64,000 nt of DNA from Planctomycetota bacterium (GTDB lineage: Bacteria; Planctomycetota; JAJSAM01; JAJVHW01): the NCBI GenBank assembly GCA_021414065.1, contig JAIOPE010000146.1:1-64000 (forward strand). Reading direction: 5' to 3'. Both the position numbers and the translations under genes were made by a program. Shown here in pieces: positions 1 through 64,000 of this stretch. Position 1 is the first letter of the stretch, and each line of letters starts with the position of its first letter. The notes beneath the pieces are model-generated. The model was not told the origin of the DNA and made no database searches. It worked only from the letters and a program-made list of their open reading frames with translations.

Positions 1-135
1 CCCGGAGCTCGGGCCTACCTCGTCGGGATCGCCGCCACGAGCGCGTCGTCATCGGCTCCTCGGTCCGGCCCGGCTCCTCTGCGGGCTCGTGCGGTCCTCG
101 AATCGGAAAGGCCCGGGAGGTCTTCCTCCCGGGCC
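1..135. repeat. dispersed intergenic repeat, copy A
   Basis: CCGGAGCTCGGGCCTACCTCGTCGGGAT...GGCTCCTCGGTCCGGCCCGGCTC...AATCGGAAAGGCCCGGGAGG; closely matches copy B. Confidence 0.85.
110..135 (-). terminator. probable intrinsic terminator of decaheme paralog 1
   Basis: Perfect 11-bp stem GGCCCGGGAGG/CCTCCCGGGCC, followed on the minus strand by TTTCC; identical hairpin after paralog 2. Confidence 0.75.
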
Positions 136-170
136 AGTAGAGACATGTGTGCCGTCAGGCCGTGATCAGA

Positions 171-3100
171 TCACGGACGGACGAGCGCGGCGGCGTTCGT
201 CGCGTTCTTCGGGCTCGCGTTCCAGAGACCGTCATCGAGGTAGTCGATGGAGTCGTAGAGGAGCTCGAACGTCGAGCGACCGTTGTGCGCCCAGCTACCC
301 GGGTCCTTGTAGGTGAACTGGTAGTTGTGGGCGCCGTAGATCATGAACTTGTCGAACTGAGCGTACCGGTCCGACGTCGTGATCACGCCGTCGGCGTTGA
401 GGTCGTCCGGGAGTCCGTTGCCGTCGTTGTCACGGAACCAGTAGGGGTTCGTGTTCCCGTCGTACAGCGGCTTGCCCTTGCCCTTGCGGGTGGCGTACGC
501 CTCGAGAGCCTTCAGCAGCGACGCCTGGTAGGCGTGGACCTCGTCCGAGAGCTTGGTCGTGGCAGCGTCGCCATCCATGTTCACGGTCAGGTCCGAGAGT
601 CCGGCACGCGTCGCACGATACGTCTCGATGTCCGTGCTCGCGCCGTGGCAGATCGTGCAGGTCGCGCCCGTCTCGGGCTCGAACTTGTGGGAGCCGTCCT
701 GCATGTGGCAGAAGGCGCACCGGGCCTCGTTCGGCATGCCGCCGGTCGGGTTCGTCGTGGCGTTGTAGTCCGTCCACGCCGTGGTGTTGTAGTGCGTCCA
801 GGGGCCGACGTACGTGCGGGCCGGGAAGGCCGTGGCCGCCTCGTCCGCAATGCCGGTCCAGACGTAGCCCACTCCGGCCTTCGTCGCGTACTGCGTGGCG
901 CCGGCGGGGAAGTAGTGGACGTTCGGGAAGCTGATCGCCTGCTGGTTCGTCGTGGCGACGATGCCGGCGTTGATCGAGAGCATCGACTGGCGACCCTGGT
1001 GGCAGGTCATGCAGATGAAGGACTCGTCAGGCGTCGTCGCGCTCGTGTTGATCGAGACGGCGTTGATCTGAGCCTGCGTGGACGGGATGATCGTCGTGCC
1101 CGAGGGGAGCTGGTACGGGAAGATCACCTTCGTGACGACGACCCGCGCCGGATCGGTCTTGAAGTCCGCTCCGACCACGTGGCAGGACTCGCACGGCATG
1201 CCGGACACCGTCGGCTGGGAGATCGTCGTGTCCATGCCGTACTTCACCCGGAAGCGGAAGCCCTCGAGGCTGTGGCACTTCGCGCAGCTCGAGGAAACGC
1301 CCGTGTCGTCCGCCCAGTCCGTGTAGGCGTCGGCCGAGCTGTCGAAGTGGCCGATGTCGTTGCGGACCATGCTCGCGAGGTTCACCGTGTAGCCGTTGGC
1401 GACCGTCACGTCGACCAGCGCGTGCGCGTCGAGGTCTGCGATCGAGTCGTACATCAGCTCGTTCAGGTACTTGCCGTTGTGGGCGAAGCCACCGGGGTCC
1501 TTCTTGAACATCTGGTAGTTGAACGCCGCCTTCACCAGGCGAGCGGTCCACTTCGCGTAGCCGCCCTCACCCGTGTCGATCGTGCCGTTCTCGTTCGTGT
1601 CGATGAAGAAGTACGGATACACGGCGCCGTCGTAGCCGATCGGCGATGCGTTCACGTCCTTCGCGTACTCCTTGATCGTCTTGAGCAGCACGTCGGAGGT
1701 GCCGACGAGCTCTTCGTACATGCCCTCGGTGGCGTTGCCGTCACCGTCGAAGTCGGAGACCGTGCCGGCCATGCGGACCTTGTGCAGGTCGTCGATCGCG
1801 AGCTCGTACTTGGCCGGATCGGTGGCATTCGCCGGCGCGATCACGTGGCAGGTCACGCACTCGTTCACCTTGACCTTCAGGGTGTGCGGGTCGTGGCACC
1901 GGATGCAGGTGTCGTAGTCCTCGACGTGCGTGAACTTCTTCTCGTACGCCTTGCCCGTGTACTCGTAGCCCACACCGGCCTCGCGGCCGTAGAGCGTCGC
2001 GGCTGCGGCGAAGTAGTGGATGTTCTTGAAGCCGATCTTGTTCGTGCCGGTCGTGACCGGAAGATCGACGTCGATCGGGTTCAGCGTCGCGAGCGTGGCC
2101 GGCGCGACCGGCGGCGTCGAGAACGCGAGCGCGATCATCGAGTCGAGCGTGTACTTCGACTCGCGACCCTGGTGGCAGATCATGCAGCGCGACTCGTCAC
2201 CGATGCCGGTGATCGTCTTCGGGGTTGTGGCAGGCAGAAGGCCCGCGACCGTGTTGCCCGTCGCGGTGAACGTGACCTGCGTCAGGTTCGCGGTGCCTGC
2301 GTTGTGGCAGGTCTCGCAGTCCACCGTGCGCCCCACTGCGGGCGCGACGTTGACGACGCCGGCGGCCGTGCCGTCAACGCCGAGGAAGTCGCGGTATCCG
2401 GCGCCGGAGTGGCACTTGGCGCAAGACGTCGGGACAACGGCCGGGATGTCGTTGTTCCAGTGAGCAAACGGCTCCGTGGTGACGGCCGAGTGCTTCGAGC
2501 TCAGCCAGAGCTGCCGCTTGTCGTCAGCCGTGCCGCGCGCGATGTCAACGACGCCGAAGCCCCACGTCCGCGTGCCCTTCGGGGCCGTGAACTTCACGAC
2601 CAGGTCGATCGGGTCGTTCGCGGTGCCGGAGTTGGCGACCGTGACGCGGTACCGGCCGTCGGCCGGGATCGCGAGCTTGCGGATGAGAGCGCCGGCGGTG
2701 ATGGTCAGGGCGCCGTTCGGGCCGGAGACCGCCGAGACCGTCGGGACGGCGGCGCTGTTCTTCGCCTTCTTCACCGCGATGTCCACCGTGGAGCCGGCGG
2801 GGGCGCCGAACTCGTACGTGGTCGCCGTGGTGAGCTGCGTGGCGAACGTCTTCGGCCAGGTGGCCTTGGTCGTCAGGCGGTACGCGCCCGTGCCCGCCGT
2901 GGACACGACCTTGAAGCCGTAGCTCCCGCGGTTCGTGAGCGCGAAGTTCTTGATCGCCGTGCCGGTTCCCGCCGTGCCGACGTCAACGTTCGCGCCGGCC
3001 GCGTCCACCAGGCTGACCGCCGCCGTGAGACCCGAGGTCTTCAGGAGCGGCTTGACCAGCGTCGAGACCTTCGTCGTCTCCGGGGCGAAGAACGAGAACA

Positions 3101-3281
3101 CGTGGCTCTCACTCCCCGCCGCCGCTGCGAACTCCGCCCCGATGCTGTCGCCCAGGCGGATCTTCTGCGTGCCGTCCCATGCCGCACCGGCAGGAACGGC
3201 GATCAGGGCCGCGAACGCCGCGACCACCGCGGCCCGGCCCAGATTGCGGGGCGTTGCTCGCCCTGCTCCGTTTGCACTCAT
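171..3281 (-). CDS. secreted decaheme c-type cytochrome (paralog 1)
   Basis: 1036 aa ORF with signal peptide; 10 CxxCH motifs (CAKCH, CETCH, CMICH, CIRCH, CVTCH, CAKCH, CESCH, CMTCH, CAFCH, CTICH); AGGAGG Shine-Dalgarno (SD) before ATG at 3281. Confidence 0.95.
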   Translation of the reverse strand: MSANGAGRATPRNLGRAAVVAAFAALIAVPAGAAWDGTQKIRLGDSIGAEFAAAAGSESHVFSFFAPETTKVSTLVKPLLKTSGLTAAVSLVDAAGANVDVGTAGTGTAIKNFALTNRGSYGFKVVSTAGTGAYRLTTKATWPKTFATQLTTATTYEFGAPAGSTVDIAVKKAKNSAAVPTVSAVSGPNGALTITAGALIRKLAIPADGRYRVTVANSGTANDPIDLVVKFTAPKGTRTWGFGVVDIARGTADDKRQLWLSSKHSAVTTEPFAHWNNDIPAVVPTSCAKCHSGAGYRDFLGVDGTAAGVVNVAPAVGRTVDCETCHNAGTANLTQVTFTATGNTVAGLLPATTPKTITGIGDESRCMICHQGRESKYTLDSMIALAFSTPPVAPATLATLNPIDVDLPVTTGTNKIGFKNIHYFAAAATLYGREAGVGYEYTGKAYEKKFTHVEDYDTCIRCHDPHTLKVKVNECVTCHVIAPANATDPAKYELAIDDLHKVRMAGTVSDFDGDGNATEGMYEELVGTSDVLLKTIKEYAKDVNASPIGYDGAVYPYFFIDTNENGTIDTGEGGYAKWTARLVKAAFNYQMFKKDPGGFAHNGKYLNELMYDSIADLDAHALVDVTVANGYTVNLASMVRNDIGHFDSSADAYTDWADDTGVSSSCAKCHSLEGFRFRVKYGMDTTISQPTVSGMPCESCHVVGADFKTDPARVVVTKVIFPYQLPSGTTIIPSTQAQINAVSINTSATTPDESFICMTCHQGRQSMLSINAGIVATTNQQAISFPNVHYFPAGATQYATKAGVGYVWTGIADEAATAFPARTYVGPWTHYNTTAWTDYNATTNPTGGMPNEARCAFCHMQDGSHKFEPETGATCTICHGASTDIETYRATRAGLSDLTVNMDGDAATTKLSDEVHAYQASLLKALEAYATRKGKGKPLYDGNTNPYWFRDNDGNGLPDDLNADGVITTSDRYAQFDKFMIYGAHNYQFTYKDPGSWAHNGRSTFELLYDSIDYLDDGLWNASPKNATNAAALVRP

Positions 3282-3326
3282 CTCGCACCTCCTGACCGAT
3301 CCGTTTTCGGGAGTCGGCCTATTGAT
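3279..3326 (-). promoter_or_regulatory. conserved 5' leader with hairpin, paralog 1
   Basis: 48 nt identical to 6759-6806; RNA GGCCGA-CTC-CCG-AAAA-CGG-A-TCGGTC can form a hairpin just upstream of the SD. Confidence 0.6.
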
Positions 3327-3498
3327 GAGGTCGAGTCTAGGTGGCCCGGTGACCGCGCACAGGAACCTTGGTCACACACCTCCGAACGAATCCGCAGTCG
3401 CTGCCTGAGCGCACTTCCCAGGCTCGGGTCCGAGCCTGGGACGGGCGCCGGAATCGACCGACCGCCCAGGAATCGGAAGGGCCCGGGAGGGTGTTGGC

Positions 3499-3634
3499 TC
3501 CGGAGCTCGGGCCTACCTCGTCGGGATCCCCGCGGCGACGGCCGCCGTGTCGGCTCCTCGGTCCGGCCCGGCTCGTCTGCGAGTTCGGTGCGACCCCAGA
3601 ATCGGAAAGGCCCGGGAGGTCTTCCTCCCGGGCC
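3499..3634. repeat. dispersed intergenic repeat, copy B
   Basis: Same core as copy A, including the terminal terminator hairpin. Confidence 0.85.
3609..3634 (-). terminator. probable intrinsic terminator of decaheme paralog 2
   Basis: 11-bp stem identical to 110-135. Confidence 0.75.
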
Positions 3635-3662
3635 AGTAGAGACTTGGTCGCCTTCAGTGAGT

Positions 3663-6600
3663 CTAGTTCGTGATCGGGCGGACGAGCGGCGCGCCGTTGG
3701 TCGGGTTCACAGGGCTCCCGTTCCACAGCTCGTCGTCCATGTAGTCGATCGCGTCGTAGAGGTACTGCATGGTGTAGCGCGGGTTGTGCGCCCAGCTACC
3801 GGCGTCGCGATAGGCCATCGTGAGGTCGTGCGAAGCGTACACCATGTACTTGTCCATGTTCGAGTAGCGGATGTAGCCCGTGGCCGGGGCGACGGCCGGG
3901 TCAGGCAGGCCGTCGAGGTCCTGGTCGCGGAACCAGTACGGGCTCGAATACTGGTGCTCGAAGAACACGATGCCGGGCTTCGCCTTGCGAGCGGCGTAGG
4001 CCTGGATCTTGGCGTACAGGGCGTCCTTGAATACCTGAACTTCCTGGACGAGCTCGGTCGTGGCCGCGTTGCCGTCGAAGTCGATCGAGAGGGAGGTCAG
4101 GCCACCGGCGCTGGCGCGGTAGGTCTCGATCGTGCCGTTGCCGTGGCAGAGCTTGCAGCTCGTGCCGGTCTCGGGCTCGAACTTGTGGGAGCCGTCCTGC
4201 ATGTGGCAGAACGTGCACTGGGCCTCAGCCGGCATGCCGCTGTTCGCGACCGACGAGCTGTAGCCGACCCACGCGTTCGCGTTGTAGTGCGTCCAGGGCG
4301 CCGCGTACTTGCGGGCCACCGGGAAGGCGGCGGCCGTCGAGTCCGTGATGCCGGACCAGGGGTACGCCACTCCGGCCTTCGTCGAGTACTGCGTCGCACC
4401 CGCGGGGAAGTAGTGGACGTGCTGGAACTGCAGCGTCTGCGGGTTCGTGGCCGCGGCGACGTAGATGTCGATCGAGATCTTCGACTGACGGCCCTGGTGG
4501 CAGGTCATGCACACGAAGGAGTCGTCCGGCGTCGTCGGGTTGTTGTTGATCGTCACGCCCGTGATCTGCGTGCTCGTGGCGGTCGTCGGGTACGTCATGA
4601 ACGCGACCTTGTCGACGTAGACCCGCGCGGGGTCGGTCTTGAAGTCAGCGCCGACCACGTGGCAGGACTCGCAGAGCATCCCGGCCACCGTCGGCTGGGA
4701 GATCGTCGTGTCGATGCCGTACTTCACCCGGAAGCGGAAGCCCTCGAGGCTGTGGCAGCGAGCGCAGCTCGAGGTCACGCCCGTGTCGTCCGCCCAGTCC
4801 GTGTAGGCGTCGGCCGAGGTGTCGAAGTGCCCGACGTCGTTGCGGACCATGCCGGCGAGGTTCACCGTGTAGCCGTTGGCGACCGTCACATCGACCAGCG
4901 CGTGCGCGTCGAGGTCGGTGATCGAGTCGTACATCAGCTCGTTCAGGTACTTGCCGTTGTGGGCGAAGCCGCCCGGGTCCTTCTTGAACATCTGGTAGTT
5001 GAACGCCGCCTTCACGAGGCGAGCGGTCCACTTCGCGTAGCCGCCCTCACCCGTGTCGATCGTGCCGTTCTCGTTCGTGTCCGCGAAGAAGTACGGATAC
5101 ACCGCGCCGTCGTAGCCGATCGGGGCCGCGTTCACGTCCTTCGCGTACTCCTTGATCGCCTTGAGCAGCACGTCGGAGGTGCCGACGAGTTCCTCGTACA
5201 GGCCCTCGGTGGCGTTGCCGTCACCGTCGAAGTCGGAGATCGTGCCGGCCATACGAGCGCCGTGCAGGTCGTGGATCGCGTCTTCGTACTTGGTCGGGTC
5301 AGTGACGTTCGCCGGAGCGATGTCGTGGCACGTCGCGCATTCGCTGATCTTCACCTTGAGCGTGTGCGGGTCGTGGCACTTGATGCAGGAGTCGTAGTCC
5401 TCGACGTGCGTGAACTTCTTCTCGTACGCCTTGCCGTCGTACTCGTAGCCCACGCTCGCGTCACGGCCGTAAAGCGTCGCGGCGGCGGCGAAGTAGTGGA
5501 TGTTCTTGAAGCCGATCGTCCCATCGCCGTCGGAGCTGGAGGTGTCCACCGCGTCCACGTCGATCGGGAGGAGCGTCTTCGGAGTCGTCGTCCCGTCCAC
5601 GAACGCCAGCGAGATCATCGAGTCGAGCGTGTACTTCGACTCGCGGCCCTGGTGGCAGACCATGCAGCGCGACTCGTCGCCGATGCCCGTGATCGTCGTC
5701 GGCGTGACCGGCGCGAGCGGAGCCGTCGGGGCGAGGTTGCCCGTCGCGGCGAACGTGACCGTGGTCAGGTTCGCGGTGCCGGCGTTGTGGCACGCCGCGC
5801 AGTCAACCACGCGGCCGAGCGCGGCCGCATTGTTCACGGTCCCCGCGGCCGTGCCGTCGACGCCGAGGAAGTCCTCGTAGCCGGCGCCGCTGTGGCACTT
5901 GGCGCAAGACGTCGGGATGACGGCCGGAATGTCGTTGTTCCAGTGCGCAAACGCCTCGGTGGCGAGCGCCGCGTGCTTCGAGCTCTCCCAGAGCTTGCGC
6001 TTCGCGTTGTCCGTCGCGGGCGATGCAGTCGCCGTGCCGAACGCCCAGACGCGCGCGCTCTTCGGGGCCGTGAACTTCACGACCAGGTCGATCGGCGCGC
6101 CGGCCGTGCCGGCATTCGCCACGGTGACGCGGTAGCGGCCATCGACCGGGATGGCGAGCTTGCGGATCAGAGCGCCGGCCGTGATGGTCAGCGCGCCGCT
6201 CGGTCCAGCGACCGCCGAAACCGTCGGTGCAGCCGCGCTCCCCTTCGCCTTCTTCACCGAGATGTCCACCGTCGATCCGGCGGGGGCGCCGAACTCGTAG
6301 GTGAGCGCCGTGGTGAGCTGCGTGGCGAACGTCTTCGGCCACGTGGCCTTGGTCGTCAGGCGGTACTCGCCGGTGCCGGCCGTGGACACGACCTTGAAGC
6401 CGTAGTTCCCACGATTCGCGATCACGAAGTTCTTGATCGCCGTGGGCGTGCCCGCGGCACCGAGGTCCACGTTCGCGCCGGCCCCGTCCACAAGACTGAC
6501 CGCCGCAGCGAGACCCGAGGTCTTCACGAGCGGCTTGACCAGCGTCGACACCTTCGTCGTCTCAGGGGCGTAGAACGAGAACACGTGGCTCTCGGCTCCC

Positions 6601-6761
6601 GCCGCTGCGGCGAACTCCGCCCCGACGCTGTCGCCCAGGCGGATCTTCTGCGTGCCGTCCCATGCCGCACCGGCAGGAACGGTCATCAGGGCCGCGAACG
6701 CCGCGACCACCGCGGCCCGGCCCAGATTGCGGGGCGTTGCTCGCCCTGCGTTTGCTCTCAT
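3663..6761 (-). CDS. secreted decaheme c-type cytochrome (paralog 2)
   Basis: ORF extends to 6857, but MRANAGRATPRN... at 6761 has an AGGAGG SD and aligns with paralog 1; 10 CxxCH motifs. Confidence 0.95.
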   Translation of the reverse strand: MRANAGRATPRNLGRAAVVAAFAALMTVPAGAAWDGTQKIRLGDSVGAEFAAAAGAESHVFSFYAPETTKVSTLVKPLVKTSGLAAAVSLVDGAGANVDLGAAGTPTAIKNFVIANRGNYGFKVVSTAGTGEYRLTTKATWPKTFATQLTTALTYEFGAPAGSTVDISVKKAKGSAAAPTVSAVAGPSGALTITAGALIRKLAIPVDGRYRVTVANAGTAGAPIDLVVKFTAPKSARVWAFGTATASPATDNAKRKLWESSKHAALATEAFAHWNNDIPAVIPTSCAKCHSGAGYEDFLGVDGTAAGTVNNAAALGRVVDCAACHNAGTANLTTVTFAATGNLAPTAPLAPVTPTTITGIGDESRCMVCHQGRESKYTLDSMISLAFVDGTTTPKTLLPIDVDAVDTSSSDGDGTIGFKNIHYFAAAATLYGRDASVGYEYDGKAYEKKFTHVEDYDSCIKCHDPHTLKVKISECATCHDIAPANVTDPTKYEDAIHDLHGARMAGTISDFDGDGNATEGLYEELVGTSDVLLKAIKEYAKDVNAAPIGYDGAVYPYFFADTNENGTIDTGEGGYAKWTARLVKAAFNYQMFKKDPGGFAHNGKYLNELMYDSITDLDAHALVDVTVANGYTVNLAGMVRNDVGHFDTSADAYTDWADDTGVTSSCARCHSLEGFRFRVKYGIDTTISQPTVAGMLCESCHVVGADFKTDPARVYVDKVAFMTYPTTATSTQITGVTINNNPTTPDDSFVCMTCHQGRQSKISIDIYVAAATNPQTLQFQHVHYFPAGATQYSTKAGVAYPWSGITDSTAAAFPVARKYAAPWTHYNANAWVGYSSSVANSGMPAEAQCTFCHMQDGSHKFEPETGTSCKLCHGNGTIETYRASAGGLTSLSIDFDGNAATTELVQEVQVFKDALYAKIQAYAARKAKPGIVFFEHQYSSPYWFRDQDLDGLPDPAVAPATGYIRYSNMDKYMVYASHDLTMAYRDAGSWAHNPRYTMQYLYDAIDYMDDELWNGSPVNPTNGAPLVRPITN

Positions 6762-6806
6762 CTCGCACCTCCTGACCGATCCGTTTTCGGGAGTCGGCCT
6801 ATTGAT
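6759..6806 (-). promoter_or_regulatory. conserved 5' leader with hairpin, paralog 2
   Basis: 48 nt identical to 3279-3326. Confidence 0.6.
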
Positions 6807-6914
6807 TGAGCGAGAAGGTAACGAGGGGTCGGCTCGGGCCCTCGCGACATGGATCACGCACCCCCATGGAATCGAGGCGGGCCCTGGAGAAGAGCCTCCA
6901 GAGCCCGTGGTCTC

Positions 6915-6952
6915 GGCCGGGTGTCCGTGACGAAAATCACGGACACCCGGCC
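6915..6952 (-). terminator. strong intergenic hairpin after the 13-heme gene
   Basis: Perfect 16-bp stem GGCCGGGTGTCCGTGA/TCACGGACACCCGGCC with 6-nt loop; no clear U-tract. Confidence 0.6.
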
Positions 6953-6964
6953 AGTCGCTTCGGA

Positions 6965-9900
6965 TCAGCGCATAACCGCCGCCGGGATTGCCGCTGGATT
7001 CAACTCACGAATGGACCGCTGGAGGAGCTGAATGGACCGCACGGCGTTGTGTACGCCCTTGCTGGCGTCGTACGTCACCGTGTACCAGTTGTACGCGGCC
7101 CGCTTCTGCGCGTCGCTCGCTCCGGTCATCTTGTGGTCGGTCGCGGCGTTGTACTCGAAGGACCCGCCGGCAAACGTCACGTTCGCCGTGCCCGTCAGCG
7201 TGACCTGCAGCGCGTTGAGCAGGCCCGCGATCTCCGTCTGTATCCCCTCGAGCACTCCGTCGCCGTCCCAGTCGCTCAGCGACGGACGGTCGAACGTGGA
7301 CACGCCGTGACAAGCGCTGCACGTCTGGACCTGCGCACCGAACTGGTGCGTCTGCCCGCCCATGGTCTTGTTGAAGTGGCAGGTCACGCAACCGTCCGTG
7401 AATGCGGAGTGGAAGGAACTGGTGTACGCGGGAGCGCCTGGGACCTCGGCTCCCGCCGTCCCGGCCATCATCTCCTTCATCGGGTGGCGCACCTGCTCGC
7501 CGTACTGCTGAAAGTCAGCGAACACAACGCTCTGGGCGTTGTGGCACTGTCCGCAGAGCTGGGCCTTCGGGAGCCGGAGAGGGTTCGTGCCCGCCGCAAA
7601 CGTGCCGTCGGCCTTCTTGCCGTGGCAGGCATCGCACGAGATGCCCTTGTAGCGGGCGTAGGCCTTCTTCAGGATCGCGTCGGACTTCGCCTGGTCGATC
7701 GTCTCGCCGTTCACCTGCACGCGAACGAAGCCCTCCGTCGTGTGGCACTGCACGCAGAAGAGCCCGCCGTTGCGGTTCGGGTTCGCGATGCCGTTCTGGA
7801 AGTTGCGCGGGCGGTCGGCGTGGAACGTGCCGTCCTTGTCCGCGTTGTCGGTCGCCCACTGCGCGATGATCGGTCCGACGATGTCCGACGGACCCGTCGG
7901 GTGGCACACGTTGCAGGAGTTCGTGGGGCCGACGAGCGTCTCGTTCCCGCCGCCGTCCTTCGTCGAGAGCGCGCGGCTCACACGCGGGTTCACGGTCTGG
8001 AACGTGTGGACGTGTTCGTCGCCGCCGAGTGTGAACCCGGCCTTGTCGGTCACGTTGACGGCTGTCTTCTCCATCGTCGGCATGTGGCACGTCTCGCAGC
8101 GGCCGACGCCCGTCCCTGCGGGGTCGTAGAGCGCGAGCGACGACACCGGCATCCCGATGTCTTTCATGTGGTCGTTGACCGCCTGCTTCACGGAGTCGGG
8201 CGTGGTACCCGAACCGATTTGCGCGACGTCGGCCAGCGTCAGCGACCCGTAGGGCGCGAAGCCCGCGTGGCAGGAGAGGCAGAGACTGTTGTCGGCCGCG
8301 CCCGTCTTCACCGCGACCTTGGCGCCGGTCGCGCCGCGCTGAACGGTCGCACGGATCATGTACTTGGAGTTGCGCACGTGCGGGTCGTGGCAGTCGAAGC
8401 AGGTCGGCGAGAAGCCGGCGACCGGACCGTGGTTGCCCTGCGTCAGGTCGAGCGACTGCTGGCGGTGCGACCTCGATGCGATCCACGTGAAGTCGTCATG
8501 CTCGGACACCGACGGATTGGGGTCCGTGTAGAAGAGCTTCGCCGACTGACCCCAGTAGTCGGTGGACGTCTTGGTGATGTCGAAGAAGTTGCGGTGCGTG
8601 TCGCCGAACTTGGCGACGCCGTTCGCGGCGGTCCATCCGAACCCGGCCTTCTGGAACGCCGTCTCGGCGACGCCCGGGTAGGCGTCCTTCGCCGTGCCGC
8701 GCGTGTGGCAACGGCCGCACACCTCGTTCGCCTTCGCGACGCCGGCGGGCGTACCGTCGATGAACGCGCGCGGGTTCCGGATCTTCGTCTTGTCTCCGAG
8801 GCCTTCAACGTGCTCCTTGCCGGGCCCGTGACACTGCTCGCAGCCGATGTTGAAGTCAACGTGGCCGACCTGGAACTGGCCGCTCGCAGAGACGAGCATC
8901 TCGCCGGTGTTGTGACATCCGGAGCAGCGCGCGTTGAAGCCCTGCGATTGCGGGGGCATCGTGCCGCCGCTCCACTTCGGGGTCGTCGCCGGAGTGCCCG
9001 AGTACCAGTCGCCGGGGTCGTACGTCGCGTAGAGGCCCGTGGAGTCGTTGAACTGCACGGGGGACGGGTACAACTCGGTTCCGATCGCGACGAGGTAGCG
9101 CTGCTTCCACTGGCCGTTGCCGCCCATGACTCGCGCGACGTCGTACCGCACTGAACCGATCGTGATCTTGTACGGGAGGATGTCGCCGGCGACGTGGCTG
9201 AGCTTCGGGGCGTTCGCGCCGTAGGTGGCGAACGCGGGAACCGTCGCAAGGTCGAGTCCGTCACGGAAATCGTCGATGCCGTTCTTGTCCACGTCGTTGA
9301 CGAACGCCTTGCCTGTGAGACCGGGGCGGTCCCACGTGCGGGCCGCGAGGTTGTGGAGCGAAGCCGCCCATCCGCGGAAGATCTCGTCGTGGCACCGGCC
9401 GCAGGGGTCGGACCCGACGTAGCCGGGCAGCGCCGCGAGCGCGGGACTGCCCTTGTCCACGATGAAGGGCGACGTTCCCGCGGATGCGGGCAGGGTGTGC
9501 GTGGACTTCGGGAGCGCCGGGTTCTTGAACGCGAACTTCAGTTGCACGTCCCCGACCGCGCCGTCGTTGCGCCAGACGACCGTGTATCGGCCGTCGGCGG
9601 GCAGCGCGACGTCCTTCGCGGTGGACCCCTTCGCCGTCGTGGCTGCAGCGGTGTAGACCGCGGCGCCATCGGGGCCGAGGATCGACTCGATGACCGGGCG
9701 CGCACGACTGCGTCCGCGCGGCATCACGGACACGCTGACCGTCGCTCCGCCGACTCCGTGGAATCGGAACTCGTTCGCGCCCTCGGGCGCCGAAGCGACG
9801 ATCCCGACGGCGGACGTCGCGACGCCACCGGACGTCTGGAGCACGTACCCGCCCGTTCCGGACGACGACGCCACCTCGATGGTGAAGTAACCGGAGAACG

Positions 9901-10258
9901 GCAGCTTGAACCTGGAGACCGAGGTTCTCGCGCCGCTCGTGCGCAACGCATGGCCGAGCGCGACGGCGTCGCCGCCGGGCCGCGTGAGGCGGAAGGTCGG
10001 ATGGGCCCCGGATCCGGCGGCCGGCGCGAGTGAAGCGTTCAGCACCGAGCCCTTCGTCGCGAAGAACGTGTACTGGTGTACCTCCCCCGCCTTGGTGATC
10101 GCAGACGTCACCCGGTCACCGATGTCCACGTCCCGCGCCCCGTAGAACGGCGCGTCGTCGGCCGCAGACGCGGACTGCGCGGCTCCGGCGACGAGGGCTC
10201 CCAAGAGTGCGAACGCGACCCGGGCGGCGGTGCGTGTCTGGCTCGGCTGGTTCAGCAT
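6965..10258 (-). CDS. secreted multiheme c-type cytochrome (13 CxxCH)
   Basis: Start MLNQPSQ... with signal peptide and GGAGGAG SD; 13 CxxCH motifs; N-terminal beta-rich domain resembling that of the decaheme paralogs. Confidence 0.93.
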   Translation of the reverse strand: MLNQPSQTRTAARVAFALLGALVAGAAQSASAADDAPFYGARDVDIGDRVTSAITKAGEVHQYTFFATKGSVLNASLAPAAGSGAHPTFRLTRPGGDAVALGHALRTSGARTSVSRFKLPFSGYFTIEVASSSGTGGYVLQTSGGVATSAVGIVASAPEGANEFRFHGVGGATVSVSVMPRGRSRARPVIESILGPDGAAVYTAAATTAKGSTAKDVALPADGRYTVVWRNDGAVGDVQLKFAFKNPALPKSTHTLPASAGTSPFIVDKGSPALAALPGYVGSDPCGRCHDEIFRGWAASLHNLAARTWDRPGLTGKAFVNDVDKNGIDDFRDGLDLATVPAFATYGANAPKLSHVAGDILPYKITIGSVRYDVARVMGGNGQWKQRYLVAIGTELYPSPVQFNDSTGLYATYDPGDWYSGTPATTPKWSGGTMPPQSQGFNARCSGCHNTGEMLVSASGQFQVGHVDFNIGCEQCHGPGKEHVEGLGDKTKIRNPRAFIDGTPAGVAKANEVCGRCHTRGTAKDAYPGVAETAFQKAGFGWTAANGVAKFGDTHRNFFDITKTSTDYWGQSAKLFYTDPNPSVSEHDDFTWIASRSHRQQSLDLTQGNHGPVAGFSPTCFDCHDPHVRNSKYMIRATVQRGATGAKVAVKTGAADNSLCLSCHAGFAPYGSLTLADVAQIGSGTTPDSVKQAVNDHMKDIGMPVSSLALYDPAGTGVGRCETCHMPTMEKTAVNVTDKAGFTLGGDEHVHTFQTVNPRVSRALSTKDGGGNETLVGPTNSCNVCHPTGPSDIVGPIIAQWATDNADKDGTFHADRPRNFQNGIANPNRNGGLFCVQCHTTEGFVRVQVNGETIDQAKSDAILKKAYARYKGISCDACHGKKADGTFAAGTNPLRLPKAQLCGQCHNAQSVVFADFQQYGEQVRHPMKEMMAGTAGAEVPGAPAYTSSFHSAFTDGCVTCHFNKTMGGQTHQFGAQVQTCSACHGVSTFDRPSLSDWDGDGVLEGIQTEIAGLLNALQVTLTGTANVTFAGGSFEYNAATDHKMTGASDAQKRAAYNWYTVTYDASKGVHNAVRSIQLLQRSIRELNPAAIPAAVMR

Positions 10259-10507
10259 GCTGTCTCCTCCAGATCGGGCGTCCTGGCGCCCAGGGTCAGT
10301 GCCGCGAGTATCCCCGCCCTGCGATCGGAGGCGCAAATCGAGACCGCCTGCCGGAAGGAAAGCGTCAAGTACGTGACTTCAGTGGCAGGCGCGGCCGTTG
10401 GCGGGCGCGCCGGGACGCCCGTCGGTGCCGGAATCGGACGGGACGCGCATCCAGGCGACGACAGCATGCCGCCAGAGCGCGTCCCGCGTACGAACCCGGT
10501 CCCGTCG

Positions 10508-11161
10508 CTACTTCTTCGGGTGGTCGTGGGTCTTCGACTTGGCCTCTTCGTACTTGAACTCGGCCTTCGTCGGGTTGTCGGCGTTGTGGCACGTCTCGCA
10601 GACCTTCGCCTCGGGCTTCGTCATGCCCATCGGGGCGAGCGTCTCGAGGGTGAACTTGGCGTCCTTGTTCTTCTCGAGCTCCGCTGTCTTGTGCTTCACG
10701 TAGAGGCTGCCCGGGCCGTGGCAGGACTCGCAGCCGACGCCGCCGAGCGCCGCGGCGCGCTTGCCGGCCGCTTCGTCGGCCTTCGGATCGGCGGGGTAGC
10801 CGGTCTCCGTGCCGTAGCCGGTCGTATGGCACTTCAGGCACGTCGCGTCGGACGTGTAGTCCTTCGCGGGGTCGAGTTTCGCGGCGGTCTTCTTGTCGAA
10901 GAGCGCCTTGTCGTCGGCCTCGGCCGTCGGAGCGAGCGACTTCATCGCCTTCGCCATCGACGTCTTCTTCCAGCTCTTGTGCTCCTGGAAGTGGCACTTC
11001 TGGCAGGCCTTGTCGCCGACGTACGTCGGCTTGTCCCCGGCGGAGGACGCGGCGTCCTCTGCGGGAGTCCGCGCTGCGGCGAACGTGACGAGCAGGGCGG
11101 CGACCGCGGTCAGTGCGAATGCACCCGTGAACGTGCCTGCGAACTCTCGGATCTGCTTCAC
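10508..11161 (-). CDS. tetraheme cytochrome c554-like protein
   Basis: 217 aa, GTG start, signal peptide, four CxxCH motifs (CQKCH, CLKCH, CESCH, CETCH) with c554-type spacing. Confidence 0.9.
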   Translation of the reverse strand: MKQIREFAGTFTGAFALTAVAALLVTFAAARTPAEDAASSAGDKPTYVGDKACQKCHFQEHKSWKKTSMAKAMKSLAPTAEADDKALFDKKTAAKLDPAKDYTSDATCLKCHTTGYGTETGYPADPKADEAAGKRAAALGGVGCESCHGPGSLYVKHKTAELEKNKDAKFTLETLAPMGMTKPEAKVCETCHNADNPTKAEFKYEEAKSKTHDHPKK

Positions 11162-11168
11162 TTGAGAA

Positions 11169-11205
11169 CTCCTTCCGTCCGGGCGAAGTGCCCGGACGGA
11201 AGGAG
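11169..11205 (-). promoter_or_regulatory. intercistronic hairpin that sequesters the SD of the tetraheme gene
   Basis: RNA CTCCTTCCGTCCGGGC-ACTTC-GCCCGGACGGAAGGAG, then TTCTCAA-GTG; perfect 16-bp stem whose 3' end is the SD. Confidence 0.7.
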
Positions 11206-11242
11206 TGTTGCAACGCGAGTGCCGAGTCCGGTCAGAACAACG

Positions 11243-12838
11243 TCAGCGGTGGCACTCGTTGCAGTTCTGGTCGTTCACCGGGTGCTTCATCGTGTCGTGG
11301 CAGAGGAGGCACTCCCAGTCGGGGCGGTGCCCGGAGGGCTTCGCCGGCGCGAGGCGGTGCGAGGGCGTTGCGTCGTGGCACGCGGCGCAGGACTCGCCAG
11401 CCGACCCCGGCTCGATGTGACAGTTCAGGCAGTGCCGAGCGCGGGCGCCGCCCCACGACCCTGTGTGCGACCGCGGCGGGTTCGTGGTGTGGCACTCGAC
11501 GCAGGCGTCCTGCTGGTGGCAGGCGGCGCAGCGCTGGCGATCCATCGACGCCGCGAGTCCGTGGCCCGGGCCGGCGCGCCACACGGTCGAGTGGTCGCGG
11601 GGCTTCTCCTCGCGGTGGCACTCGATGCACGTGTTCTCGGTGTGACACATCGAGCACGTCTCGGATCGGCCCTCGGGGGCCCCGCGGCGGACGATCTGAC
11701 CGTGGCGAACGTCCCACAGCTTGTCGTGACTCGCGGGCTTCGTGGACGAGTGGCAATCGGAGCAGGACTTCTGCGTGTGGCACATCGCGCACGTCTCGCC
11801 GCTTCCGGTGAACTCGCCCGCCTTCACGATGCCGCCGTGCCGGGTCTGCCACGACGTGTCGTGATTCGCGGGACGCGTCTTCGCGTGGCAGGTGGTGCAC
11901 GTCTGCTGCGTGTGGCACATGGCGCAGGACTCACCGCTGCCGGTGAACTTCCCGGCCTTCACGACGGCGCCGTGGCGCCCCTGCCACGCCTTGTCGTGGT
12001 TGATGGCCGGGGTCTTCGCGTGGCAGTCGGCGCAGGTCTGCTCGGTGTGGCACATCGCGCAGTTGTCGGCCGTGCGGGCGGACTTCCCGGCCACGGTCTT
12101 CCCGGTGCGGACGAGCGGACCGTGCAGGCCCTTCCACTTCGGGTCGTGGGTGGACGGTGCGGTCTTCTGGCCGATCGTCTTGTGGCACTGCGCGCAGTCC
12201 TTCGGACCGTTCTGCTTCTCGTGGCACGAGACGCACCCGGCCATGGTCAGCGCGAGTTCGGGGCCGGTGCGAGTGCTCTCTTCGATGCCGGCGTGGCACT
12301 GGCCGCAGGCGACCTTCTTGTCGCCGTGGGGTTTGTGGCTGAAGTGGACGAACGCGGGCTGCTTCGTGAACTGGCTCCAGCGAGGGTTGCCGCTCGCCGG
12401 GTCGAGGAACGACTTCGCCGTCTTCTCAGGCGGCTTCTTCGCGTCGATCTCCTCGTGGCACTCGATGCACTGATCCATCGTGGGCATGCCCGCGTGTTCC
12501 TTCGTCTCCGCGCCCTCGTGGCAATCGGTGCACGTCGGCCCGCGGGCCACGTGCGCCTTGTGATCGAAGTCGGCCCAGGTGCGCGCGGGCTTCAGCATCA
12601 CGGCTGCGACCGCGGCCGGCGCCACGACGACGCCCAGCTTCTGCGGCGCAGGCTTCATCGCTGCGACGTCGAGGACCGCCGGCGCCTTCACGCCTGCCGG
12701 CGCTGCGGCGGCGGGCGCCTTTGCGGATGCTGTGTCGCCCGACGGGAACAGGCGGCTGCAGCCCGACGTCGATACCACGGCGGCCACGGCGGCGAGCGCC
12801 GCGAGACCGTTCAGCAGGACGATGTGGAGTTTGCGCAT
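11243..12838 (-). CDS. multiheme c-type cytochrome lipoprotein (19 CxxCH)
   Basis: Start MRKLHIVLLNG; lipobox-like VSTSGC; 19 CxxCH motifs; repeated unit CAMCHTxxTCxxCHxxTxPxxHDxxWxxRHGxxVxxGxFTGSGE. Confidence 0.93.
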   Translation of the reverse strand: MRKLHIVLLNGLAALAAVAAVVSTSGCSRLFPSGDTASAKAPAAAAPAGVKAPAVLDVAAMKPAPQKLGVVVAPAAVAAVMLKPARTWADFDHKAHVARGPTCTDCHEGAETKEHAGMPTMDQCIECHEEIDAKKPPEKTAKSFLDPASGNPRWSQFTKQPAFVHFSHKPHGDKKVACGQCHAGIEESTRTGPELALTMAGCVSCHEKQNGPKDCAQCHKTIGQKTAPSTHDPKWKGLHGPLVRTGKTVAGKSARTADNCAMCHTEQTCADCHAKTPAINHDKAWQGRHGAVVKAGKFTGSGESCAMCHTQQTCTTCHAKTRPANHDTSWQTRHGGIVKAGEFTGSGETCAMCHTQKSCSDCHSSTKPASHDKLWDVRHGQIVRRGAPEGRSETCSMCHTENTCIECHREEKPRDHSTVWRAGPGHGLAASMDRQRCAACHQQDACVECHTTNPPRSHTGSWGGARARHCLNCHIEPGSAGESCAACHDATPSHRLAPAKPSGHRPDWECLLCHDTMKHPVNDQNCNECHR

Positions 12839-12842
12839 GGGT

Positions 12843-14372
12843 TCAGAACTCGACCGCGAGGCCCAGTGAGAGCACATGGTCGGTCTCCTTCTCGTCACGT
12901 TCCCAGGAGTAGCGGATGTCCATCGTGAGGTCCTCGGAGAGCTGGGCGTTCACGCGCACGTACGCCGTCCGCAGGTGCGTCCGCTCGCCGCTCTGCAAGC
13001 GTCCTTCGTCGTACAGCGTGTAGTCCGTTCCGACCGAGAGACGCGCCGACCCGCCGAAGCGGTGCGTCAGGTCGCACGTCCACGTGCGGATCGTATCGGA
13101 GTCGTTGCCCTTCCAGACTTCCCCGCCGACGGAGAGCGTCGAGCCCTTCCACGGCAGGTCGTCCACCGACGGCATCAGCCAGAACCGCGTGGTCTCGCGG
13201 TTGTAGGTGCCTTCGTCGTTCGCGTTCACGAGTCGCTTCGCAGCGGCCCCGGCTTCGACCGACCAGTTCCCGCCCATCGCCTCGCCGAGTCCCTTCACGG
13301 CCCGGATGTCGGCCTGGTGGTAGCGGTAGAGGGTCTTCAGGATCGTCGTGTAGGGGTCGAACTCCGTCGCGAGGTGCTTCTGGTCGTCGAGAAGACGCTT
13401 GTAGCCGACCTGGACGAGCAGGTCCTGGTCGGGGAAGTTCCCGGTGGCGCGGACGAGCGCGTCGCGCGGCCCGTCGAGCCAGGTGAAGCGGCCGTGCAGG
13501 TCCACGTTCGGCGTGAGCGCGTGCCAGACGGACGCCGCCGCCAAGTCGTTGCGCTCGTTCGTGTAGCCCGCGAGGTCGTCCTCGACGTGAGCGTAGTCCA
13601 GAGCAGCGCGACCGCCCTTCCACGGGGCGGCCGTGGCGCGGAGACCGCCGAGCCAGTCGCCGGACGACTGCGCCTCGTAGAAGTGAACGGGCTTGCCCGC
13701 GTAGCCGAGGAGTCGGAGGTTCGTGCCGCGGTCGAGCTGGGACGACGTCGCGGAGACGCCGTCGAACTGGAACGTTTCGGCCGCGTACACGTACTGGCGG
13801 CCGATCTTCGCCGCCTCCACCGGGCCGCACCCGCGGCGCCACGTGACGTACCCGGTGTAGACCTGTGTCGTGAACTCGTTGCCGTACGTGTCGGCGAGCG
13901 ACGACCAGCGCGAGCCCGTGCGACCGTCGGGGCGCGAACCGATGTCCCACGCGCTGCGCGCGCTGAACGTCGCGGAGAGCGGGTCCTTCTGTTCGTCGCC
14001 GACGCGCAGATCGAGGTGCGTGTAGAGGTCGAAGTCGTCCGATTCGCGCGCGGGCACGCCGTTCCCGGGAAGGAACCGCGCCTCCCACCGGAACGAGACG
14101 CGGCCGTGCACCGGCGCGCCGACGAGTCCTTCGACCGCGTTGCGCAGGGCGCTCCGCTCGACGCCGGGAGCCTCGGAACGAGGCGTCGGCTCGGACTCCC
14201 ACGTCGCGGCCTTCAGCACGTCCTGCGGGGACCAGGTCGGCGTGCCCCCCGTCAACGGTTGCTCGTCGCCGGCCCGGGCCGGAGCCCCGGCGGCGACCAT
14301 CCCGGCAAGGACCGCGAGCGCGAGCCCGGTTCGTCCTGCGCGGCTGACTCCATCACGACGACGACGGGTCAT
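12843..14372 (-). CDS. outer-membrane beta-barrel protein (porin-cytochrome conduit type)
   Basis: Signal peptide; alternating amphipathic strands; C-terminal Phe (SLGLAVEF); directly upstream of the 19-heme lipoprotein; AGGAGG SD. Confidence 0.8.
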   Translation of the reverse strand: MTRRRRDGVSRAGRTGLALAVLAGMVAAGAPARAGDEQPLTGGTPTWSPQDVLKAATWESEPTPRSEAPGVERSALRNAVEGLVGAPVHGRVSFRWEARFLPGNGVPARESDDFDLYTHLDLRVGDEQKDPLSATFSARSAWDIGSRPDGRTGSRWSSLADTYGNEFTTQVYTGYVTWRRGCGPVEAAKIGRQYVYAAETFQFDGVSATSSQLDRGTNLRLLGYAGKPVHFYEAQSSGDWLGGLRATAAPWKGGRAALDYAHVEDDLAGYTNERNDLAAASVWHALTPNVDLHGRFTWLDGPRDALVRATGNFPDQDLLVQVGYKRLLDDQKHLATEFDPYTTILKTLYRYHQADIRAVKGLGEAMGGNWSVEAGAAAKRLVNANDEGTYNRETTRFWLMPSVDDLPWKGSTLSVGGEVWKGNDSDTIRTWTCDLTHRFGGSARLSVGTDYTLYDEGRLQSGERTHLRTAYVRVNAQLSEDLTMDIRYSWERDEKETDHVLSLGLAVEF

Positions 14373-14395
14373 TCCTGCCTCCTCCGCGGCGCGCC

Positions 14396-17221
14396 TCACG
14401 GCCGCCCCGACAGCAGTGCGTACGCGATCCCCACGACGAGCGCCAGCCCGACGGCCAGCGCGACGGCTCCGAGCACCTTGACGCCGCGCACCATGTGCGC
14501 CGGCGGCGAAGCAACCAAGTGAGCGTCGAGCGTTCCCGCAGCCTTCATCGCCTCAAGCTCCCGCGGACGCTCGAACTCCAGTTCGTCGATCGCAATGCTC
14601 CCTGTGAAGATCGAGACGTCCATGGGGAAGCGATCCGGCCGGAACTGCGTGTTGAAGAAGTGCGTCGTGAAGATGAACGCGACCGCGAGCAGGGCCTCGT
14701 CGCCGTGGACGATCGACGCCACGTTGAGCGCCCAGCCCGGCAGAATGCGCGTCGATGCCTGCGGGAACCAGAGCATCAGCCCCGACGACCCGATGATCAC
14801 GATGCCCCAGAACACGGCGAAGTAGTCGAACTTCTCCCAGTACGTGAACCGGCCGTAGCGAGGCCGCGGACCGCGCCCGAGGAACCACTTCATCGTCTCG
14901 ACGAACTCCACGCCGTCGCGCGCGCTGAACATCATCGAGTCCGGTCCGAAGCAGAGTTGCTTCCACGACCAGCCCCACTCCTTCCGCATCTTCGTGAGAT
15001 CCCAGATGTGGAACGCGAAGAGGCCCAGCAGGAAGACCGCCGCCACGCGGTGCAGCACGCCCATGTGGCCGAACCCGCCGAAGAACGACGAGACCGCCTG
15101 AGCCCAGCCGGCCCAGCCGAACTTCAGCGCCATTCCTGTGAGTGCGAGCGTGAGGAAGCTCACGACCATCACGATGTGCATCGTGCTCTGCGTCGGCGAG
15201 AACCGACGGTAGACCTTCGTGTGCGGGTCCTTCAGCGTCGCGAGCATCTTCGCGCGGTGCGGGCCCCACTCGCTGCGAGTGGACCAGAGACGCAGGAGCC
15301 AGAGCACCGTGTGAACGGCCGCGATGGCCATCGTGCCGAGAAGCAGGCCGGTCATCGCGCGGTACGTCCAGTAGAGCCACGGTTCGTCGGAGTCGTTGTG
15401 GTCGCCGTGCGGCATGTACTTCGCGAATCCGGCGTGCGCCCCCTGGTGACACTGGCCGCACGTGGCAACCAGGTTGGCGGGGTTCGTTCGCGACGCAGCG
15501 TCCGACGACAGGAGCACGTCGTGCGTGCCGTGGCAGTTGAAGCACTTCGCCGCGACTGCGCCGCCGAGTTGCGTCATCTTGCCGTGGAACGTCTCGAAGT
15601 ACGTCTCCGACTGCTTTTCGTGGCATTCAGCGCACTGGCCGATCACGCGCATGCGGAAGTCGGCACCACCGGTGCGGCTGATCTTGTGCGCCGTGTGGCA
15701 GCTCTCGCAGGTCGGGAGCGTGCGACCGGGCTCCAGCTTCACGTTGCCGGGCCAGTGGACGCTCTTGCGCAGCTTCTCCTCGACGCCCGCGTGACAGGCT
15801 CCGCAGGTGGCGGCGAGCTTCGCCGGGTTCACGGACGACGTCGGGTCCGTCGGCGGCAACTCGCGGTGCGACGAGTGACAGCTCACGCACGTTGCGCTGA
15901 CGATCAGTCCCGCCTTCGTGAGCCCCTCGCCGTGCACGCTGTCGGCGTACGAACCGACGATGTCGGCGACATCTCCCTTGATGCGGATGGCCGCCTTCTC
16001 ACCTTCGCGGTGGCACTTGCCGCAGAGCGTCGGCACGTTGCGGGCATACGTCGGCGACGTCGGCTCCTTCTTGCTCTGCGTGGTGTGCTTCGCGTGGCAG
16101 TCGAGGCAGACGGGGGCGTCCTTGTCGTTCTTCGCGTGAAGCTGACCGTGCATGCTCTCGCTGTACGCCTTCGACTGGTCGGCGTGGCAGGCGGCGCAGT
16201 CCACCGGCTTCCCCGGCAGCGTCTCGCAGGCGCGGTTCCTCGACGGATCCACCTTTGAGTGGCACTGCGCGCAGCCGGTCTTCCCGTGCGTGGACTTCGA
16301 GTAGGCCTCGATGTCCACGTAGAGCGAGACCGACTTCCCGTCCTTCGTCATCACGAGGTCGGTCTTCTCGTGGCAGCCGGACTTCATGCAGTCCTTGTTC
16401 GCCGCGAGCGTGGGGTACTCCGGGCGTCGGGTCTTGTGCGGCTGGTGGCAGTCCACGCACACCGGGATCTTGTTCGGCTCGGCCTCCCACAGCTTGCCGT
16501 CGATCACCTTGCGGTGGACGCGCTCGATCTGCGCGTGGCACTTGAGGCAGGTCTTGACCAGGTTCGCCGGGTTGATGCTCGACTTCGGGTCGGTGTGCGG
16601 GCGGATCTCGTGGGATGTGTGGCAGGTCGTGCAGACCGCAGTGACGATCAGCCCCTTCTGGAACAGGCCTTCTCCGTGCATTCCGCCCGAGTAGTTCTCG
16701 AGGATCTTGTCCTGCGGAATGTCGTGCGTGCGGGAAACCGGTGATCCCTCGTGGTGGCACTGGCCGCAGAGGATCGGGATGTTCGTGATGTACGTCGCCG
16801 CGGTCGGGTCGGTGTGCCGCTTCACGTCGTGACCCGTGTGGCAGTCGTAGCAGTGCGGCGCCATCGGGTCGCCGGCGGCGAGTTTCACACCGTGGCGACT
16901 GGCTGCGTGCTGCTCCGCCTGCGGGTCGTGGCACTCGCCGCAGTTCACGGGCTCGAGCTTCGCCTTGTGCGGGAACTCGGAGCCGTCGAGGTCCTGGTGG
17001 CAGTGAATGCACTGGACCTTGCCGCCGTGGACCGACGCGCCGAGCGACTTCATATCCACGAGCGGCGGCTTGCGCCCGCCTTCGATCGCGGGCTTCGCCT
17101 CGGGGTTGCCGTGGCAGCGGAGGCACTCGGCGTCCTCCTGCGCGAACGCGGGAGAGACGGCGGCCGCGACAAGCAACGCCGCGGCCGCGAGAACAGACGA
17201 CAGAACCCGTTGCACTCTCAC
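14396..17221 (-). CDS. multiheme c-type cytochrome fused to C-terminal membrane cytochrome b domain (CbcL-like)
   Basis: GTG start 8 nt after GGAGG; 18 CxxCH plus one CMKSGCH; several C-terminal TM helices with conserved His (LHRVAAVFLLGLFAFH, TTHFFNTQF). Confidence 0.9.
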   Translation of the reverse strand: MRVQRVLSSVLAAAALLVAAAVSPAFAQEDAECLRCHGNPEAKPAIEGGRKPPLVDMKSLGASVHGGKVQCIHCHQDLDGSEFPHKAKLEPVNCGECHDPQAEQHAASRHGVKLAAGDPMAPHCYDCHTGHDVKRHTDPTAATYITNIPILCGQCHHEGSPVSRTHDIPQDKILENYSGGMHGEGLFQKGLIVTAVCTTCHTSHEIRPHTDPKSSINPANLVKTCLKCHAQIERVHRKVIDGKLWEAEPNKIPVCVDCHQPHKTRRPEYPTLAANKDCMKSGCHEKTDLVMTKDGKSVSLYVDIEAYSKSTHGKTGCAQCHSKVDPSRNRACETLPGKPVDCAACHADQSKAYSESMHGQLHAKNDKDAPVCLDCHAKHTTQSKKEPTSPTYARNVPTLCGKCHREGEKAAIRIKGDVADIVGSYADSVHGEGLTKAGLIVSATCVSCHSSHRELPPTDPTSSVNPAKLAATCGACHAGVEEKLRKSVHWPGNVKLEPGRTLPTCESCHTAHKISRTGGADFRMRVIGQCAECHEKQSETYFETFHGKMTQLGGAVAAKCFNCHGTHDVLLSSDAASRTNPANLVATCGQCHQGAHAGFAKYMPHGDHNDSDEPWLYWTYRAMTGLLLGTMAIAAVHTVLWLLRLWSTRSEWGPHRAKMLATLKDPHTKVYRRFSPTQSTMHIVMVVSFLTLALTGMALKFGWAGWAQAVSSFFGGFGHMGVLHRVAAVFLLGLFAFHIWDLTKMRKEWGWSWKQLCFGPDSMMFSARDGVEFVETMKWFLGRGPRPRYGRFTYWEKFDYFAVFWGIVIIGSSGLMLWFPQASTRILPGWALNVASIVHGDEALLAVAFIFTTHFFNTQFRPDRFPMDVSIFTGSIAIDELEFERPRELEAMKAAGTLDAHLVASPPAHMVRGVKVLGAVALAVGLALVVGIAYALLSGRP

Positions 17222-17222
17222 G

Positions 17223-19238
17223 TCACACGCCTCCGGTGTCGTTCGGCCCGCCGTGCCCCGACTCGTGATGTTGCGAGGGGTCGGCGGCCTGCTGCGGCGG
17301 GACACGGTAGCCCGAGTCGCGGATGCGTTCGAACTCCTCGGGGTGCGCGTGCTTCATCTCGTCCTCCGTGAGCTTGCCCGTCATCCAGGTGACGCTCATC
17401 GGGTACTCCGCGGGATGGAAGATCACGAAGAAGAAGTGCCACACGATGATCGCGCCGACTGCGAGGATCGCCTCGTAGTAGTGGATCCTCTCCGCGACGA
17501 AGACCATCCATCGCGGCATCCACGCCGTCACCTCGACCTTGAACCAGAGCATCGAGCCGGTCACGAGCATGACCACGCCGCCCCACGCGAGCGCCCAGTA
17601 CTCGAGCTTCATCGTGTAGTCCCACCGGTCGAACTTCGGCGGCGTCTTCGCCAGCCCCAGGTGGTAGAGCACGTTCTGCCGCGCGTCGCGGAGGTCCTGG
17701 AGCTTCGGGACGATCCGGCCGAATGCGTACCGGCCGTGCGGGCTCGCAATGATGTAGGCGACGTGGGCTACGGACGCGACCGCGAACACCACGCCCGCGA
17801 ACCGGTGGACCCACCCGCGGGCCGTCTCGCCGAAGCCGACTGCTGCGAGACCGTGCACCCACGCGGCGTCGGGGAACGTCAGGGCGAAGCCCGTGATCGC
17901 GAGAACGATGAACGAGAAGCCGACCGACGCGTGCACCCAGAGCTCGATCGGACGGAACCGCACGTAGGTCACCGAAGCCCGCTGCGCCCTCAGCTTCGCG
18001 CGGACGTGCTTGAACCAGATGAGCCCGTTGTGCAGCGCCATGCCGCCGAGCGTGAGCGGGATGACGAGCATGTAGAAGAGCTTCACCCAGTAGGCGTAGA
18101 CGTCGGTGTCCGCCTCGGCCGTCGCGTGGACGCGTCCTTCGATGAAGCCCTGCGTGGCGCCCTCGTGGCAGTGCTGGCAGGTGGCGAGCAGGTTGTCCTT
18201 GTGGATGCGGGACTTCGGGTCGGTCGAGGGGCGGACGTCGTGGAATCCGTGGCACGACGCGCAGTTCGCCGCCTTGGCGGAGCCGCCGGAGTCGGCGAGC
18301 CCGTGGTAGCTGTCCCGGTAGGACGACACGCGGTCGGCGTCGAGTCCGTACTTCCTCACGATCCGTTCGGCGGCGTGGCAGTTGGCGCAGGTCTGGGAGA
18401 CGTGACGACCGTAGACGGTCGAGTCGATCGACTCCTTCTTCTGGATGCTGTGCTCGCTGTGGCAGTCGTTGCAGGCGGGCGACTCCATCCTGCCGCGCGC
18501 GAGCGCCGTCGCGTGGATGCTCCCGGAGAACTCGCCGGCTGCCTTCTCGTGGCAGGTGGCGCAGAGCTTGGGGATGTTGGGCTTGAAGGTCTTCGACGTC
18601 GGGTCGCCGCCCGGGCGCAGGTCGTGGATCGGGTGGCAGTCCACGCAGCCCGCGGCCTTCTCGTTGTGCTTCTCGAGCACCTCCACGCCGTGGACGCTCA
18701 GCGCGTACTGCGCGACCGTCTTCGCGATCCGGACTTCGCCGTCCTTCCGCGCGCCGCCGTGGCACTTCCCGCACGTCGAGGGCAGGTTGAACTTGTGGAC
18801 CGACGACTTCGGATCGGACTTCCTGAGCACCGCGTGCGGCGGGTGACAGGTCGAGCAGTTGGGCGCGTTCTTCGCCAAGTCCGGCGGCAGCTTCGCGTGC
18901 GGCGTCTTCTTGAACTTCTCGACGGAGTCCTCGTGGCAGTTCGCGCAGTTGACCGGGTCGGCCTTCTTCTTCGTGTGCGGAAGCTCCTCCATGTCCTCGT
19001 GGCACTGCACGCACGACTTCGCGTGAAGACTCGCCCCCCACTGCGCCGGGTCCACGCGCTTGCCCTCGGGGGCACCTTTCTTCGTGGCGCCCTCGGCGTG
19101 GCACGACAGGCACGACGCAGGCTCGTCCTGATCGTCCTGCGCCCACGCGGTCGGGGCGGCTCCCGCCGCGGCGGCGAAGGCCGCGGCGGCGAGCGCCCAC
19201 ACGGCAAGTCCCTTCAGCACGGCAGCGAGGCGATTCAT
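17223..19238 (-). CDS. multiheme c-type cytochrome (11 CxxCH) fused to C-terminal membrane cytochrome b domain (CbcL-like)
   Basis: Start MNRLAAVLKGL with signal peptide; 11 CxxCH; TM domain with His pairs (HRFAGVVFAVASVAHVAYI, HFFFVIFHPAEYPM); abuts the next gene. Confidence 0.9.
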   Translation of the reverse strand: MNRLAAVLKGLAVWALAAAAFAAAAGAAPTAWAQDDQDEPASCLSCHAEGATKKGAPEGKRVDPAQWGASLHAKSCVQCHEDMEELPHTKKKADPVNCANCHEDSVEKFKKTPHAKLPPDLAKNAPNCSTCHPPHAVLRKSDPKSSVHKFNLPSTCGKCHGGARKDGEVRIAKTVAQYALSVHGVEVLEKHNEKAAGCVDCHPIHDLRPGGDPTSKTFKPNIPKLCATCHEKAAGEFSGSIHATALARGRMESPACNDCHSEHSIQKKESIDSTVYGRHVSQTCANCHAAERIVRKYGLDADRVSSYRDSYHGLADSGGSAKAANCASCHGFHDVRPSTDPKSRIHKDNLLATCQHCHEGATQGFIEGRVHATAEADTDVYAYWVKLFYMLVIPLTLGGMALHNGLIWFKHVRAKLRAQRASVTYVRFRPIELWVHASVGFSFIVLAITGFALTFPDAAWVHGLAAVGFGETARGWVHRFAGVVFAVASVAHVAYIIASPHGRYAFGRIVPKLQDLRDARQNVLYHLGLAKTPPKFDRWDYTMKLEYWALAWGGVVMLVTGSMLWFKVEVTAWMPRWMVFVAERIHYYEAILAVGAIIVWHFFFVIFHPAEYPMSVTWMTGKLTEDEMKHAHPEEFERIRDSGYRVPPQQAADPSQHHESGHGGPNDTGGV

Positions 19239-19462
19239 GGGTTCAGGTCCTCTTGTCGCGGTTCCTGGTCTCCAACCGGGGCATCGAGACGCCCGGGTCG
19301 ACGACCGGGGAGAGTCTCCGGAAGCGTGCGGCCGACCGACGCGACCTTGGTCACATTGTGACGGACCATCTGCTTCGGCACCGCCGGAACTCACGTTTCG
19401 ACGACTCGCGACTCCACCCGGCCGGGCGTCGATCCGCGCGCCGAACTCGACGCCGACGCCGT

Positions 19463-19600
19463 GTACCGTTCGCACCTCGTGGCTACCTCGTCGGGAAGGT
19501 CGCCACAAGCGCCACGTCGCCTTCACCTCGGTCCGGCCCGGCCGCTCTGCTCCGCGAAAGCGCGTTTCGAACGGAATCGCTCGTCGATCCTTCGCCCCCC
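19463..19600. repeat. dispersed intergenic repeat, copy C
   Basis: GTACCGTTCGCACCTCGTGGCTACCTCGTCGGGAAGGTCGCCACAAGCGCCACGTCG...ACCTCGGTCCGGCCCGGCCGCTCTGCTCCGCGAAAGCGCGTTTCG. Confidence 0.8.
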
Positions 19601-19621
19601 GTGGTCTCCTCCGGTACCGCC

Positions 19622-19870
19622 ATGCCCCTCACTGTCACCATCCGCCGGGAGACGCAGGGCCGCGGAGGCAAGCAGGTGACCACGCTTTCCGGTCTCGCGC
19701 CGATCGGCGACGCCAAGATCGCGGCGCTGGCGTCCGACCTGAAGCGCCGCTGCGCCAGCGGCGGCAGTGCCGGCGCCGCCGGGACGATCGTCCTCCAGGG
19801 CGACCACCGCGACCTCGTGCAGGCCGAACTCGAGGCCCGGGGCTACGTCGTCAAACGAGCCGGCGGCTGA
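19622..19870 (+). CDS. SUI1/eIF1 (YciH-like) family translation initiation factor
   Basis: 82 aa MPLTVTIRRETQGRGGKQVTTLSGL...GTIVLQGDHRDLVQAELEARGYVVKRAGG, typical SUI1 pattern. Confidence 0.88.
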   Translation: MPLTVTIRRETQGRGGKQVTTLSGLAPIGDAKIAALASDLKRRCASGGSAGAAGTIVLQGDHRDLVQAELEARGYVVKRAGG

Positions 19871-20481
19871 TGCCGGACCCGCTCTGCAACCGGAAGAAGG
19901 TCCGCGGTTGGAAGCGCCGCATCCGCGACGTCGAGCGCTTCGAGCGGATCCAGGCGACACGCGACCTCGGCGACGACGTCGCCCGCCGCGGCTACGCGTT
20001 CACGAAGATCTACATCGACCCGTGGTTCCGACTCACCCCGCGCACGCCCCCGGTGTGGCTGCAGCAGCGGATCGTCGAGAGCCTGGTGCGCGTCCACGAC
20101 GCGTGGCACGCCCGCCTCTCGGCCATGGGCTCGCCCGTCCGCACGCGGATCTGGCTCGCGTCGCCACGTTTCATGGGGTCGCAGGTCGTCGGCGGCGCCG
20201 GCGACCGCGCACACTACGTTGACGCGATCCTCCAGCCGGCGTCGCCCGTCGCCCCGTTCCCGGCGCATCTGTTCGCGCGCTGCCCGGAGGCGGTCGCCGG
20301 CTTCCGCTGGGAGTGCCGCAGCGACGACGACGAGGTCGAACTCGAGGACTGCGACGGCCCCGCCGAGGTGGAGCGCCTCCTCGCCCGCGGCTGGCAACGC
20401 CGCGAGAGCACCGACCCGCGCTGGGGCCCGAGCCTCGTCCGTCGCGTGGGCGACATCTGGGAGGGCGCGCGAGTCGATTGA
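19870..20481 (+). CDS. hypothetical protein
   Basis: 203 aa ORF overlapping the SUI1 stop (TGATG), coding-like composition. Confidence 0.7.
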   Translation: MPDPLCNRKKVRGWKRRIRDVERFERIQATRDLGDDVARRGYAFTKIYIDPWFRLTPRTPPVWLQQRIVESLVRVHDAWHARLSAMGSPVRTRIWLASPRFMGSQVVGGAGDRAHYVDAILQPASPVAPFPAHLFARCPEAVAGFRWECRSDDDEVELEDCDGPAEVERLLARGWQRRESTDPRWGPSLVRRVGDIWEGARVD

Positions 20482-20607
20482 GTGCGGCAGGACAGACTGG
20501 CGCATCGAAATCTGTGCATCGACCGCTCAATTTTCAAGGTCGCGCAGGCGGCACGCGCGCGCCGTCGCGTTGCCGCCCGAGCCGTTGCCGCCGGTCACGC
20601 AACACCG

Positions 20608-21582
20608 TCACTCCTGCCGCAGGAACGCCACGCGGCCGATCGTCCGGCCCGCACCCGGGGTGACGAGCGCGACGGGCGGACTGACGGCGCCGGAGTTGCC
20701 GATCACGGACGTCCAGAGCCGACCGTTCGCCTCGTCCTCGGAGCCCCAGAACAGACGCTTCTGCACAGGGTCGAACGCGAGCCCCACGGGCTGATCGTCG
20801 GCGACCTTCAGCGCCTGCGCGACGGCGGCGCCCGGCTCCATCCCGATCCGCAGCAGCGGCGGCTGACCGACCTCGATGAAGTAGACGGCCTTCCGCTTCG
20901 CGTCCACGACGACGCCGTTCACGGACCGCGGTCCGCCCGCGGCCACCGTCGTCGGCATGTCGATGAACACGACCGGCTCGCCCCGCTTCACGAGCGGCGC
21001 CTTCTGCAGCCGACGGTACGGACGCACCTTCTCGTCCACGACACCCCAATAGAGGCGCCCGGCCTTCCCGTCGATCGCAAGAGCAGACGGCGACACCGCG
21101 GCAGCGAACAGTTCCGCCGCGAGCGGCTTGGTGCCCAGGTGAATCGTCCAGATCCAGTTCGCCTGCTGTTCGGCGACGTAAAGCCTGTTGGCCTTCGGGT
21201 CGTACGCGATGCCGTAGAAGTCAGCGGTCGGCGGCGTCCCCGCCGGAAAGTTCAGGGGCAGCACCTGGATCGAGACCTTGGTGAAGTCGGGCGCGAGCGC
21301 GTCCTTCAGGCGCCAGACCTTCGCCTGAGAACCGAACGTACCGTAGAGCGTGTGTCGGACCGGATCGACCGCGAGTCCCGACACGGAAACCGCGCCGCCC
21401 GGCACGACGATCGACCCGTGCGACGCGACACTCGTGCCCGTCGCGTCGAGTACGCCGCGGTGGAGCGTGGTGTGGTTCAGCGTGCCCGGTGCCGTCGAGA
21501 CCTCCGTCCAAAAGACGAACTGGGCCCCGGGAGTTGCGCGTCGCGCCGCGCCGGTTGCAGCCGAAGTGCCGACGTCGGTCAT
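20608..21582 (-). CDS. YWTD/LDL-receptor-like beta-propeller protein
   Basis: Repeats such as GLAVDPVRHTLYG, GIAYDPKANRLYVAE, ALAIDGKAGRLYWG, GLAFDPVQKRLFWGS. Confidence 0.75.
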   Translation of the reverse strand: MTDVGTSAATGAARRATPGAQFVFWTEVSTAPGTLNHTTLHRGVLDATGTSVASHGSIVVPGGAVSVSGLAVDPVRHTLYGTFGSQAKVWRLKDALAPDFTKVSIQVLPLNFPAGTPPTADFYGIAYDPKANRLYVAEQQANWIWTIHLGTKPLAAELFAAAVSPSALAIDGKAGRLYWGVVDEKVRPYRRLQKAPLVKRGEPVVFIDMPTTVAAGGPRSVNGVVVDAKRKAVYFIEVGQPPLLRIGMEPGAAVAQALKVADDQPVGLAFDPVQKRLFWGSEDEANGRLWTSVIGNSGAVSPPVALVTPGAGRTIGRVAFLRQE

Positions 21583-21764
21583 CGGCGCACACCCGGGGAA
21601 GCAAACGTCGCAAGCCGTCGGTCACGACGCATGGGGAACCTCGCTGGATTGCCTGGGGTGCCGGCGGTTCGCCGGCCACGCCCCACGGACGAAGAACGTG
21701 AGACCGCATGGTCGCCCGCGACGACGCGCCCTCCTCCGACAAACACGCCGGACCGCGTGCCGTC

Positions 21765-21905
21765 GGAACTCGTCCCTACCTCGTCGGGAGCGCGGCCACG
21801 GGGGCGGGGCCATCGACTCCTCGGTCCGGGCCGGTTCCGGTGCGGAGTCGGAAGCGCGCTTGGACCTCACGCCCGCAAGGTCGATCCTCCCGCCCGCACA
21901 CGCGC
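21765..21905. repeat. dispersed intergenic repeat, copy D (diverged)
   Basis: CTACCTCGTCGGGAGCGCGGCCAC...GACTCCTCGGTCCGGGCCGG...GGAAGCGCGCTT. Confidence 0.7.
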
Positions 21906-21915
21906 GCGCCCGACG

Positions 21916-22422
21916 TCAGCGCAACTGGTACGTCTCCACGCTCTCCGCGCCCGCGCCGGTCGGCGGAAAGGCGTCGCTGCCCTCTGCCGAGTCGAGCTTC
22001 CACCATCCGTCCTCCGCGACGAGCGTGACGCCGCGCATGCTGCCGTCGCGGTGCTTCACTCGGACTTCCGCGCGTGCGCCGTTGGCGCGTTCGTCAGCAA
22101 CCGACTCGAACGCGAACGTCGTGTCCGTCTTGAGCAGCACCGGCGCCATCGCCTCGAAGAGCGCCCGGGACGGATCCCCGGCGAGCGCCCTGTACTTCTC
22201 GTTCGCCTCGAGCGTGCGACGCGTCGCGCGATCGATGCGCTTGCGGCGCTCGAGCGAAAGGCCCGTGTCCCAGAACGGGCCCCACGTCTGCGTCTCGACG
22301 ACGCGTTGCATGAGGCGGAGCGACTGGCCGGGCGGCGAGTCGGGCACGGGCTGACTGCACGAAACGCAGAGCGCCGCCGCGGCGACCGCCGCGGCGGGGA
22401 ACACCAGGAACGGAGCTCGCAT
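21916..22422 (-). CDS. putative lipoprotein
   Basis: MRAPFLVFPAAAVAAAALCVSCSQP signal/lipobox-like N-terminus. Confidence 0.7.
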   Translation of the reverse strand: MRAPFLVFPAAAVAAAALCVSCSQPVPDSPPGQSLRLMQRVVETQTWGPFWDTGLSLERRKRIDRATRRTLEANEKYRALAGDPSRALFEAMAPVLLKTDTTFAFESVADERANGARAEVRVKHRDGSMRGVTLVAEDGWWKLDSAEGSDAFPPTGAGAESVETYQLR

Positions 22423-22435
22423 GGGGTCTCCTCTC

Positions 22436-23479
22436 TCACGACGTCTGGATGAGGTGCGTGCCCGCCGCCACGATTCGGTCGGCCTCGGACTCGTCCGCGG
22501 TGTCCAGGTGGAACGTCGGGAAGTCGGTCCCATCGGCGCGAACGACGACCACGAACCACACGGTGACCTTGCCCTTCACCGGCACGCCGCCGACGCGCCC
22601 GGACGAACGCATCACGGAGCGGGAGTCCTTCCGGAACCCGCGCAGGGCGTTTGCGTTCGGCACGTACCGGATGCGTTCGGTCCCGCGCGCGATCCAGAGC
22701 GCGTTCCACGTCCAGTCGATGCCGATGCGAAGGGTCTCGTTGCGGCCCGCGAGCGACATGACGACGAGCGCGACGAACCCCGCGCACGCGAGTCCGGCGA
22801 CCGCCGCGAGTGGGACCATCCGCTCGACCGCGCCTGCCACGGTGAGAATCCCCGTCATCAGTGCGAGGACGAAGAACAGCGCCGCAGACCGACTGCCCCA
22901 GAACCCCGTGCGCCGAACGGACACTGCGACCTGCGGCGCGCCGGGGCCCGTGTTGAGCCGCGTCGGATCGATGCGGTCCTCGTCGGTCGGCGGAATCTCG
23001 GGCCGACGCACTGGGCCACCGCCGTGCTTGGGACGGCGCGGCGCGACCGACGGCGTGGCCCCGAACGCGAATCGCGCGGCGTCGTCCGGGGAGAACGGTC
23101 CCGCGCCCTCCGCCGTGACGATCGCGCCGTCTCCGGGACAGAACGACACGGTTCCCGCCGGGCCTTCGACGATCGCGTTCACCGCGCAGAGGTCGGCGTC
23201 GCCGGCACCCGGCGGCTGCGACGGGTTCCGCATCAAGCGGCCGAAAAGCTCCGACAGTTGCGGCGCGGAGAGCACGCCAAGTTGGATGTCGTCGTACGAG
23301 CCGTTCGGCCGGAGCGACCGGTCGAGACCTTGCGCAGACACCGTGACGACGCCCGCGGGGAGTGGAGATGCGACGGCGGACGAAGGAACCGCCGAAGCGG
23401 TCGCGACGAGACGCGTGCCGCACGACGCGCAGAATGCGCTTCCGTCCGGCAACGACGTCCCGCAATGCGAGCAGAACAT
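22436..23479 (-). CDS. zinc-ribbon membrane protein
   Basis: MFCSHCGTSLPDGSAFCASCGTRL zinc ribbon; two central TM segments. Confidence 0.8.
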   Translation of the reverse strand: MFCSHCGTSLPDGSAFCASCGTRLVATASAVPSSAVASPLPAGVVTVSAQGLDRSLRPNGSYDDIQLGVLSAPQLSELFGRLMRNPSQPPGAGDADLCAVNAIVEGPAGTVSFCPGDGAIVTAEGAGPFSPDDAARFAFGATPSVAPRRPKHGGGPVRRPEIPPTDEDRIDPTRLNTGPGAPQVAVSVRRTGFWGSRSAALFFVLALMTGILTVAGAVERMVPLAAVAGLACAGFVALVVMSLAGRNETLRIGIDWTWNALWIARGTERIRYVPNANALRGFRKDSRSVMRSSGRVGGVPVKGKVTVWFVVVVRADGTDFPTFHLDTADESEADRIVAAGTHLIQTS

Positions 23480-23734
23480 GGATCTGGCCCTCGACCGGCT
23501 CTCGACTGAGAGACGGTGAAGTGATTGTCCGGACGCCGCGCCGCAGGTGTCAAGCGCGCCGAGCGAAGAACAAACCAACGCAGGCACGTCGCACGACTCA
23601 GGTCACGCGTGCCGGACCTGCCTTCACCGCGACGTCGTGAGATCGAACTTCACTTCCACCGCCGCGCTCGGCTTCGCGAGCGCCATCTCGTACCGGATCG
23701 TGGACTGGCCGACGACCTCGGCACGCTCGCGACG

Positions 23735-24868
23735 TCACCGAGCCGCGCCTGATCCCGTCAGGGCCCGATACGCGAACACGTTCCCGCTCGCGAGAGCGAC
23801 GGCCAGGGGCGTCCCGTCCGGGCCGGGCGCCGCGGAGTCGGCACCGTTCGCGAGGAGTGCCCGCGCCATGTCGGCGTCGCCTCGCACCGCCGCGAGGTGC
23901 AGCGCCGTCCGACCGGCCGCGTCCTTGGCCGTGGCGTCCGCACCATTCGCTAGCAGCAGGACGACGACGGCGGTGTGCCCCGACGACGCGGCGCGATGCA
24001 GCGGCGTCGCACCGGACTTGTCCGCGGCGGTCGTCCGCGCTCCCTTCGCGAGGAGCAGTTCGACGATGCCCGCATGGCCGCGGCGCGCGGCGAGATGCAA
24101 CGGGGTCGTCCCATCGACATCCGCGGTGTCGATCGCTGCGCCACGACCGACCAAGAGCGTTGCGACGCCCACGGCACCGACGCGTGCCGCGATGCGAAGC
24201 AGTTTGTTCTCGTCGACGCCCGACGCCGCAATCGCGCCCGGAGCCGCGAGCAACGAAGCCACCGTCGGAACGTCGTCTGCTTCGACCGCCTGCTCGATCG
24301 GCGTCTGTCCGAGCGGGTTCCTCACCTTCGGATCGGCGGCGTTCTCCAACAGCATGGCGACCGCTTCGGACTGGCCCGACGCGATGGCGGTCTCGAGCGG
24401 CGTGAGTCCACCTGGCCCGCTCTTGGAGTTGACGTTCGAGCCACTCTTCAAACGCGCCGCCAACTGCGCCAGATCGCCTCGGGCCGCGGCCTGGTGCAGG
24501 GTCATGGTTGGTTTCACCGCGGGTTTCGATGCGTCCGTCCCGGCGCTCGATCCGACGGTGCGAGTCGGCTGCGCTGCCCCCTCAGACGGCTCGGGCGGCG
24601 TCTCGCGCAGAGTCAGGAAGGCACCGGCGCCGGCCGCGACGACCAGCACGCCGACGATCGACGCGACCACGAGCCGTCGGCCGCCGGGCCGCGCGGACGG
24701 AGCGGCGGCTCGTGCCGAAGCGGGGGGCGGCGGCGGCGTAACGTACGGCGGCGGCGGTGGTGGCGGACGCGCGACGGTGCGCGCAACATCGCCGGCGCGC
24801 CGCAGGCCGCAGCTCGTGCAAAACGTCGCCGCGTCGGCGACCTGCGCGCCGCATCCGTTGCAGAACAT
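23735..24868 (-). CDS. zinc ribbon - TM - ankyrin-repeat protein
   Basis: MFCNGCGAQVADAATFCTSCG; poly-Pro; one TM (VVASIVGVLVVAAGAGAFL); repeats DGTTPLHLAARRGHAGIVELLLAKGA etc. Confidence 0.88.
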   Translation of the reverse strand: MFCNGCGAQVADAATFCTSCGLRRAGDVARTVARPPPPPPPYVTPPPPPASARAAAPSARPGGRRLVVASIVGVLVVAAGAGAFLTLRETPPEPSEGAAQPTRTVGSSAGTDASKPAVKPTMTLHQAAARGDLAQLAARLKSGSNVNSKSGPGGLTPLETAIASGQSEAVAMLLENAADPKVRNPLGQTPIEQAVEADDVPTVASLLAAPGAIAASGVDENKLLRIAARVGAVGVATLLVGRGAAIDTADVDGTTPLHLAARRGHAGIVELLLAKGARTTAADKSGATPLHRAASSGHTAVVVLLLANGADATAKDAAGRTALHLAAVRGDADMARALLANGADSAAPGPDGTPLAVALASGNVFAYRALTGSGAAR

Positions 24869-24901
24869 CGGTGACCTCCGCGTTCCGTCGAGACCGCCTC
24901 G

Positions 24902-25360
24902 CTACTTGATCCCCTTCGATGTCAGCCAATCTGCGACCGGCACGACGTCGTCGCCGCCGTCGTCGAAGACCTTCACCTCGGAGAAGTCGGCCTTCACCAC
25001 GAACGTAGCCGTGGTGATGAGGCCCTGCGGACCATTCGTGTTGACGTACACGAAGTAGTACTCGCGGTAGAGCTCGTGCATCCCCTTCGGGTCCGGCGAC
25101 GACTGGACCGCCAGGTTCAACGTGACCCGGTCACCCGCAGACGCTGCCTGCGTCACCCGAAGCGACTTCAACTGCGGAGCGGCCCCGAGCACCAGGTCGA
25201 GGAGCTTCTTCGCAGTCTCCGGCGTCACATCGCGGTCGTTGTTGTGATACGTGATCATCGGGTCGCCGGTCGGAAAGTCGGTCTTCGGTGCCGACTCGAA
25301 ACACGAGGTGACGAAGAGACAAGCGAGGAGTCCTGAGACGACGGCAATTCTGCGTTTCAT
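24902..25360 (-). CDS. putative lipoprotein
   Basis: MKRRIAVVSGLLACLFVTSCFES lipobox. Confidence 0.75.
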   Translation of the reverse strand: MKRRIAVVSGLLACLFVTSCFESAPKTDFPTGDPMITYHNNDRDVTPETAKKLLDLVLGAAPQLKSLRVTQAASAGDRVTLNLAVQSSPDPKGMHELYREYYFVYVNTNGPQGLITTATFVVKADFSEVKVFDDGGDDVVPVADWLTSKGIK

Positions 25361-25370
25361 GGGTTTTCTC

Positions 25371-25934
25371 CTACTTCGGCGCGGCGACCGCGACTTGGGC
25401 TTCATATGCCGTGTTGGTCCACTTCATGGGCACTCGGAACATCGCGTTGCTCTTGCCCTCCGGCACGAAGACGTAGACGACTTCCTTCAGGACGACGACC
25501 GCGCGAGAGACGTTCGCGTTCCCAGTCGTGAACTTGCACTCGTACGTCTCGCCGGGATGGATGTCGCCGACCTCGCCCGCCAGCCCGACTTCCTGAGGAT
25601 CTCCAGGGATGCGCTTGCCGTCGCCGTCGAAGAGCACGGCCCCGAACTTCACGATCGACAGGTCGCAGTGCGAGGCGTTGTCCACCTTGAACGAGAACAG
25701 GCCCTGGCCCATCACGCCGCTCGCCATCGGGCTCGACGACGGCTGCGTGAACGTGACGGGAACCGCGTCCGCGTCGAGCTTCCCCGGCGTGAGTCCGGGC
25801 GTGCCGCTGTCACCGCACGACGCAGCGGCGAACACGCCCGCGACGAGCACGGCGAGACAGAGCACTGCGGCGCTGCGGCTTCGCGCCCGCGCCACCACCG
25901 AGTGAGTTTCGTCTCGACCATCGCCTCGCTTCAT
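25371..25934 (-). CDS. putative lipoprotein, beta-rich
   Basis: Hydrophobic N-terminus with AAASCGDSG lipobox; 187 aa. Confidence 0.72.
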   Translation of the reverse strand: MKRGDGRDETHSVVARARSRSAAVLCLAVLVAGVFAAASCGDSGTPGLTPGKLDADAVPVTFTQPSSSPMASGVMGQGLFSFKVDNASHCDLSIVKFGAVLFDGDGKRIPGDPQEVGLAGEVGDIHPGETYECKFTTGNANVSRAVVVLKEVVYVFVPEGKSNAMFRVPMKWTNTAYEAQVAVAAPK

Positions 25935-26021
25935 CGGAGTCTCCCTTCGTCGCGGCCGTTCGCGCCGCGTTGGTCTTTCGTCCGCCGCGGCGAACGCCGT
26001 CGAGCGGCGTCGCAGCGAGCG

Positions 26022-29000
26022 TCACTTCGCACTCGTGAGCGCCTGCAACATCACAGCGTACTGCGCCTTCACCTCGCACATGCCCTTGCCGCCGGTCATC
26101 TGCAGGATGAGCCGGTTCGCCTCGACCGGGCCGATCTCGTTCCTCGCGAATCGGTCCATCACGCCGCGCAGGTCCTGCATGTGTTGCACCGCAGTCGTGT
26201 TGGTCGCGCGCGAGAGCATCGGCACGAGCTTGGTGTCGAAGTCCTTCACCGTGCCGCGGCACTGCTCCTGCAGCGTCGCGAAGAAGCCGAACGCCGGGTG
26301 GTGCTGCGGAAGCGAGTCCACTTTGAACCCGGTGACGGCCGCAGCCTGGCCGGCCCAGGCGGGGTCCACGTTGGCGATGTCCGCGGTCTTCATCCCCTTC
26401 TTCCCGAGCCACGCGAGATCGCGGTACGCCTCGGGGTGGTCACCCGTCGTGAAGCTCACGAACGACTCGCGCCCGGCGCTGCGGCGGGGGTCGTAGCGCA
26501 TGACGTCCTTGAACGCCTTCTCGAGGTTGGTCTGGCTGACCTCGCGGAACTCGTGGAGGCCGATCTTGTAGTTGTTCGGCCACAGGCCGTCGAGCCACGC
26601 GCGGCGCGCGGGGTTCGGAATCTGTTTGCCCAGTTCGTTCAGGATGAAGCGCGGCGGCTCGACGACGCCGAGGTCCACGTCGATGCCCGCCTTGCCCGCA
26701 CTCGCTGAGTTGCTGAAGAGCTTGTACTCCTGCTTCGCGAAGCCGAACTCGGCCTGCCTCGCCTCGAATCGCTCCTTCACCTGCTTCATCGCGAAGAAGT
26801 CGTATGCGTTGTACTGTCGCAGCAGCGTGAGATTGCCGCTCCGGCCCAGCTCATTCATGTGCATCTTCGCGAACCAGTCCGTCTTGATGAGCTTGTAGAC
26901 GTCCCCCGCCTCGCTCTGCAGGCGATCGATGTCCGCGGTCTTTGCGCCCGCCTTCGCCGCGCGCGACACGTCGGCGAGCTTCTCCTGGAACAGCTTCACC
27001 GTGTCCATGCCCTCGGCACGGCGTTTCAAGTACTGCATCTCCTGCGCGAGTTCCTTCAGCGTCTTCTTCGCGGGCGGCGCCGGGAGGTTCAGGAGCCGCC
27101 TGCCCAGCGGCTCGAATCCGTACTTCATCCCCGCCTGGAGCGCCACGGCTTTGCCGAGGACCCAACCCGCGCCGCCGAGTCCCGCACGAACCTCGTCCAC
27201 CGGACCGGCCTTCGGGTCCTTGGCTTGCCGCTCGTACGCATCGAGGACGGACGTCTGATAGGCGTCCATCGCGTCGCTCGCGGCGATCGTGGCCTGGTTG
27301 AACGCCCGCAGCACCTGCTTCGCCGCCTCGCCGGGGCCGCCTTCCTGATACCCGGTGACTCCCTGGATCGCCGCGTAGCCGCAGCGCAGCCAGCCACCGC
27401 CCAGCGACAGCAGCATCAACTCCGTCTGAGCCACCGACTTCACGTTCTGCGCGCGCTCGAGGCGTTCCTCGGCGTCGATCAGCGTGAGTTGCGCCCCGGC
27501 CTGCTCCTGCTCGAGCGAGCCCATCACACGGTTGCCGAGGGTCGCGATCACCTTCTTGAACCTCGACGGGTCCCCGGTCGCGAGGCCGTCGGTCTTCACC
27601 TGACCGTCGAAGAACTTCCGCAGCGTGTCCTGCTCTTCCGGTGGCGCCAGCGCGATCAGACGCGGGCCGCGCTCGATCAGGCGGTGGATGGTGTCCCACC
27701 GGTCGGCCATCGCGCGACTCTCGGTCGCCATGACCGACAGGTTGAACTCGTCTGCCGCGGTGCGCGTGCGGGTGAAGTTGCCGGTCTGGAGCGTGGTGAT
27801 GGAGTCCTGCGCGCGCTGAATCCAGTCCTGCGCCCACATGATCCGCCGGTCGAGCCCCTCCCGGTCCTCTGGCCGCGCAGTCGCGCGTTGCTGCGCGAGC
27901 GAGGCGAGATCCGACTGCTGGACCGCCATCTCCGCCTTGTAGAACTCGATCTGGTCGAGCTTCGCCTGCGCCGCCTGCTCCTCGGGCGTGAGAGTGCGCC
28001 CCGCGTCGGCGGGCTGGGCGGCGGACGGTCGAGCCGGCCGCGGCGCACTCGTTGCCGCGGCCCCGCCCGCGAGGACCACCTTCGTGCTGGGCTCCCAGTC
28101 CCAGACGTACAGGTACGTCGGCTCTTCGCCGAACTCGCACGTCTTGATGCCACTCGCCCCTTCGTCGTCGAGCGGACGCTTCGTGTTGTCGGAGCACAGC
28201 AGGTCGTACCCGATGGTGATTCGGGCAAAGGCTCGGTCCGGCCCGGGCGCCGGCGTGAATCGCAGCGCGCGGGCGTCATTGCTCGGCCCCGTCTTCTTGT
28301 GTATCCAAGCGCGGGCCTGCGCCCCACCCCGGTCGCCCGCGTCCGCCGTCGGCATCTCGAACGAGGCTCCGGTACGACCTGCGAAGACAAGGTCGCGATA
28401 GCCGTAGTCCGAAGGCAGCGGCGACTTGGAGCGCTTCTGCGCCTCCGCCAGATAGGCCGCTGTGGGCGGCGACTGGCTCACCACCGCAGACAACGAGACC
28501 GAAACTGAGCCGCCCGAGGGGATCACCGCCGGCGGCGACGACCACGTGTGTGTGCTCGAAACCCAGTGGTGTTCTTTGGTCCCGACTCCCGACTCGCTCC
28601 GCAGCGTGGCGCTGGTCGGTGAGTTGCCGCCCGCGACGAGGCGCCACGCTCCGTTCGTGTCGGACTCCCACCGGCCCGGGGCACCGACCCGCTCCCCGAA
28701 CTTCCGCGTGAAGCGCCTCTCGTCGTCTGCGGAGACCTCGTCCGCGAGCACCAGGCGAAGGCCGTCCATGATCCTCTGCTGCTCCGGCAGGCAGATGCTC
28801 TTCTGCTTGTCCCATCGCCTCTGCAGGGTCTTCGCGGCGAAGACCCGCGCATCCGCCGACGGCACCTGCTCGGGCAGACCCATCCCGTCGCTGAAGTTCA
28901 GCCGGGCGGAGACGAACACCCAGACGTTCTCGTCGGCTCGGCCAACGTCCACGGCGTACCACTCATAGCGATCCCGGCCCTCGCGACGACTCCATTCGTT

Positions 29001-30011
29001 TCCGCTCGGGTACGCGTACTCCGCCACGAAGTGGATGGCGTCAAATCCGGAGAACCGCGTCTTCTCGATGACGGACGAGCCCGGGACGAACGACTCGGGC
29101 GCGTTCTGCAGTTCGAGCTTGGAGCTCCGGCCGTCGGCGTGGCGGTAGAACGCATCGGTCCGGAGCCGGCCCATGTCGATGTAGGGCTCGTTCACGACCC
29201 GGCACTTGACCTCAGTCCAGACATGCCCCGTGTCGCCGGCCCGGAACTCGAGCGACGGCATCACGTAATCGACCTCGCCGCCCGGCGGGTCCAGGAAGAC
29301 GCTGCGGTCCTCTTCCCGCGTGGGGTGGAGATACCGGCCGTACACGTGGGCCTCTTCGTTCCACGGCAGCGGCGGCTCGTCCCACTCGACGCGTACGTAG
29401 CGTCCCGTCGGCGCGAGGACGGCGGCGAGGGCGTCCTCGTGCGCCTTGCGGCGGCGGCGCGCCGACTCCTCGGCGTCGGGCGGGTCGCCCAGAGCGACGA
29501 TCTGCTCGACGACCTTCGTGAGCGCGCTGTTCAGCGTCTCCATCTCGCGCCGCGCGAGTTCGGCCTCGTCCATCGCCCGTGCGAGGTCCTCGGCGCTGCC
29601 GACGGCGACCGCCGTGGCCGCCGCGTGCTGCGCCTCGTCGAACGCAGACGCCACCGCGGAGATCGCGTCGCGGACTTGCAGGAACTGGCCGAGCAGCGGA
29701 TTCAACTTGTTGAAGTAGTCGATCACCTTCGGCGTGCAGAACTGGAAGAGCGGGCGCCACTTCGCCTGGAACTTCTTCTCGTCGTCGGGAGTCAACTCGC
29801 CGTAGACGAGTCGCATCGACTCCATCGCGAACGACACTGCGCCCGCGAACTGCGCCGGCGTGACGCGGTTGACGTCGAGGAAGGGCGGGATCTCCGCGGG
29901 CGGCGCGGCGGGGCGTTCGTCGGCACGAAGCTCGGCAGGTGGTCCCCCGCAGAGCGCAACGCAGACCAGCACCGCGGACGCGACGCCCCGCACGGCGCCG
30001 TGCAACGTCAC
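26022..30011 (-). CDS. very large secreted hypothetical protein; C-terminal domain shared with 39722-43615
   Basis: ORF runs to 30086; GTG at 30011 precedes a signal-like AVRGVASAVLVCVALCGG (start uncertain); C-terminal NSASAGKAGIDVDLGV...HPEAY...C-x3-V-x7-V...RATN. Confidence 0.78.
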   Translation of the reverse strand: MTLHGAVRGVASAVLVCVALCGGPPAELRADERPAAPPAEIPPFLDVNRVTPAQFAGAVSFAMESMRLVYGELTPDDEKKFQAKWRPLFQFCTPKVIDYFNKLNPLLGQFLQVRDAISAVASAFDEAQHAAATAVAVGSAEDLARAMDEAELARREMETLNSALTKVVEQIVALGDPPDAEESARRRRKAHEDALAAVLAPTGRYVRVEWDEPPLPWNEEAHVYGRYLHPTREEDRSVFLDPPGGEVDYVMPSLEFRAGDTGHVWTEVKCRVVNEPYIDMGRLRTDAFYRHADGRSSKLELQNAPESFVPGSSVIEKTRFSGFDAIHFVAEYAYPSGNEWSRREGRDRYEWYAVDVGRADENVWVFVSARLNFSDGMGLPEQVPSADARVFAAKTLQRRWDKQKSICLPEQQRIMDGLRLVLADEVSADDERRFTRKFGERVGAPGRWESDTNGAWRLVAGGNSPTSATLRSESGVGTKEHHWVSSTHTWSSPPAVIPSGGSVSVSLSAVVSQSPPTAAYLAEAQKRSKSPLPSDYGYRDLVFAGRTGASFEMPTADAGDRGGAQARAWIHKKTGPSNDARALRFTPAPGPDRAFARITIGYDLLCSDNTKRPLDDEGASGIKTCEFGEEPTYLYVWDWEPSTKVVLAGGAAATSAPRPARPSAAQPADAGRTLTPEEQAAQAKLDQIEFYKAEMAVQQSDLASLAQQRATARPEDREGLDRRIMWAQDWIQRAQDSITTLQTGNFTRTRTAADEFNLSVMATESRAMADRWDTIHRLIERGPRLIALAPPEEQDTLRKFFDGQVKTDGLATGDPSRFKKVIATLGNRVMGSLEQEQAGAQLTLIDAEERLERAQNVKSVAQTELMLLSLGGGWLRCGYAAIQGVTGYQEGGPGEAAKQVLRAFNQATIAASDAMDAYQTSVLDAYERQAKDPKAGPVDEVRAGLGGAGWVLGKAVALQAGMKYGFEPLGRRLLNLPAPPAKKTLKELAQEMQYLKRRAEGMDTVKLFQEKLADVSRAAKAGAKTADIDRLQSEAGDVYKLIKTDWFAKMHMNELGRSGNLTLLRQYNAYDFFAMKQVKERFEARQAEFGFAKQEYKLFSNSASAGKAGIDVDLGVVEPPRFILNELGKQIPNPARRAWLDGLWPNNYKIGLHEFREVSQTNLEKAFKDVMRYDPRRSAGRESFVSFTTGDHPEAYRDLAWLGKKGMKTADIANVDPAWAGQAAAVTGFKVDSLPQHHPAFGFFATLQEQCRGTVKDFDTKLVPMLSRATNTTAVQHMQDLRGVMDRFARNEIGPVEANRLILQMTGGKGMCEVKAQYAVMLQALTSAK

Positions 30012-30269
30012 CTGCCCGCTCTGCTGGCCGCCACGCGCGCGTCGCAACCGTCGTTGAACATCGGCACGTTCGACATCTCTCCCCACGTTCGACGGCGGCG
30101 AGGTGTCGGTCTATGACGTGGATCATCGAGAAGCGCCACACTGTCCGGTCGTGCGGCGATGCGAAGCGTCCCACGCAGTTGCACCAGCGTGACCGCAATC
30201 GCTCTCGCATGGAGTGTCCGCGGTGCCCGGGGTGCCCGAACTCCGCACGGCGACTCGGATCGGAGACGG

Positions 30270-32912
30270 CTACCGACTCCAGGTCCTAGACGCCGCTGTC
30301 GGGCGGCGCATCTCCACGGTCGTCGAGAACTCGGCGCTGGATTCTCCGGTGGCGACTCGAAGCTCAACCCGCATCGGTGATTTCACGGAGCCGTCGTCGG
30401 GAAGCGCACCCGGGACCAGACCTTCGCAGACGATCGAGAACGTGCGAGTCCGGCCGGTGTAGACGAACCGAGCCGACGCGCCGGCGCCGAGATCGGCGTC
30501 GTACTTCACGACGCTCGCCGCGCCCGATCCGCGAACGCTGCGCGATGTCGCGGGAAGCGAGAACGAGGCACCGCCAACCGTGACGGCGAGGTCCCCGGTC
30601 GGGACGAACGCCGCGTCGCGTACGGCGTCGAGTGCGCCTGCCACGCGAACCGACTGGCGGCCACCGGTCTTGATCCGCACGCGCGCGTCCTGAGCGATGA
30701 ACGCGCCATTGACGAGACCGTCGCGCGTGTAGCGATAGCTGCCGCGGGTGGTGCTGTCGGCGACGGTCTTCCAGTCGAACGGAATGGTCGCGATTCCGTC
30801 CGCAGTGCCGACCGTAGTGCCGATCGAGGTTCCCTCGACGCTGACGCGCACGTCGCGGTTGATCGTCCCGGATCCGTATGTCGGGTCGAGTCCCGCAACG
30901 GCTCGCAGGTCCACGCGGGCGACGCTCGCCTTGAACCGCCGCGTCGCGGCATCGAGTCGTACGGACCAAACCGGCACGGTCCCCGCGGCCGAAGCCGCGC
31001 GACCGCGGGCGTCGAGCGTCGTGCGAACGAACTCGGTGCCCCCCAGCGAGAGCGAGAACGTCGCGCCATCGGTCGCCCGGCCGGCCTGCACATTCAAGGC
31101 GCCGCTCAGCGTGAACGAGTCGGCATCGACGCCGTCCGCGTGCTTCCTCCAGTCGATCGCGAAGGCCGCGGCGTCGGCGAACAGATCGCCGTCGTCGGTC
31201 GTCTCCGGCTGCGCGACGGAGGTGCTCTTCACAGCGAAGAGCGTGACCGCCGCGATCGGCGACAGCGCGACGCCGCCCGCCGCCGCCGGATCCGCTACGC
31301 GCCACTGGAACCACATCGACTCACCGTCGCGGGAGCGGTCGTCGGGAAGCGGGAACGGCATCGTCGCGTACCCTCCACTCGCGATCGTGACCGGCCCGAC
31401 GAGCGTCTGCGGCGCCAACTGATCGCCGACCGGAGCACTCGCCGACGCCGCGAGGTACGCGGTGGCTCCGGCGAGCGCGTCACCGATGCCGAGGCGGAAC
31501 TCGCTGTTCCCCAGGTACGGCGGCGTCACTGCGACCATCTTCGGTGCGGCCGACGACGTGCCGACGCGACCGCTGCCCGCGACGGTCGGCCCGTGGGTCT
31601 TCGTCTCCGAATACGGACTCGGGTAGTCGAATGGGAACTGCTCGGCCGCCGTGCGCGGGTCGGTGAGGCCCGTCTGGAGGAACGCATCGATGTCGCCCGC
31701 GACCTGGGGCGGCAGGTTGATGCGGGCCATGATCGGGTCGATGTTGTCGGTGAACTGCACCGTGCCCGGCGCGCGCGCGTAGAACCGCAGCACGTCCGGG
31801 ATGGCGGTGAGTGCCCCGTTGTGCATGAATGACTTGCGCAACGCGACCGTGCGCAACGACGGCGTCTTGAAGGACCCACGGTCGGCGTTGCTCCCGGAGA
31901 TCGCCGCGCGGCCGGTGTCCTCCGCGGGCGGACGCAGGCCGATCGTGTGGAACTTCCGGTCCGTGAACTCCGGCGCCTTGTGGCAGTCGTTGCAGTGAAC
32001 TGTCTGGAAGGCGTTCCACCCGCGCTGCTGCGCCGCGTTGAGCGCAGTCGTGTCGCCGTCGATGAAGCGGTCCCACGGCGTCTGGTCCGGCACGAGGGTG
32101 CGCTCGTATGTCGCGATGGCGAATGCAATCCGCTCCGCGGTGATCGCGCCGTCGCCGTACGCAGCGGCGAAGAGATCGGGATATCGAGTCGCATCCGTGA
32201 GCACGGCGGCGACGTCCGGCGGGATGTCGCTCGACAGAGCGAGCGGTGCCGCGCCCTGCAGACGCGCGGCCACCTCCGCCCAGGTGCGCCCGAGTCTGCC
32301 CATCTCGGTGGAGTTGAGAACGGGCCCCACGGCCTGGCTCTCGAGCGCACCGCCGGTCGCGACGCTCACGGCGTTGGTCTGCGGGTTGACGAACTGCGGC
32401 GTCGCGCGACCGTCCCAGAAGAGCGAGTCGGCGAGGGCGCCGGAGAGGAACGACGGTGCGGTGCGCCCGGTCACCTGGGCGTCGAGCCCGAAGGATGCGT
32501 GCGGGAGGTAGTTGCCGGCGGCGTCGCGCTGCACGACGCCCGGGGATCCGAAGACGTCGTCGGCGGTGTTGAACCGGCCGTCGGCGCCCGGGTGCCGCGC
32601 GCGGCGTTCGTCGGCTCCGCCGATGTCGGGCAGGTGACAGGTTCCGCACGACATCGTGTCGTCGGCGGACAACTGCTCGTCCCAGAACAGGATCTTCCCG
32701 AGCACCCGCTTCGCTTCCGACACCGGGTTCTCGACCGGCGCAGGAACTGCCGGCAACGGCGACGCCCAAGCGGCGACGATCGCGGCGCCGACGACCGCAC
32801 CGACGCCGAGTCCCGCAAGCGCCTTCGAACGAAGCGTCCGTCGGCCGCTGATCGCAGCCGTCGGGGACTGGGTCGGATAGGTCGTCAACTGCGCGTCGTA
32901 GCGGGTCGGCAT
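30270..32912 (-). CDS. diheme cytochrome c peroxidase / MauG family protein with long C-terminal beta extension
   Basis: MSCGTCHLPDIGG and VHCNDCHKAPEF heme sites; LFWDGRA, SFMHNGALTAIPDVLRFY; about 400 aa beta-rich C-terminus. Confidence 0.9.
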   Translation of the reverse strand: MPTRYDAQLTTYPTQSPTAAISGRRTLRSKALAGLGVGAVVGAAIVAAWASPLPAVPAPVENPVSEAKRVLGKILFWDEQLSADDTMSCGTCHLPDIGGADERRARHPGADGRFNTADDVFGSPGVVQRDAAGNYLPHASFGLDAQVTGRTAPSFLSGALADSLFWDGRATPQFVNPQTNAVSVATGGALESQAVGPVLNSTEMGRLGRTWAEVAARLQGAAPLALSSDIPPDVAAVLTDATRYPDLFAAAYGDGAITAERIAFAIATYERTLVPDQTPWDRFIDGDTTALNAAQQRGWNAFQTVHCNDCHKAPEFTDRKFHTIGLRPPAEDTGRAAISGSNADRGSFKTPSLRTVALRKSFMHNGALTAIPDVLRFYARAPGTVQFTDNIDPIMARINLPPQVAGDIDAFLQTGLTDPRTAAEQFPFDYPSPYSETKTHGPTVAGSGRVGTSSAAPKMVAVTPPYLGNSEFRLGIGDALAGATAYLAASASAPVGDQLAPQTLVGPVTIASGGYATMPFPLPDDRSRDGESMWFQWRVADPAAAGGVALSPIAAVTLFAVKSTSVAQPETTDDGDLFADAAAFAIDWRKHADGVDADSFTLSGALNVQAGRATDGATFSLSLGGTEFVRTTLDARGRAASAAGTVPVWSVRLDAATRRFKASVARVDLRAVAGLDPTYGSGTINRDVRVSVEGTSIGTTVGTADGIATIPFDWKTVADSTTRGSYRYTRDGLVNGAFIAQDARVRIKTGGRQSVRVAGALDAVRDAAFVPTGDLAVTVGGASFSLPATSRSVRGSGAASVVKYDADLGAGASARFVYTGRTRTFSIVCEGLVPGALPDDGSVKSPMRVELRVATGESSAEFSTTVEMRRPTAASRTWSR

Positions 32913-33096
32913 GGTTCTCTCCTCGTCGCGCGGCGGGCCACTGGTGGCCAGTCGGCAAGACACAACGTGCCGCAGGCATGTTGCGAAGACCTGAAGCGGC
33001 CGGAGACCGCGGTCGCGAACGGCGGTGGCAATCACCGTGGAACTCAGACTCTGCAGATCGTGATGCAGACGAGGTACCCTGCGGTGGGAGGTCCGC

Positions 33097-35121
33097 ATGC
33101 TCCGTGGATTCGTCGCCGCGTTCGTCATGCTCGCGGTTCTCGTCGCGTTCACCGGAAGCCGGGCGCGCGGCGGCGAGTCTCCGCTCGATGACGCCGACCG
33201 CCGCGCGTTCACCTGGTTCGACGGGTTGAGCATTCCGTCGTGCGCGGGGAAAAAGTACGTACGCGTCACGTGGGTGCGCAAGTCGCCGCGGCCGGACGCA
33301 CCCCCGGCGGAGAGGCTGTGGGAGACCGACGGGTTCCTCCTCGCAGAGAACGCGAAGCACCGGACGATCCTCGACGCCGACCAGATCGCCCGAAAGGTGA
33401 CGCTCACGGACCCCGACTGGACGACGTCGATCACCCCGCTAGACCTCGCCGCTACGGCCGAAGCCGCCGCCGCGCGACTCCGCGCGATGAAGGACGACCC
33501 GGGCGCGATCGAGCCGATCGAAGCCATCTTCCACGGTGTGCGGCGCCTCCTCGGCGACGAAGCCCAGTCGCTCGCGCTCGCGAAGCACTGCGCCGAGAAC
33601 AAGCTCGACGCGCAGGCGCACGCCCTGCTGGAAGCCGCGCGCTCCGTCGCGCCGACCACACCCGGGAAGCCCGTCGCACCGCTCGAGGCGGCGGCCGCCG
33701 CGCAGCTCGTCGTGCCGCTGATGCGTCGCATGGTCGTGGACATCGGCGACGTGGAGATGCCGCGGGCGCGGCTCGTCGAGCGTCTGCGGGCGTGGCGCAA
33801 GTGCTTCGCCGACAGCCCGCATGTCGCCCGCGCCGACGAGGCGATCCGCATCCTCGAGCCGATGGCGAAGGAAGACGCGCAGCACCGCGCCGTCGCGGAC
33901 GCCGCGCTCGCGAAGCTGGCGCCCGCGGCGCAAGCGAAGGAACTCGTGTTCCGCCTTCGGGACCAGACCGGCGACATCGTTGATCTTCGGCGCGGGGCCG
34001 CCTACCTCGACCTGGATCGAGGAGACAGTCCGGTCGAGCGACTCGCAGCGCTCAAGTTCGATGCAGTCCCGGCACTGATCGACGCGCTCACCGACGCGCG
34101 GTTCTCGCGCGCGGTGCTTTTTCGGCTCGACGAGACCCTCGACCGGCAGTTCGTCGCGCGCATCGGCGACGTTGCGCACGTCGCGCTCGAGCGCATCACG
34201 CAGCAGAAGTTCCGCGACGTCACGCTGACGCTGCCGTCGATGTTCCAGGACGGCTCTGCGGCCGCGACGCACGCGAAGTGGGTGGCCTGGTGGAAGGAGA
34301 CGTCGGCGTTCCCGGCGGCACTCGCTACGATCGCAGCCGAGCCGGACGCCGCGCGGCGTGCCGCGCTGGCCCGGGCGCTCCCGGATCGCGGCACGGGGCG
34401 TCTCGGCGGGGCATCCGACGCGACCTGGGGAACCAAGAGCTTCACGGCCGCCGTGCCGAACCTGGCGCCGGAAGCCGCGAAATCGCTGCTCTGCGTGGTG
34501 ATCGCCGAGTCGCCGCATCCCCGCACGAAGGCGCTCTCGGCGTGGGCTCTTCTCGACTTCGGCGACGAGAGCTCGGTCGGATCGATGATCACCGCGTGGC
34601 GGGCGATGGACGACGCCGCGCGCGGGAACCCGGAGCAGGGAGGCGCCGTGATCTCGTTTCTCGCCGCGTGCGGTCGCGCTGAAGCGGTCGCCGCACTCGC
34701 CGACGGCCTCGACGCGCGTTCGCCTTCTGTCCGTGAACTCGTGGTGCTCGCTCTCGCTGACCGCGGGTTCGGCGCCGTGCGCGGATTCGCGGCCGATCGG
34801 CCCGACGGCATCTCTGAGCGGTGGTCCCTGACGGATGCGGTTGCGGATGCCGTCGAGGACATCGTCGCGGCGCGCCTGACCGATCTCGACGAGGACCCGC
34901 TCGGCCGTATCCCACGCCAGTTCCCGATCTGCGACAGCATCCCCTCTTTCGACTGCGGTCGGCGCATCGCCGACGCCGCGACCCGGGTGCTCGCGCGGCG
35001 TTGGCCGACCCGATACGTGCTACGCGACGAGCCCGTGCGCTCCGACACCGAGTGGGAGTCGCTGCGCGTCGGATTCATCGATGCGTGGGCCGCAGCGAAG
35101 GCCGCGCGCAAGCCGCGGTGA
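33097..35121 (+). CDS. secreted protein with alpha-helical (HEAT-like) repeats
   Basis: Signal peptide MLRGFVAAFVMLAVLVAFTGSRARG; Ala-rich helical repeats toward the C-terminus. Confidence 0.7.
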   Translation: MLRGFVAAFVMLAVLVAFTGSRARGGESPLDDADRRAFTWFDGLSIPSCAGKKYVRVTWVRKSPRPDAPPAERLWETDGFLLAENAKHRTILDADQIARKVTLTDPDWTTSITPLDLAATAEAAAARLRAMKDDPGAIEPIEAIFHGVRRLLGDEAQSLALAKHCAENKLDAQAHALLEAARSVAPTTPGKPVAPLEAAAAAQLVVPLMRRMVVDIGDVEMPRARLVERLRAWRKCFADSPHVARADEAIRILEPMAKEDAQHRAVADAALAKLAPAAQAKELVFRLRDQTGDIVDLRRGAAYLDLDRGDSPVERLAALKFDAVPALIDALTDARFSRAVLFRLDETLDRQFVARIGDVAHVALERITQQKFRDVTLTLPSMFQDGSAAATHAKWVAWWKETSAFPAALATIAAEPDAARRAALARALPDRGTGRLGGASDATWGTKSFTAAVPNLAPEAAKSLLCVVIAESPHPRTKALSAWALLDFGDESSVGSMITAWRAMDDAARGNPEQGGAVISFLAACGRAEAVAALADGLDARSPSVRELVVLALADRGFGAVRGFAADRPDGISERWSLTDAVADAVEDIVAARLTDLDEDPLGRIPRQFPICDSIPSFDCGRRIADAATRVLARRWPTRYVLRDEPVRSDTEWESLRVGFIDAWAAAKAARKPR

Positions 35122-35179
35122 TCGGACCGTGTCGATGAACTGGGACGCATCGGATCCCACCAGCAGTAGCATCTCGCGC

Positions 35180-36616
35180 ATGAGTACACGTCACGTCGGT
35201 CGGGTCGGTCTGCTCGTCATCGCTTCGTTTTTCGCGGTGTCCCTCGACGGTGCCTCGTCGGGCGCCTCGGCGCAGGAGAATCCCCCGCTCCCGCCCGGCC
35301 TGCCGCCCGGTTTCCCCCCGATCCCCGGCGGGAAGCCCGGCGCCGAAACGAAGTCCGATCGTCCGGAGCCGAAGGACGTGACCGTCACCACGGCGGACGG
35401 GATGCATCTCGCAGCGACGTTCTGGGCCGCGAAGGAAACGAGCGGTGCGGGCGTCGTGCTCGTGCACATGTTCGGCAGCGATCGCAAGGCGTGGGGCCCC
35501 GTCGTGAAGCACTTCGGCGCGCGCGGGATCTCGGTGCTCGCAATCGACCTGCGCGGCCACGGCGGAAGCGCGAAACAAGGGAAGGTGGACCTCGCCCCGC
35601 GCGTGCAGAAGCGCGACGTGAAGCTCTTCGCCGAGATGCACAAGGACGCGTTCGCCGCGGTGCAGTGGCTTGCGAAGGACGGCAAGTGCGACCCGAAGCG
35701 GATCGCGCTCGTCGGCGCGAGCGTCGGGTGCTCCATCGCGATCGACACGGCGCGGCAGCATCCGGCGGACGTCGCCGCGGTGCTCTGCATGTCCCCCGGC
35801 GCGAACTACCTGGGCCTCGATTCCCTCACGCACCTGAAGACGTTCCCCGCAACGGTGCCGCTGACGCTGCTCGTCCACCGGTCCGAGATCGAGGCCGGTG
35901 CTCAGAAACTCGCAGACGCCCGGCCCGGCACGCGTCTCGTCATCTACGACGACGCGGCGCCGAGCGACGCGGCGACGGACAAGACGTGGGCCCACGGCAC
36001 GAAGATGTTGGGCCGCCTTCCGATCGTCGAGCAGACGATCGCGAGCTTCGTCGCCGCAAAGACGGGGTCGAAGACCGAAGACGTCGTGCTCGACGGCATC
36101 GTCGAGCAGGGCGAAGGCGCCGAGCCGTGGGACCAGGCGGTGGACGTCGCGAAGCCCGGAAGCGAGGGCGCCGTGCGCGCGTTCCGCGTCGGACGCCGCG
36201 TTCTCTTCGGCGGCACCGCCCCGGCCGACTTCGGCGGACTCAGGTTCGAGGTCCAGTCGGGTTCGGTGCAGGCCGACAGCAGCGCGCCGTTCCCGATGTC
36301 GGGCCCGCCGCAGGTGGTCGGCGTGGACCTGAAGCTCGGCCGATGGGCGTGGACTTGGGGCGGCATGGGCTCGGTGCCGGACTTTCTCGGCCCCGCCAAC
36401 GCGCCGCTGTTCGGGAAGACGCAGCCCCTCCTGCGCGTCGTGAACGCCGGCGACACACTCACGTTCGAAGGCGAGTGGTTCGTGCCTGCGTTGGGCGACG
36501 AGGCGACGAACCAGGTGCGCCTGGTCGTTATCTTCGACCGCGAACTCCACGGCGGCCCGAACAACGGCGCAATGGACGCGAACCCGCAGTACTCGGTGGA
36601 ACTCCCGTCGAGGTGA
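35180..36616 (+). CDS. secreted alpha/beta hydrolase
   Basis: GAGVVLVHMFGSDRKAW, IDLRGHGGS, IALVGASVGCSIA nucleophile elbow; signal peptide. Confidence 0.83.
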   Translation: MSTRHVGRVGLLVIASFFAVSLDGASSGASAQENPPLPPGLPPGFPPIPGGKPGAETKSDRPEPKDVTVTTADGMHLAATFWAAKETSGAGVVLVHMFGSDRKAWGPVVKHFGARGISVLAIDLRGHGGSAKQGKVDLAPRVQKRDVKLFAEMHKDAFAAVQWLAKDGKCDPKRIALVGASVGCSIAIDTARQHPADVAAVLCMSPGANYLGLDSLTHLKTFPATVPLTLLVHRSEIEAGAQKLADARPGTRLVIYDDAAPSDAATDKTWAHGTKMLGRLPIVEQTIASFVAAKTGSKTEDVVLDGIVEQGEGAEPWDQAVDVAKPGSEGAVRAFRVGRRVLFGGTAPADFGGLRFEVQSGSVQADSSAPFPMSGPPQVVGVDLKLGRWAWTWGGMGSVPDFLGPANAPLFGKTQPLLRVVNAGDTLTFEGEWFVPALGDEATNQVRLVVIFDRELHGGPNNGAMDANPQYSVELPSR

Positions 36617-36710
36617 GTTGCGGGGCAGTGGCGGCACTCCGGGCGCCCCGAGAACTCTGCGCGGACCGGGCCACTCGCCGCACGGAGTAGTATGCGCTCC
36701 GGAGGCCGCC

Positions 36711-38705
36711 ATGCGCCGTTCGTGGAATCCGATCATCAGCGTCGTCGCGACTCTCGTCGTCGGCGCCGGATGCGCCGTCTTCGGTTTCCTCGTGGGCGTG
36801 ACGGTCGGTGCGGAGCCGGGTCAGCCGGGAGACACCGCCCGCCCCGCCGCTGGCGAAGCTCTCCCGAGTCTCGGCGCAGCGGATCGGTCCCAGCGGACCG
36901 ACGAGCAAACTGCGCGTGCGAACGCCGCTGCGAATTCGACGTCGACCGCCGAACCCGCACGCTCGCGCGGCGCGGCCGGAGGTCCAGCGAAACCGCCGGT
37001 GGATGCGCGTGCGCCGGTCGTCGTGGACACGGCAGCAATCGCCGCGATCCTCGGGAAGCGCGTCGGTGCAGACGTTTCGGCTGAGCGCCTCGCGCAGGCG
37101 GAGAGTCGCGCGCGATCGATCAGGGAGAACTCCCTTCGGACGGCGGACTCGGCCGAGTCCGCGGCCGCGTGGCAGGTCGCCTCGGAGATCGAGAAGGAGC
37201 GTGCGTTCACGGCCGACGCTGCGCGCGGCGGCACGCTCGACATGCTCCGGAAGCTCGATGCGTCACCGGTGCGAGCGTTCGATCTCGTCGGCTCACGATC
37301 ACGGTTCGACGAGCGGTTCGTCCGCCATGCGCAGGGCTCGGTCACAGACGGCTCGGCACCGCTTGTCCCGCCGAACACAGTCCGTCCACCGCTGACGGAC
37401 GGCGCGATCGTCCGGTTCCCCGGCGGGCTCCACACCTGGCGCGCGTCGTCGCTCGGGCGCGACGGCGAGTTCCCGAAGGACGTAGTCTTCGAGGGCGCCG
37501 GGATGGACCTCACGATGGTCCGGCTCGAGGGGTTTCGGCCGAGCGCTGCCGTGGACGTGCTCACGTTCCGCGACCTCACGATCGACTGCGGCGGCAGCGC
37601 TCTGATCGACGCCCGGACCGAGCCGGTCGTGCTCCTCCTCGAGCGCTGCCGCGTGATCGGGTTCGACGGCGACGAGATGCTCTCGGTCGCGAAGGGCGCG
37701 TTCCATGCGATCGACTCTCGGTTCGAAGCCGGCTGGGAGGCGCCGCCGGGCCACGGCACGCTCTTCGACGTGAGCAGCGTCCTCGCGCGATTTGACCGCT
37801 GCACGTTCGCGGGCCCATTCAAGAGCGTGTTCGACGACGAGCGCGGGGCGACCTACGTCTTCGCCGACTGTCGCTTCGAGTCGATGGCGAGGGGATTCGC
37901 CAAGGTCGCCGCGGCGCCGCCTGAGTGCGCCCGGTTCGAGCGCTGCACAGTGACCGAGATCGAGACGGACGACAGTTCACACGCGTTCGACGTGACGAGC
38001 CTGTTCCCGATCCTCTTCGCAGAACCGCCAGCGTCCACCGTCGTCTCCGGCGTCGGCGGCGGCGTCGTGCCGACGGATGTGCTCGCACTGACGGTCGTGT
38101 TCCCGGCAGGGGCGCACAAGCTCGGATTGAGCATCGCGAGGTTCCAAGGCGACCTCGTGATCACGGGCCAGGGCCGCGACACAACGCTGGTCCGGGTCGA
38201 TTCGTCGTTGAACGCGCGCCGGGTGTTCTGGCGCGATGTCGCGATCGACGGCGAGGGATCGGACCCGTGCCCCTCGCGCACGGCGTACATCTCGTTCGAG
38301 CGCTGTCGCTTCGTCGCCTACGACACGGGTTCCGGCGGTTCTACCGCGGTGGACTTCCGGAGCGACGGGGCGGTGCGGCTCGTCGATTGCCGGTTCGACG
38401 CGGGTTACGGCCGATCGCCCACCCACGGTACCGCGCTCTCGGTCTCCCGCGCCCCGACGCGGGCCGATCGTTGCGTCTTCGCGATGCAGGGCGGAGTGGC
38501 CGTCGATGGCAGCTCGAACGTCGTCCTGGCCGACTGCACCATCTCCGGCATCGACGCGACGCGGGCCGCGTGGCTCCGCTCCGAGAAGTCCGGAGTGGTT
38601 CTCCTCCGAACCTCGATCGAAGTCGCCCCGCCGGACGCAACAAGGGGCCTGAAGCCACGGCCGCTCTCGGAGATCAACGCATCGTGGGGCGACGGCCGCC
38701 GCTGA
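36711..38705 (+). CDS. membrane-anchored right-handed beta-helix-like protein
   Basis: N-terminal TM; repeated short motifs (FRDLTIDCGG, LLERCRVIGFDG, FDRCTFAGP, FADCRFESMA, LVDCRFDAGY). Confidence 0.7.
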   Translation: MRRSWNPIISVVATLVVGAGCAVFGFLVGVTVGAEPGQPGDTARPAAGEALPSLGAADRSQRTDEQTARANAAANSTSTAEPARSRGAAGGPAKPPVDARAPVVVDTAAIAAILGKRVGADVSAERLAQAESRARSIRENSLRTADSAESAAAWQVASEIEKERAFTADAARGGTLDMLRKLDASPVRAFDLVGSRSRFDERFVRHAQGSVTDGSAPLVPPNTVRPPLTDGAIVRFPGGLHTWRASSLGRDGEFPKDVVFEGAGMDLTMVRLEGFRPSAAVDVLTFRDLTIDCGGSALIDARTEPVVLLLERCRVIGFDGDEMLSVAKGAFHAIDSRFEAGWEAPPGHGTLFDVSSVLARFDRCTFAGPFKSVFDDERGATYVFADCRFESMARGFAKVAAAPPECARFERCTVTEIETDDSSHAFDVTSLFPILFAEPPASTVVSGVGGGVVPTDVLALTVVFPAGAHKLGLSIARFQGDLVITGQGRDTTLVRVDSSLNARRVFWRDVAIDGEGSDPCPSRTAYISFERCRFVAYDTGSGGSTAVDFRSDGAVRLVDCRFDAGYGRSPTHGTALSVSRAPTRADRCVFAMQGGVAVDGSSNVVLADCTISGIDATRAAWLRSEKSGVVLLRTSIEVAPPDATRGLKPRPLSEINASWGDGRR

Positions 38706-38779
38706 CCGCGGTGGAACGCTACTGGGGTCACGGACGCGCTCCCGTCGCCGACCTAGATTCGACTCGTTCCGCGCGCCGT

Positions 38780-38821
38780 TGATGTCGTTCCGCTGACGTC
38801 GCACCGTTGACGTCGCTCCGT
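38780..38821. repeat. three tandem 14-bp direct repeats upstream of the zinc-ribbon gene
   Basis: TGATGTCGTTCCGC TGACGTCGCACCGT TGACGTCGCTCCGT. Confidence 0.7.
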
Positions 38822-38849
38822 TTCGCGCGCGGCGAAGGAGTCGCGCGGC

Positions 38850-39725
38850 ATGAACGCACCCCGCTGGCAACCGTGTCCCCGCTGCGGCGGGCGCGTCCCC
38901 GTCGAGAGCCGGTTCTGCAATGCGTGCGGCAGCTCAGTCCAGGCGCCGCTGCGCGCCGCGCGGTTCTGCACGGGGTGCGGCGGCGGACTCGCCGCCGACG
39001 CCAAGTTCTGCAACGGTTGCGGCGCGACAGCGGCCGTTGTCGAGACGCCCCACGTCCACTGCACGCAGTGCGGAACCGACATGCCGACGGGGACTCGGTT
39101 CTGCACGAGTTGCGGAGCAGACTGCGCCGCGACGACTGCACAGCCTGCGGCTGTGTGTGTGCCGGTGGTCGTGCCTCAGCCGGTGCCTCAGCCGGTGATT
39201 CCGCCTGTGCCTCAACGGGCGGCAGCGTCCCAACGCGCCCCCGCACCACCACCGCTCGTCCCGATCGCGACGCCTACTCCGCCGCCGCGTCCCAGCGTTC
39301 CCGCGCCGACACCAACACCGGGCCCCGCGAAGTCGCGAGGGTTCGGCCGGATCGCGGCGGCCGCAGCCGTCGTTGTCGTTCTCGGCGCTGCGGGCACCTG
39401 GTTCGCTTTGCGTGACAACGGCACCGGTGCGACGGACCCTCGCGCCGACAGTTCCGACGAGAGTGCCGACGACAACGCGGCCGCGAACCCTCGGGAACCC
39501 GCGGCGACGGAGCGTCCCCGAAGCGCGGGCGGATCGTCGTCGGGCACCACGTCGAGGGCGTCCGGCGGAGGCGCCGCGTCGACCGCCGGTCCGCGGAAGG
39601 CCCCGCCGGGAACGAAGGGAGTCGGCAGCCTGAAGCCAACCGAGCCGCCACTTGTCGTTGTGAAGGACGCAACCACGCTCGAGATCGAGCAACTCATCGA
39701 CGAACTCATGAAGGAGCAGCCATGA
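38850..39725 (+). CDS. multi-zinc-ribbon membrane protein
   Basis: CPRCG-FCNACG, FCTGCG-FCNGCG, CTQCG-FCTSCG; Pro-rich linker; one TM; low-complexity tail. Confidence 0.82.
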   Translation: MNAPRWQPCPRCGGRVPVESRFCNACGSSVQAPLRAARFCTGCGGGLAADAKFCNGCGATAAVVETPHVHCTQCGTDMPTGTRFCTSCGADCAATTAQPAAVCVPVVVPQPVPQPVIPPVPQRAAASQRAPAPPPLVPIATPTPPPRPSVPAPTPTPGPAKSRGFGRIAAAAAVVVVLGAAGTWFALRDNGTGATDPRADSSDESADDNAAANPREPAATERPRSAGGSSSGTTSRASGGGAASTAGPRKAPPGTKGVGSLKPTEPPLVVVKDATTLEIEQLIDELMKEQP

Positions 39726-42700
39726 CGCGCACGCACGGCCGGCTCGCCCGGTTCCTGTCGCTCGCCACGATGGCTACCTTGCTCCTGGCGGCGCCCACCA
39801 CGCGCACCGCGACGCCTCAGGACGACGACGCCGTCGAGATCCGCACGGTGTTCGACATCATGGGCGACTTCGAGAAACAGAAGCTCCTCTGGCGGAAGGA
39901 GTGGATGACCGAAGACGCGGACCGGAAGACCGACGCCGCGGAGATCGCGTTGAAGGTCGCGACCGAGAAGGGACTCGACCGGAAACTCTTGAAGCGCCAG
40001 TTCGACACCGCGTCGAAGGAGCGACGCGCGACCGGCGTGAAGAACCTCGATGTCGGTCGCCACCAACTCACGAAGTGGATCCTGGCCGAAGCGTACAAGG
40101 AGACGAACGCCCGTCTGAAGGCCGATGGTCTGACGCCGCTCGAGCGCACGACAACCGTGAACAGCGGCGGCACCGGCGACTTCACCCGCGACGTGGATGT
40201 GACTGTGTTCGCGGGCGACGAGGTCCGCGAGCGCACGTTCTTCGAGGCGATCCGGGACATCGCGCGGAAGCAGGGGCTCACGGTCGAGACCGGAGCCGAC
40301 GACTCCGTCAAGTCCGGGATCAACATCCCCGAGATCGAAGTCGCGTTCCACCGCGGCAACAACGACCTGCCGGACCCTCGGTACACGACCGACGTGCAGC
40401 GGTTCGCGCTCGACTACCGAAAGGCGATCGAGGGCCAGTCGAGGAACCCCGAAGCGTACTTCGGCTACGGGTTCGAGATGGAGGTGCAGGGCCGCCGGTA
40501 TCTCAGTTTCAAGCCGGGCCAGACGCTCCTCCAGACGTTCGAGATGGAGGGCGGCAAGCTCAAGTACCGGGCGCAGGTCGCATCCTGCAACAAGGAGGTC
40601 CGCGCGGTCATCCGCGGCGCCGTCGGGCAGCGGTACCGCCGCGCGCAGAACTGCGTCCACGCGGTGAACGACTACCTCCAGGCCTACCGGCACGAACTCC
40701 ACACCGGCGGCGACCCGACGAAGGGCGCGCTGAAGTACGCGGGCCGCGCGATCGAGTCGCTCTGCGAGTACCACGGGTTCAAGAACTGGGCGGAGCTCCG
40801 CATCGAGGACCGCGTCCAGCTCCTCGCGCGGATCTTCCCGCCGGGATACCTCGACACCCCCGGCGCCCGCCGCCGCCTCGAGTACATGTCGGAGGGCGTG
40901 GACTACGCCTACGCGGTGTTCCAAGGCAAGTCGGCGCCGAAGTCGTTCGCGGGGAAGCCCATGCGCCCCGAGGGCACGGCCACGCTCGCGCTCCTGTTCC
41001 TCCGCAAGGCGTCGGCGTCGATGGTCGGCGCGGTCGCGCAGGAGATGCTCGACCCGCCGGACCTGAGCGCGCGGTTCCTGGCCGAGGTGAATCAGCACGA
41101 CAGCAAGTGGCAGGAGATGTCTCCGGACGAACGCGAGGCGCACGCGAAGCAGCGCTGCGAGAACTACAAGCAGTGCGTCTCGATCGCGGCGATGGAGAAC
41201 CTGCTCGCCACCGTCGAGCAACTGCATGTCCTCGACCTGCCCGAGTTCGACCCGAAGGGCCAGAAAGCCGGCACGAACGCGATCAAGGAGATGCTGAACG
41301 GCGCGGACCCGAAGCTGAAGCCCATCCTCCAGATCGCGATCGACCACGCGGCGGCGTCGGTCCGCCTGCAGAACGCGAAGACTGCCGACGAACGTGCGCG
41401 CGCGTCCGCCGACCTCGCTGCCGCGCGCACGCGGATGGAAGAGCACACGCGGAAGCCGTCGCCCGGGCGGCAGATCGAGGATGCCGCGGCGGCCGTCGGC
41501 GCGGCCGACTACGTCAAGCGAAAGAAGGCGGGCGGCGCCGTCGCCGGGACCGATCCGCCCGACGAGACGCGCAAGCGGATGCAGAAGTTCGCGGAGGACG
41601 CGCTCTACGAGGACGAAGCGGTCGGCATCCGCGCGGAGATCGGGAAGCTCGGCGTCAAGGGCTACGTGAAGAAGCGGATGGCCGAAGAGGTGTTCCAACT
41701 CGGCAACGTGGTGGACGCGCTCCAGTTGATCGAGATGTACCAGGGCGGCGCGTCCGCGGCGGACTACACCTGGTTCGCGACGACGAACGTCCTCTCGCGC
41801 TGCTACTGGGGCATCGGGTTCGCGATCCAGGCGGTGCAGGTCAAGAACGAGGAGGACCTGAAGGCGCTCGGCAAGAACGTCGTCTTCGACGCGTTCTCTC
41901 GCGTGATCCCCGGCATGGCGCAGGCGAGGATCATCTTCGACATCGAGCGCGGCCTGGTGATGGTCACGTTCGGCCACATGATCAACGTGGTGAACGCGGA
42001 TCTGATCGACGCGCTCTACACCGGCGAGGCCGGCCGCGTGAACGCCGGCACGGCGGGCAAGGTCGCCGGGCAGATCCGCGACACCGGCGTGTGCGTGCTC
42101 GACGGCAAGTGGGTGATCCAGGCGCCCGACAAGAAGGGCGTGCTGCAAGTCGTCGTGGATCAGCCCGCGCTCTATCAGGGTCTGTTCGCCGAGTGGTTCG
42201 GTCCGCAGGTCCGCTTCGACGAGATCAACACTCGTTCGCCGCTCGGTGGCGACAAGGGAACCCTGCTCGCCGCGCACGACCGCCTCGCGAAGGCGATCCT
42301 CGCGATGGGCACCGACAAGGAGTCGTCGTGGTTCGGGAAGCCCACAAACTACGTGGACCCGAACAACGTGAACACGGCGGCCGAGGCATTCGCCGCGGCG
42401 ATCGCGCCCCACTGCCGGAAGAAGACCGACGCCGTGCTCGACGAACTCGCGCCACGTCAGTACTTCTCCAACGGGAAGGACATGATCGCCGAGGGCCTCC
42501 ACCAACGGCTCATGTCCGACGTCGTCGGCGGCATGGTCGCGACGTGGCAGACGCAGCGCGTCGAGCAGATGTTCGCGCGGCGCGAGGTGGACTACGCGGC
42601 GAAGGTCGGCGACATCTCCGCCCTCGGGAAGGCCCTCGCCGACGCCGCCGACGTCGAGATGCCGAAGTTCGACGTGGAACTGATCGGACTCGATCCGAAG

Positions 42701-43615
42701 AAGACGAACTGGGCGCCCGGATCCATGCCGGTCTCGTGCCGTCTCCGCTACGACCGCCCGCTCCCGGCGTCGCTCGGCCACGTGAAGGTGGACGTCGAGA
42801 CGCTGCCGTTCATCGTGGTGACGGAGGCGACGCCGAACGACGTCACGCGCGTGGTGAAACAGCCCGTCATCTTCCGCATGACTGCGAACGACGGAGCGGG
42901 TCCCGTCGTCGGGGAGCGCAGGGTCGAGTTCACGGTGAGCGTGCTGCCGTCGGCCGAGCAGATCATCCGCAAGGCGAACACGTTCAGCTTCCGCGTCGGG
43001 GGCAAGGGCAAGTCCGTACGCGTCGGCGGATGGCAACCCGGCGAGGTGGCGACGACCCCGAGCGTCGAGATCGCTTGGTCCCGGCACGAACCTGCGGCGG
43101 GAGTCCAGTGGTCCGGGAACGCGTTCACGGTGGACGTGAAGTCCTCGAAGGGCTCCGGAACGCCGGATTCGCCGCTGATCACGCGCAGCGTGAAGGCCAA
43201 GGGCACCTACGACCCCGTGATGGGCATCGTCTCGTTCGAGGCCGATTCCGTGGACTCGGAGAGTACTGCCGAGGAGGACTACCGGAACTCCAAGGTCGAG
43301 ACGAAGCACCTCTCCGCCGTGGACGTGCCCGTGGACCAGGTCTGGGGCGCGTCGATGATCCCCATCGGCGCCGACGAGAACTGGGACCCGTACGTGAACG
43401 GCTACACGCGGACGCACGACTCCCGCGCGGTGAAGCGCCACCGGATCGTCGGGACCTGGCACACCATCACGCGCGGCTGGTCGAAGTCGTCCGGCGAGAA
43501 CGTGAGTGAGTCCACCGACACGATCCTCGGCCCCACGGGCGACACGTCCCAGCCCGCATCAGCGTCGTTCACCTTCGGAACGCCGCGCCGCACCTTCCCG
43601 GCGGGAGCGAAGTGA
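39722..43615 (+). CDS. very large secreted hypothetical protein; N-terminal domain shared with 26022-30011
   Basis: 1297 aa; signal peptide; ATGA overlap with upstream zinc-ribbon gene; NSGGTGDFTRDVDVTV...NPEAY...C-x3-V-x7-V...RAQN. Confidence 0.82.
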   Translation: MTRTHGRLARFLSLATMATLLLAAPTTRTATPQDDDAVEIRTVFDIMGDFEKQKLLWRKEWMTEDADRKTDAAEIALKVATEKGLDRKLLKRQFDTASKERRATGVKNLDVGRHQLTKWILAEAYKETNARLKADGLTPLERTTTVNSGGTGDFTRDVDVTVFAGDEVRERTFFEAIRDIARKQGLTVETGADDSVKSGINIPEIEVAFHRGNNDLPDPRYTTDVQRFALDYRKAIEGQSRNPEAYFGYGFEMEVQGRRYLSFKPGQTLLQTFEMEGGKLKYRAQVASCNKEVRAVIRGAVGQRYRRAQNCVHAVNDYLQAYRHELHTGGDPTKGALKYAGRAIESLCEYHGFKNWAELRIEDRVQLLARIFPPGYLDTPGARRRLEYMSEGVDYAYAVFQGKSAPKSFAGKPMRPEGTATLALLFLRKASASMVGAVAQEMLDPPDLSARFLAEVNQHDSKWQEMSPDEREAHAKQRCENYKQCVSIAAMENLLATVEQLHVLDLPEFDPKGQKAGTNAIKEMLNGADPKLKPILQIAIDHAAASVRLQNAKTADERARASADLAAARTRMEEHTRKPSPGRQIEDAAAAVGAADYVKRKKAGGAVAGTDPPDETRKRMQKFAEDALYEDEAVGIRAEIGKLGVKGYVKKRMAEEVFQLGNVVDALQLIEMYQGGASAADYTWFATTNVLSRCYWGIGFAIQAVQVKNEEDLKALGKNVVFDAFSRVIPGMAQARIIFDIERGLVMVTFGHMINVVNADLIDALYTGEAGRVNAGTAGKVAGQIRDTGVCVLDGKWVIQAPDKKGVLQVVVDQPALYQGLFAEWFGPQVRFDEINTRSPLGGDKGTLLAAHDRLAKAILAMGTDKESSWFGKPTNYVDPNNVNTAAEAFAAAIAPHCRKKTDAVLDELAPRQYFSNGKDMIAEGLHQRLMSDVVGGMVATWQTQRVEQMFARREVDYAAKVGDISALGKALADAADVEMPKFDVELIGLDPKKTNWAPGSMPVSCRLRYDRPLPASLGHVKVDVETLPFIVVTEATPNDVTRVVKQPVIFRMTANDGAGPVVGERRVEFTVSVLPSAEQIIRKANTFSFRVGGKGKSVRVGGWQPGEVATTPSVEIAWSRHEPAAGVQWSGNAFTVDVKSSKGSGTPDSPLITRSVKAKGTYDPVMGIVSFEADSVDSESTAEEDYRNSKVETKHLSAVDVPVDQVWGASMIPIGADENWDPYVNGYTRTHDSRAVKRHRIVGTWHTITRGWSKSSGENVSESTDTILGPTGDTSQPASASFTFGTPRRTFPAGAK

Positions 43616-43732
43616 CGGGACGGGCGCGCCCGCGCCGCCGCGGCAGGTTCCACGGAACCCGGGCGCGGTCCCACCCGTCTCACTCCGGCCGAACGATCTC
43701 GGCGCAGACCTGACCCTCACGGAGGCGACTCG

Positions 43733-44590
43733 ATGCGGAACATCCTCGGACTGACGGTGGTTGCGGTGGCAGTGCTCGGCGCGTGGGCCCTCGCGGGCGA
43801 CGACAAGAAGCCCGGCGCGGGTCACGAAGGCCACGGCGGCGCCGCCGCCGGCCCCGCAGCGGAAGCGGGCGGCGATCCCTGGGCCACCCACCGCGGCAAC
43901 GTGCCGTTCATCCTCGGGTTCGAGAAGGGCATGGCTGCGGTCAAGGACACCGGCAAGCCGCCGATGCTCTTCATCACGACGACGTGGTGCGGGTACTGCA
44001 AGAAGCTCGCGGGCGAGTCGTTCACCGACGACGCCGTCGTGAAGATCCTCGCGAAGTTCACCCCGGTGATCGTGGACGGCGACGTCGAGAAGGACATCTG
44101 CACGAAGTACAAGGCCAACGGCTTCCCGAAGGTCGTGTTCTGCGACGTCAAGGGCGAAGCGGTCAGCGCCGTGGATGGCTACGTCCCGAAGGCCGAGTTC
44201 CAGGCGAAAGCCGAGGACGCGGCGAAGTCGATCAAGTCCGGCAAGCCTTCGAAGGAGTACCAGGCTCTCGTGGACGCGAAGGCCGACCTCGACAAGGCGC
44301 TCGGCTCCGCGAAGTCGAACGTGAAGGCCGCCCTGCAGGCCATCACGAAGATCGAGAAACTCGGCCGGCCGGGCGAGATCGCCGACGCCGCGAAGGTCGC
44401 GAAGGACAAGCTCCTCGCAGCCGGCCAGGCGAAGCTCGACGAGGCCCGCAAGTCGTTCGAGGCAGGCGAGAAGGACGCCGCACGCAAGGCCGCAACGTCC
44501 CTCGCGTCGGAGTACGCGGGCACCGACCTCGCCGACGCCGCGAAGAAGCTCGTGGCCGAAATCGGCCCGGCAGCGCCCCCGGCGAAGTAG
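43733..44590 (+). CDS. secreted thioredoxin-fold protein
   Basis: Signal peptide; LFITTTWCGYCKKLAGESFTD active site; long helical C-terminus. Confidence 0.85.
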   Translation: MRNILGLTVVAVAVLGAWALAGDDKKPGAGHEGHGGAAAGPAAEAGGDPWATHRGNVPFILGFEKGMAAVKDTGKPPMLFITTTWCGYCKKLAGESFTDDAVVKILAKFTPVIVDGDVEKDICTKYKANGFPKVVFCDVKGEAVSAVDGYVPKAEFQAKAEDAAKSIKSGKPSKEYQALVDAKADLDKALGSAKSNVKAALQAITKIEKLGRPGEIADAAKVAKDKLLAAGQAKLDEARKSFEAGEKDAARKAATSLASEYAGTDLADAAKKLVAEIGPAAPPAK

Positions 44591-44608
44591 CCGCAGGACC
44601 GACGACGG

Positions 44609-44638
44609 ACGGCCGTCTCCGCACGCGGAGGCGGCCGT
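44609..44638 (+). terminator. probable terminator after the thioredoxin-like gene
   Basis: Inverted repeat ACGGCCGTCTCCGC...GCGGAGGCGGCCGT followed by TT. Confidence 0.6.
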
Positions 44639-44658
44639 TTCGATTCCCGGGGCCGCGC

Positions 44659-44782
44659 GGGGACGGTCCCCAAAAACTCACAAACTTGGCCGCCGTGCCG
44701 GCCGACGGACGGCTTCGCGCGAGCGATTCGGCTCCGGCGGCGCCGGGACTCGCGGGTTTGTGGGTTTTTGGGGACCGTCCCC
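44659..44782. mobile_element. MITE/REP-like non-autonomous element
   Basis: 27-bp inverted termini GGGGACGGTCCCCAAAAACTCACAAAC / GTTTGTGGGTTTTTGGGGACCGTCCCC with one mismatch; 124 bp, no ORF. Confidence 0.75.
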
Positions 44783-44923
44783 GAGATCCACGCGGAGACC
44801 CTCGGTGCGAACGGCGTCGCCGACTCCCCTGTCCACCGCTGCGGTACTGCGATGCACGCCGCGCGCGGCTGGACCGTTCTCGTGGCAGGCCGCATTTGCG
44901 CCGAATCGCCAGGCTTGACTTGG

Positions 44924-44989
44924 GACGATATGACGAGATCACACGGACGGGATGACGAGATAACGTGGACGGGATGACGAGAAGTGCGA
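44924..44989. repeat. three imperfect 22-bp tandem repeats
   Basis: GACGATATGACGAGATCACACG / GACGGGATGACGAGATAACGTG / GACGGGATGACGAGAAGTGCGA. Confidence 0.65.
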
Positions 44990-46272
44990 CGCGACGGGAC
45001 GACGTGGCGTACCCTGGCGGCGTGACGGAGTCACTCACTCGACATGCCCAGGCGGTCGTCGTCGAAGCGCTCGCCGACGCCCGTGTCGTACTCGTACACG
45101 GCCCACGGCAGTGCGGGAAGACGACGTTGGTCCAGGCGGTCGCGGCGTCGCGACGCGGGCGCTACCTGTCGCTCGACAGTCAGGACCTGCGGGACTCCGC
45201 GCTCCGGGATCCGGACGGGTTCGTCGAAGGGACCGGACTGGTCGTGATCGACGAGTTCCAGCGCGGCGGCGACGCGCTGTTGCTCGCCATCAAGCGCGCG
45301 GTCGATGTCGCGGGGCCGCGGCGGCGGCGTTTTCTGCTGGCCGGCTCGACGCGCTTCCTCACCGTTCCGACCCTGTCCGAGTCACTTGCCGGACGGATCG
45401 ACATCATCGACCTGTGGCCGCTGTCGCAGGGTGAACTCCTCGGCCGTCGGGAGGACTTCCCAGCGGTTCTGTTCGGCGGGCCGGAGCGGCTCAGAAGTCT
45501 CGAACCGACGCCGCTCGGCCGCGAGTCGTACTTCGACCTCGCCTGCCGGGGCGGGTTCCCTGAGGCCGTACGACGCAAGCCCCGATCGAGAGAGCGCTGG
45601 TTTGACGGCTACGCACGCACGCTGCTCGGGCGCGACCTCCTGGAAATCGCCCGCGTCGGGCGGACAGACGACGTCTCTCGGCTCCTCCGATTGCTCGCAA
45701 CTCGGACCGCCGCTGAAGTGGACGTCACTGCCATCGCCCGCGAGCTCGGCATTCCGCGCACGACGCTGGACGGGTACCTCCCCCTGCTCGAGTCGTTGTT
45801 CCTGCTCCACCGCGTGCCTGCATGGTCCTCGAACCTCACGGCGAAGATCGTGCGGCGCCCGAAGCTCCACTTCACCGACACCGGCCTCGCCGCTTCGCTG
45901 GTCGGCGTCACGCCGAAGTCGCTCACCGATCCGACCGCGCCGATGGCGGGCCCTTTGCTGGAGACGTTCGTCGTCGGCGAGATCTCGCGTCAGCTCGGGT
46001 GGAGTGCGGTGTCGGCGACCGTCCATCACTTCCGCGACCGTTCGGGACCAGAGGTGGACCTAGTGCTCGAGTCCCGCGACGGTCGCATCGCCGCGATCGA
46101 GGTGAAGGCCGCGCGGTCGGTGTCCGCCCGCGACTTCAGCGGGCTGACGCTCCTCCGCGACCGGCTCGGTGCGCGATTCGTGCAAGGGGTCGTCCTTCAC
46201 GCGGGCGAGGCGGTACTCGCGTTCGGCGACCGGCTGTCTGCAGCGCCCGTATCCGCCGTGTGGGCGACCTGA
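44965..46272 (+). CDS. AAA ATPase with DUF4143-type C-terminal domain
   Basis: Walker A VHGPRQCGKTT, Walker B LVVIDEFQ, GPLLETFVVGEISRQ, DLVLESRDGRIAAIEVKAA; true start may be GTG at 45022. Confidence 0.88.
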   Translation: MDGMTRSATRRDDVAYPGGVTESLTRHAQAVVVEALADARVVLVHGPRQCGKTTLVQAVAASRRGRYLSLDSQDLRDSALRDPDGFVEGTGLVVIDEFQRGGDALLLAIKRAVDVAGPRRRRFLLAGSTRFLTVPTLSESLAGRIDIIDLWPLSQGELLGRREDFPAVLFGGPERLRSLEPTPLGRESYFDLACRGGFPEAVRRKPRSRERWFDGYARTLLGRDLLEIARVGRTDDVSRLLRLLATRTAAEVDVTAIARELGIPRTTLDGYLPLLESLFLLHRVPAWSSNLTAKIVRRPKLHFTDTGLAASLVGVTPKSLTDPTAPMAGPLLETFVVGEISRQLGWSAVSATVHHFRDRSGPEVDLVLESRDGRIAAIEVKAARSVSARDFSGLTLLRDRLGARFVQGVVLHAGEAVLAFGDRLSAAPVSAVWAT

Positions 46273-46307
46273 CGGCGGAGGCCAGCCCCGGCGCCCCCGC
46301 CCCCGCG

Positions 46308-46847
46308 CTACTTCGCGGGCGTCTCGACGATCGCCTTCATGCTCGCGAGGCCCTGCTCGTAGGAGTCGCCGACCATCTTGTCCATGTCCATGAAGAGGCA
46401 GAACGCCTTGCCGATGAAGTTGTTCTTCCCGTCCATCGTCCACCGGACCGTCGTCGAACCGCTGCCGGCCGGCTGGAAGTGGAAGTCCGACATCGCGGTG
46501 TCCTCGAACGGGCGGAGGAAGTCGAGGCGGATGCCGACGTGCTCGGACGGCTTCGCCTCCGTGATCGTCATCCGGCCCGCGCCGACCTCGTCGTTCCCGT
46601 CCCACGCGAAGACGGCGCCGGTCCCCGAGGCCGCGCCCTCGAACGTGTTCTTGCACGCCGGGTCGATCTTGGCCCACGGCGACCAGGCGTCCCACTTGTG
46701 GAAATCAGCGACCTGCGCGTAGACGGCGTCGGCGGGTGCGGCCATCGTCACGCTGCGCTCGACGTGGTAGGTCCCGGGCTGCATGGCGACGACGACGAGC
46801 AACACCACGACGAGCGCGGCGACGGCGAGCAGGATCTTCTTGAGCAT
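46308..46847 (-). CDS. SRPBCC (polyketide cyclase-like) family membrane protein
   Basis: N-terminal TM; VERSVTMAAPADAVYAQVADFHKWDAWSPWAKID. Confidence 0.85.
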   Translation of the reverse strand: MLKKILLAVAALVVVLLVVVAMQPGTYHVERSVTMAAPADAVYAQVADFHKWDAWSPWAKIDPACKNTFEGAASGTGAVFAWDGNDEVGAGRMTITEAKPSEHVGIRLDFLRPFEDTAMSDFHFQPAGSGSTTVRWTMDGKNNFIGKAFCLFMDMDKMVGDSYEQGLASMKAIVETPAK

Positions 46848-46915
46848 GGTCCCTCCGGTCACCCGCGGACACCGGACGGGCCCGCGGAACGAGAGAGACT
46901 ACAGTCGCACGCTCG

Positions 46916-47311
46916 CTATCGAAGCGAGAGTCCGCCGAGGCCGCCGCCGCCCGGCGGAATCTGGCCGGCGCCGGGGACGATGAGACGCGACGCCTCGCGG
47001 CGCTGCATCTCGCGCGCCTCTTCGACGAGTCGCTGCACGGCAGCGCGGATCGCGTCGGGGAATTTCGCGATCGCCTCGCGCAGGTCCTTCGCCTCGACCT
47101 CGGCGTTCACCGGGAGCGGACCGGACTGCGACATCAACTGCGTCCCGGCGACGAACAGGACTGGGCGAGACGGGTCGTCGGCGCCGTCGGCGGTGACTGG
47201 CGTCAGGCGGCGGATCGTTGCCGTCTGCAGATCGGTGAACGTGTCCTCGCGGTAGAGGTTCGCCGCGTCCACGGCGAGGTCGTCGAGGGGGTTGCGCTGG
47301 TTCTGGCTCAT
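46916..47311 (-). CDS. hypothetical protein
   Basis: 131 aa ORF MSQNQRNPLDDLAVDAANLYRED... Confidence 0.65.
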   Translation of the reverse strand: MSQNQRNPLDDLAVDAANLYREDTFTDLQTATIRRLTPVTADGADDPSRPVLFVAGTQLMSQSGPLPVNAEVEAKDLREAIAKFPDAIRAAVQRLVEEAREMQRREASRLIVPGAGQIPPGGGGLGGLSLR

Positions 47312-47351
47312 CCACCGATGGTGGCGGCGACGCGGTCCGGACCCACGAGAA

Positions 47352-48626
47352 TCAGGAGACGGCCACGTACGGAACCGTCAGCGGCCCCTGCGGAAGGACG
47401 GCGACGCGCGCCGACGGGCCGATCCGGGCGACCTCCGCGCGCACCGCGGCCGCGATGTCCGGGCAGGGGTCGAGGTGCATCGCGCGCAGGGAGTGGTCTG
47501 GAATCGTGCTGCGGACGAGCACCCGCGCGCGTCCGAGGACGAGCGACAGGATCTGCGCCTGCCACTGCTCGGGACGGACGAACCCCGGCGTCGCAAGTCG
47601 CGCGAGGACCTCGCCCGGGCCGGAGCACTCGGTCATCAACCGCTCGAACGGACTGCCGGACGGCACGCCCTCGCGGCACTCGCACGCGAGGATCACGGTT
47701 CCGCCGTCGCGGACGATCCGCGCCCCCGCCGCGATCCCCTTCACACCCTGGTAGAGGTTCAGGTCGAGCGGCGCGCCGCTGTTCGTCGTGACGACCACAT
47801 CGAACGGCGCCGCGACCCGCTGCATCGCCGTGCCCCGCACGAACTCCAGGCCGGCCCGGTGCGCGTCGATCAGGTCGCCCGCGAACACCCCGGTGATGCG
47901 GCGGCGCTCGTCGAGTGCGACGTTCAGGAGGAAGCTCGGGCCGACACGGAGCGCGATGTCGCGGATCTCCTCCCACACGGGGTTCCCGTCCGTCACGCCG
48001 AAGGTCGCGCGCGGATCGCCGATGTTGTGGGCGCCGTGGTTGCTGATCACCGTCGCGAGCCCCGCGCCGCCGGGCATGATCCCCTTCGGCCCCCCGCTGA
48101 ACCCTGCGAACAGGTGCGGCTCGATGAACCCCGTGACGATGCGCACGTCGGCGTCGGCGAGCAGCCGATGGAGCAGCGCGGGCGTGCCGTCGCGGGTCGT
48201 GCCGAACTGCACGAGCGCGCCGACGTCGGTCGAGTCGTGGTTGACGACGCGGTAGTCGCGGACGACCTCCGCCGTGAGGAGGCGCTCGAGCTCCTCGCGC
48301 GGACTCGGCCGGTGCGTGCCGAGTTGGTTGAGCAGGACGACGCGATCCCGCGGCACGCCGGCCGCCGCGATCTCGTCGAGCAGCCACGGGATGATCCGCT
48401 CGTTCGGCGTCGCGCGCGTCGCGTCGGTGAACGCGATGCACACGCTCCGGGCCCCGCGGACCACGTCGCGGAGCGGCGGTCGCCCGATCGGCGCGCGCAG
48501 CGCCGCGACGACCGCAGCGCGCTCGTCAGCCAGCGGCGCCGCGGGCGTCGGTTCGATCACGGTGGTGACGTCGCCCGGAAGTTCAACGGACAGGCGGTCG
48601 GCACCGTACGCGAGGGAGACACGCAT
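47352..48626 (-). CDS. larA: nickel-dependent lactate racemase family protein (LarA)
   Basis: MRVSLAYG...; VCIAFTDATRATP; GFIEPHLFAGFSGGPKGIMPG. Confidence 0.87.
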   Translation of the reverse strand: MRVSLAYGADRLSVELPGDVTTVIEPTPAAPLADERAAVVAALRAPIGRPPLRDVVRGARSVCIAFTDATRATPNERIIPWLLDEIAAAGVPRDRVVLLNQLGTHRPSPREELERLLTAEVVRDYRVVNHDSTDVGALVQFGTTRDGTPALLHRLLADADVRIVTGFIEPHLFAGFSGGPKGIMPGGAGLATVISNHGAHNIGDPRATFGVTDGNPVWEEIRDIALRVGPSFLLNVALDERRRITGVFAGDLIDAHRAGLEFVRGTAMQRVAAPFDVVVTTNSGAPLDLNLYQGVKGIAAGARIVRDGGTVILACECREGVPSGSPFERLMTECSGPGEVLARLATPGFVRPEQWQAQILSLVLGRARVLVRSTIPDHSLRAMHLDPCPDIAAAVRAEVARIGPSARVAVLPQGPLTVPYVAVS

Positions 48627-48744
48627 CGTGCGGGCGATGGTCGGCGCGACGCGGGTCGGAGTCCAGATGGCCACGACATCGATTCCGCGACGTGCCTCAA
48701 GTGCAGCGCCGCCCCGCGCAATCAGCGTCGCCCGCCGCTGGACT

Positions 48745-49644
48745 CTACGCGCGGGCGCTCTCGGCGAGCGGCACGATCGCGTCGGCGACGAGTCGCAATC
48801 CCGTGAAGCGGAGTTCGTCGCTGGTGACGCGGAGCGAGGCGAGCAGGCCGTAGACGCACGCGTGGTGCGCCTCATCCATGTCTGCTGGACTGCCGAGCAA
48901 CTGTCGAAGCCCGTCGCCTGCGTGTTGCGCCCGCTCCTGCCAGTCCTCCGGGAAACAGCTGCGAAGCGCCGCCTCCCACAACCCCGGCCACGACGCGATC
49001 TCCGCGTCGCCCGCCAGTCGCGCGATGGCGAGCACCCGTCCGAGGTCCTTGTTGCTCCGCCGAATCGCGCGGTCCTCGATCTTCCCGATCATGCGCTCCG
49101 GCCGGATCTCGCGGTGCTCGAGCAGATTCGCGAGCGCCATCATCTCGACCCGCGCGACTTGGATGCCGAAGTCCGTCGGCGTCGGCGCATGTGCAGCGAG
49201 CGAGAGGTAGTCGAAACTGACAAGACCGAAGTGACCGCCCGCGAGCTCGAGACGGAGCCAGCGCTTCCCGCGTTCCGCCGACGCATCGGGAACGGTGAGG
49301 AGCTCCACGAACCAGTCGTCCGAGTTCGGCGGGTAGAGGCGCACCGCAGGGAGCTGGTCGTCAGGCGTGGATGCGGTGCCTGGCTGCTGCCACGTTCCCG
49401 CGCGTGGGAAGTGCCAGCCGCACGCGAGAAGTCGCTCCGCGATGCTCCTGCCCGCAGCGACTGCTTTCACGCGGGGCGCGAGGAGACAGTCTACGTCCTT
49501 CGTCCTCACTTGGAGCGCGGGGTCGTTGCCGAAGAAGCGGTAGCCCGCGGCTACGCTGCCAACCACGATGATCTCGCCGTGGCAGTCCGCGGGCACTGCG
49601 CTCGCGACGCTCTGCAGGATCTGGCGGGGGGAAACGAGCTTCAT
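48745..49644 (-). CDS. nucleotidyltransferase-fold protein (AbiEii-like toxin candidate)
   Basis: IIVVGSVAAGYRFFGN...VRTKDVDCLL (GS...DxD); ATGA overlap with upstream gene. Confidence 0.65.
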   Translation of the reverse strand: MKLVSPRQILQSVASAVPADCHGEIIVVGSVAAGYRFFGNDPALQVRTKDVDCLLAPRVKAVAAGRSIAERLLACGWHFPRAGTWQQPGTASTPDDQLPAVRLYPPNSDDWFVELLTVPDASAERGKRWLRLELAGGHFGLVSFDYLSLAAHAPTPTDFGIQVARVEMMALANLLEHREIRPERMIGKIEDRAIRRSNKDLGRVLAIARLAGDAEIASWPGLWEAALRSCFPEDWQERAQHAGDGLRQLLGSPADMDEAHHACVYGLLASLRVTSDELRFTGLRLVADAIVPLAESARA

Positions 49645-50735
49645 GGCCGGAGCTCGCCGAGCCGTCGCTGGCGCTCGGCAGCGAAGTGCTGCACGAAGTC
49701 CTCCGCCTGCTGGTCGAGTCGCGCCTCGTACAGATCGAGGAGACACTCGACCGGGTCCGCCCAGGCAACGCCGTCTGAATCGCGCGTGAAGAGGCTCTCG
49801 CTGCGGCGTACGCAGTGGACGGCAAGAGCCGCGGGACGGCGTGACTCACCCGGCTGTGCGTGAGCCTGCGGCTGAAGCGCGGGGTCCAGTTGCTGGACGA
49901 ACGCCACGTCGAGCCGATCGTCGGGGCGGTGCACCGAAAGGTCCAGCCGCGGGGACCCGACGAGATCCAGGCCAGGGTGGTGGTGCCGCGCTCCGATGAT
50001 CCCGCCGACAGCGATGTCTTGGCGCCGCAGCCGTCGCACGCGATCGAAGAGCGCGTCAGCGGACCGTGCCTGCCCCGAGGCATCGACGAAGCACACCGTC
50101 GAGCGGAACTCCGCCGCACCAGCGACGAACCGCGCCCACTCGTCGCGCGGGAACCGACTCAGCTCGACGCTGCGGTCGGAGCCCCTTTGGACGACGCCCG
50201 ACAGTCGGCCGAGGGCCCGCGCTACCGTCGGGTAACTGAACCCCGTTGCCGACATGAGCCACGCGGTCGTCACGGGCCCTGCCCCTTCGAGCCATCGGTT
50301 CACGAGAAGCTGCAGCACGACGGAGAATGCGTCGGCGCGCTTGAGCCGAAGCCCCGTACGACCGGTCTCACGGCGAACCAACTCGTCGAGCCACGCGCGG
50401 AACTCGTCGCCGAGCCGGTCAGGGATACCGTCGATCCGGCCGTCTCGTGCAACGGCGAGCGACACTCGGTCCCGAACGTCTTCGCGCAAGACGCGCGTCA
50501 CCGAGGCCACCTCCTCTCGCAGCCGCGCCTCCGCGATGCGTGGCTCGACGAGTACGAGCAGTCCTCGGACCGCCGGATGCTCTCCGACGTATACGGCGAG
50601 CTGCAGCAGCGCGGCGTGCAGGTTCCGGAAGCCATGGACCCCCGGCTTCACCTCGACCAGGACATCGCTCCAGCGTCCGTCGGCCCGATGGTGCCCCGCT
50701 GCGGCGTCCTGCTCCGTGGATGGCATACAAGTCAA
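49641..50735 (-). CDS. winged-helix regulator-like protein (AbiEi-like antitoxin candidate)
   Basis: 364 aa; TTAWLMSATGFSYPTVARALGRLSGVVQRG HTH-like segment; coupled to the NTase gene. Confidence 0.6.
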   Translation of the reverse strand: MTCMPSTEQDAAAGHHRADGRWSDVLVEVKPGVHGFRNLHAALLQLAVYVGEHPAVRGLLVLVEPRIAEARLREEVASVTRVLREDVRDRVSLAVARDGRIDGIPDRLGDEFRAWLDELVRRETGRTGLRLKRADAFSVVLQLLVNRWLEGAGPVTTAWLMSATGFSYPTVARALGRLSGVVQRGSDRSVELSRFPRDEWARFVAGAAEFRSTVCFVDASGQARSADALFDRVRRLRRQDIAVGGIIGARHHHPGLDLVGSPRLDLSVHRPDDRLDVAFVQQLDPALQPQAHAQPGESRRPAALAVHCVRRSESLFTRDSDGVAWADPVECLLDLYEARLDQQAEDFVQHFAAERQRRLGELRP

Positions 50736-50931
50736 TATGCAACATCAATATGAAAGTTGCAAGTGCGACATCAGGTTGCCACTACAGATCGCAAGGGCAC
50801 GTCGATGCCGTCGAAATCCGGGCGCTGCTCCTCTCGGACGCCGGCGTCGCGAAGAGGCGCGGTCGGCCGCACGTCTCCGAGGCGCCGGTACCACCATCGC
50901 CTCGGCTCGCCGGGCGCCCCGACACCATGCG

Positions 50932-51189
50932 CTACGTGCCGTAGCACAAGCGACAAAGCGGCCGTGCAAGGCTTGTCGTAGCTTCCCGGCCGCAGAAGTG
51001 GCAGTGCTTCTCGGCGAACTCCGCGTTCTTGTACCGTGCCCAAGCCCGGTAGCACTTGGCGCACAGGGGCGGCGGCGGCGCCCACAACTGCCGTCCGGTC
51101 CGCTCCCAGCCCGGCCGATCGGCGCGAACTTGGGCGCCACGGCGGACCCGCCCCTGGAAACACCACGAGCCGGTTGGACGTGAGTCCAA
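50932..51189 (-). CDS. possible small zinc-binding protein
   Basis: PLCAKCYRAWARYKNAEFAEKHCHFCGREATTSLARPLCRLCYGT, three CxxC pairs; N-terminal boundary uncertain. Confidence 0.5.
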   Translation of the reverse strand: MDSRPTGSWCFQGRVRRGAQVRADRPGWERTGRQLWAPPPPLCAKCYRAWARYKNAEFAEKHCHFCGREATTSLARPLCRLCYGT

Positions 51190-51196
51190 CCGGCTC
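51167..51196 (-). terminator. hairpin downstream of tRNA-Asp
   Basis: Perfect 13-bp stem GAGCCGGTTGGAC/GTCCAACCGGCTC with 4-nt loop. Confidence 0.65.
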
Positions 51197-51207
51197 GAAA
51201 GTTACCG

Positions 51208-51284
51208 TGGCGAGGACGACGGGGGTCGAACCCGCAACCTCCGGATCGACAGTCCGGTGCTCTAACCAATTGAGCTACGTCCCC
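51208..51284 (-). tRNA. tRNA-Asp (GTC)
   Basis: GGGGACGTAGCTCAATTGGTTAGAGCACCGGACTGTCGATCCGGAGGTTGCGGGTTCGACCCCCGTCGTCCTCGCCA cloverleaf, encoded CCA. Confidence 0.96.
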
Positions 51285-51406
51285 ACGGTTTCAGTCAGTT
51301 CTGTTTGTCAGTTCGATGCCAGGCGAGCGTCGTTCGATGATCGGTCGTCGGTCGATGTTCGCGCGGCCCAAGTCCCCGCGCACCGCGCCGCGCGCCGGGG
51401 GGCCGG

Positions 51407-51483
51407 TGGTGGGCGATGCAGGGCTCGAACCTGCGACATCATCCGTGTAAGGGATGCGCTCGTACCAACTGAGCTAATCGCCC
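51407..51483 (-). tRNA. tRNA-Val (TAC)
   Basis: GGGCGATTAGCTCAGTTGGTACGAGCGCATCCCTTACACGGATGATGTCGCAGGTTCGAGCCCTGCATCGCCCACCA, encoded CCA. Confidence 0.96.
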
Positions 51484-51707
51484 GCTTTGCTTCAGGTGCT
51501 CGGCGTCACATGCTCAGCGCCATGTTCGACGTCGTTGCAGAGTCATCTTCACCGTTCGACGCGCACCATCGGCGCGCCGGTCGGTCCGGGCTCGGGTCGT
51601 CGCCAGGACGGGGGTCGTACCCCCGCTCAGGAGAGGGGACCATCATGGGATCGGCGCCGGGGGGGTCAACTTCTTTCGACACCGGACGGCTCCGGCGGAC
51701 CGTCCCG

Positions 51708-52814
51708 CTACCGGCCGAAGAACGACCGGACGCCTGCAATCACATGGTCTTGCTCCGCTGCGGTGAGTGACGGGAAGACCGGCAGCGAGAGAATGCGGTC
51801 CACGAGCGCGTCGGTCGCGGGAAGGGCCTCGCGGCGGACCTCGGGTCGGGCGAGCGTCCCCGGCTGGCGGTGCGTCGGCATGGGATAGTGGACGCCGGTC
51901 TGGACGCCATGGGAGGCGAGGTGCTTCGCGAGAGCCTCCCGCTGCGGGGTCTCGACCACGTAGAGGTGGAAGACGTGGTGGGTGCCGTCACGGCGGCGCG
52001 GGCGCCCAAGGGGCAGGTCGGCGAGGGCCTCGTCGTAGCGAGCCGCGATGCGGCGGCGGGCGTCGTTGTTGGCCTGGAGGCGGCGGAGGAAGACGCGGCC
52101 CGCGGCGGCTTGGAGATCGTTGAACCGCATGTTGAAGCCCACGACCTCGTGGACGTGCTTCCCGCGGCGACCGTGGTCGCGGAGCATCCGCACGCGCTCG
52201 GCGATGCCGTCGTCGTCGGTGAGCACGGCACCGCCGTCGCCCGGGACGGGCAGGTTCTTCGACGGGTAGAAGCTGAGCACGCCGGCCGCCCCCATCGTGC
52301 CGACCTTGCGGCTCGCGTGCATCGCGCCGTGGGCCTGGGCGCAGTCCTCGAGGACGAGCAGGTTGCGGCGCTTCGCGACATCCAGGATTCGGTCCATGTC
52401 GCAGGGCTGGCCGTAGATGTGGACCGGAACGATCGCCTTGGTCTTCGACGTGATGCGCGGCTCGATCCACGACGGGTCCAACGTGGCGGTGTCGTCCACG
52501 TCGAGGAAGACGGGCACCGCACCGGCGTCGAAAACACCCTCGATCGTGGGAAACGCAGTGTGCGACGGGACGAGCACCTCGTCGCCGGGGCCAATTCCCA
52601 TCGACATCATCGCGAGCGTGAGGCCTGCGGTGGCGTTGGAGCAGAGCACCGCGTGCCTGCGTCCGAACCAAGCCGCAAGCTCGGACTCGAATGCCTTGCA
52701 TTCCGGCCCGAGGATGAACTGGCCGGCGTCGAGCGCGTGCATGACGCGCTCTCGGACTTCGTCGTCGATCTCGATGCGGGACAGCGGAACCTGTTGCGGG
52801 TTGAGGGCGGACAT
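51708..52814 (-). CDS. DegT/DnrJ/EryC1/StrS family PLP aminotransferase
   Basis: GDEVLVPSHTAFPT, VLEDCAQAHGA, VLSFYPSKNLPVPGDGGAVLTDD. Confidence 0.93.
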   Translation of the reverse strand: MSALNPQQVPLSRIEIDDEVRERVMHALDAGQFILGPECKAFESELAAWFGRRHAVLCSNATAGLTLAMMSMGIGPGDEVLVPSHTAFPTIEGVFDAGAVPVFLDVDDTATLDPSWIEPRITSKTKAIVPVHIYGQPCDMDRILDVAKRRNLLVLEDCAQAHGAMHASRKVGTMGAAGVLSFYPSKNLPVPGDGGAVLTDDDGIAERVRMLRDHGRRGKHVHEVVGFNMRFNDLQAAAGRVFLRRLQANNDARRRIAARYDEALADLPLGRPRRRDGTHHVFHLYVVETPQREALAKHLASHGVQTGVHYPMPTHRQPGTLARPEVRREALPATDALVDRILSLPVFPSLTAAEQDHVIAGVRSFFGR

Positions 52815-52873
52815 GACGACCTCCGGATACCGATTCGGACGAGTGTAGGTCCGGCGCCGAGCCGCTGTGAACT

Positions 52874-53611
52874 TCAGCTCGGGTTCGTGCCGCGGGCCCT
52901 GAGTCGCTTCGTCCACCACGCTGCGCCGACGCCGATCACGACGAGCGCGATCGCGCCGCCGAGCAGGCGCGGCGCCATCTCGGTGCCCTTGGCTGCGCTG
53001 CCGAGGAGCGCCATCACCGCGGTCTCGGGAAACGTGCCGATGAACGTCGCCGTGAGGAAGGTGCCGAGCGAGACGGTGCTGACGGCGAACAGGAGGTTCG
53101 TGGCGAACGCGTTGCCGACCGGCGTGAGGCGCAGGATGACGTTGGCCTCGAAGCCGTGGCGGGAGATGAAGTCGAGGAGCGCCTTCGCGCGGGGGAATCG
53201 CCGCGAGACGAGTCCCTGAACCCACGCGTGTCCGAGGTTCCGGCCCACGACGAACGTCGCCCAGCACCCGGCGAACGTGCCGAGCTGCGCGAGGATCGTG
53301 CCCTCGATCCATCCGAAGACCGCGCCTCCGACGAACGCGAGAGCCAGGCGCGGCACCCCCACCGACACGCCGAGCGCGCACCCGGCGACGAACAACACCT
53401 GCCCAAGGAGCCCGGCCTCGTCGGCCTTCGCGCGGAGTTCGTCGATCCACGGCGGTCGCTCGAGGTGCTTCAGAGGCGCGACGTACTCGCGGATCGGGGT
53501 GAGGTAGACGATCGCGACGCACGCCGCGATCAGCAACGCCAGGAACACGGCCTTGCGAGGCGACGCGGGTTCGACGGGCGGAACGTCGTGCGAGGCCTCC
53601 GGCTCCGTCAC
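52874..53611 (-). CDS. TVP38/TMEM64 (DedA-like) membrane protein
   Basis: GTG start; multi-TM; ALAFVGGAVFGWIEGTILAQLGTFAGCWATFVVGRNLG. Confidence 0.87.
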   Translation of the reverse strand: MTEPEASHDVPPVEPASPRKAVFLALLIAACVAIVYLTPIREYVAPLKHLERPPWIDELRAKADEAGLLGQVLFVAGCALGVSVGVPRLALAFVGGAVFGWIEGTILAQLGTFAGCWATFVVGRNLGHAWVQGLVSRRFPRAKALLDFISRHGFEANVILRLTPVGNAFATNLLFAVSTVSLGTFLTATFIGTFPETAVMALLGSAAKGTEMAPRLLGGAIALVVIGVGAAWWTKRLRARGTNPS

Positions 53612-54342
53612 ACGTCCTCCGGAACGACCCGAGCGGCAGGGAAGACGCGCTTGCGATACCACCGGATCGCGAAGCAGTCCGCGATGCCACGCCACATGCG
53701 ATTGCCGATGCCGTACTTCGACGCCCCGGTGGTGCGCGGGCGGTGGTTCACCTCGATCTCGGTGACGCGGAAGCCTTGCAGCCGCAGGATCGTGGGCAGG
53801 AACCGGTGCATCCCGTTGAAGACCAGCACCTCGCGGAGAGCGTCGCGACGGAGCGCGCGGTACGTGCAGCCGGCATCGGAGACGCCTGGAACTCCGGTCA
53901 CGCCGTTGCGGAACCCGTTGCCGATCTTCGACGACATCCGCTTCACGAAGTCGTCCTCGCGGCGGCGGCGCTTCGTCGCCACGCAGTCGCTCCCGCGGAG
54001 CGCTTCGAGCAGTCGCGGGATGTCGGCCGGGTCGTTCTGCTCGTCGCTGTCCATCGTGATGACGATCGAACCCCGAGCGTGACGGAACCCGGTCGCCGTC
54101 GCCGCGCTCTCGCCGCAGTTCACCGAGTGACGGATGACACGGACTTCGGGATGCTGGATCTGAGCGCGTCCCAGGGCAGCGAGCGTGCCGTCGGTCGAGC
54201 GGTCGTCGATGTAGAGGATCTCGTACCGCACCGCGAGTCCATCGAGAACGCCGGCGATCTCGGTGGTGAGTCGCTCGACGCAGTCCTCCTCGTTGAAGCA
54301 GGGGAGGACGACGGAGATTTCGATCGGCCGGGCGTCGGACAT
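53608..54342 (-). CDS. glycosyltransferase family 2
   Basis: ISVVLPCFNEEDCVERL, ILYIDDRSTDGT, ITMDSDEQNDPADIPRLL. Confidence 0.92.
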   Translation of the reverse strand: MSDARPIEISVVLPCFNEEDCVERLTTEIAGVLDGLAVRYEILYIDDRSTDGTLAALGRAQIQHPEVRVIRHSVNCGESAATATGFRHARGSIVITMDSDEQNDPADIPRLLEALRGSDCVATKRRRREDDFVKRMSSKIGNGFRNGVTGVPGVSDAGCTYRALRRDALREVLVFNGMHRFLPTILRLQGFRVTEIEVNHRPRTTGASKYGIGNRMWRGIADCFAIRWYRKRVFPAARVVPEDV

Positions 54343-54482
54343 ACCGCGACCGTTGGTAGCGCGGCGCCGCCCGGCGGGCCAACTCCCCGCGACGGTTGCA
54401 GTTCCTGCCGCGCGGAATCTCTGGCGCGCCGCCCGCGCTCCGACGCATCGTGCAGGACTTCCCTTCCCGGAGGCCCGCTGTC

Positions 54483-55562
54483 GTGATCGACGGAAAGCTC
54501 GGTTTCGCACTCATCGGCTGCGGGCGCGTCTCGCGCAACCACCTCGAAGCGGTCACGCGGCCCGACTTCCCCGGGCGGCTCGCGGCCGTCTGCGACCTCG
54601 ATCCCGCGAAGGCCGCGGCGAAGTCCGCGAAGCACGGGGGCGTGCCCGCCTACACCGACTTCCGCGAGATGCTCACGAAGCACCCCGAGGTGGACGTCGT
54701 GCAGATCGCGACGCCGACCGGCCTGCACGCCGCGCACGTCGTGGACGTGGCGAAGTACGGCCGTCACATCGTCGTCGAGAAGCCGATGGCGCTCCGCGTC
54801 GAGGACGCGAAGGCGATGATCGCCGCGGTGAAGAAGGCGAAACGTCGCCTGTTCGTGGTGAAGCAGAACCGCTTCAACACGGCGGTGCAGGCCGCGCGGC
54901 GCGCGCTCGACGAAGGCCGGCTCGGAAAGCTCGTCATGGCGACGGCGCGGGTGCGCTGGCGCCGCGAGCAGGACTACTACGAGCAGGACGACTGGCACGG
55001 CACGTGGGCGCTCGACGGCGGCGTGATGTCGCAGCAGGCGAGCCATCACCTGGACCTCCTCCAGTGGTTCCTCGGAGGCGAGGTGGAGAGCGTCCGCTGC
55101 GACGCCGCGACGCGCCTCCTCGACATCGAGGTCGAAGACACGGCGGCGGCGACGCTGCTGTGCAAGGGCGGCGCGCTCGGTGTGTTCGAAGCGACGGTCT
55201 GCGCGCGACCCGACGACATGGAGGCGTCGATCAGCCTCCTCGGCGAGAAGGGCAGCGTGATCATCGCCGGGAAGGCCGTGAACAAGATCGCGCACTGGAA
55301 GTTCGCGGAGCCCCGCGCCGACGACGCCGACATCGTGCAGCGCTGCTCCTCCGAGATCCCCGACGTCTACGGCCACGGCCACGAGCCGTACCTGCGCGAC
55401 GTCGCGGAGAAGATCCTGACCGGCGCGCCCGCGCTCGTCGAAGGCGACGAGGGCCTGCGCAACGTGCGCATCCTGACCGCGCTCTACGAGTCGGCGGCAT
55501 GCGGAGGCGACCGGAAGCGGCCCGGCGGCCGCATCGTGAAGTCGCGTCTCGGGCGCGGGTGA
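54483..55562 (+). CDS. Gfo/Idh/MocA family oxidoreductase
   Basis: GTG start; FALIGCGRVSRNHLEAV, HIVVEKPMAL. Confidence 0.92.
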   Translation: MIDGKLGFALIGCGRVSRNHLEAVTRPDFPGRLAAVCDLDPAKAAAKSAKHGGVPAYTDFREMLTKHPEVDVVQIATPTGLHAAHVVDVAKYGRHIVVEKPMALRVEDAKAMIAAVKKAKRRLFVVKQNRFNTAVQAARRALDEGRLGKLVMATARVRWRREQDYYEQDDWHGTWALDGGVMSQQASHHLDLLQWFLGGEVESVRCDAATRLLDIEVEDTAAATLLCKGGALGVFEATVCARPDDMEASISLLGEKGSVIIAGKAVNKIAHWKFAEPRADDADIVQRCSSEIPDVYGHGHEPYLRDVAEKILTGAPALVEGDEGLRNVRILTALYESAACGGDRKRPGGRIVKSRLGRG

Positions 55563-55563
55563 T

Positions 55564-56517
55564 GTGAAGTTCGGAGACGCCGCCCGTCGCGTGTCGTTCG
55601 TCGTCGCGCGCGCGGCCGTGGGAGTCGTCGCGCTCGGGCTTGCCGTGCGGTTCACCGTGCGCGACGGCGTCCGCGCCGCAGCGCCGCTCTACTACGCCAC
55701 GCCGCCGCTCCTCCTCGCCCTCGGTGCGGCGACGGCGCTCACGGTCGCCCTGCTCCAGCGCCGGCGGCGCCTCGCCATGGCCGCGGCTGCGATGGGCGCC
55801 GTCGCGTCGGTCCTCGTGCTCGGCGACGTGCGGCACGCCGACGCCACCGCGCACGCCGCCGGCCCGGCGCCCCGCCCCCTCCGCGGGCTCCTCTGGAACG
55901 TCGAGCACGGAATCGACGGCTGGGACCGCGTCGTCGCGGAGGCGCGGGAGACCGACCCCGACGTGGTCTGGATCGTCGAAGGACCCGGGCGGTCCGGCCC
56001 AGGGATGCGCGCCCTCCGCACTGCGTTCCCCGAGCACGTGATCGTGTCGGGCGGCGGGCATCTGCACGTGCTCGTGCGCGGCGCGGCCGAACTCCTCGGC
56101 ACGCGGAGTCTCGGCGTCCGCGGGAGCCGCGCGACGCTCGTGCGGGCCGAGGTCCTGGGGCGCACGTTCGAGACGTTCGTCTGCGACGTCCCGAGCCGTC
56201 CGCTCCTCGACCGGCGCCCCATCGTGTCCGCGCTGGACGCCTGGGCCGCCGAGCGCACGGGGCCGGTGGTAATCGCGGGCGACTTCAACACGCCGACGGA
56301 CTCCGCAGCGTTCGACCCGTGGCGCGCGCGCTTCGGCCACGCCTTCGAGACGAGCGGCACGGGCTGGGCGCCGACCTGGCCCATGCCGTTCCCCGTGCTC
56401 GAGATCGACCACGTCTGGGTGAGCGCCGAAGTCAACGTGACCCGCTGCCGCCACGGCCTGACGACCGCGTCCGACCACCGCCCGGTGCTGTTCGAGTTCG
56501 ACATCGCGAGCGAGTGA
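55564..56517 (+). CDS. endonuclease/exonuclease/phosphatase family membrane protein
   Basis: N-terminal TMs; LLWNVEHG, VVIAGDFNTPTDS, IDHVWVS, TTASDHRPVLFEF. Confidence 0.88.
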   Translation: MKFGDAARRVSFVVARAAVGVVALGLAVRFTVRDGVRAAAPLYYATPPLLLALGAATALTVALLQRRRRLAMAAAAMGAVASVLVLGDVRHADATAHAAGPAPRPLRGLLWNVEHGIDGWDRVVAEARETDPDVVWIVEGPGRSGPGMRALRTAFPEHVIVSGGGHLHVLVRGAAELLGTRSLGVRGSRATLVRAEVLGRTFETFVCDVPSRPLLDRRPIVSALDAWAAERTGPVVIAGDFNTPTDSAAFDPWRARFGHAFETSGTGWAPTWPMPFPVLEIDHVWVSAEVNVTRCRHGLTTASDHRPVLFEFDIASE

Positions 56518-56604
56518 GGGCGGGGGCGGGGATGCACCCATCGGCGTAACGGCGGCGGTGATGGTGGCCGTCCGGGGGACCCCATCCCGTCGCGCCCCCG
56601 GTTG

Positions 56605-57780
56605 CTACAGGCGCGTCAGGACGCGGACGATCTCGTCGCAGATGTACATCGCGGGGGGACGTCCGGTCTGGCCGTGGCGCAGCGGTGTGGCGTACCGGGA
56701 CACGATCTTCCGCGACTCGAGTTCGAGCATGGTCTTCCGGGCGGACGCGCGCGTGCATGCCAGGCACTTCGCCACGTCGGGGATTGTGGTCACCGGGAAG
56801 CTGAACAGGTGCGGGATGAGCCGGAGCGGCAACTGGCTGTGGTAGCCCTTCAGCCTCTCGCGAAACTCGCCCTCCAACGCGCGCAGGAGCCGCACCTTGG
56901 CGAGCGTGTCGTTGGCGGAGACGAGGACGACGTCGAGGAAGAAGCGCAGCCAGTCCGAGAACGTGCCGGCCGCGCTGACCCGGTACATGGCGTCCATGTA
57001 GTCGGCCTTCCGCCGTTCGAGCTCCGGGGACAGGTACACCCACGGCTTCGCGACGACGCCCTCGCTCACCATCTGGAGCGCGATGAGCAGGCGTCCGACG
57101 CGGCCGTTGCCGTCCGCGAAGGGATGGATCGTCTCGAACTGGTAGTGGGTCAGGGCGACGCGCACGAGGGGGTCGTCCGCCGTCCGCACCTTCAGGTAGT
57201 CGGCGAGGTCGTCGAGGCACCCTGGTAGATGCTCAGGCGGCGGCGGGATGAACCGCGCCAACCTGAGGTCGCGTGCGCTCGCGTCCGGTCCGATCACCAC
57301 CTGCCTGACGCGGAAGGTCCCCGCATGGGCGCTGTGATGCGGGTCGTCCTTCAGCAACTCCGATTGCAGACCGCGGATGAGCGTCAGGCTGAGCTCCCGG
57401 CCCGCCTCCAGTTCCCGGATACCGACTTGGAGGGCGCTGCTGTAGTTCCGCACGGCGCGCGTGTCGTCGTCCGCGGACTGCGCCATCCCCGCCACGGCAT
57501 CGACGAACGCCTCCTCCAGGGTCGTGTGCGTCCCCTCGATGCGGCTCGAGAGGACGGCTTCGTTCTTCTGGAACGGCCGCACGAAGAGATCCGGGTTCGC
57601 GAGTGAGGCGACATCCGCTTCGAGCCGTCCCAGCGCGGCGCGGGCGTCGCCGAGCGCGCGAGCGACATCAGGCCGCAGCGCCAGATCTCGCGGGACTGCG
57701 GACGGGACGAACGCATGCGCACCGCCGGAGACCGCGACGAGGCGGCCGGCGGACGCAGCAGAGAAGTCCTCGTTCCGCAT
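56605..57780 (-). CDS. Fic family protein with N-terminal inhibitory helix and C-terminal wHTH
   Basis: HPFADGNGRVGRL Fic motif; SSRIEG inhibitory motif; C-terminal TTIPDVAKCLACTRASARKTMLELESRKIVSRYATPLRHG. Confidence 0.93.
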   Translation of the reverse strand: MRNEDFSAASAGRLVAVSGGAHAFVPSAVPRDLALRPDVARALGDARAALGRLEADVASLANPDLFVRPFQKNEAVLSSRIEGTHTTLEEAFVDAVAGMAQSADDDTRAVRNYSSALQVGIRELEAGRELSLTLIRGLQSELLKDDPHHSAHAGTFRVRQVVIGPDASARDLRLARFIPPPPEHLPGCLDDLADYLKVRTADDPLVRVALTHYQFETIHPFADGNGRVGRLLIALQMVSEGVVAKPWVYLSPELERRKADYMDAMYRVSAAGTFSDWLRFFLDVVLVSANDTLAKVRLLRALEGEFRERLKGYHSQLPLRLIPHLFSFPVTTIPDVAKCLACTRASARKTMLELESRKIVSRYATPLRHGQTGRPPAMYICDEIVRVLTRL

Positions 57781-57829
57781 GGCGTGAGTTTCGATGACCG
57801 ACCTCCGGCCTCGTACGAAAAGTCCACAC

Positions 57830-57880
57830 TTTGCATCGCAGCAGCGCACAACGTGATGCAAAGTCGCGAGTTTGCATCAC
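57830..57880. promoter_or_regulatory. probable operator upstream of fic
   Basis: Perfect 10-bp inverted repeat GTGATGCAAA-N8-TTTGCATCAC (57853-57880) plus half-site TTTGCATCGC at 57830-57839. Confidence 0.65.
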
Positions 57881-58004
57881 GGCGCCGGCCTGGGCAGCGC
57901 GTCGCAGCCGGACGCGGTCCGGTTGATCCGTTCTCGTCACCGCACGAGCGGTGTCTACCACGCGCGACGCGAGCCTCCGCCGTCGTCCCCCACCGCCTGC
58001 ACCG

Positions 58005-58110
58005 GTCGCGATTCGTGCCCACCTCGTGGGAAACGTCGCCACCGCATCGCGGCAACGAAGTCCGCCCTCGTGCGAGTCCGACGTCGAGGGGCCGCCCTGC
58101 GCTCAGAACG
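58005..58110. repeat. dispersed intergenic repeat, copy F (partial/diverged)
   Basis: CACCGGTCGCGATTCGTGCCCACCTCGTGGGAAACGTCGCCAC compared with copy E. Confidence 0.55.
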
Positions 58111-58223
58111 CGGCGTGACGGCGGCGGAGGTCGTGGCCGTCAGTCGTCGGCGGCGCGGCGGGCGCGCAAGGGCTGAGAACTGCTCCGGCTGGGCCTGTCC
58201 GCGGGGGATACCATCAGCGGCAG

Positions 58224-58616
58224 ATGACGACGTCCACCCCTTGTCGGATCCGGAGTCGCTGGTGCGCCGCGAACTGGGCGCTCTGGTTGGTTGCGGCGGC
58301 CGCGCTCGTCTGGTTGCTCGTCAGTCTGATGCCATCGCGCTCCTTCGATGTGGAGCGGTGGGCGCGCGGAGCAGGCCTGGAGGACGCGGGCAACCCGCGT
58401 TGGTCGATGATCGAGGCCGTACAGACTGCACTCCGCGTCGGCATGACGGATCGGGAGTTGCTCGGCCTTCTCGGAGAGCCGGACTGGCACGCCGACGACG
58501 GTTCCTGGCTGTACGCGGTCGGGCGTTCCCGAGGTCCGTACAGCTCGGATCCGAAGTCGCTTCAGGTGGAGCTGGACGAAAGACGCCAAGTGGTTCGCTG
58601 GAGCGTCGGGTACTGA
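58224..58616 (+). CDS. small membrane-anchored protein
   Basis: 130 aa, one N-terminal TM, then SmpA/OmlA-like VGMTDRELLGLLGEPDW...WLYAVG. Confidence 0.65.
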   Translation: MTTSTPCRIRSRWCAANWALWLVAAAALVWLLVSLMPSRSFDVERWARGAGLEDAGNPRWSMIEAVQTALRVGMTDRELLGLLGEPDWHADDGSWLYAVGRSRGPYSSDPKSLQVELDERRQVVRWSVGY

Positions 58617-58716
58617 ATCGCCTCCGTTCGACAGGCGTCAGGTTCCCGTCACCCGCCCCGGAATCGCTCGCGATGCGAGACACGCCGGCGGTCAAGCCTC
58701 GGCCCTCGCCCCCCTG

Positions 58717-58850
58717 TACCGTTCGCGCCTCGTGCGTACCTCGTCGGGAGCGTCGCCACGAGCGCCACGTCGCCGGCTCCTCGGTCCGGCCCGGCCGCTG
58801 TGCTCCGCGGAAGCGCGTTGCGGAGAGACTCGTGCGTCAATCCTCCCCCC
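58717..58850. repeat. dispersed intergenic repeat, copy E
   Basis: GTACCGTTCGCGCCTCGTGCGTACCTCGTCGGGAGCGTCGCCACGAGCGCCACGTCGCCGGCTCCTCGGTCCGGCCCGGCCGCTGTGCTCCGCGGAAGCGCGTTGCGGAG. Confidence 0.82.
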
Positions 58851-58857
58851 CGCCGCT

Positions 58858-61749
58858 TCAGCGGCGGACGCGGCGCGCGATGCGGCGGCAGATCTCGGCG
58901 AACCCCGTCAGCTCGGCTTCGAACTCAATCTGGCTGACGCACTCGCCGTCGAGGAACCGATGCAGGGCCAGCGGTTCCGTGCCCTTCGGGTTCAGGCCGA
59001 CGTTGCAGGTCGTGCCGCTCTTCACGCCGAGGGCGCGGAGCCAGGGGAACTGCGCGGGGTCGTGCTCGTTGCTCGGGTAGCAGATGTGGTCGAACGTGCC
59101 GGGCTGGATGCGCGCGAGCGCCTGGCGGTTGTCCTCGACCTCGCGAATCGTCTCGCTCTCGTCGCGCGGGAATCGGTGCCGGTGCGTGTGGAGTTGCAGC
59201 TCGATCCCGCGCGCAGCCATGTCGCGCAACTCCTCGGGCGACGACAGACTGCACCGACGGCTGGCGATCATCTCGTCCCAGTCCACGCCAAGTCGCTTGG
59301 CCGTCTCGCGAGCGAGCGCCTGGCGACCTGGCTCGTCCAGATGGAACTTGGCGTACTCGACGAGCGCGCGACTGAAGGCCCGGACGGCGTTCGAGTCGGA
59401 GAGTGAGATCGTGCCCTCGTCGAACGGGCCGAGTCCGGCGATGTCGAGCGCGGGGCAGGTGGCTTTCCAGATGAGATAGACGAGCGAGGTCTCGAACACC
59501 GGAGTCGGGTTCTCGACGTGGTAGGTCGTCACGTAGAGCGTCGCCGGCAACTTCCGCCGGGCAATCGGTTCCACGGCCCGCAACGCGACGGACGCCGCGC
59601 CGTCGTCGAGCGTCAGCACGACTGCGGCGGGCGGCAACGTGCCGGCGTTCATGCGCTCCACGCCCTCTGCGAGCGGGAGCACCGGGTACCCCCCGCGGAC
59701 GATCGCATCCAGGCGCTTCTCGAACGTCTGCGCACGCATGAAGAGACGGGGCCCGAACGCGCTCTCGCCGTTCATGTCGAACCCATGCCAGCAGAACACT
59801 CGCATCTCGTCGCGCGTCGCGCGGCGGGCCAGGGCGAACAGGCCCGTGACCTTCGCCAAACGGTAGACGGTGCGCTTGACGAACTGCGCGACGCCTTCGA
59901 GTCGGGTGGGCTGTGTGTGCAGGCGGCGGTGCTCGTCGCGCTGAATGGTGCGGCCGAGGACCTTCTCGAGGCGAAGGGTGACCAGCGGGCGGAACCCGAG
60001 GTTCGTGATGGCGCGCATCGACGGCACGTTCGTGCGGTCGGCGCCGATCCAGATCTCGCGGCAGTCGGGCTCGCGGCGGGCGTCGGCCACGGCCTGGCGG
60101 AGCGCGGCGGTGTAGAGGCCGCGGCGACGGTGGGATGGAATCGTCGTGAAGTCGTAGGCGACGTCGGTGCCGGCGGGGAGAGCGAGATGCGTCTCGACCT
60201 CGCGCACGCTCGACGTGGCCGCGCCGCGGCAGACCCACCCGAGACTGACGAGAGTACCGTTCTCGACGTACGTGTAGACGCGGTGCCCGTTGCCGATCCG
60301 GGTGAGGCACTCGGAGAGGAACCCCGAACGCGTCTGCCACTTCGCCCACGGGCGGAAGCAGAGGAGATCTTCGACGGAGTTGACGCGGAAGACCGGAGCC
60401 GTCGCGTCGGCGGAGGCGGTGGAAGCACTCGGAGCGACGTCGCTGCGCGCGTCGAGCGTGGAGAGGATGACCTCGGTGGTCGCCCGGATCGGCAGGAAGA
60501 AGCACGCGCGACGTACCAGGGACCGGACCATCCCGAGCGGCCCCGCGTGACGTGCGCGGTCCCTGAGCGTGCGGACCTGATCGGGCGACGATCCGAGCCG
60601 GATCGCGACGCGCTTCGCGAACGCGTCCGTCCGGCGTGCGGCGACGAGGCGGAGATGGTCGATCCGGCGGAACGAGATGCGAACGATCGCGACCTCGTCG
60701 TTCGACGTCGCGAATCGGTCCTTCCAGCCCGGGCCGGGCGTCAGGTCGAGTTCCGTGAACCCCGACGCGGCGGCGAGCTCGGCCAGGTAGTGGAGTTGGA
60801 GCTTCCCGGGCGACTGGGCGGAGAACTCGCCGTCGTAGGAGTGCGGTCCGATCGACAGCCGCTTTCCGTCGGCGATGCCGAGCTGCGCCGCGACGAGGCG
60901 CCCGCCGACCCGCAGCGCCGTGGGGAAGAGGAACCCCGGCAGCCGGAAGAGTGCCTCGTGGAACGGCCGCTTCCGCGGGTCGTCGAGGAACGGCAGGACG
61001 CCGTGGATGGCGCCCTGGCGGAACTCGTGGAGCGGGATGAACTCGTCAAGGAGCTTCGAGAACTCGGCCGGGTCGGTCACCCGGGTGAACGAGATGTCGC
61101 CCGACCGGGAGAGCTGTCGGATGCGGGTCTTGTTCCCCTTCTTCTTCAGCCACGCGCGGTCTTCGTCGCCGAGCTCGCGCAGCGCGCGCGGCATCGTCTC
61201 GAGGAGGATGCGCTCCCGCCACCGGTCGGTGGACGTCGCCCAGCCGAGGGGCGCCCCGGGCGGAACGTGCATGAGCGTCAGCGACGCCGCGGGGAACCGC
61301 TCGCGGAGGCGGTCCATGGCGCCCACGATGACCGCTTCGCCGCACGTCGGGAGCGCGAGCCACGCCTGGTACTCCGACTGGTGGGCCCCGGCCACGTGGA
61401 GGCGCCGGCGGTCGGGCGTCGCCGCGAGTACGAGCAGCCCGGCGAGACGGCCGCTCTCGGCGGTGACCGTGACGACCACCGGAATGAACAGATCGCCGTA
61501 GACGTCGAACCAGGTGGACGCGAAGCCGCGCCCCTGGAAGACGGTCTTCCACGGACACGCTGCGTAGAGCGCATCCCAGGCCGCCGCGAGGTCAGGCGAT
61601 GCGAGCAGCGCCTCCGCGGCGGGGCCTTCCGTGACCTCGAACTGGAGCGACTCGGCCACCTGCAGGTCCGACTGCGGGGCGCCGGCGGGCGGAGCGGACG
61701 TTGGGGCGGCGACGGCGACGGGTGCGGCTGCCAGGTGCGGAGAACTCAT
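58858..61749 (-). CDS. fusion: FemAB/CelD-like acetyltransferase + GNAT + polysaccharide deacetylase
   Basis: FemAB-like N-terminus (WLKKKGNKTRIRQLSRSG, FTELDLTPGPGWKDRFA); GNAT (TIPSHRRRGLYTAALRQ); NodB-type VVLTLDDGAASV and ELQLHTHRHRF. Confidence 0.88.
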   Translation of the reverse strand: MSSPHLAAAPVAVAAPTSAPPAGAPQSDLQVAESLQFEVTEGPAAEALLASPDLAAAWDALYAACPWKTVFQGRGFASTWFDVYGDLFIPVVVTVTAESGRLAGLLVLAATPDRRRLHVAGAHQSEYQAWLALPTCGEAVIVGAMDRLRERFPAASLTLMHVPPGAPLGWATSTDRWRERILLETMPRALRELGDEDRAWLKKKGNKTRIRQLSRSGDISFTRVTDPAEFSKLLDEFIPLHEFRQGAIHGVLPFLDDPRKRPFHEALFRLPGFLFPTALRVGGRLVAAQLGIADGKRLSIGPHSYDGEFSAQSPGKLQLHYLAELAAASGFTELDLTPGPGWKDRFATSNDEVAIVRISFRRIDHLRLVAARRTDAFAKRVAIRLGSSPDQVRTLRDRARHAGPLGMVRSLVRRACFFLPIRATTEVILSTLDARSDVAPSASTASADATAPVFRVNSVEDLLCFRPWAKWQTRSGFLSECLTRIGNGHRVYTYVENGTLVSLGWVCRGAATSSVREVETHLALPAGTDVAYDFTTIPSHRRRGLYTAALRQAVADARREPDCREIWIGADRTNVPSMRAITNLGFRPLVTLRLEKVLGRTIQRDEHRRLHTQPTRLEGVAQFVKRTVYRLAKVTGLFALARRATRDEMRVFCWHGFDMNGESAFGPRLFMRAQTFEKRLDAIVRGGYPVLPLAEGVERMNAGTLPPAAVVLTLDDGAASVALRAVEPIARRKLPATLYVTTYHVENPTPVFETSLVYLIWKATCPALDIAGLGPFDEGTISLSDSNAVRAFSRALVEYAKFHLDEPGRQALARETAKRLGVDWDEMIASRRCSLSSPEELRDMAARGIELQLHTHRHRFPRDESETIREVEDNRQALARIQPGTFDHICYPSNEHDPAQFPWLRALGVKSGTTCNVGLNPKGTEPLALHRFLDGECVSQIEFEAELTGFAEICRRIARRVRR

Positions 61750-61999
61750 CGCGGTTCGGCTCCTCGTCCGCAGGGAGCGGGACACCAGTCCCTTCGCGAG
61801 TCGCGTGCCGTACGCCGAACTCCCGTCGGAAGCGAGGCCGGACGCGCCGTCCACACGCCATGAGAGGGCCGGTGCGATCGGCGGGGCAAACAGCGGGGCA
61901 AACGGCGGTCTGCGAACGCAACCGGCCCCGCCGCACCCGGAGTTCCGGACGCGACGGGGCCGTGAGACGCACGCGCCACGAGGGGCGCGGCGCAGTGTG

Positions 62000-62203
62000 T
62001 TACTCGATCGGAACTACGTTGGCGGCGCGCAGGCCCTTGTCGCCCTTCTCCACGTCGTGCGAGACCTTCTGGCCCTCGCGGAGCGTGCGGAAGCCCTGGG
62101 ACTGGATCGAGCTGTAGTGGCAGAACACTTCCTGCCCGTCGTCCCCAGCGATGAATCCGTACCCCTTCTCGTCCTTGAACCACTTCACCTTGCCGGTCGC
62201 CAT
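62000..62203 (-). CDS. cold shock domain protein (CspA family)
   Basis: [33 protein letters not shown]. Confidence 0.97.
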
Positions 62204-62360
62204 CTGAACTACTCCTCCCTTCGGGTCCGCTTGCCTGGGCATCGGCCCAGACGTTTGCGGCCCGGAGAACTACGAAAGGGGCAGTTTGTAGCGGGGCGGG
62301 ATGGGAACGCACCCTTTCTTATCGTCAAACGGGACCGGGCCGCGTGAACCGCGCGTCGTC

Positions 62361-63011
62361 TCAGAGACAGTCGTGCAGCCGCTCCCGGATTCTCGCGACG
62401 CGTGCCTTCACGCACGAGAGCGAGACCCTCTGCTCGGCCGCGATCTGCGCGAGGCTGAGCCCGCGCTCCACGCGATCCCGCATCGTGGTCCGGAGCTTGG
62501 CGGAGAGCGAGTCCACCGCCGCGCGGACGGCCGCAACCTGCTCCGGCGACGGCTCGTGGGACCCGAAACGACGGGCGACGCGCGCGAGCGGTACGCCGAC
62601 CGGCGGGGAGTCGTCCACGGCGTGCGTGTTCGGATAGCACCGGCGGCGCTTGCGGACCTGCGTGGCGGCCGTGTTGCGCGCGATCCGGATCAGCCACCCC
62701 TCGAGGCGCTCGTTGTCGCGCAGGCTGTGAATGCCGTGGTACGCCGCGAGAACCGCGTCGTGGACCGCGTCCTCCGCCTCGTGCCCGTCGCGGAGGACGC
62801 GGTACGTCACGCGCCGGAGTTGCTCCCCGATCCTCTCGTACGCCGCCCAGACCTCCTCCGGAGCGTGCGCCGCCGCCGGCTTCCGGCCGCGCCCGTCGGG
62901 GTCAGCGACGGAGTCGCGGTGGTTCCCCGCTCGCCCGTCATGCGTCCCCTGCCCCTCGCCCACCGCCCTGCACCCGCCCGCCCCGGCTGCGGCCGCTCCG
63001 CTGGCATCCAT
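62361..63011 (-). CDS. ECF-type RNA polymerase sigma factor
   Basis: Region 2 LRDGHEAEDAVHDAVLAAYHGI; region 4 RGLSLAQIAAEQRVSLSCVKARVARIRERL; exact start uncertain. Confidence 0.87.
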   Translation of the reverse strand: MDASGAAAAGAGGCRAVGEGQGTHDGRAGNHRDSVADPDGRGRKPAAAHAPEEVWAAYERIGEQLRRVTYRVLRDGHEAEDAVHDAVLAAYHGIHSLRDNERLEGWLIRIARNTAATQVRKRRRCYPNTHAVDDSPPVGVPLARVARRFGSHEPSPEQVAAVRAAVDSLSAKLRTTMRDRVERGLSLAQIAAEQRVSLSCVKARVARIRERLHDCL

Positions 63012-63155
63012 GGTCGCCCTCCCTGGAGGAGGGCCCGCGGCACACTGCCGAAGCGACCTCCGTCCGTGACAGAAGACGCTATTTCCGGGGCTGGAGACCC
63101 CGCCGCTGCGCGCCAGCAGCGCGGCGGCGGGGAAGGAACCCCGGGGGGCGCGGGG

Positions 63156-64000
63156 CTAGAGCAGGCCGAGCGGCGCCATCGCCTCGCGCAGGGCCTTCTC
63201 GGTCTCGGGGAGCGCAGCGAGGAGCGGCGGACGCACGGCGTCGGAGCAGACGCCCATCATCTGCAGAGCGCGCTTCGCAGGGACCGGATTCGGCTCGCGG
63301 AACAACGCCCGGAAGAGCGGGAAAAGTCGGTCGTGAATCCGGCGGGCCGACGTGACCTGCCCCTCGACTGCGTCGCGCACGCACGCCACGACGTCGATTG
63401 GTGCCACGTTGCTCGCCACGGAGACGACGCCGACAGCGCCAAGCGCTGCCATCGCCAGCGTCAGACCGTCGTCGCCGGAGAGCACCGGGATGTCGCAGAT
63501 CGAGCGAATGCGCGCCACCTGATCCAGCGAACCGGACGCCTCCTTGATCCCGGCCACGTTGGCGCACATGCGGCGCAGTTCGGCGACCGACTCGGGCTCA
63601 AGGTTGACGCCGGTCCTCCCCGGGATGTTGTAGAGGATGACCGGCAGCGGCGAGGCGGAGGCAACGGTCCGGAAGTGCTCGACGAGCATCCGCTGGCTCG
63701 GTCGGTTGTAGTACGGGCAGACGACGAGCGCGCCGTCGGCGCCGGACTCGGCCGCGTGCCGCGTGAGGCGGACCGCCTCGGCTGTCGCGTTCGATCCCGT
63801 TCCGGCGACGACCGGCACCCGGCCCGCTGCCAGCTTCACCACGCACGCGACCACCTCGTCGTGCTCCGCGTGGGTCAGCGTCGGCGATTCGCCGGTCGTG
63901 CCGCACGGGACGAGAACGTCCACGCCGGCGGCGATCTGCGCCTCGACGAGACGGCCGAGCGCCTCAAAGTCCACCGACAGGTCGGATGACCGAAACGGCG
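63156..64000 (-). CDS. dapA: 4-hydroxy-tetrahydrodipicolinate synthase (partial, runs off the window)
   Basis: PFRSSDLSVDFEALGRLVEAQIAAGVDVLVPCGTTGESPTL, VVCPYYNRPSQ, LPVILYNIPGRTGVN. Confidence 0.93.
   Translation of the reverse strand, partial: PFRSSDLSVDFEALGRLVEAQIAAGVDVLVPCGTTGESPTLTHAEHDEVVACVVKLAAGRVPVVAGTGSNATAEAVRLTRHAAESGADGALVVCPYYNRPSQRMLVEHFRTVASASPLPVILYNIPGRTGVNLEPESVAELRRMCANVAGIKEASGSLDQVARIRSICDIPVLSGDDGLTLAMAALGAVGVVSVASNVAPIDVVACVRDAVEGQVTSARRIHDRLFPLFRALFREPNPVPAKRALQMMGVCSDAVRPPLLAALPETEKALREAMAPLGLL

Follow-up and report, generated by a model that had tools for sequence, protein, structure and literature searches.

The stretch of DNA analysed here (the window, 64,000 nucleotides from a Planctomycetota draft genome whose assembly is 88% complete) begins with a group of genes rich in heme-binding motifs, and the question it raises is whether their products carry electrons out of the cell, bring them in, or serve some other purpose. 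A first-pass annotation had described eight co-oriented genes with about 86 heme motifs and had read them as the successive layers of an electron-transfer route: quinol oxidases, a periplasmic tetraheme, a barrel with a multiheme lipoprotein, and large secreted cytochromes. The eight open reading frames were confirmed within positions 171-19238, all on the minus strand, and both the layer assignment and the electron-transfer reading are backed by homology. The genes are the following:

g1, 17223..19238, minus strand: 671 residues, signal peptide, 11 CxxCH, C-terminal cytochrome b561/Ni-hydrogenase-type membrane domain (CbcL/MtrH/MtoC architecture)
g2, 14396..17215, minus strand: 939 residues, signal peptide, 18 CxxCH plus one CX4CH, C-terminal cytochrome b domain
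g3, 12843..14399, minus strand: 518 residues, signal peptide, 0 CxxCH, predicted 22-stranded outer-membrane beta-barrel ending in Phe
g4, 11243..12838, minus strand: 531-residue lipoprotein, lipobox STSG-C, 19 CxxCH, partner cytochrome of the barrel
g5, 10508..11161, minus strand: 217-residue tetraheme (4 CxxCH) of the cytochrome c554 family, signal peptide, presumed periplasmic
g6, 6965..10258, minus strand: 1097 residues, secreted, 13 hemes, N-terminal module resembling a double beta-sandwich, relative of OcwA/OmhA
g7, 3663..6761, minus strand: 1032-residue secreted 10-heme cytochrome, with the shared N-terminal module and two tandem 5-heme modules
g8, 171..3281, minus strand: 1036 residues, 10 hemes, tandem paralog of g7, 75% identical

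The motif count came to 85 CxxCH, or 86 with the CX4CH of g2, and no CxxCK was found in g1-g8, in agreement with the reported lack of an NrfA CxxCK site. The HMM search of each protein that the first-pass annotation had suggested placed Pfam c-heme families above their cut-off in all seven cytochromes (all but g3). Moreover, g3, g6 and g7 are carried by all five genomes of the host's family; such conservation in relatives indicates that the gene set is not a chance pattern.

At the quinol side, the C-terminus of g1 matches PF01292 (cytochrome b561/Ni-hydrogenase-type) with 50.1 bits, over a cut-off of 30.1, and that of g2 falls just under it (28.5 bits, E=1.5e-6). Past its signal peptide, g1 has five hydrophobic segments, with conserved His columns as b-heme candidates, and the cytochrome b domain of g2 has about six membrane segments and four candidate b-heme ligands (His 680, 722, 837 and 852), conserved in the aligned sequences covering them. 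In both proteins an N-terminal CX2CH array is fused to a C-terminal b-type membrane domain, and this architecture supports their assignment as CbcL/MtrH/MtoC-type quinol-side cytochromes, a family of quinol oxidases or quinone reductases with 3-23 CX2CH that is distributed over 15 phyla (PMC6295460). Their heme counts lie within that range, although the likeness is one of family architecture and, unlike in the described family, two paralogs stand here side by side, g2 being 37-49% identical to the single 10-11 heme homologues of relatives. MtoC, from Fe(II) oxidisers, is a member of the family too, and nothing in the sequences tells one direction from the other (PMC6295460). This would fit an inward chain, in which Fe(II), Mn(II), a cathode or a partner cell outside would supply electrons that enter via g6-g8 and g3-g4, and quinone would be reduced by g1/g2. 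Heme-copper oxidases and nitrate reductase are encoded in the genome as possible terminal acceptors for such a chain. However, the RuBisCO large subunit, the one carbon-fixation marker sought, has no match in the 88% complete assembly, and g6 has its best homologues among surface proteins that reduce Fe(III), so that the inward direction is considered unlikely.

Crossing of the outer membrane would depend on g3 and g4, which are separated by only 4 nt. No match to g3 was found in Pfam, NCBIfam or PDB sequences, and an internal start near 14300 is possible. Its AlphaFold2 model is a 22-strand barrel with a C-terminal Phe (pLDDT 69.7, pTM 0.63), and a Foldseek comparison of this model with the PDB returned outer-membrane barrels throughout among the matches listed. 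A barrel of the MtrB/PioB kind was also considered and discarded, as PF11854 matches neither g3 nor anything else in the genome, and none of the solved porin-cytochrome barrels in the PDB could be linked to the g3 profile by sequence. Further evidence came from relatives: in each of the 23 distinct loci inspected, the gene directly after the barrel encodes a g4 homologue with 12-17 hemes (two of the 26 automated adjacency checks failed only through overextended ORF starts, and g4 homologues adjoin the barrel there too). Homologues of both proteins occur in genomes with hydrazine synthase (HZS_alpha), that is, in anammox bacteria; one such genome (G093) matches the barrel profile at 1.6e-89, and its barrel partner (locus L045) has 338 residues and 14 hemes. 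These features are those of the two-gene pcc cluster of Candidatus Kuenenia stuttgartiensis, where a porin-like barrel is followed by a multiheme cytochrome of 338-344 residues and 12-14 hemes, published Pcc porins having 18-22 strands (PMC4245776). With a barrel in this strand range, an adjacent multiheme gene, and both partners homologous to the anammox pair, the sequence evidence supports the identification of g3-g4 as a porin-cytochrome pair of the Kuenenia two-gene type. Therefore, the initial statement that the locus matches no named cluster stands for the whole set and fails for this pair.

Unlike its Kuenenia counterpart, g4 has 19 hemes, and alignment with its 13-heme homologues attributes the difference to an insertion made of 45-residue repeats:

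11691..12095, minus strand: three tandem 135-nt (45-residue) repeats in g4, two CxxCH each, seen as direct repeats and as the gap region of the alignment

In addition, the Kuenenia cluster is without the two quinol-side fusions, the c554-type tetraheme and the three large secreted cytochromes found here. OmbB-OmaB-OmcB/ExtABCD of Geobacter and MtrCAB of Shewanella follow the same overall plan (a barrel, a cytochrome threaded through it and another at the surface), but the present locus differs from them in the absence of PF11854 from the genome, in its surface cytochromes and in the lack of a PDB barrel match for the g3 profile. The porin-MHC clusters of Verrucomicrobia, a related phylum, likewise place a barrel of at least 20 predicted strands beside multiheme genes, with an eight-heme partner there, a comparison made by description only (PMC5615132). 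The large heme count could also suggest that the cytochromes act mainly as an electron store or periplasmic network, the barrel pair not being a conduit, and the tandem gene amplification described below would suit a capacitor or bulk protein no less than a conductor. Nevertheless, barrel and lipoprotein strictly co-occur across many families, and this, together with the precedent of Pcc and Mtr, makes this alternative very improbable.

The tetraheme g5 (PF13435, 64.1 bits) aligns with Nitrosomonas cytochrome c554 across the heme region (PDB 1bvb, E=1.1e-20). In contrast with that protein, it reaches only 95 of 400 bits against the NCBIfam cytochrome c554 equivalog, far under the cut-off, and its context is not that of an ammonia oxidiser.

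A further relationship was found for g6, which matches 6i5b with a phmmer E-value of 6.4e-16 over residues 297-329 (weakly), 469-651 and 860-1109, counted along the ORF from 10336. A profile search retrieved OcwA (E=3.5e-33) and 6qvm (1.2e-15), and more weakly NrfA (4e-5) and HAO, which corrects the earlier statement that the locus holds no assignable catalytic domain; on this homology g6 is placed in the NrfA/c554/HAO superfamily. Both the c554-like front hemes and the NrfA-like rear hemes of OcwA (Thermincola) are matched, an arrangement also shared with OmhA of Carboxydothermus ferrireducens. Since g6 has 13 CxxCH, four of them extra between the two groups, against nine, it is regarded as a relative of OcwA and not as its orthologue; it further differs from OcwA and OmhA (9 and 11 hemes, respectively) in its N-terminal double domain and in a host with an outer membrane. 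OcwA reduces Fe(III) oxide (PMC6703420), and OmhA is located at the cell-mineral interface. OcwA also bears on what g6 might do otherwise: without a CxxCK, it acts slowly on nitrite, by reduction, and on hydroxylamine, by reduction as well as oxidation (PMC6703420), so that the missing motif does not exclude small-molecule chemistry. This, the superfamily of g6 and the weak structural matches of g7 described next would fit a role of g6-g8 as enzymes, at the surface or in the periplasm, that act on soluble substrates (nitrite, hydroxylamine or other N/S oxides), with the barrel allowing substrate passage or being incidental. However, the kcat of OcwA for nitrite is only 1 per minute (PMC6703420), the genome already encodes NrfA-like/NrfH and NarGHI, and a soluble periplasmic enzyme would need no conserved barrel with a 12-19 heme partner, and hence an enzymatic role is judged quite unlikely.

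The two remaining cytochromes belong to an uncharacterised family. The two halves of g7 are an internal duplication (E=2e-25), and the heme region of its AlphaFold2 model is mostly at pLDDT 80-95. Foldseek found nothing significant for this model in the PDB, the only sensible weak matches being nitrite reductases (NrfA); the succession of five hemes and long helices in each half does suggest a double NrfA, an idea left aside for want of statistical support. Similarly, the resemblance of the shared N-terminal module to the Pfam PPC domain is a visual impression, with E=0.17 only, and the name was not adopted. Contig C62 has a third paralog with 10 hemes at its end. Homologues of g7 are found mainly in Chloroflexota, where they adjoin quinol-side cytochromes, in pairs of a 9-heme and a cytochrome-b gene, and no barrel is present. 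Among Planctomycetota, the barrel is present in 9 of the 10 genomes with a strong g7 match versus 57 of the 284 others, counts not corrected for relatedness. Beyond the signal peptide, no recognisable outer-membrane anchor or export signal was detected in g6-g8.

All these observations can be integrated by assuming that the locus encodes a trans-envelope electron-export chain, that is, outward extracellular electron transfer, which is considered the probable function. In this model, menaquinol would be oxidised by g1 and g2 through the cytochrome-b domain and the electrons passed along their periplasmic heme strings; g5, as a soluble tetraheme, would shuttle them to g4, which, running through the 22-strand barrel g3 or docked in it, would take them across the outer membrane. 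Outside the cell they would be received by the OcwA-like g6 and by g7/g8, members of the tandemly amplified 10-heme family, provided that these are exported, and the final acceptor would probably be Fe(III)/Mn(IV) minerals, humic quinones, an electrode or a partner cell. In favour of this model, secretins and cytochrome c assembly genes are encoded in the genome, and anammox bacteria can use electrodes to oxidise ammonium, a route for which a porin-cytochrome complex has been proposed (PMC7188810). The export of electrons would be one option among several, because respiration with nitrate, nitrite and oxygen is encoded as well.

A more specific proposal, plausible but tentative, is that of a hybrid export system. 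Addition of the 45-residue two-heme repeats would have lengthened the Kuenenia-type conduit until a single lipoprotein could conduct across much of the periplasm and the outer membrane, and this conduit would feed surface cytochromes of kinds belonging to single-membrane bacteria (OcwA-like and Chloroflexota 10-heme). The 10-heme family would have been amplified to a tandem array of at least three genes, whose shared N-terminal double domain may function in export or in attachment to the surface. Each part belongs to a known kind; to our knowledge, such a combination has not been described before. Until now the porin-cytochrome type had been described from anammox bacteria; it is extended here to many other Planctomycetota (the g3 profile has matches in 66 of the 294 sampled genomes) and tied to quinol-side and surface cytochromes. 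This offers a candidate route by which electrons could leave the cell in a phylum where, anammox aside, little metal respiration has been described, and makes the 10-heme family common in Chloroflexota a candidate surface reductase.

The eight genes are not one operon. While g1-g4 are tightly packed (spacing within about 8 nt) and g5 follows after 81 nt, g6, g7 and g8 are set apart by 200-400 nt with strong hairpins. A search of Rfam found no riboswitch at the cluster, and only two tRNAs elsewhere in the window. The intergenic features are as follows:

6878..6952, minus strand: g6-g7 intergenic region, two strong hairpins that resemble terminators or may be processing structures
6746..6806, minus strand: 5' leader of g7
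3609..3634, minus strand: 11-bp GC hairpin then UUU, downstream of g7, terminator-like, a copy of the hairpin after g8
3266..3326, minus strand: 5' leader of g8
110..135, minus strand: 11-bp GC hairpin then UUU, downstream of g8, terminator-like, from RNA folding
2..158, no strand assigned: repeated intergenic element at the contig edge, which recurs at 3500-3657 and flanks the third paralog of C62 on either side

The description of the locus as apparently complete could not be maintained: the window starts at base 1 of its contig (C139), inside the repeated element just downstream of g8, so that completeness cannot be judged, and the same genome holds the third paralog on C62 and a second cluster, of multiheme, NrfD and cytochrome-b genes, on contig C1. 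Joining C62 to C139 was considered, and adjacency is not claimed because their shared ends are 92% identical and not identical. The RNA fold of 6830-6964 reaches -79.4 kcal/mol (z -5.4), and the leaders of g7 and g8 are 97% identical across 61 nt.

The eight genes under study (g1-g8) all lie on the minus strand at 171-19238 and together encode 85 CxxCH motifs and one CX4CH, which agrees with the first-pass annotation of eight co-oriented genes with about 86 heme motifs; as that annotation had also stated, a motif count finds the NrfA-type CxxCK in none of the eight proteins. In order of transcription they are:

g1, first, minus strand: 11 hemes plus cytochrome b
g2, second, minus strand: 18-19 hemes plus cytochrome b
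g3, third, minus strand: predicted barrel
g4, fourth, minus strand: 19-heme lipoprotein
g5, fifth, minus strand: 4 hemes
g6, sixth, minus strand: 13 hemes
g7, seventh, minus strand: 10 hemes
g8, eighth, minus strand: 10 hemes

Intergenic gaps are about 8 nt or less from g1 to g4 and 81 nt between g4 and g5, and a spacing of 200-400 nt sets g6, g7 and g8 apart. Since RNA folding places strong hairpins 3' of g6, of g7 and of g8, and the leaders of g7 and g8 are 97% identical across 61 nt, g7 and g8 appear to be independent transcription units produced by duplication, not the tail of one operon.

In the outer-membrane pair, g3 gave no hits in family searches or in a PDB sequence search. An AlphaFold2 model built on an alignment of five sequences has 22 strands (pLDDT 69.7, pTM 0.63), and the structural matches listed for it are all outer-membrane barrels; published porins of porin-cytochrome conduits (Pcc) have 18-22 predicted strands (PMC4245776). 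The g3 profile matches 66 of 294 sampled Planctomycetota genomes, and a g4 homolog with 12-17 hemes directly follows the barrel gene in all 23 distinct loci examined. Several barrel-bearing genomes belong to one family, which is therefore identified as anammox by the hydrazine synthase present in 3/3 tested. In one of them (L045, a single 4.406-Mb contig), the barrel partner has 338 aa and 14 hemes, fitting the two-gene pcc cluster of Candidatus Kuenenia stuttgartiensis, described as a porin-like protein and a cytochrome with 12-14 hemes and a length of 338-344 aa (PMC4245776). Based on this conserved pairing, the Kuenenia-like partner and the strand number, g3-g4 is a predicted Kuenenia-type Pcc pair, in which a threefold tandem repeat of 45 aa, each unit adding two hemes, brings g4 to 19 hemes instead of 13. 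Membership of g3 in MtrB/PioB was tested and rejected, with no match in the genome. In two other Planctomycetota (L034 2271-15796 and L047 1463-8829), the neighbors of a barrel/multiheme pair are Fe-S genes and oxidoreductase-like genes with a twin-arginine signal, which suggests that the conduit also serves other respiratory complexes. The cluster of a close relative includes ResB and a CcsA-like cytochrome c assembly gene (L029 11450-14592).

On the quinol side, g1 and g2 join PF14522-type heme arrays to PF01292 (g1 above the cut-off, g2 slightly below), with five and about six membrane segments, respectively, and have the architecture of the CbcL/MtrH/MtoC family. Four membrane-region His columns (g2 positions 680, 722, 837 and 852) are kept in every aligned sequence covering them. 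The family spans 15 phyla, carries 3-23 heme motifs and occurs both in organisms that reduce Fe(III) and in organisms that oxidise Fe(II) (PMC6295460), so membership leaves the direction of flow unfixed; inward flow through the chain is considered unlikely.

Beyond the inner membrane, g5 is related to cytochrome c554 (PDB 1bvb, E=1.1e-20), and g6 matches OcwA (6i5b; E=6.4e-16 as a single sequence, E=3.5e-33 as a profile) as well as a second multiheme entry, 6qvm, which we take to be OmhA. In OcwA, a terminal reductase located at the cell surface, hemes 1-4 superimpose on cytochrome c554 and the last five on NrfA; the enzyme slowly reduces nitrite and hydroxylamine without a CxxCK motif (PMC6703420). 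OmhA, from an Fe(III)-reducing bacterium, was sheared off cell and mineral surfaces (PMC7829351). Catalysis on soluble substrates, whether at the surface or in the periplasm, is improbable here, as OcwA turns over nitrite slowly and the host genome already has NrfAH and NarGHI. The export of electrons is the probable function: from menaquinol they would enter g1/g2, pass to g5 and then to g4-g3, with g4 threaded through the g3 barrel, and reach g6-g8 at the surface and finally an extracellular acceptor. In this scheme we infer the direction of flow, the acceptor, the threading and the surface position of g6-g8.

An N-terminal module is common to g6 and g7/g8 (30% identity, 215 aa, E=5e-15) and resembles a double beta-sandwich:

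9400-10258, minus strand: N-terminal part of g6
5900-6761, minus strand: N-terminal part of g7
2400-3281, minus strand: N-terminal part of g8

Several Planctomycetota have it in further large proteins as well, and it is a candidate export or attachment domain. In g7 and g8 a tandem pair of 5-heme modules follows it, the two halves matching each other at E=2e-25; AlphaFold2 models the g7 heme region with good confidence, and a structure search with it gave no significant PDB match. Scanning 84,980 species genomes with a g7/g8 profile yielded 169 related stretches, of which 80 were kept, mostly from Chloroflexota, the rest including Acidimicrobiia, Myxococcota, Desulfobulbaceae and Planctomycetota. 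The Chloroflexota 10-heme homologs lack the N-terminal module, commonly adjoin genes for a 9-heme protein and a cytochrome b, and among the kept loci have no barrel alongside; the barrel/g4 pair neighbors a 10-heme gene in only four of the 80, all Planctomycetota. The barrel is present in 9/10 Planctomycetota genomes with a strong g7 match versus 57/284 others (Fisher p=8e-6, a value that ignores relatedness). Homologs of g3, g6 and g7 occur in 5/5 members of the host family, in differing gene order, and the location of g3-g4 and g6-g7 on separate contigs in two of them suggests separate conduit and surface modules. Pcc complexes have already been described in Planctomycetota, from anammox genomes (PMC4245776, PMC7188810) and from those of tunnel-biofilm members (PMC10732223), and electrode-dependent ammonium oxidation has been demonstrated in anammox bacteria (PMC7188810). 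For the g1-g8 combination we found no description in Planctomycetota in the literature searched, which covered few subscription papers or preprints.

The evidence does not support the notion of an apparently complete locus. The window (bases 1-64000 of the 81,063-base contig C139) begins inside a repeated intergenic element, 170 nt past g8, and contig C62 of the same genome breaks in the same hairpin element. Related features are:

L153:6484-9528, end of C62: third tandem-type paralog of g7/g8, 10 hemes, 1014 aa, 59.6% identity to g8
Window 15, 3513, 19483 and 21776; L153 6342 and 9676: dispersed intergenic element, core CTACCTCGTCGGGA
L050 3481-12568, contig C1: second multiheme respiratory cluster

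The third paralog has a leader of the g7/g8 type. Because the C62 and C139 ends are 92% identical, not identical, further 10-heme copies may lie in the gap between them. The core has 6 window matches at ≤1 mismatch, where 0.07 would be expected; the dispersed element, which is not an Rfam family, precedes g1, g8 and the third paralog on their upstream side. The second cluster encodes a 9-heme lipoprotein, an Fe-S protein, an NrfD-like protein, a cytochrome b in split form, proteins with 9 and 16 hemes and another copy of the c554 tetraheme, sharing 87% identity with g5; two relatives (L031 and L048) have parts of this second cluster next to the conduit cluster.

The host draft assembly (5.5 Mb, 88% completeness) encodes two heme-copper oxidases, NarH and NarI above the cut-off, an NrfA-like/NrfH pair, cytochrome c assembly proteins and five secretin matches, and gave no match to the RuBisCO large subunit. 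NarGHJI-type nitrate reductase genes followed by alternative-complex-III-like genes, and the NrfA-like/NrfH pair, lie at L152 and L155 (contigs C53 and C33). More multiheme proteins (9, 15 and 18 motifs) are found at L154 (C33), the 9-heme one (1252 aa) bearing a weak likeness to ExtM of a selenite/tellurite reduction operon. Within the window, the large protein encoded at 30270-32912 has two CxxCH motifs and matches the di-heme cytochrome c peroxidase/MauG domain (PF03150) at E=2e-38.
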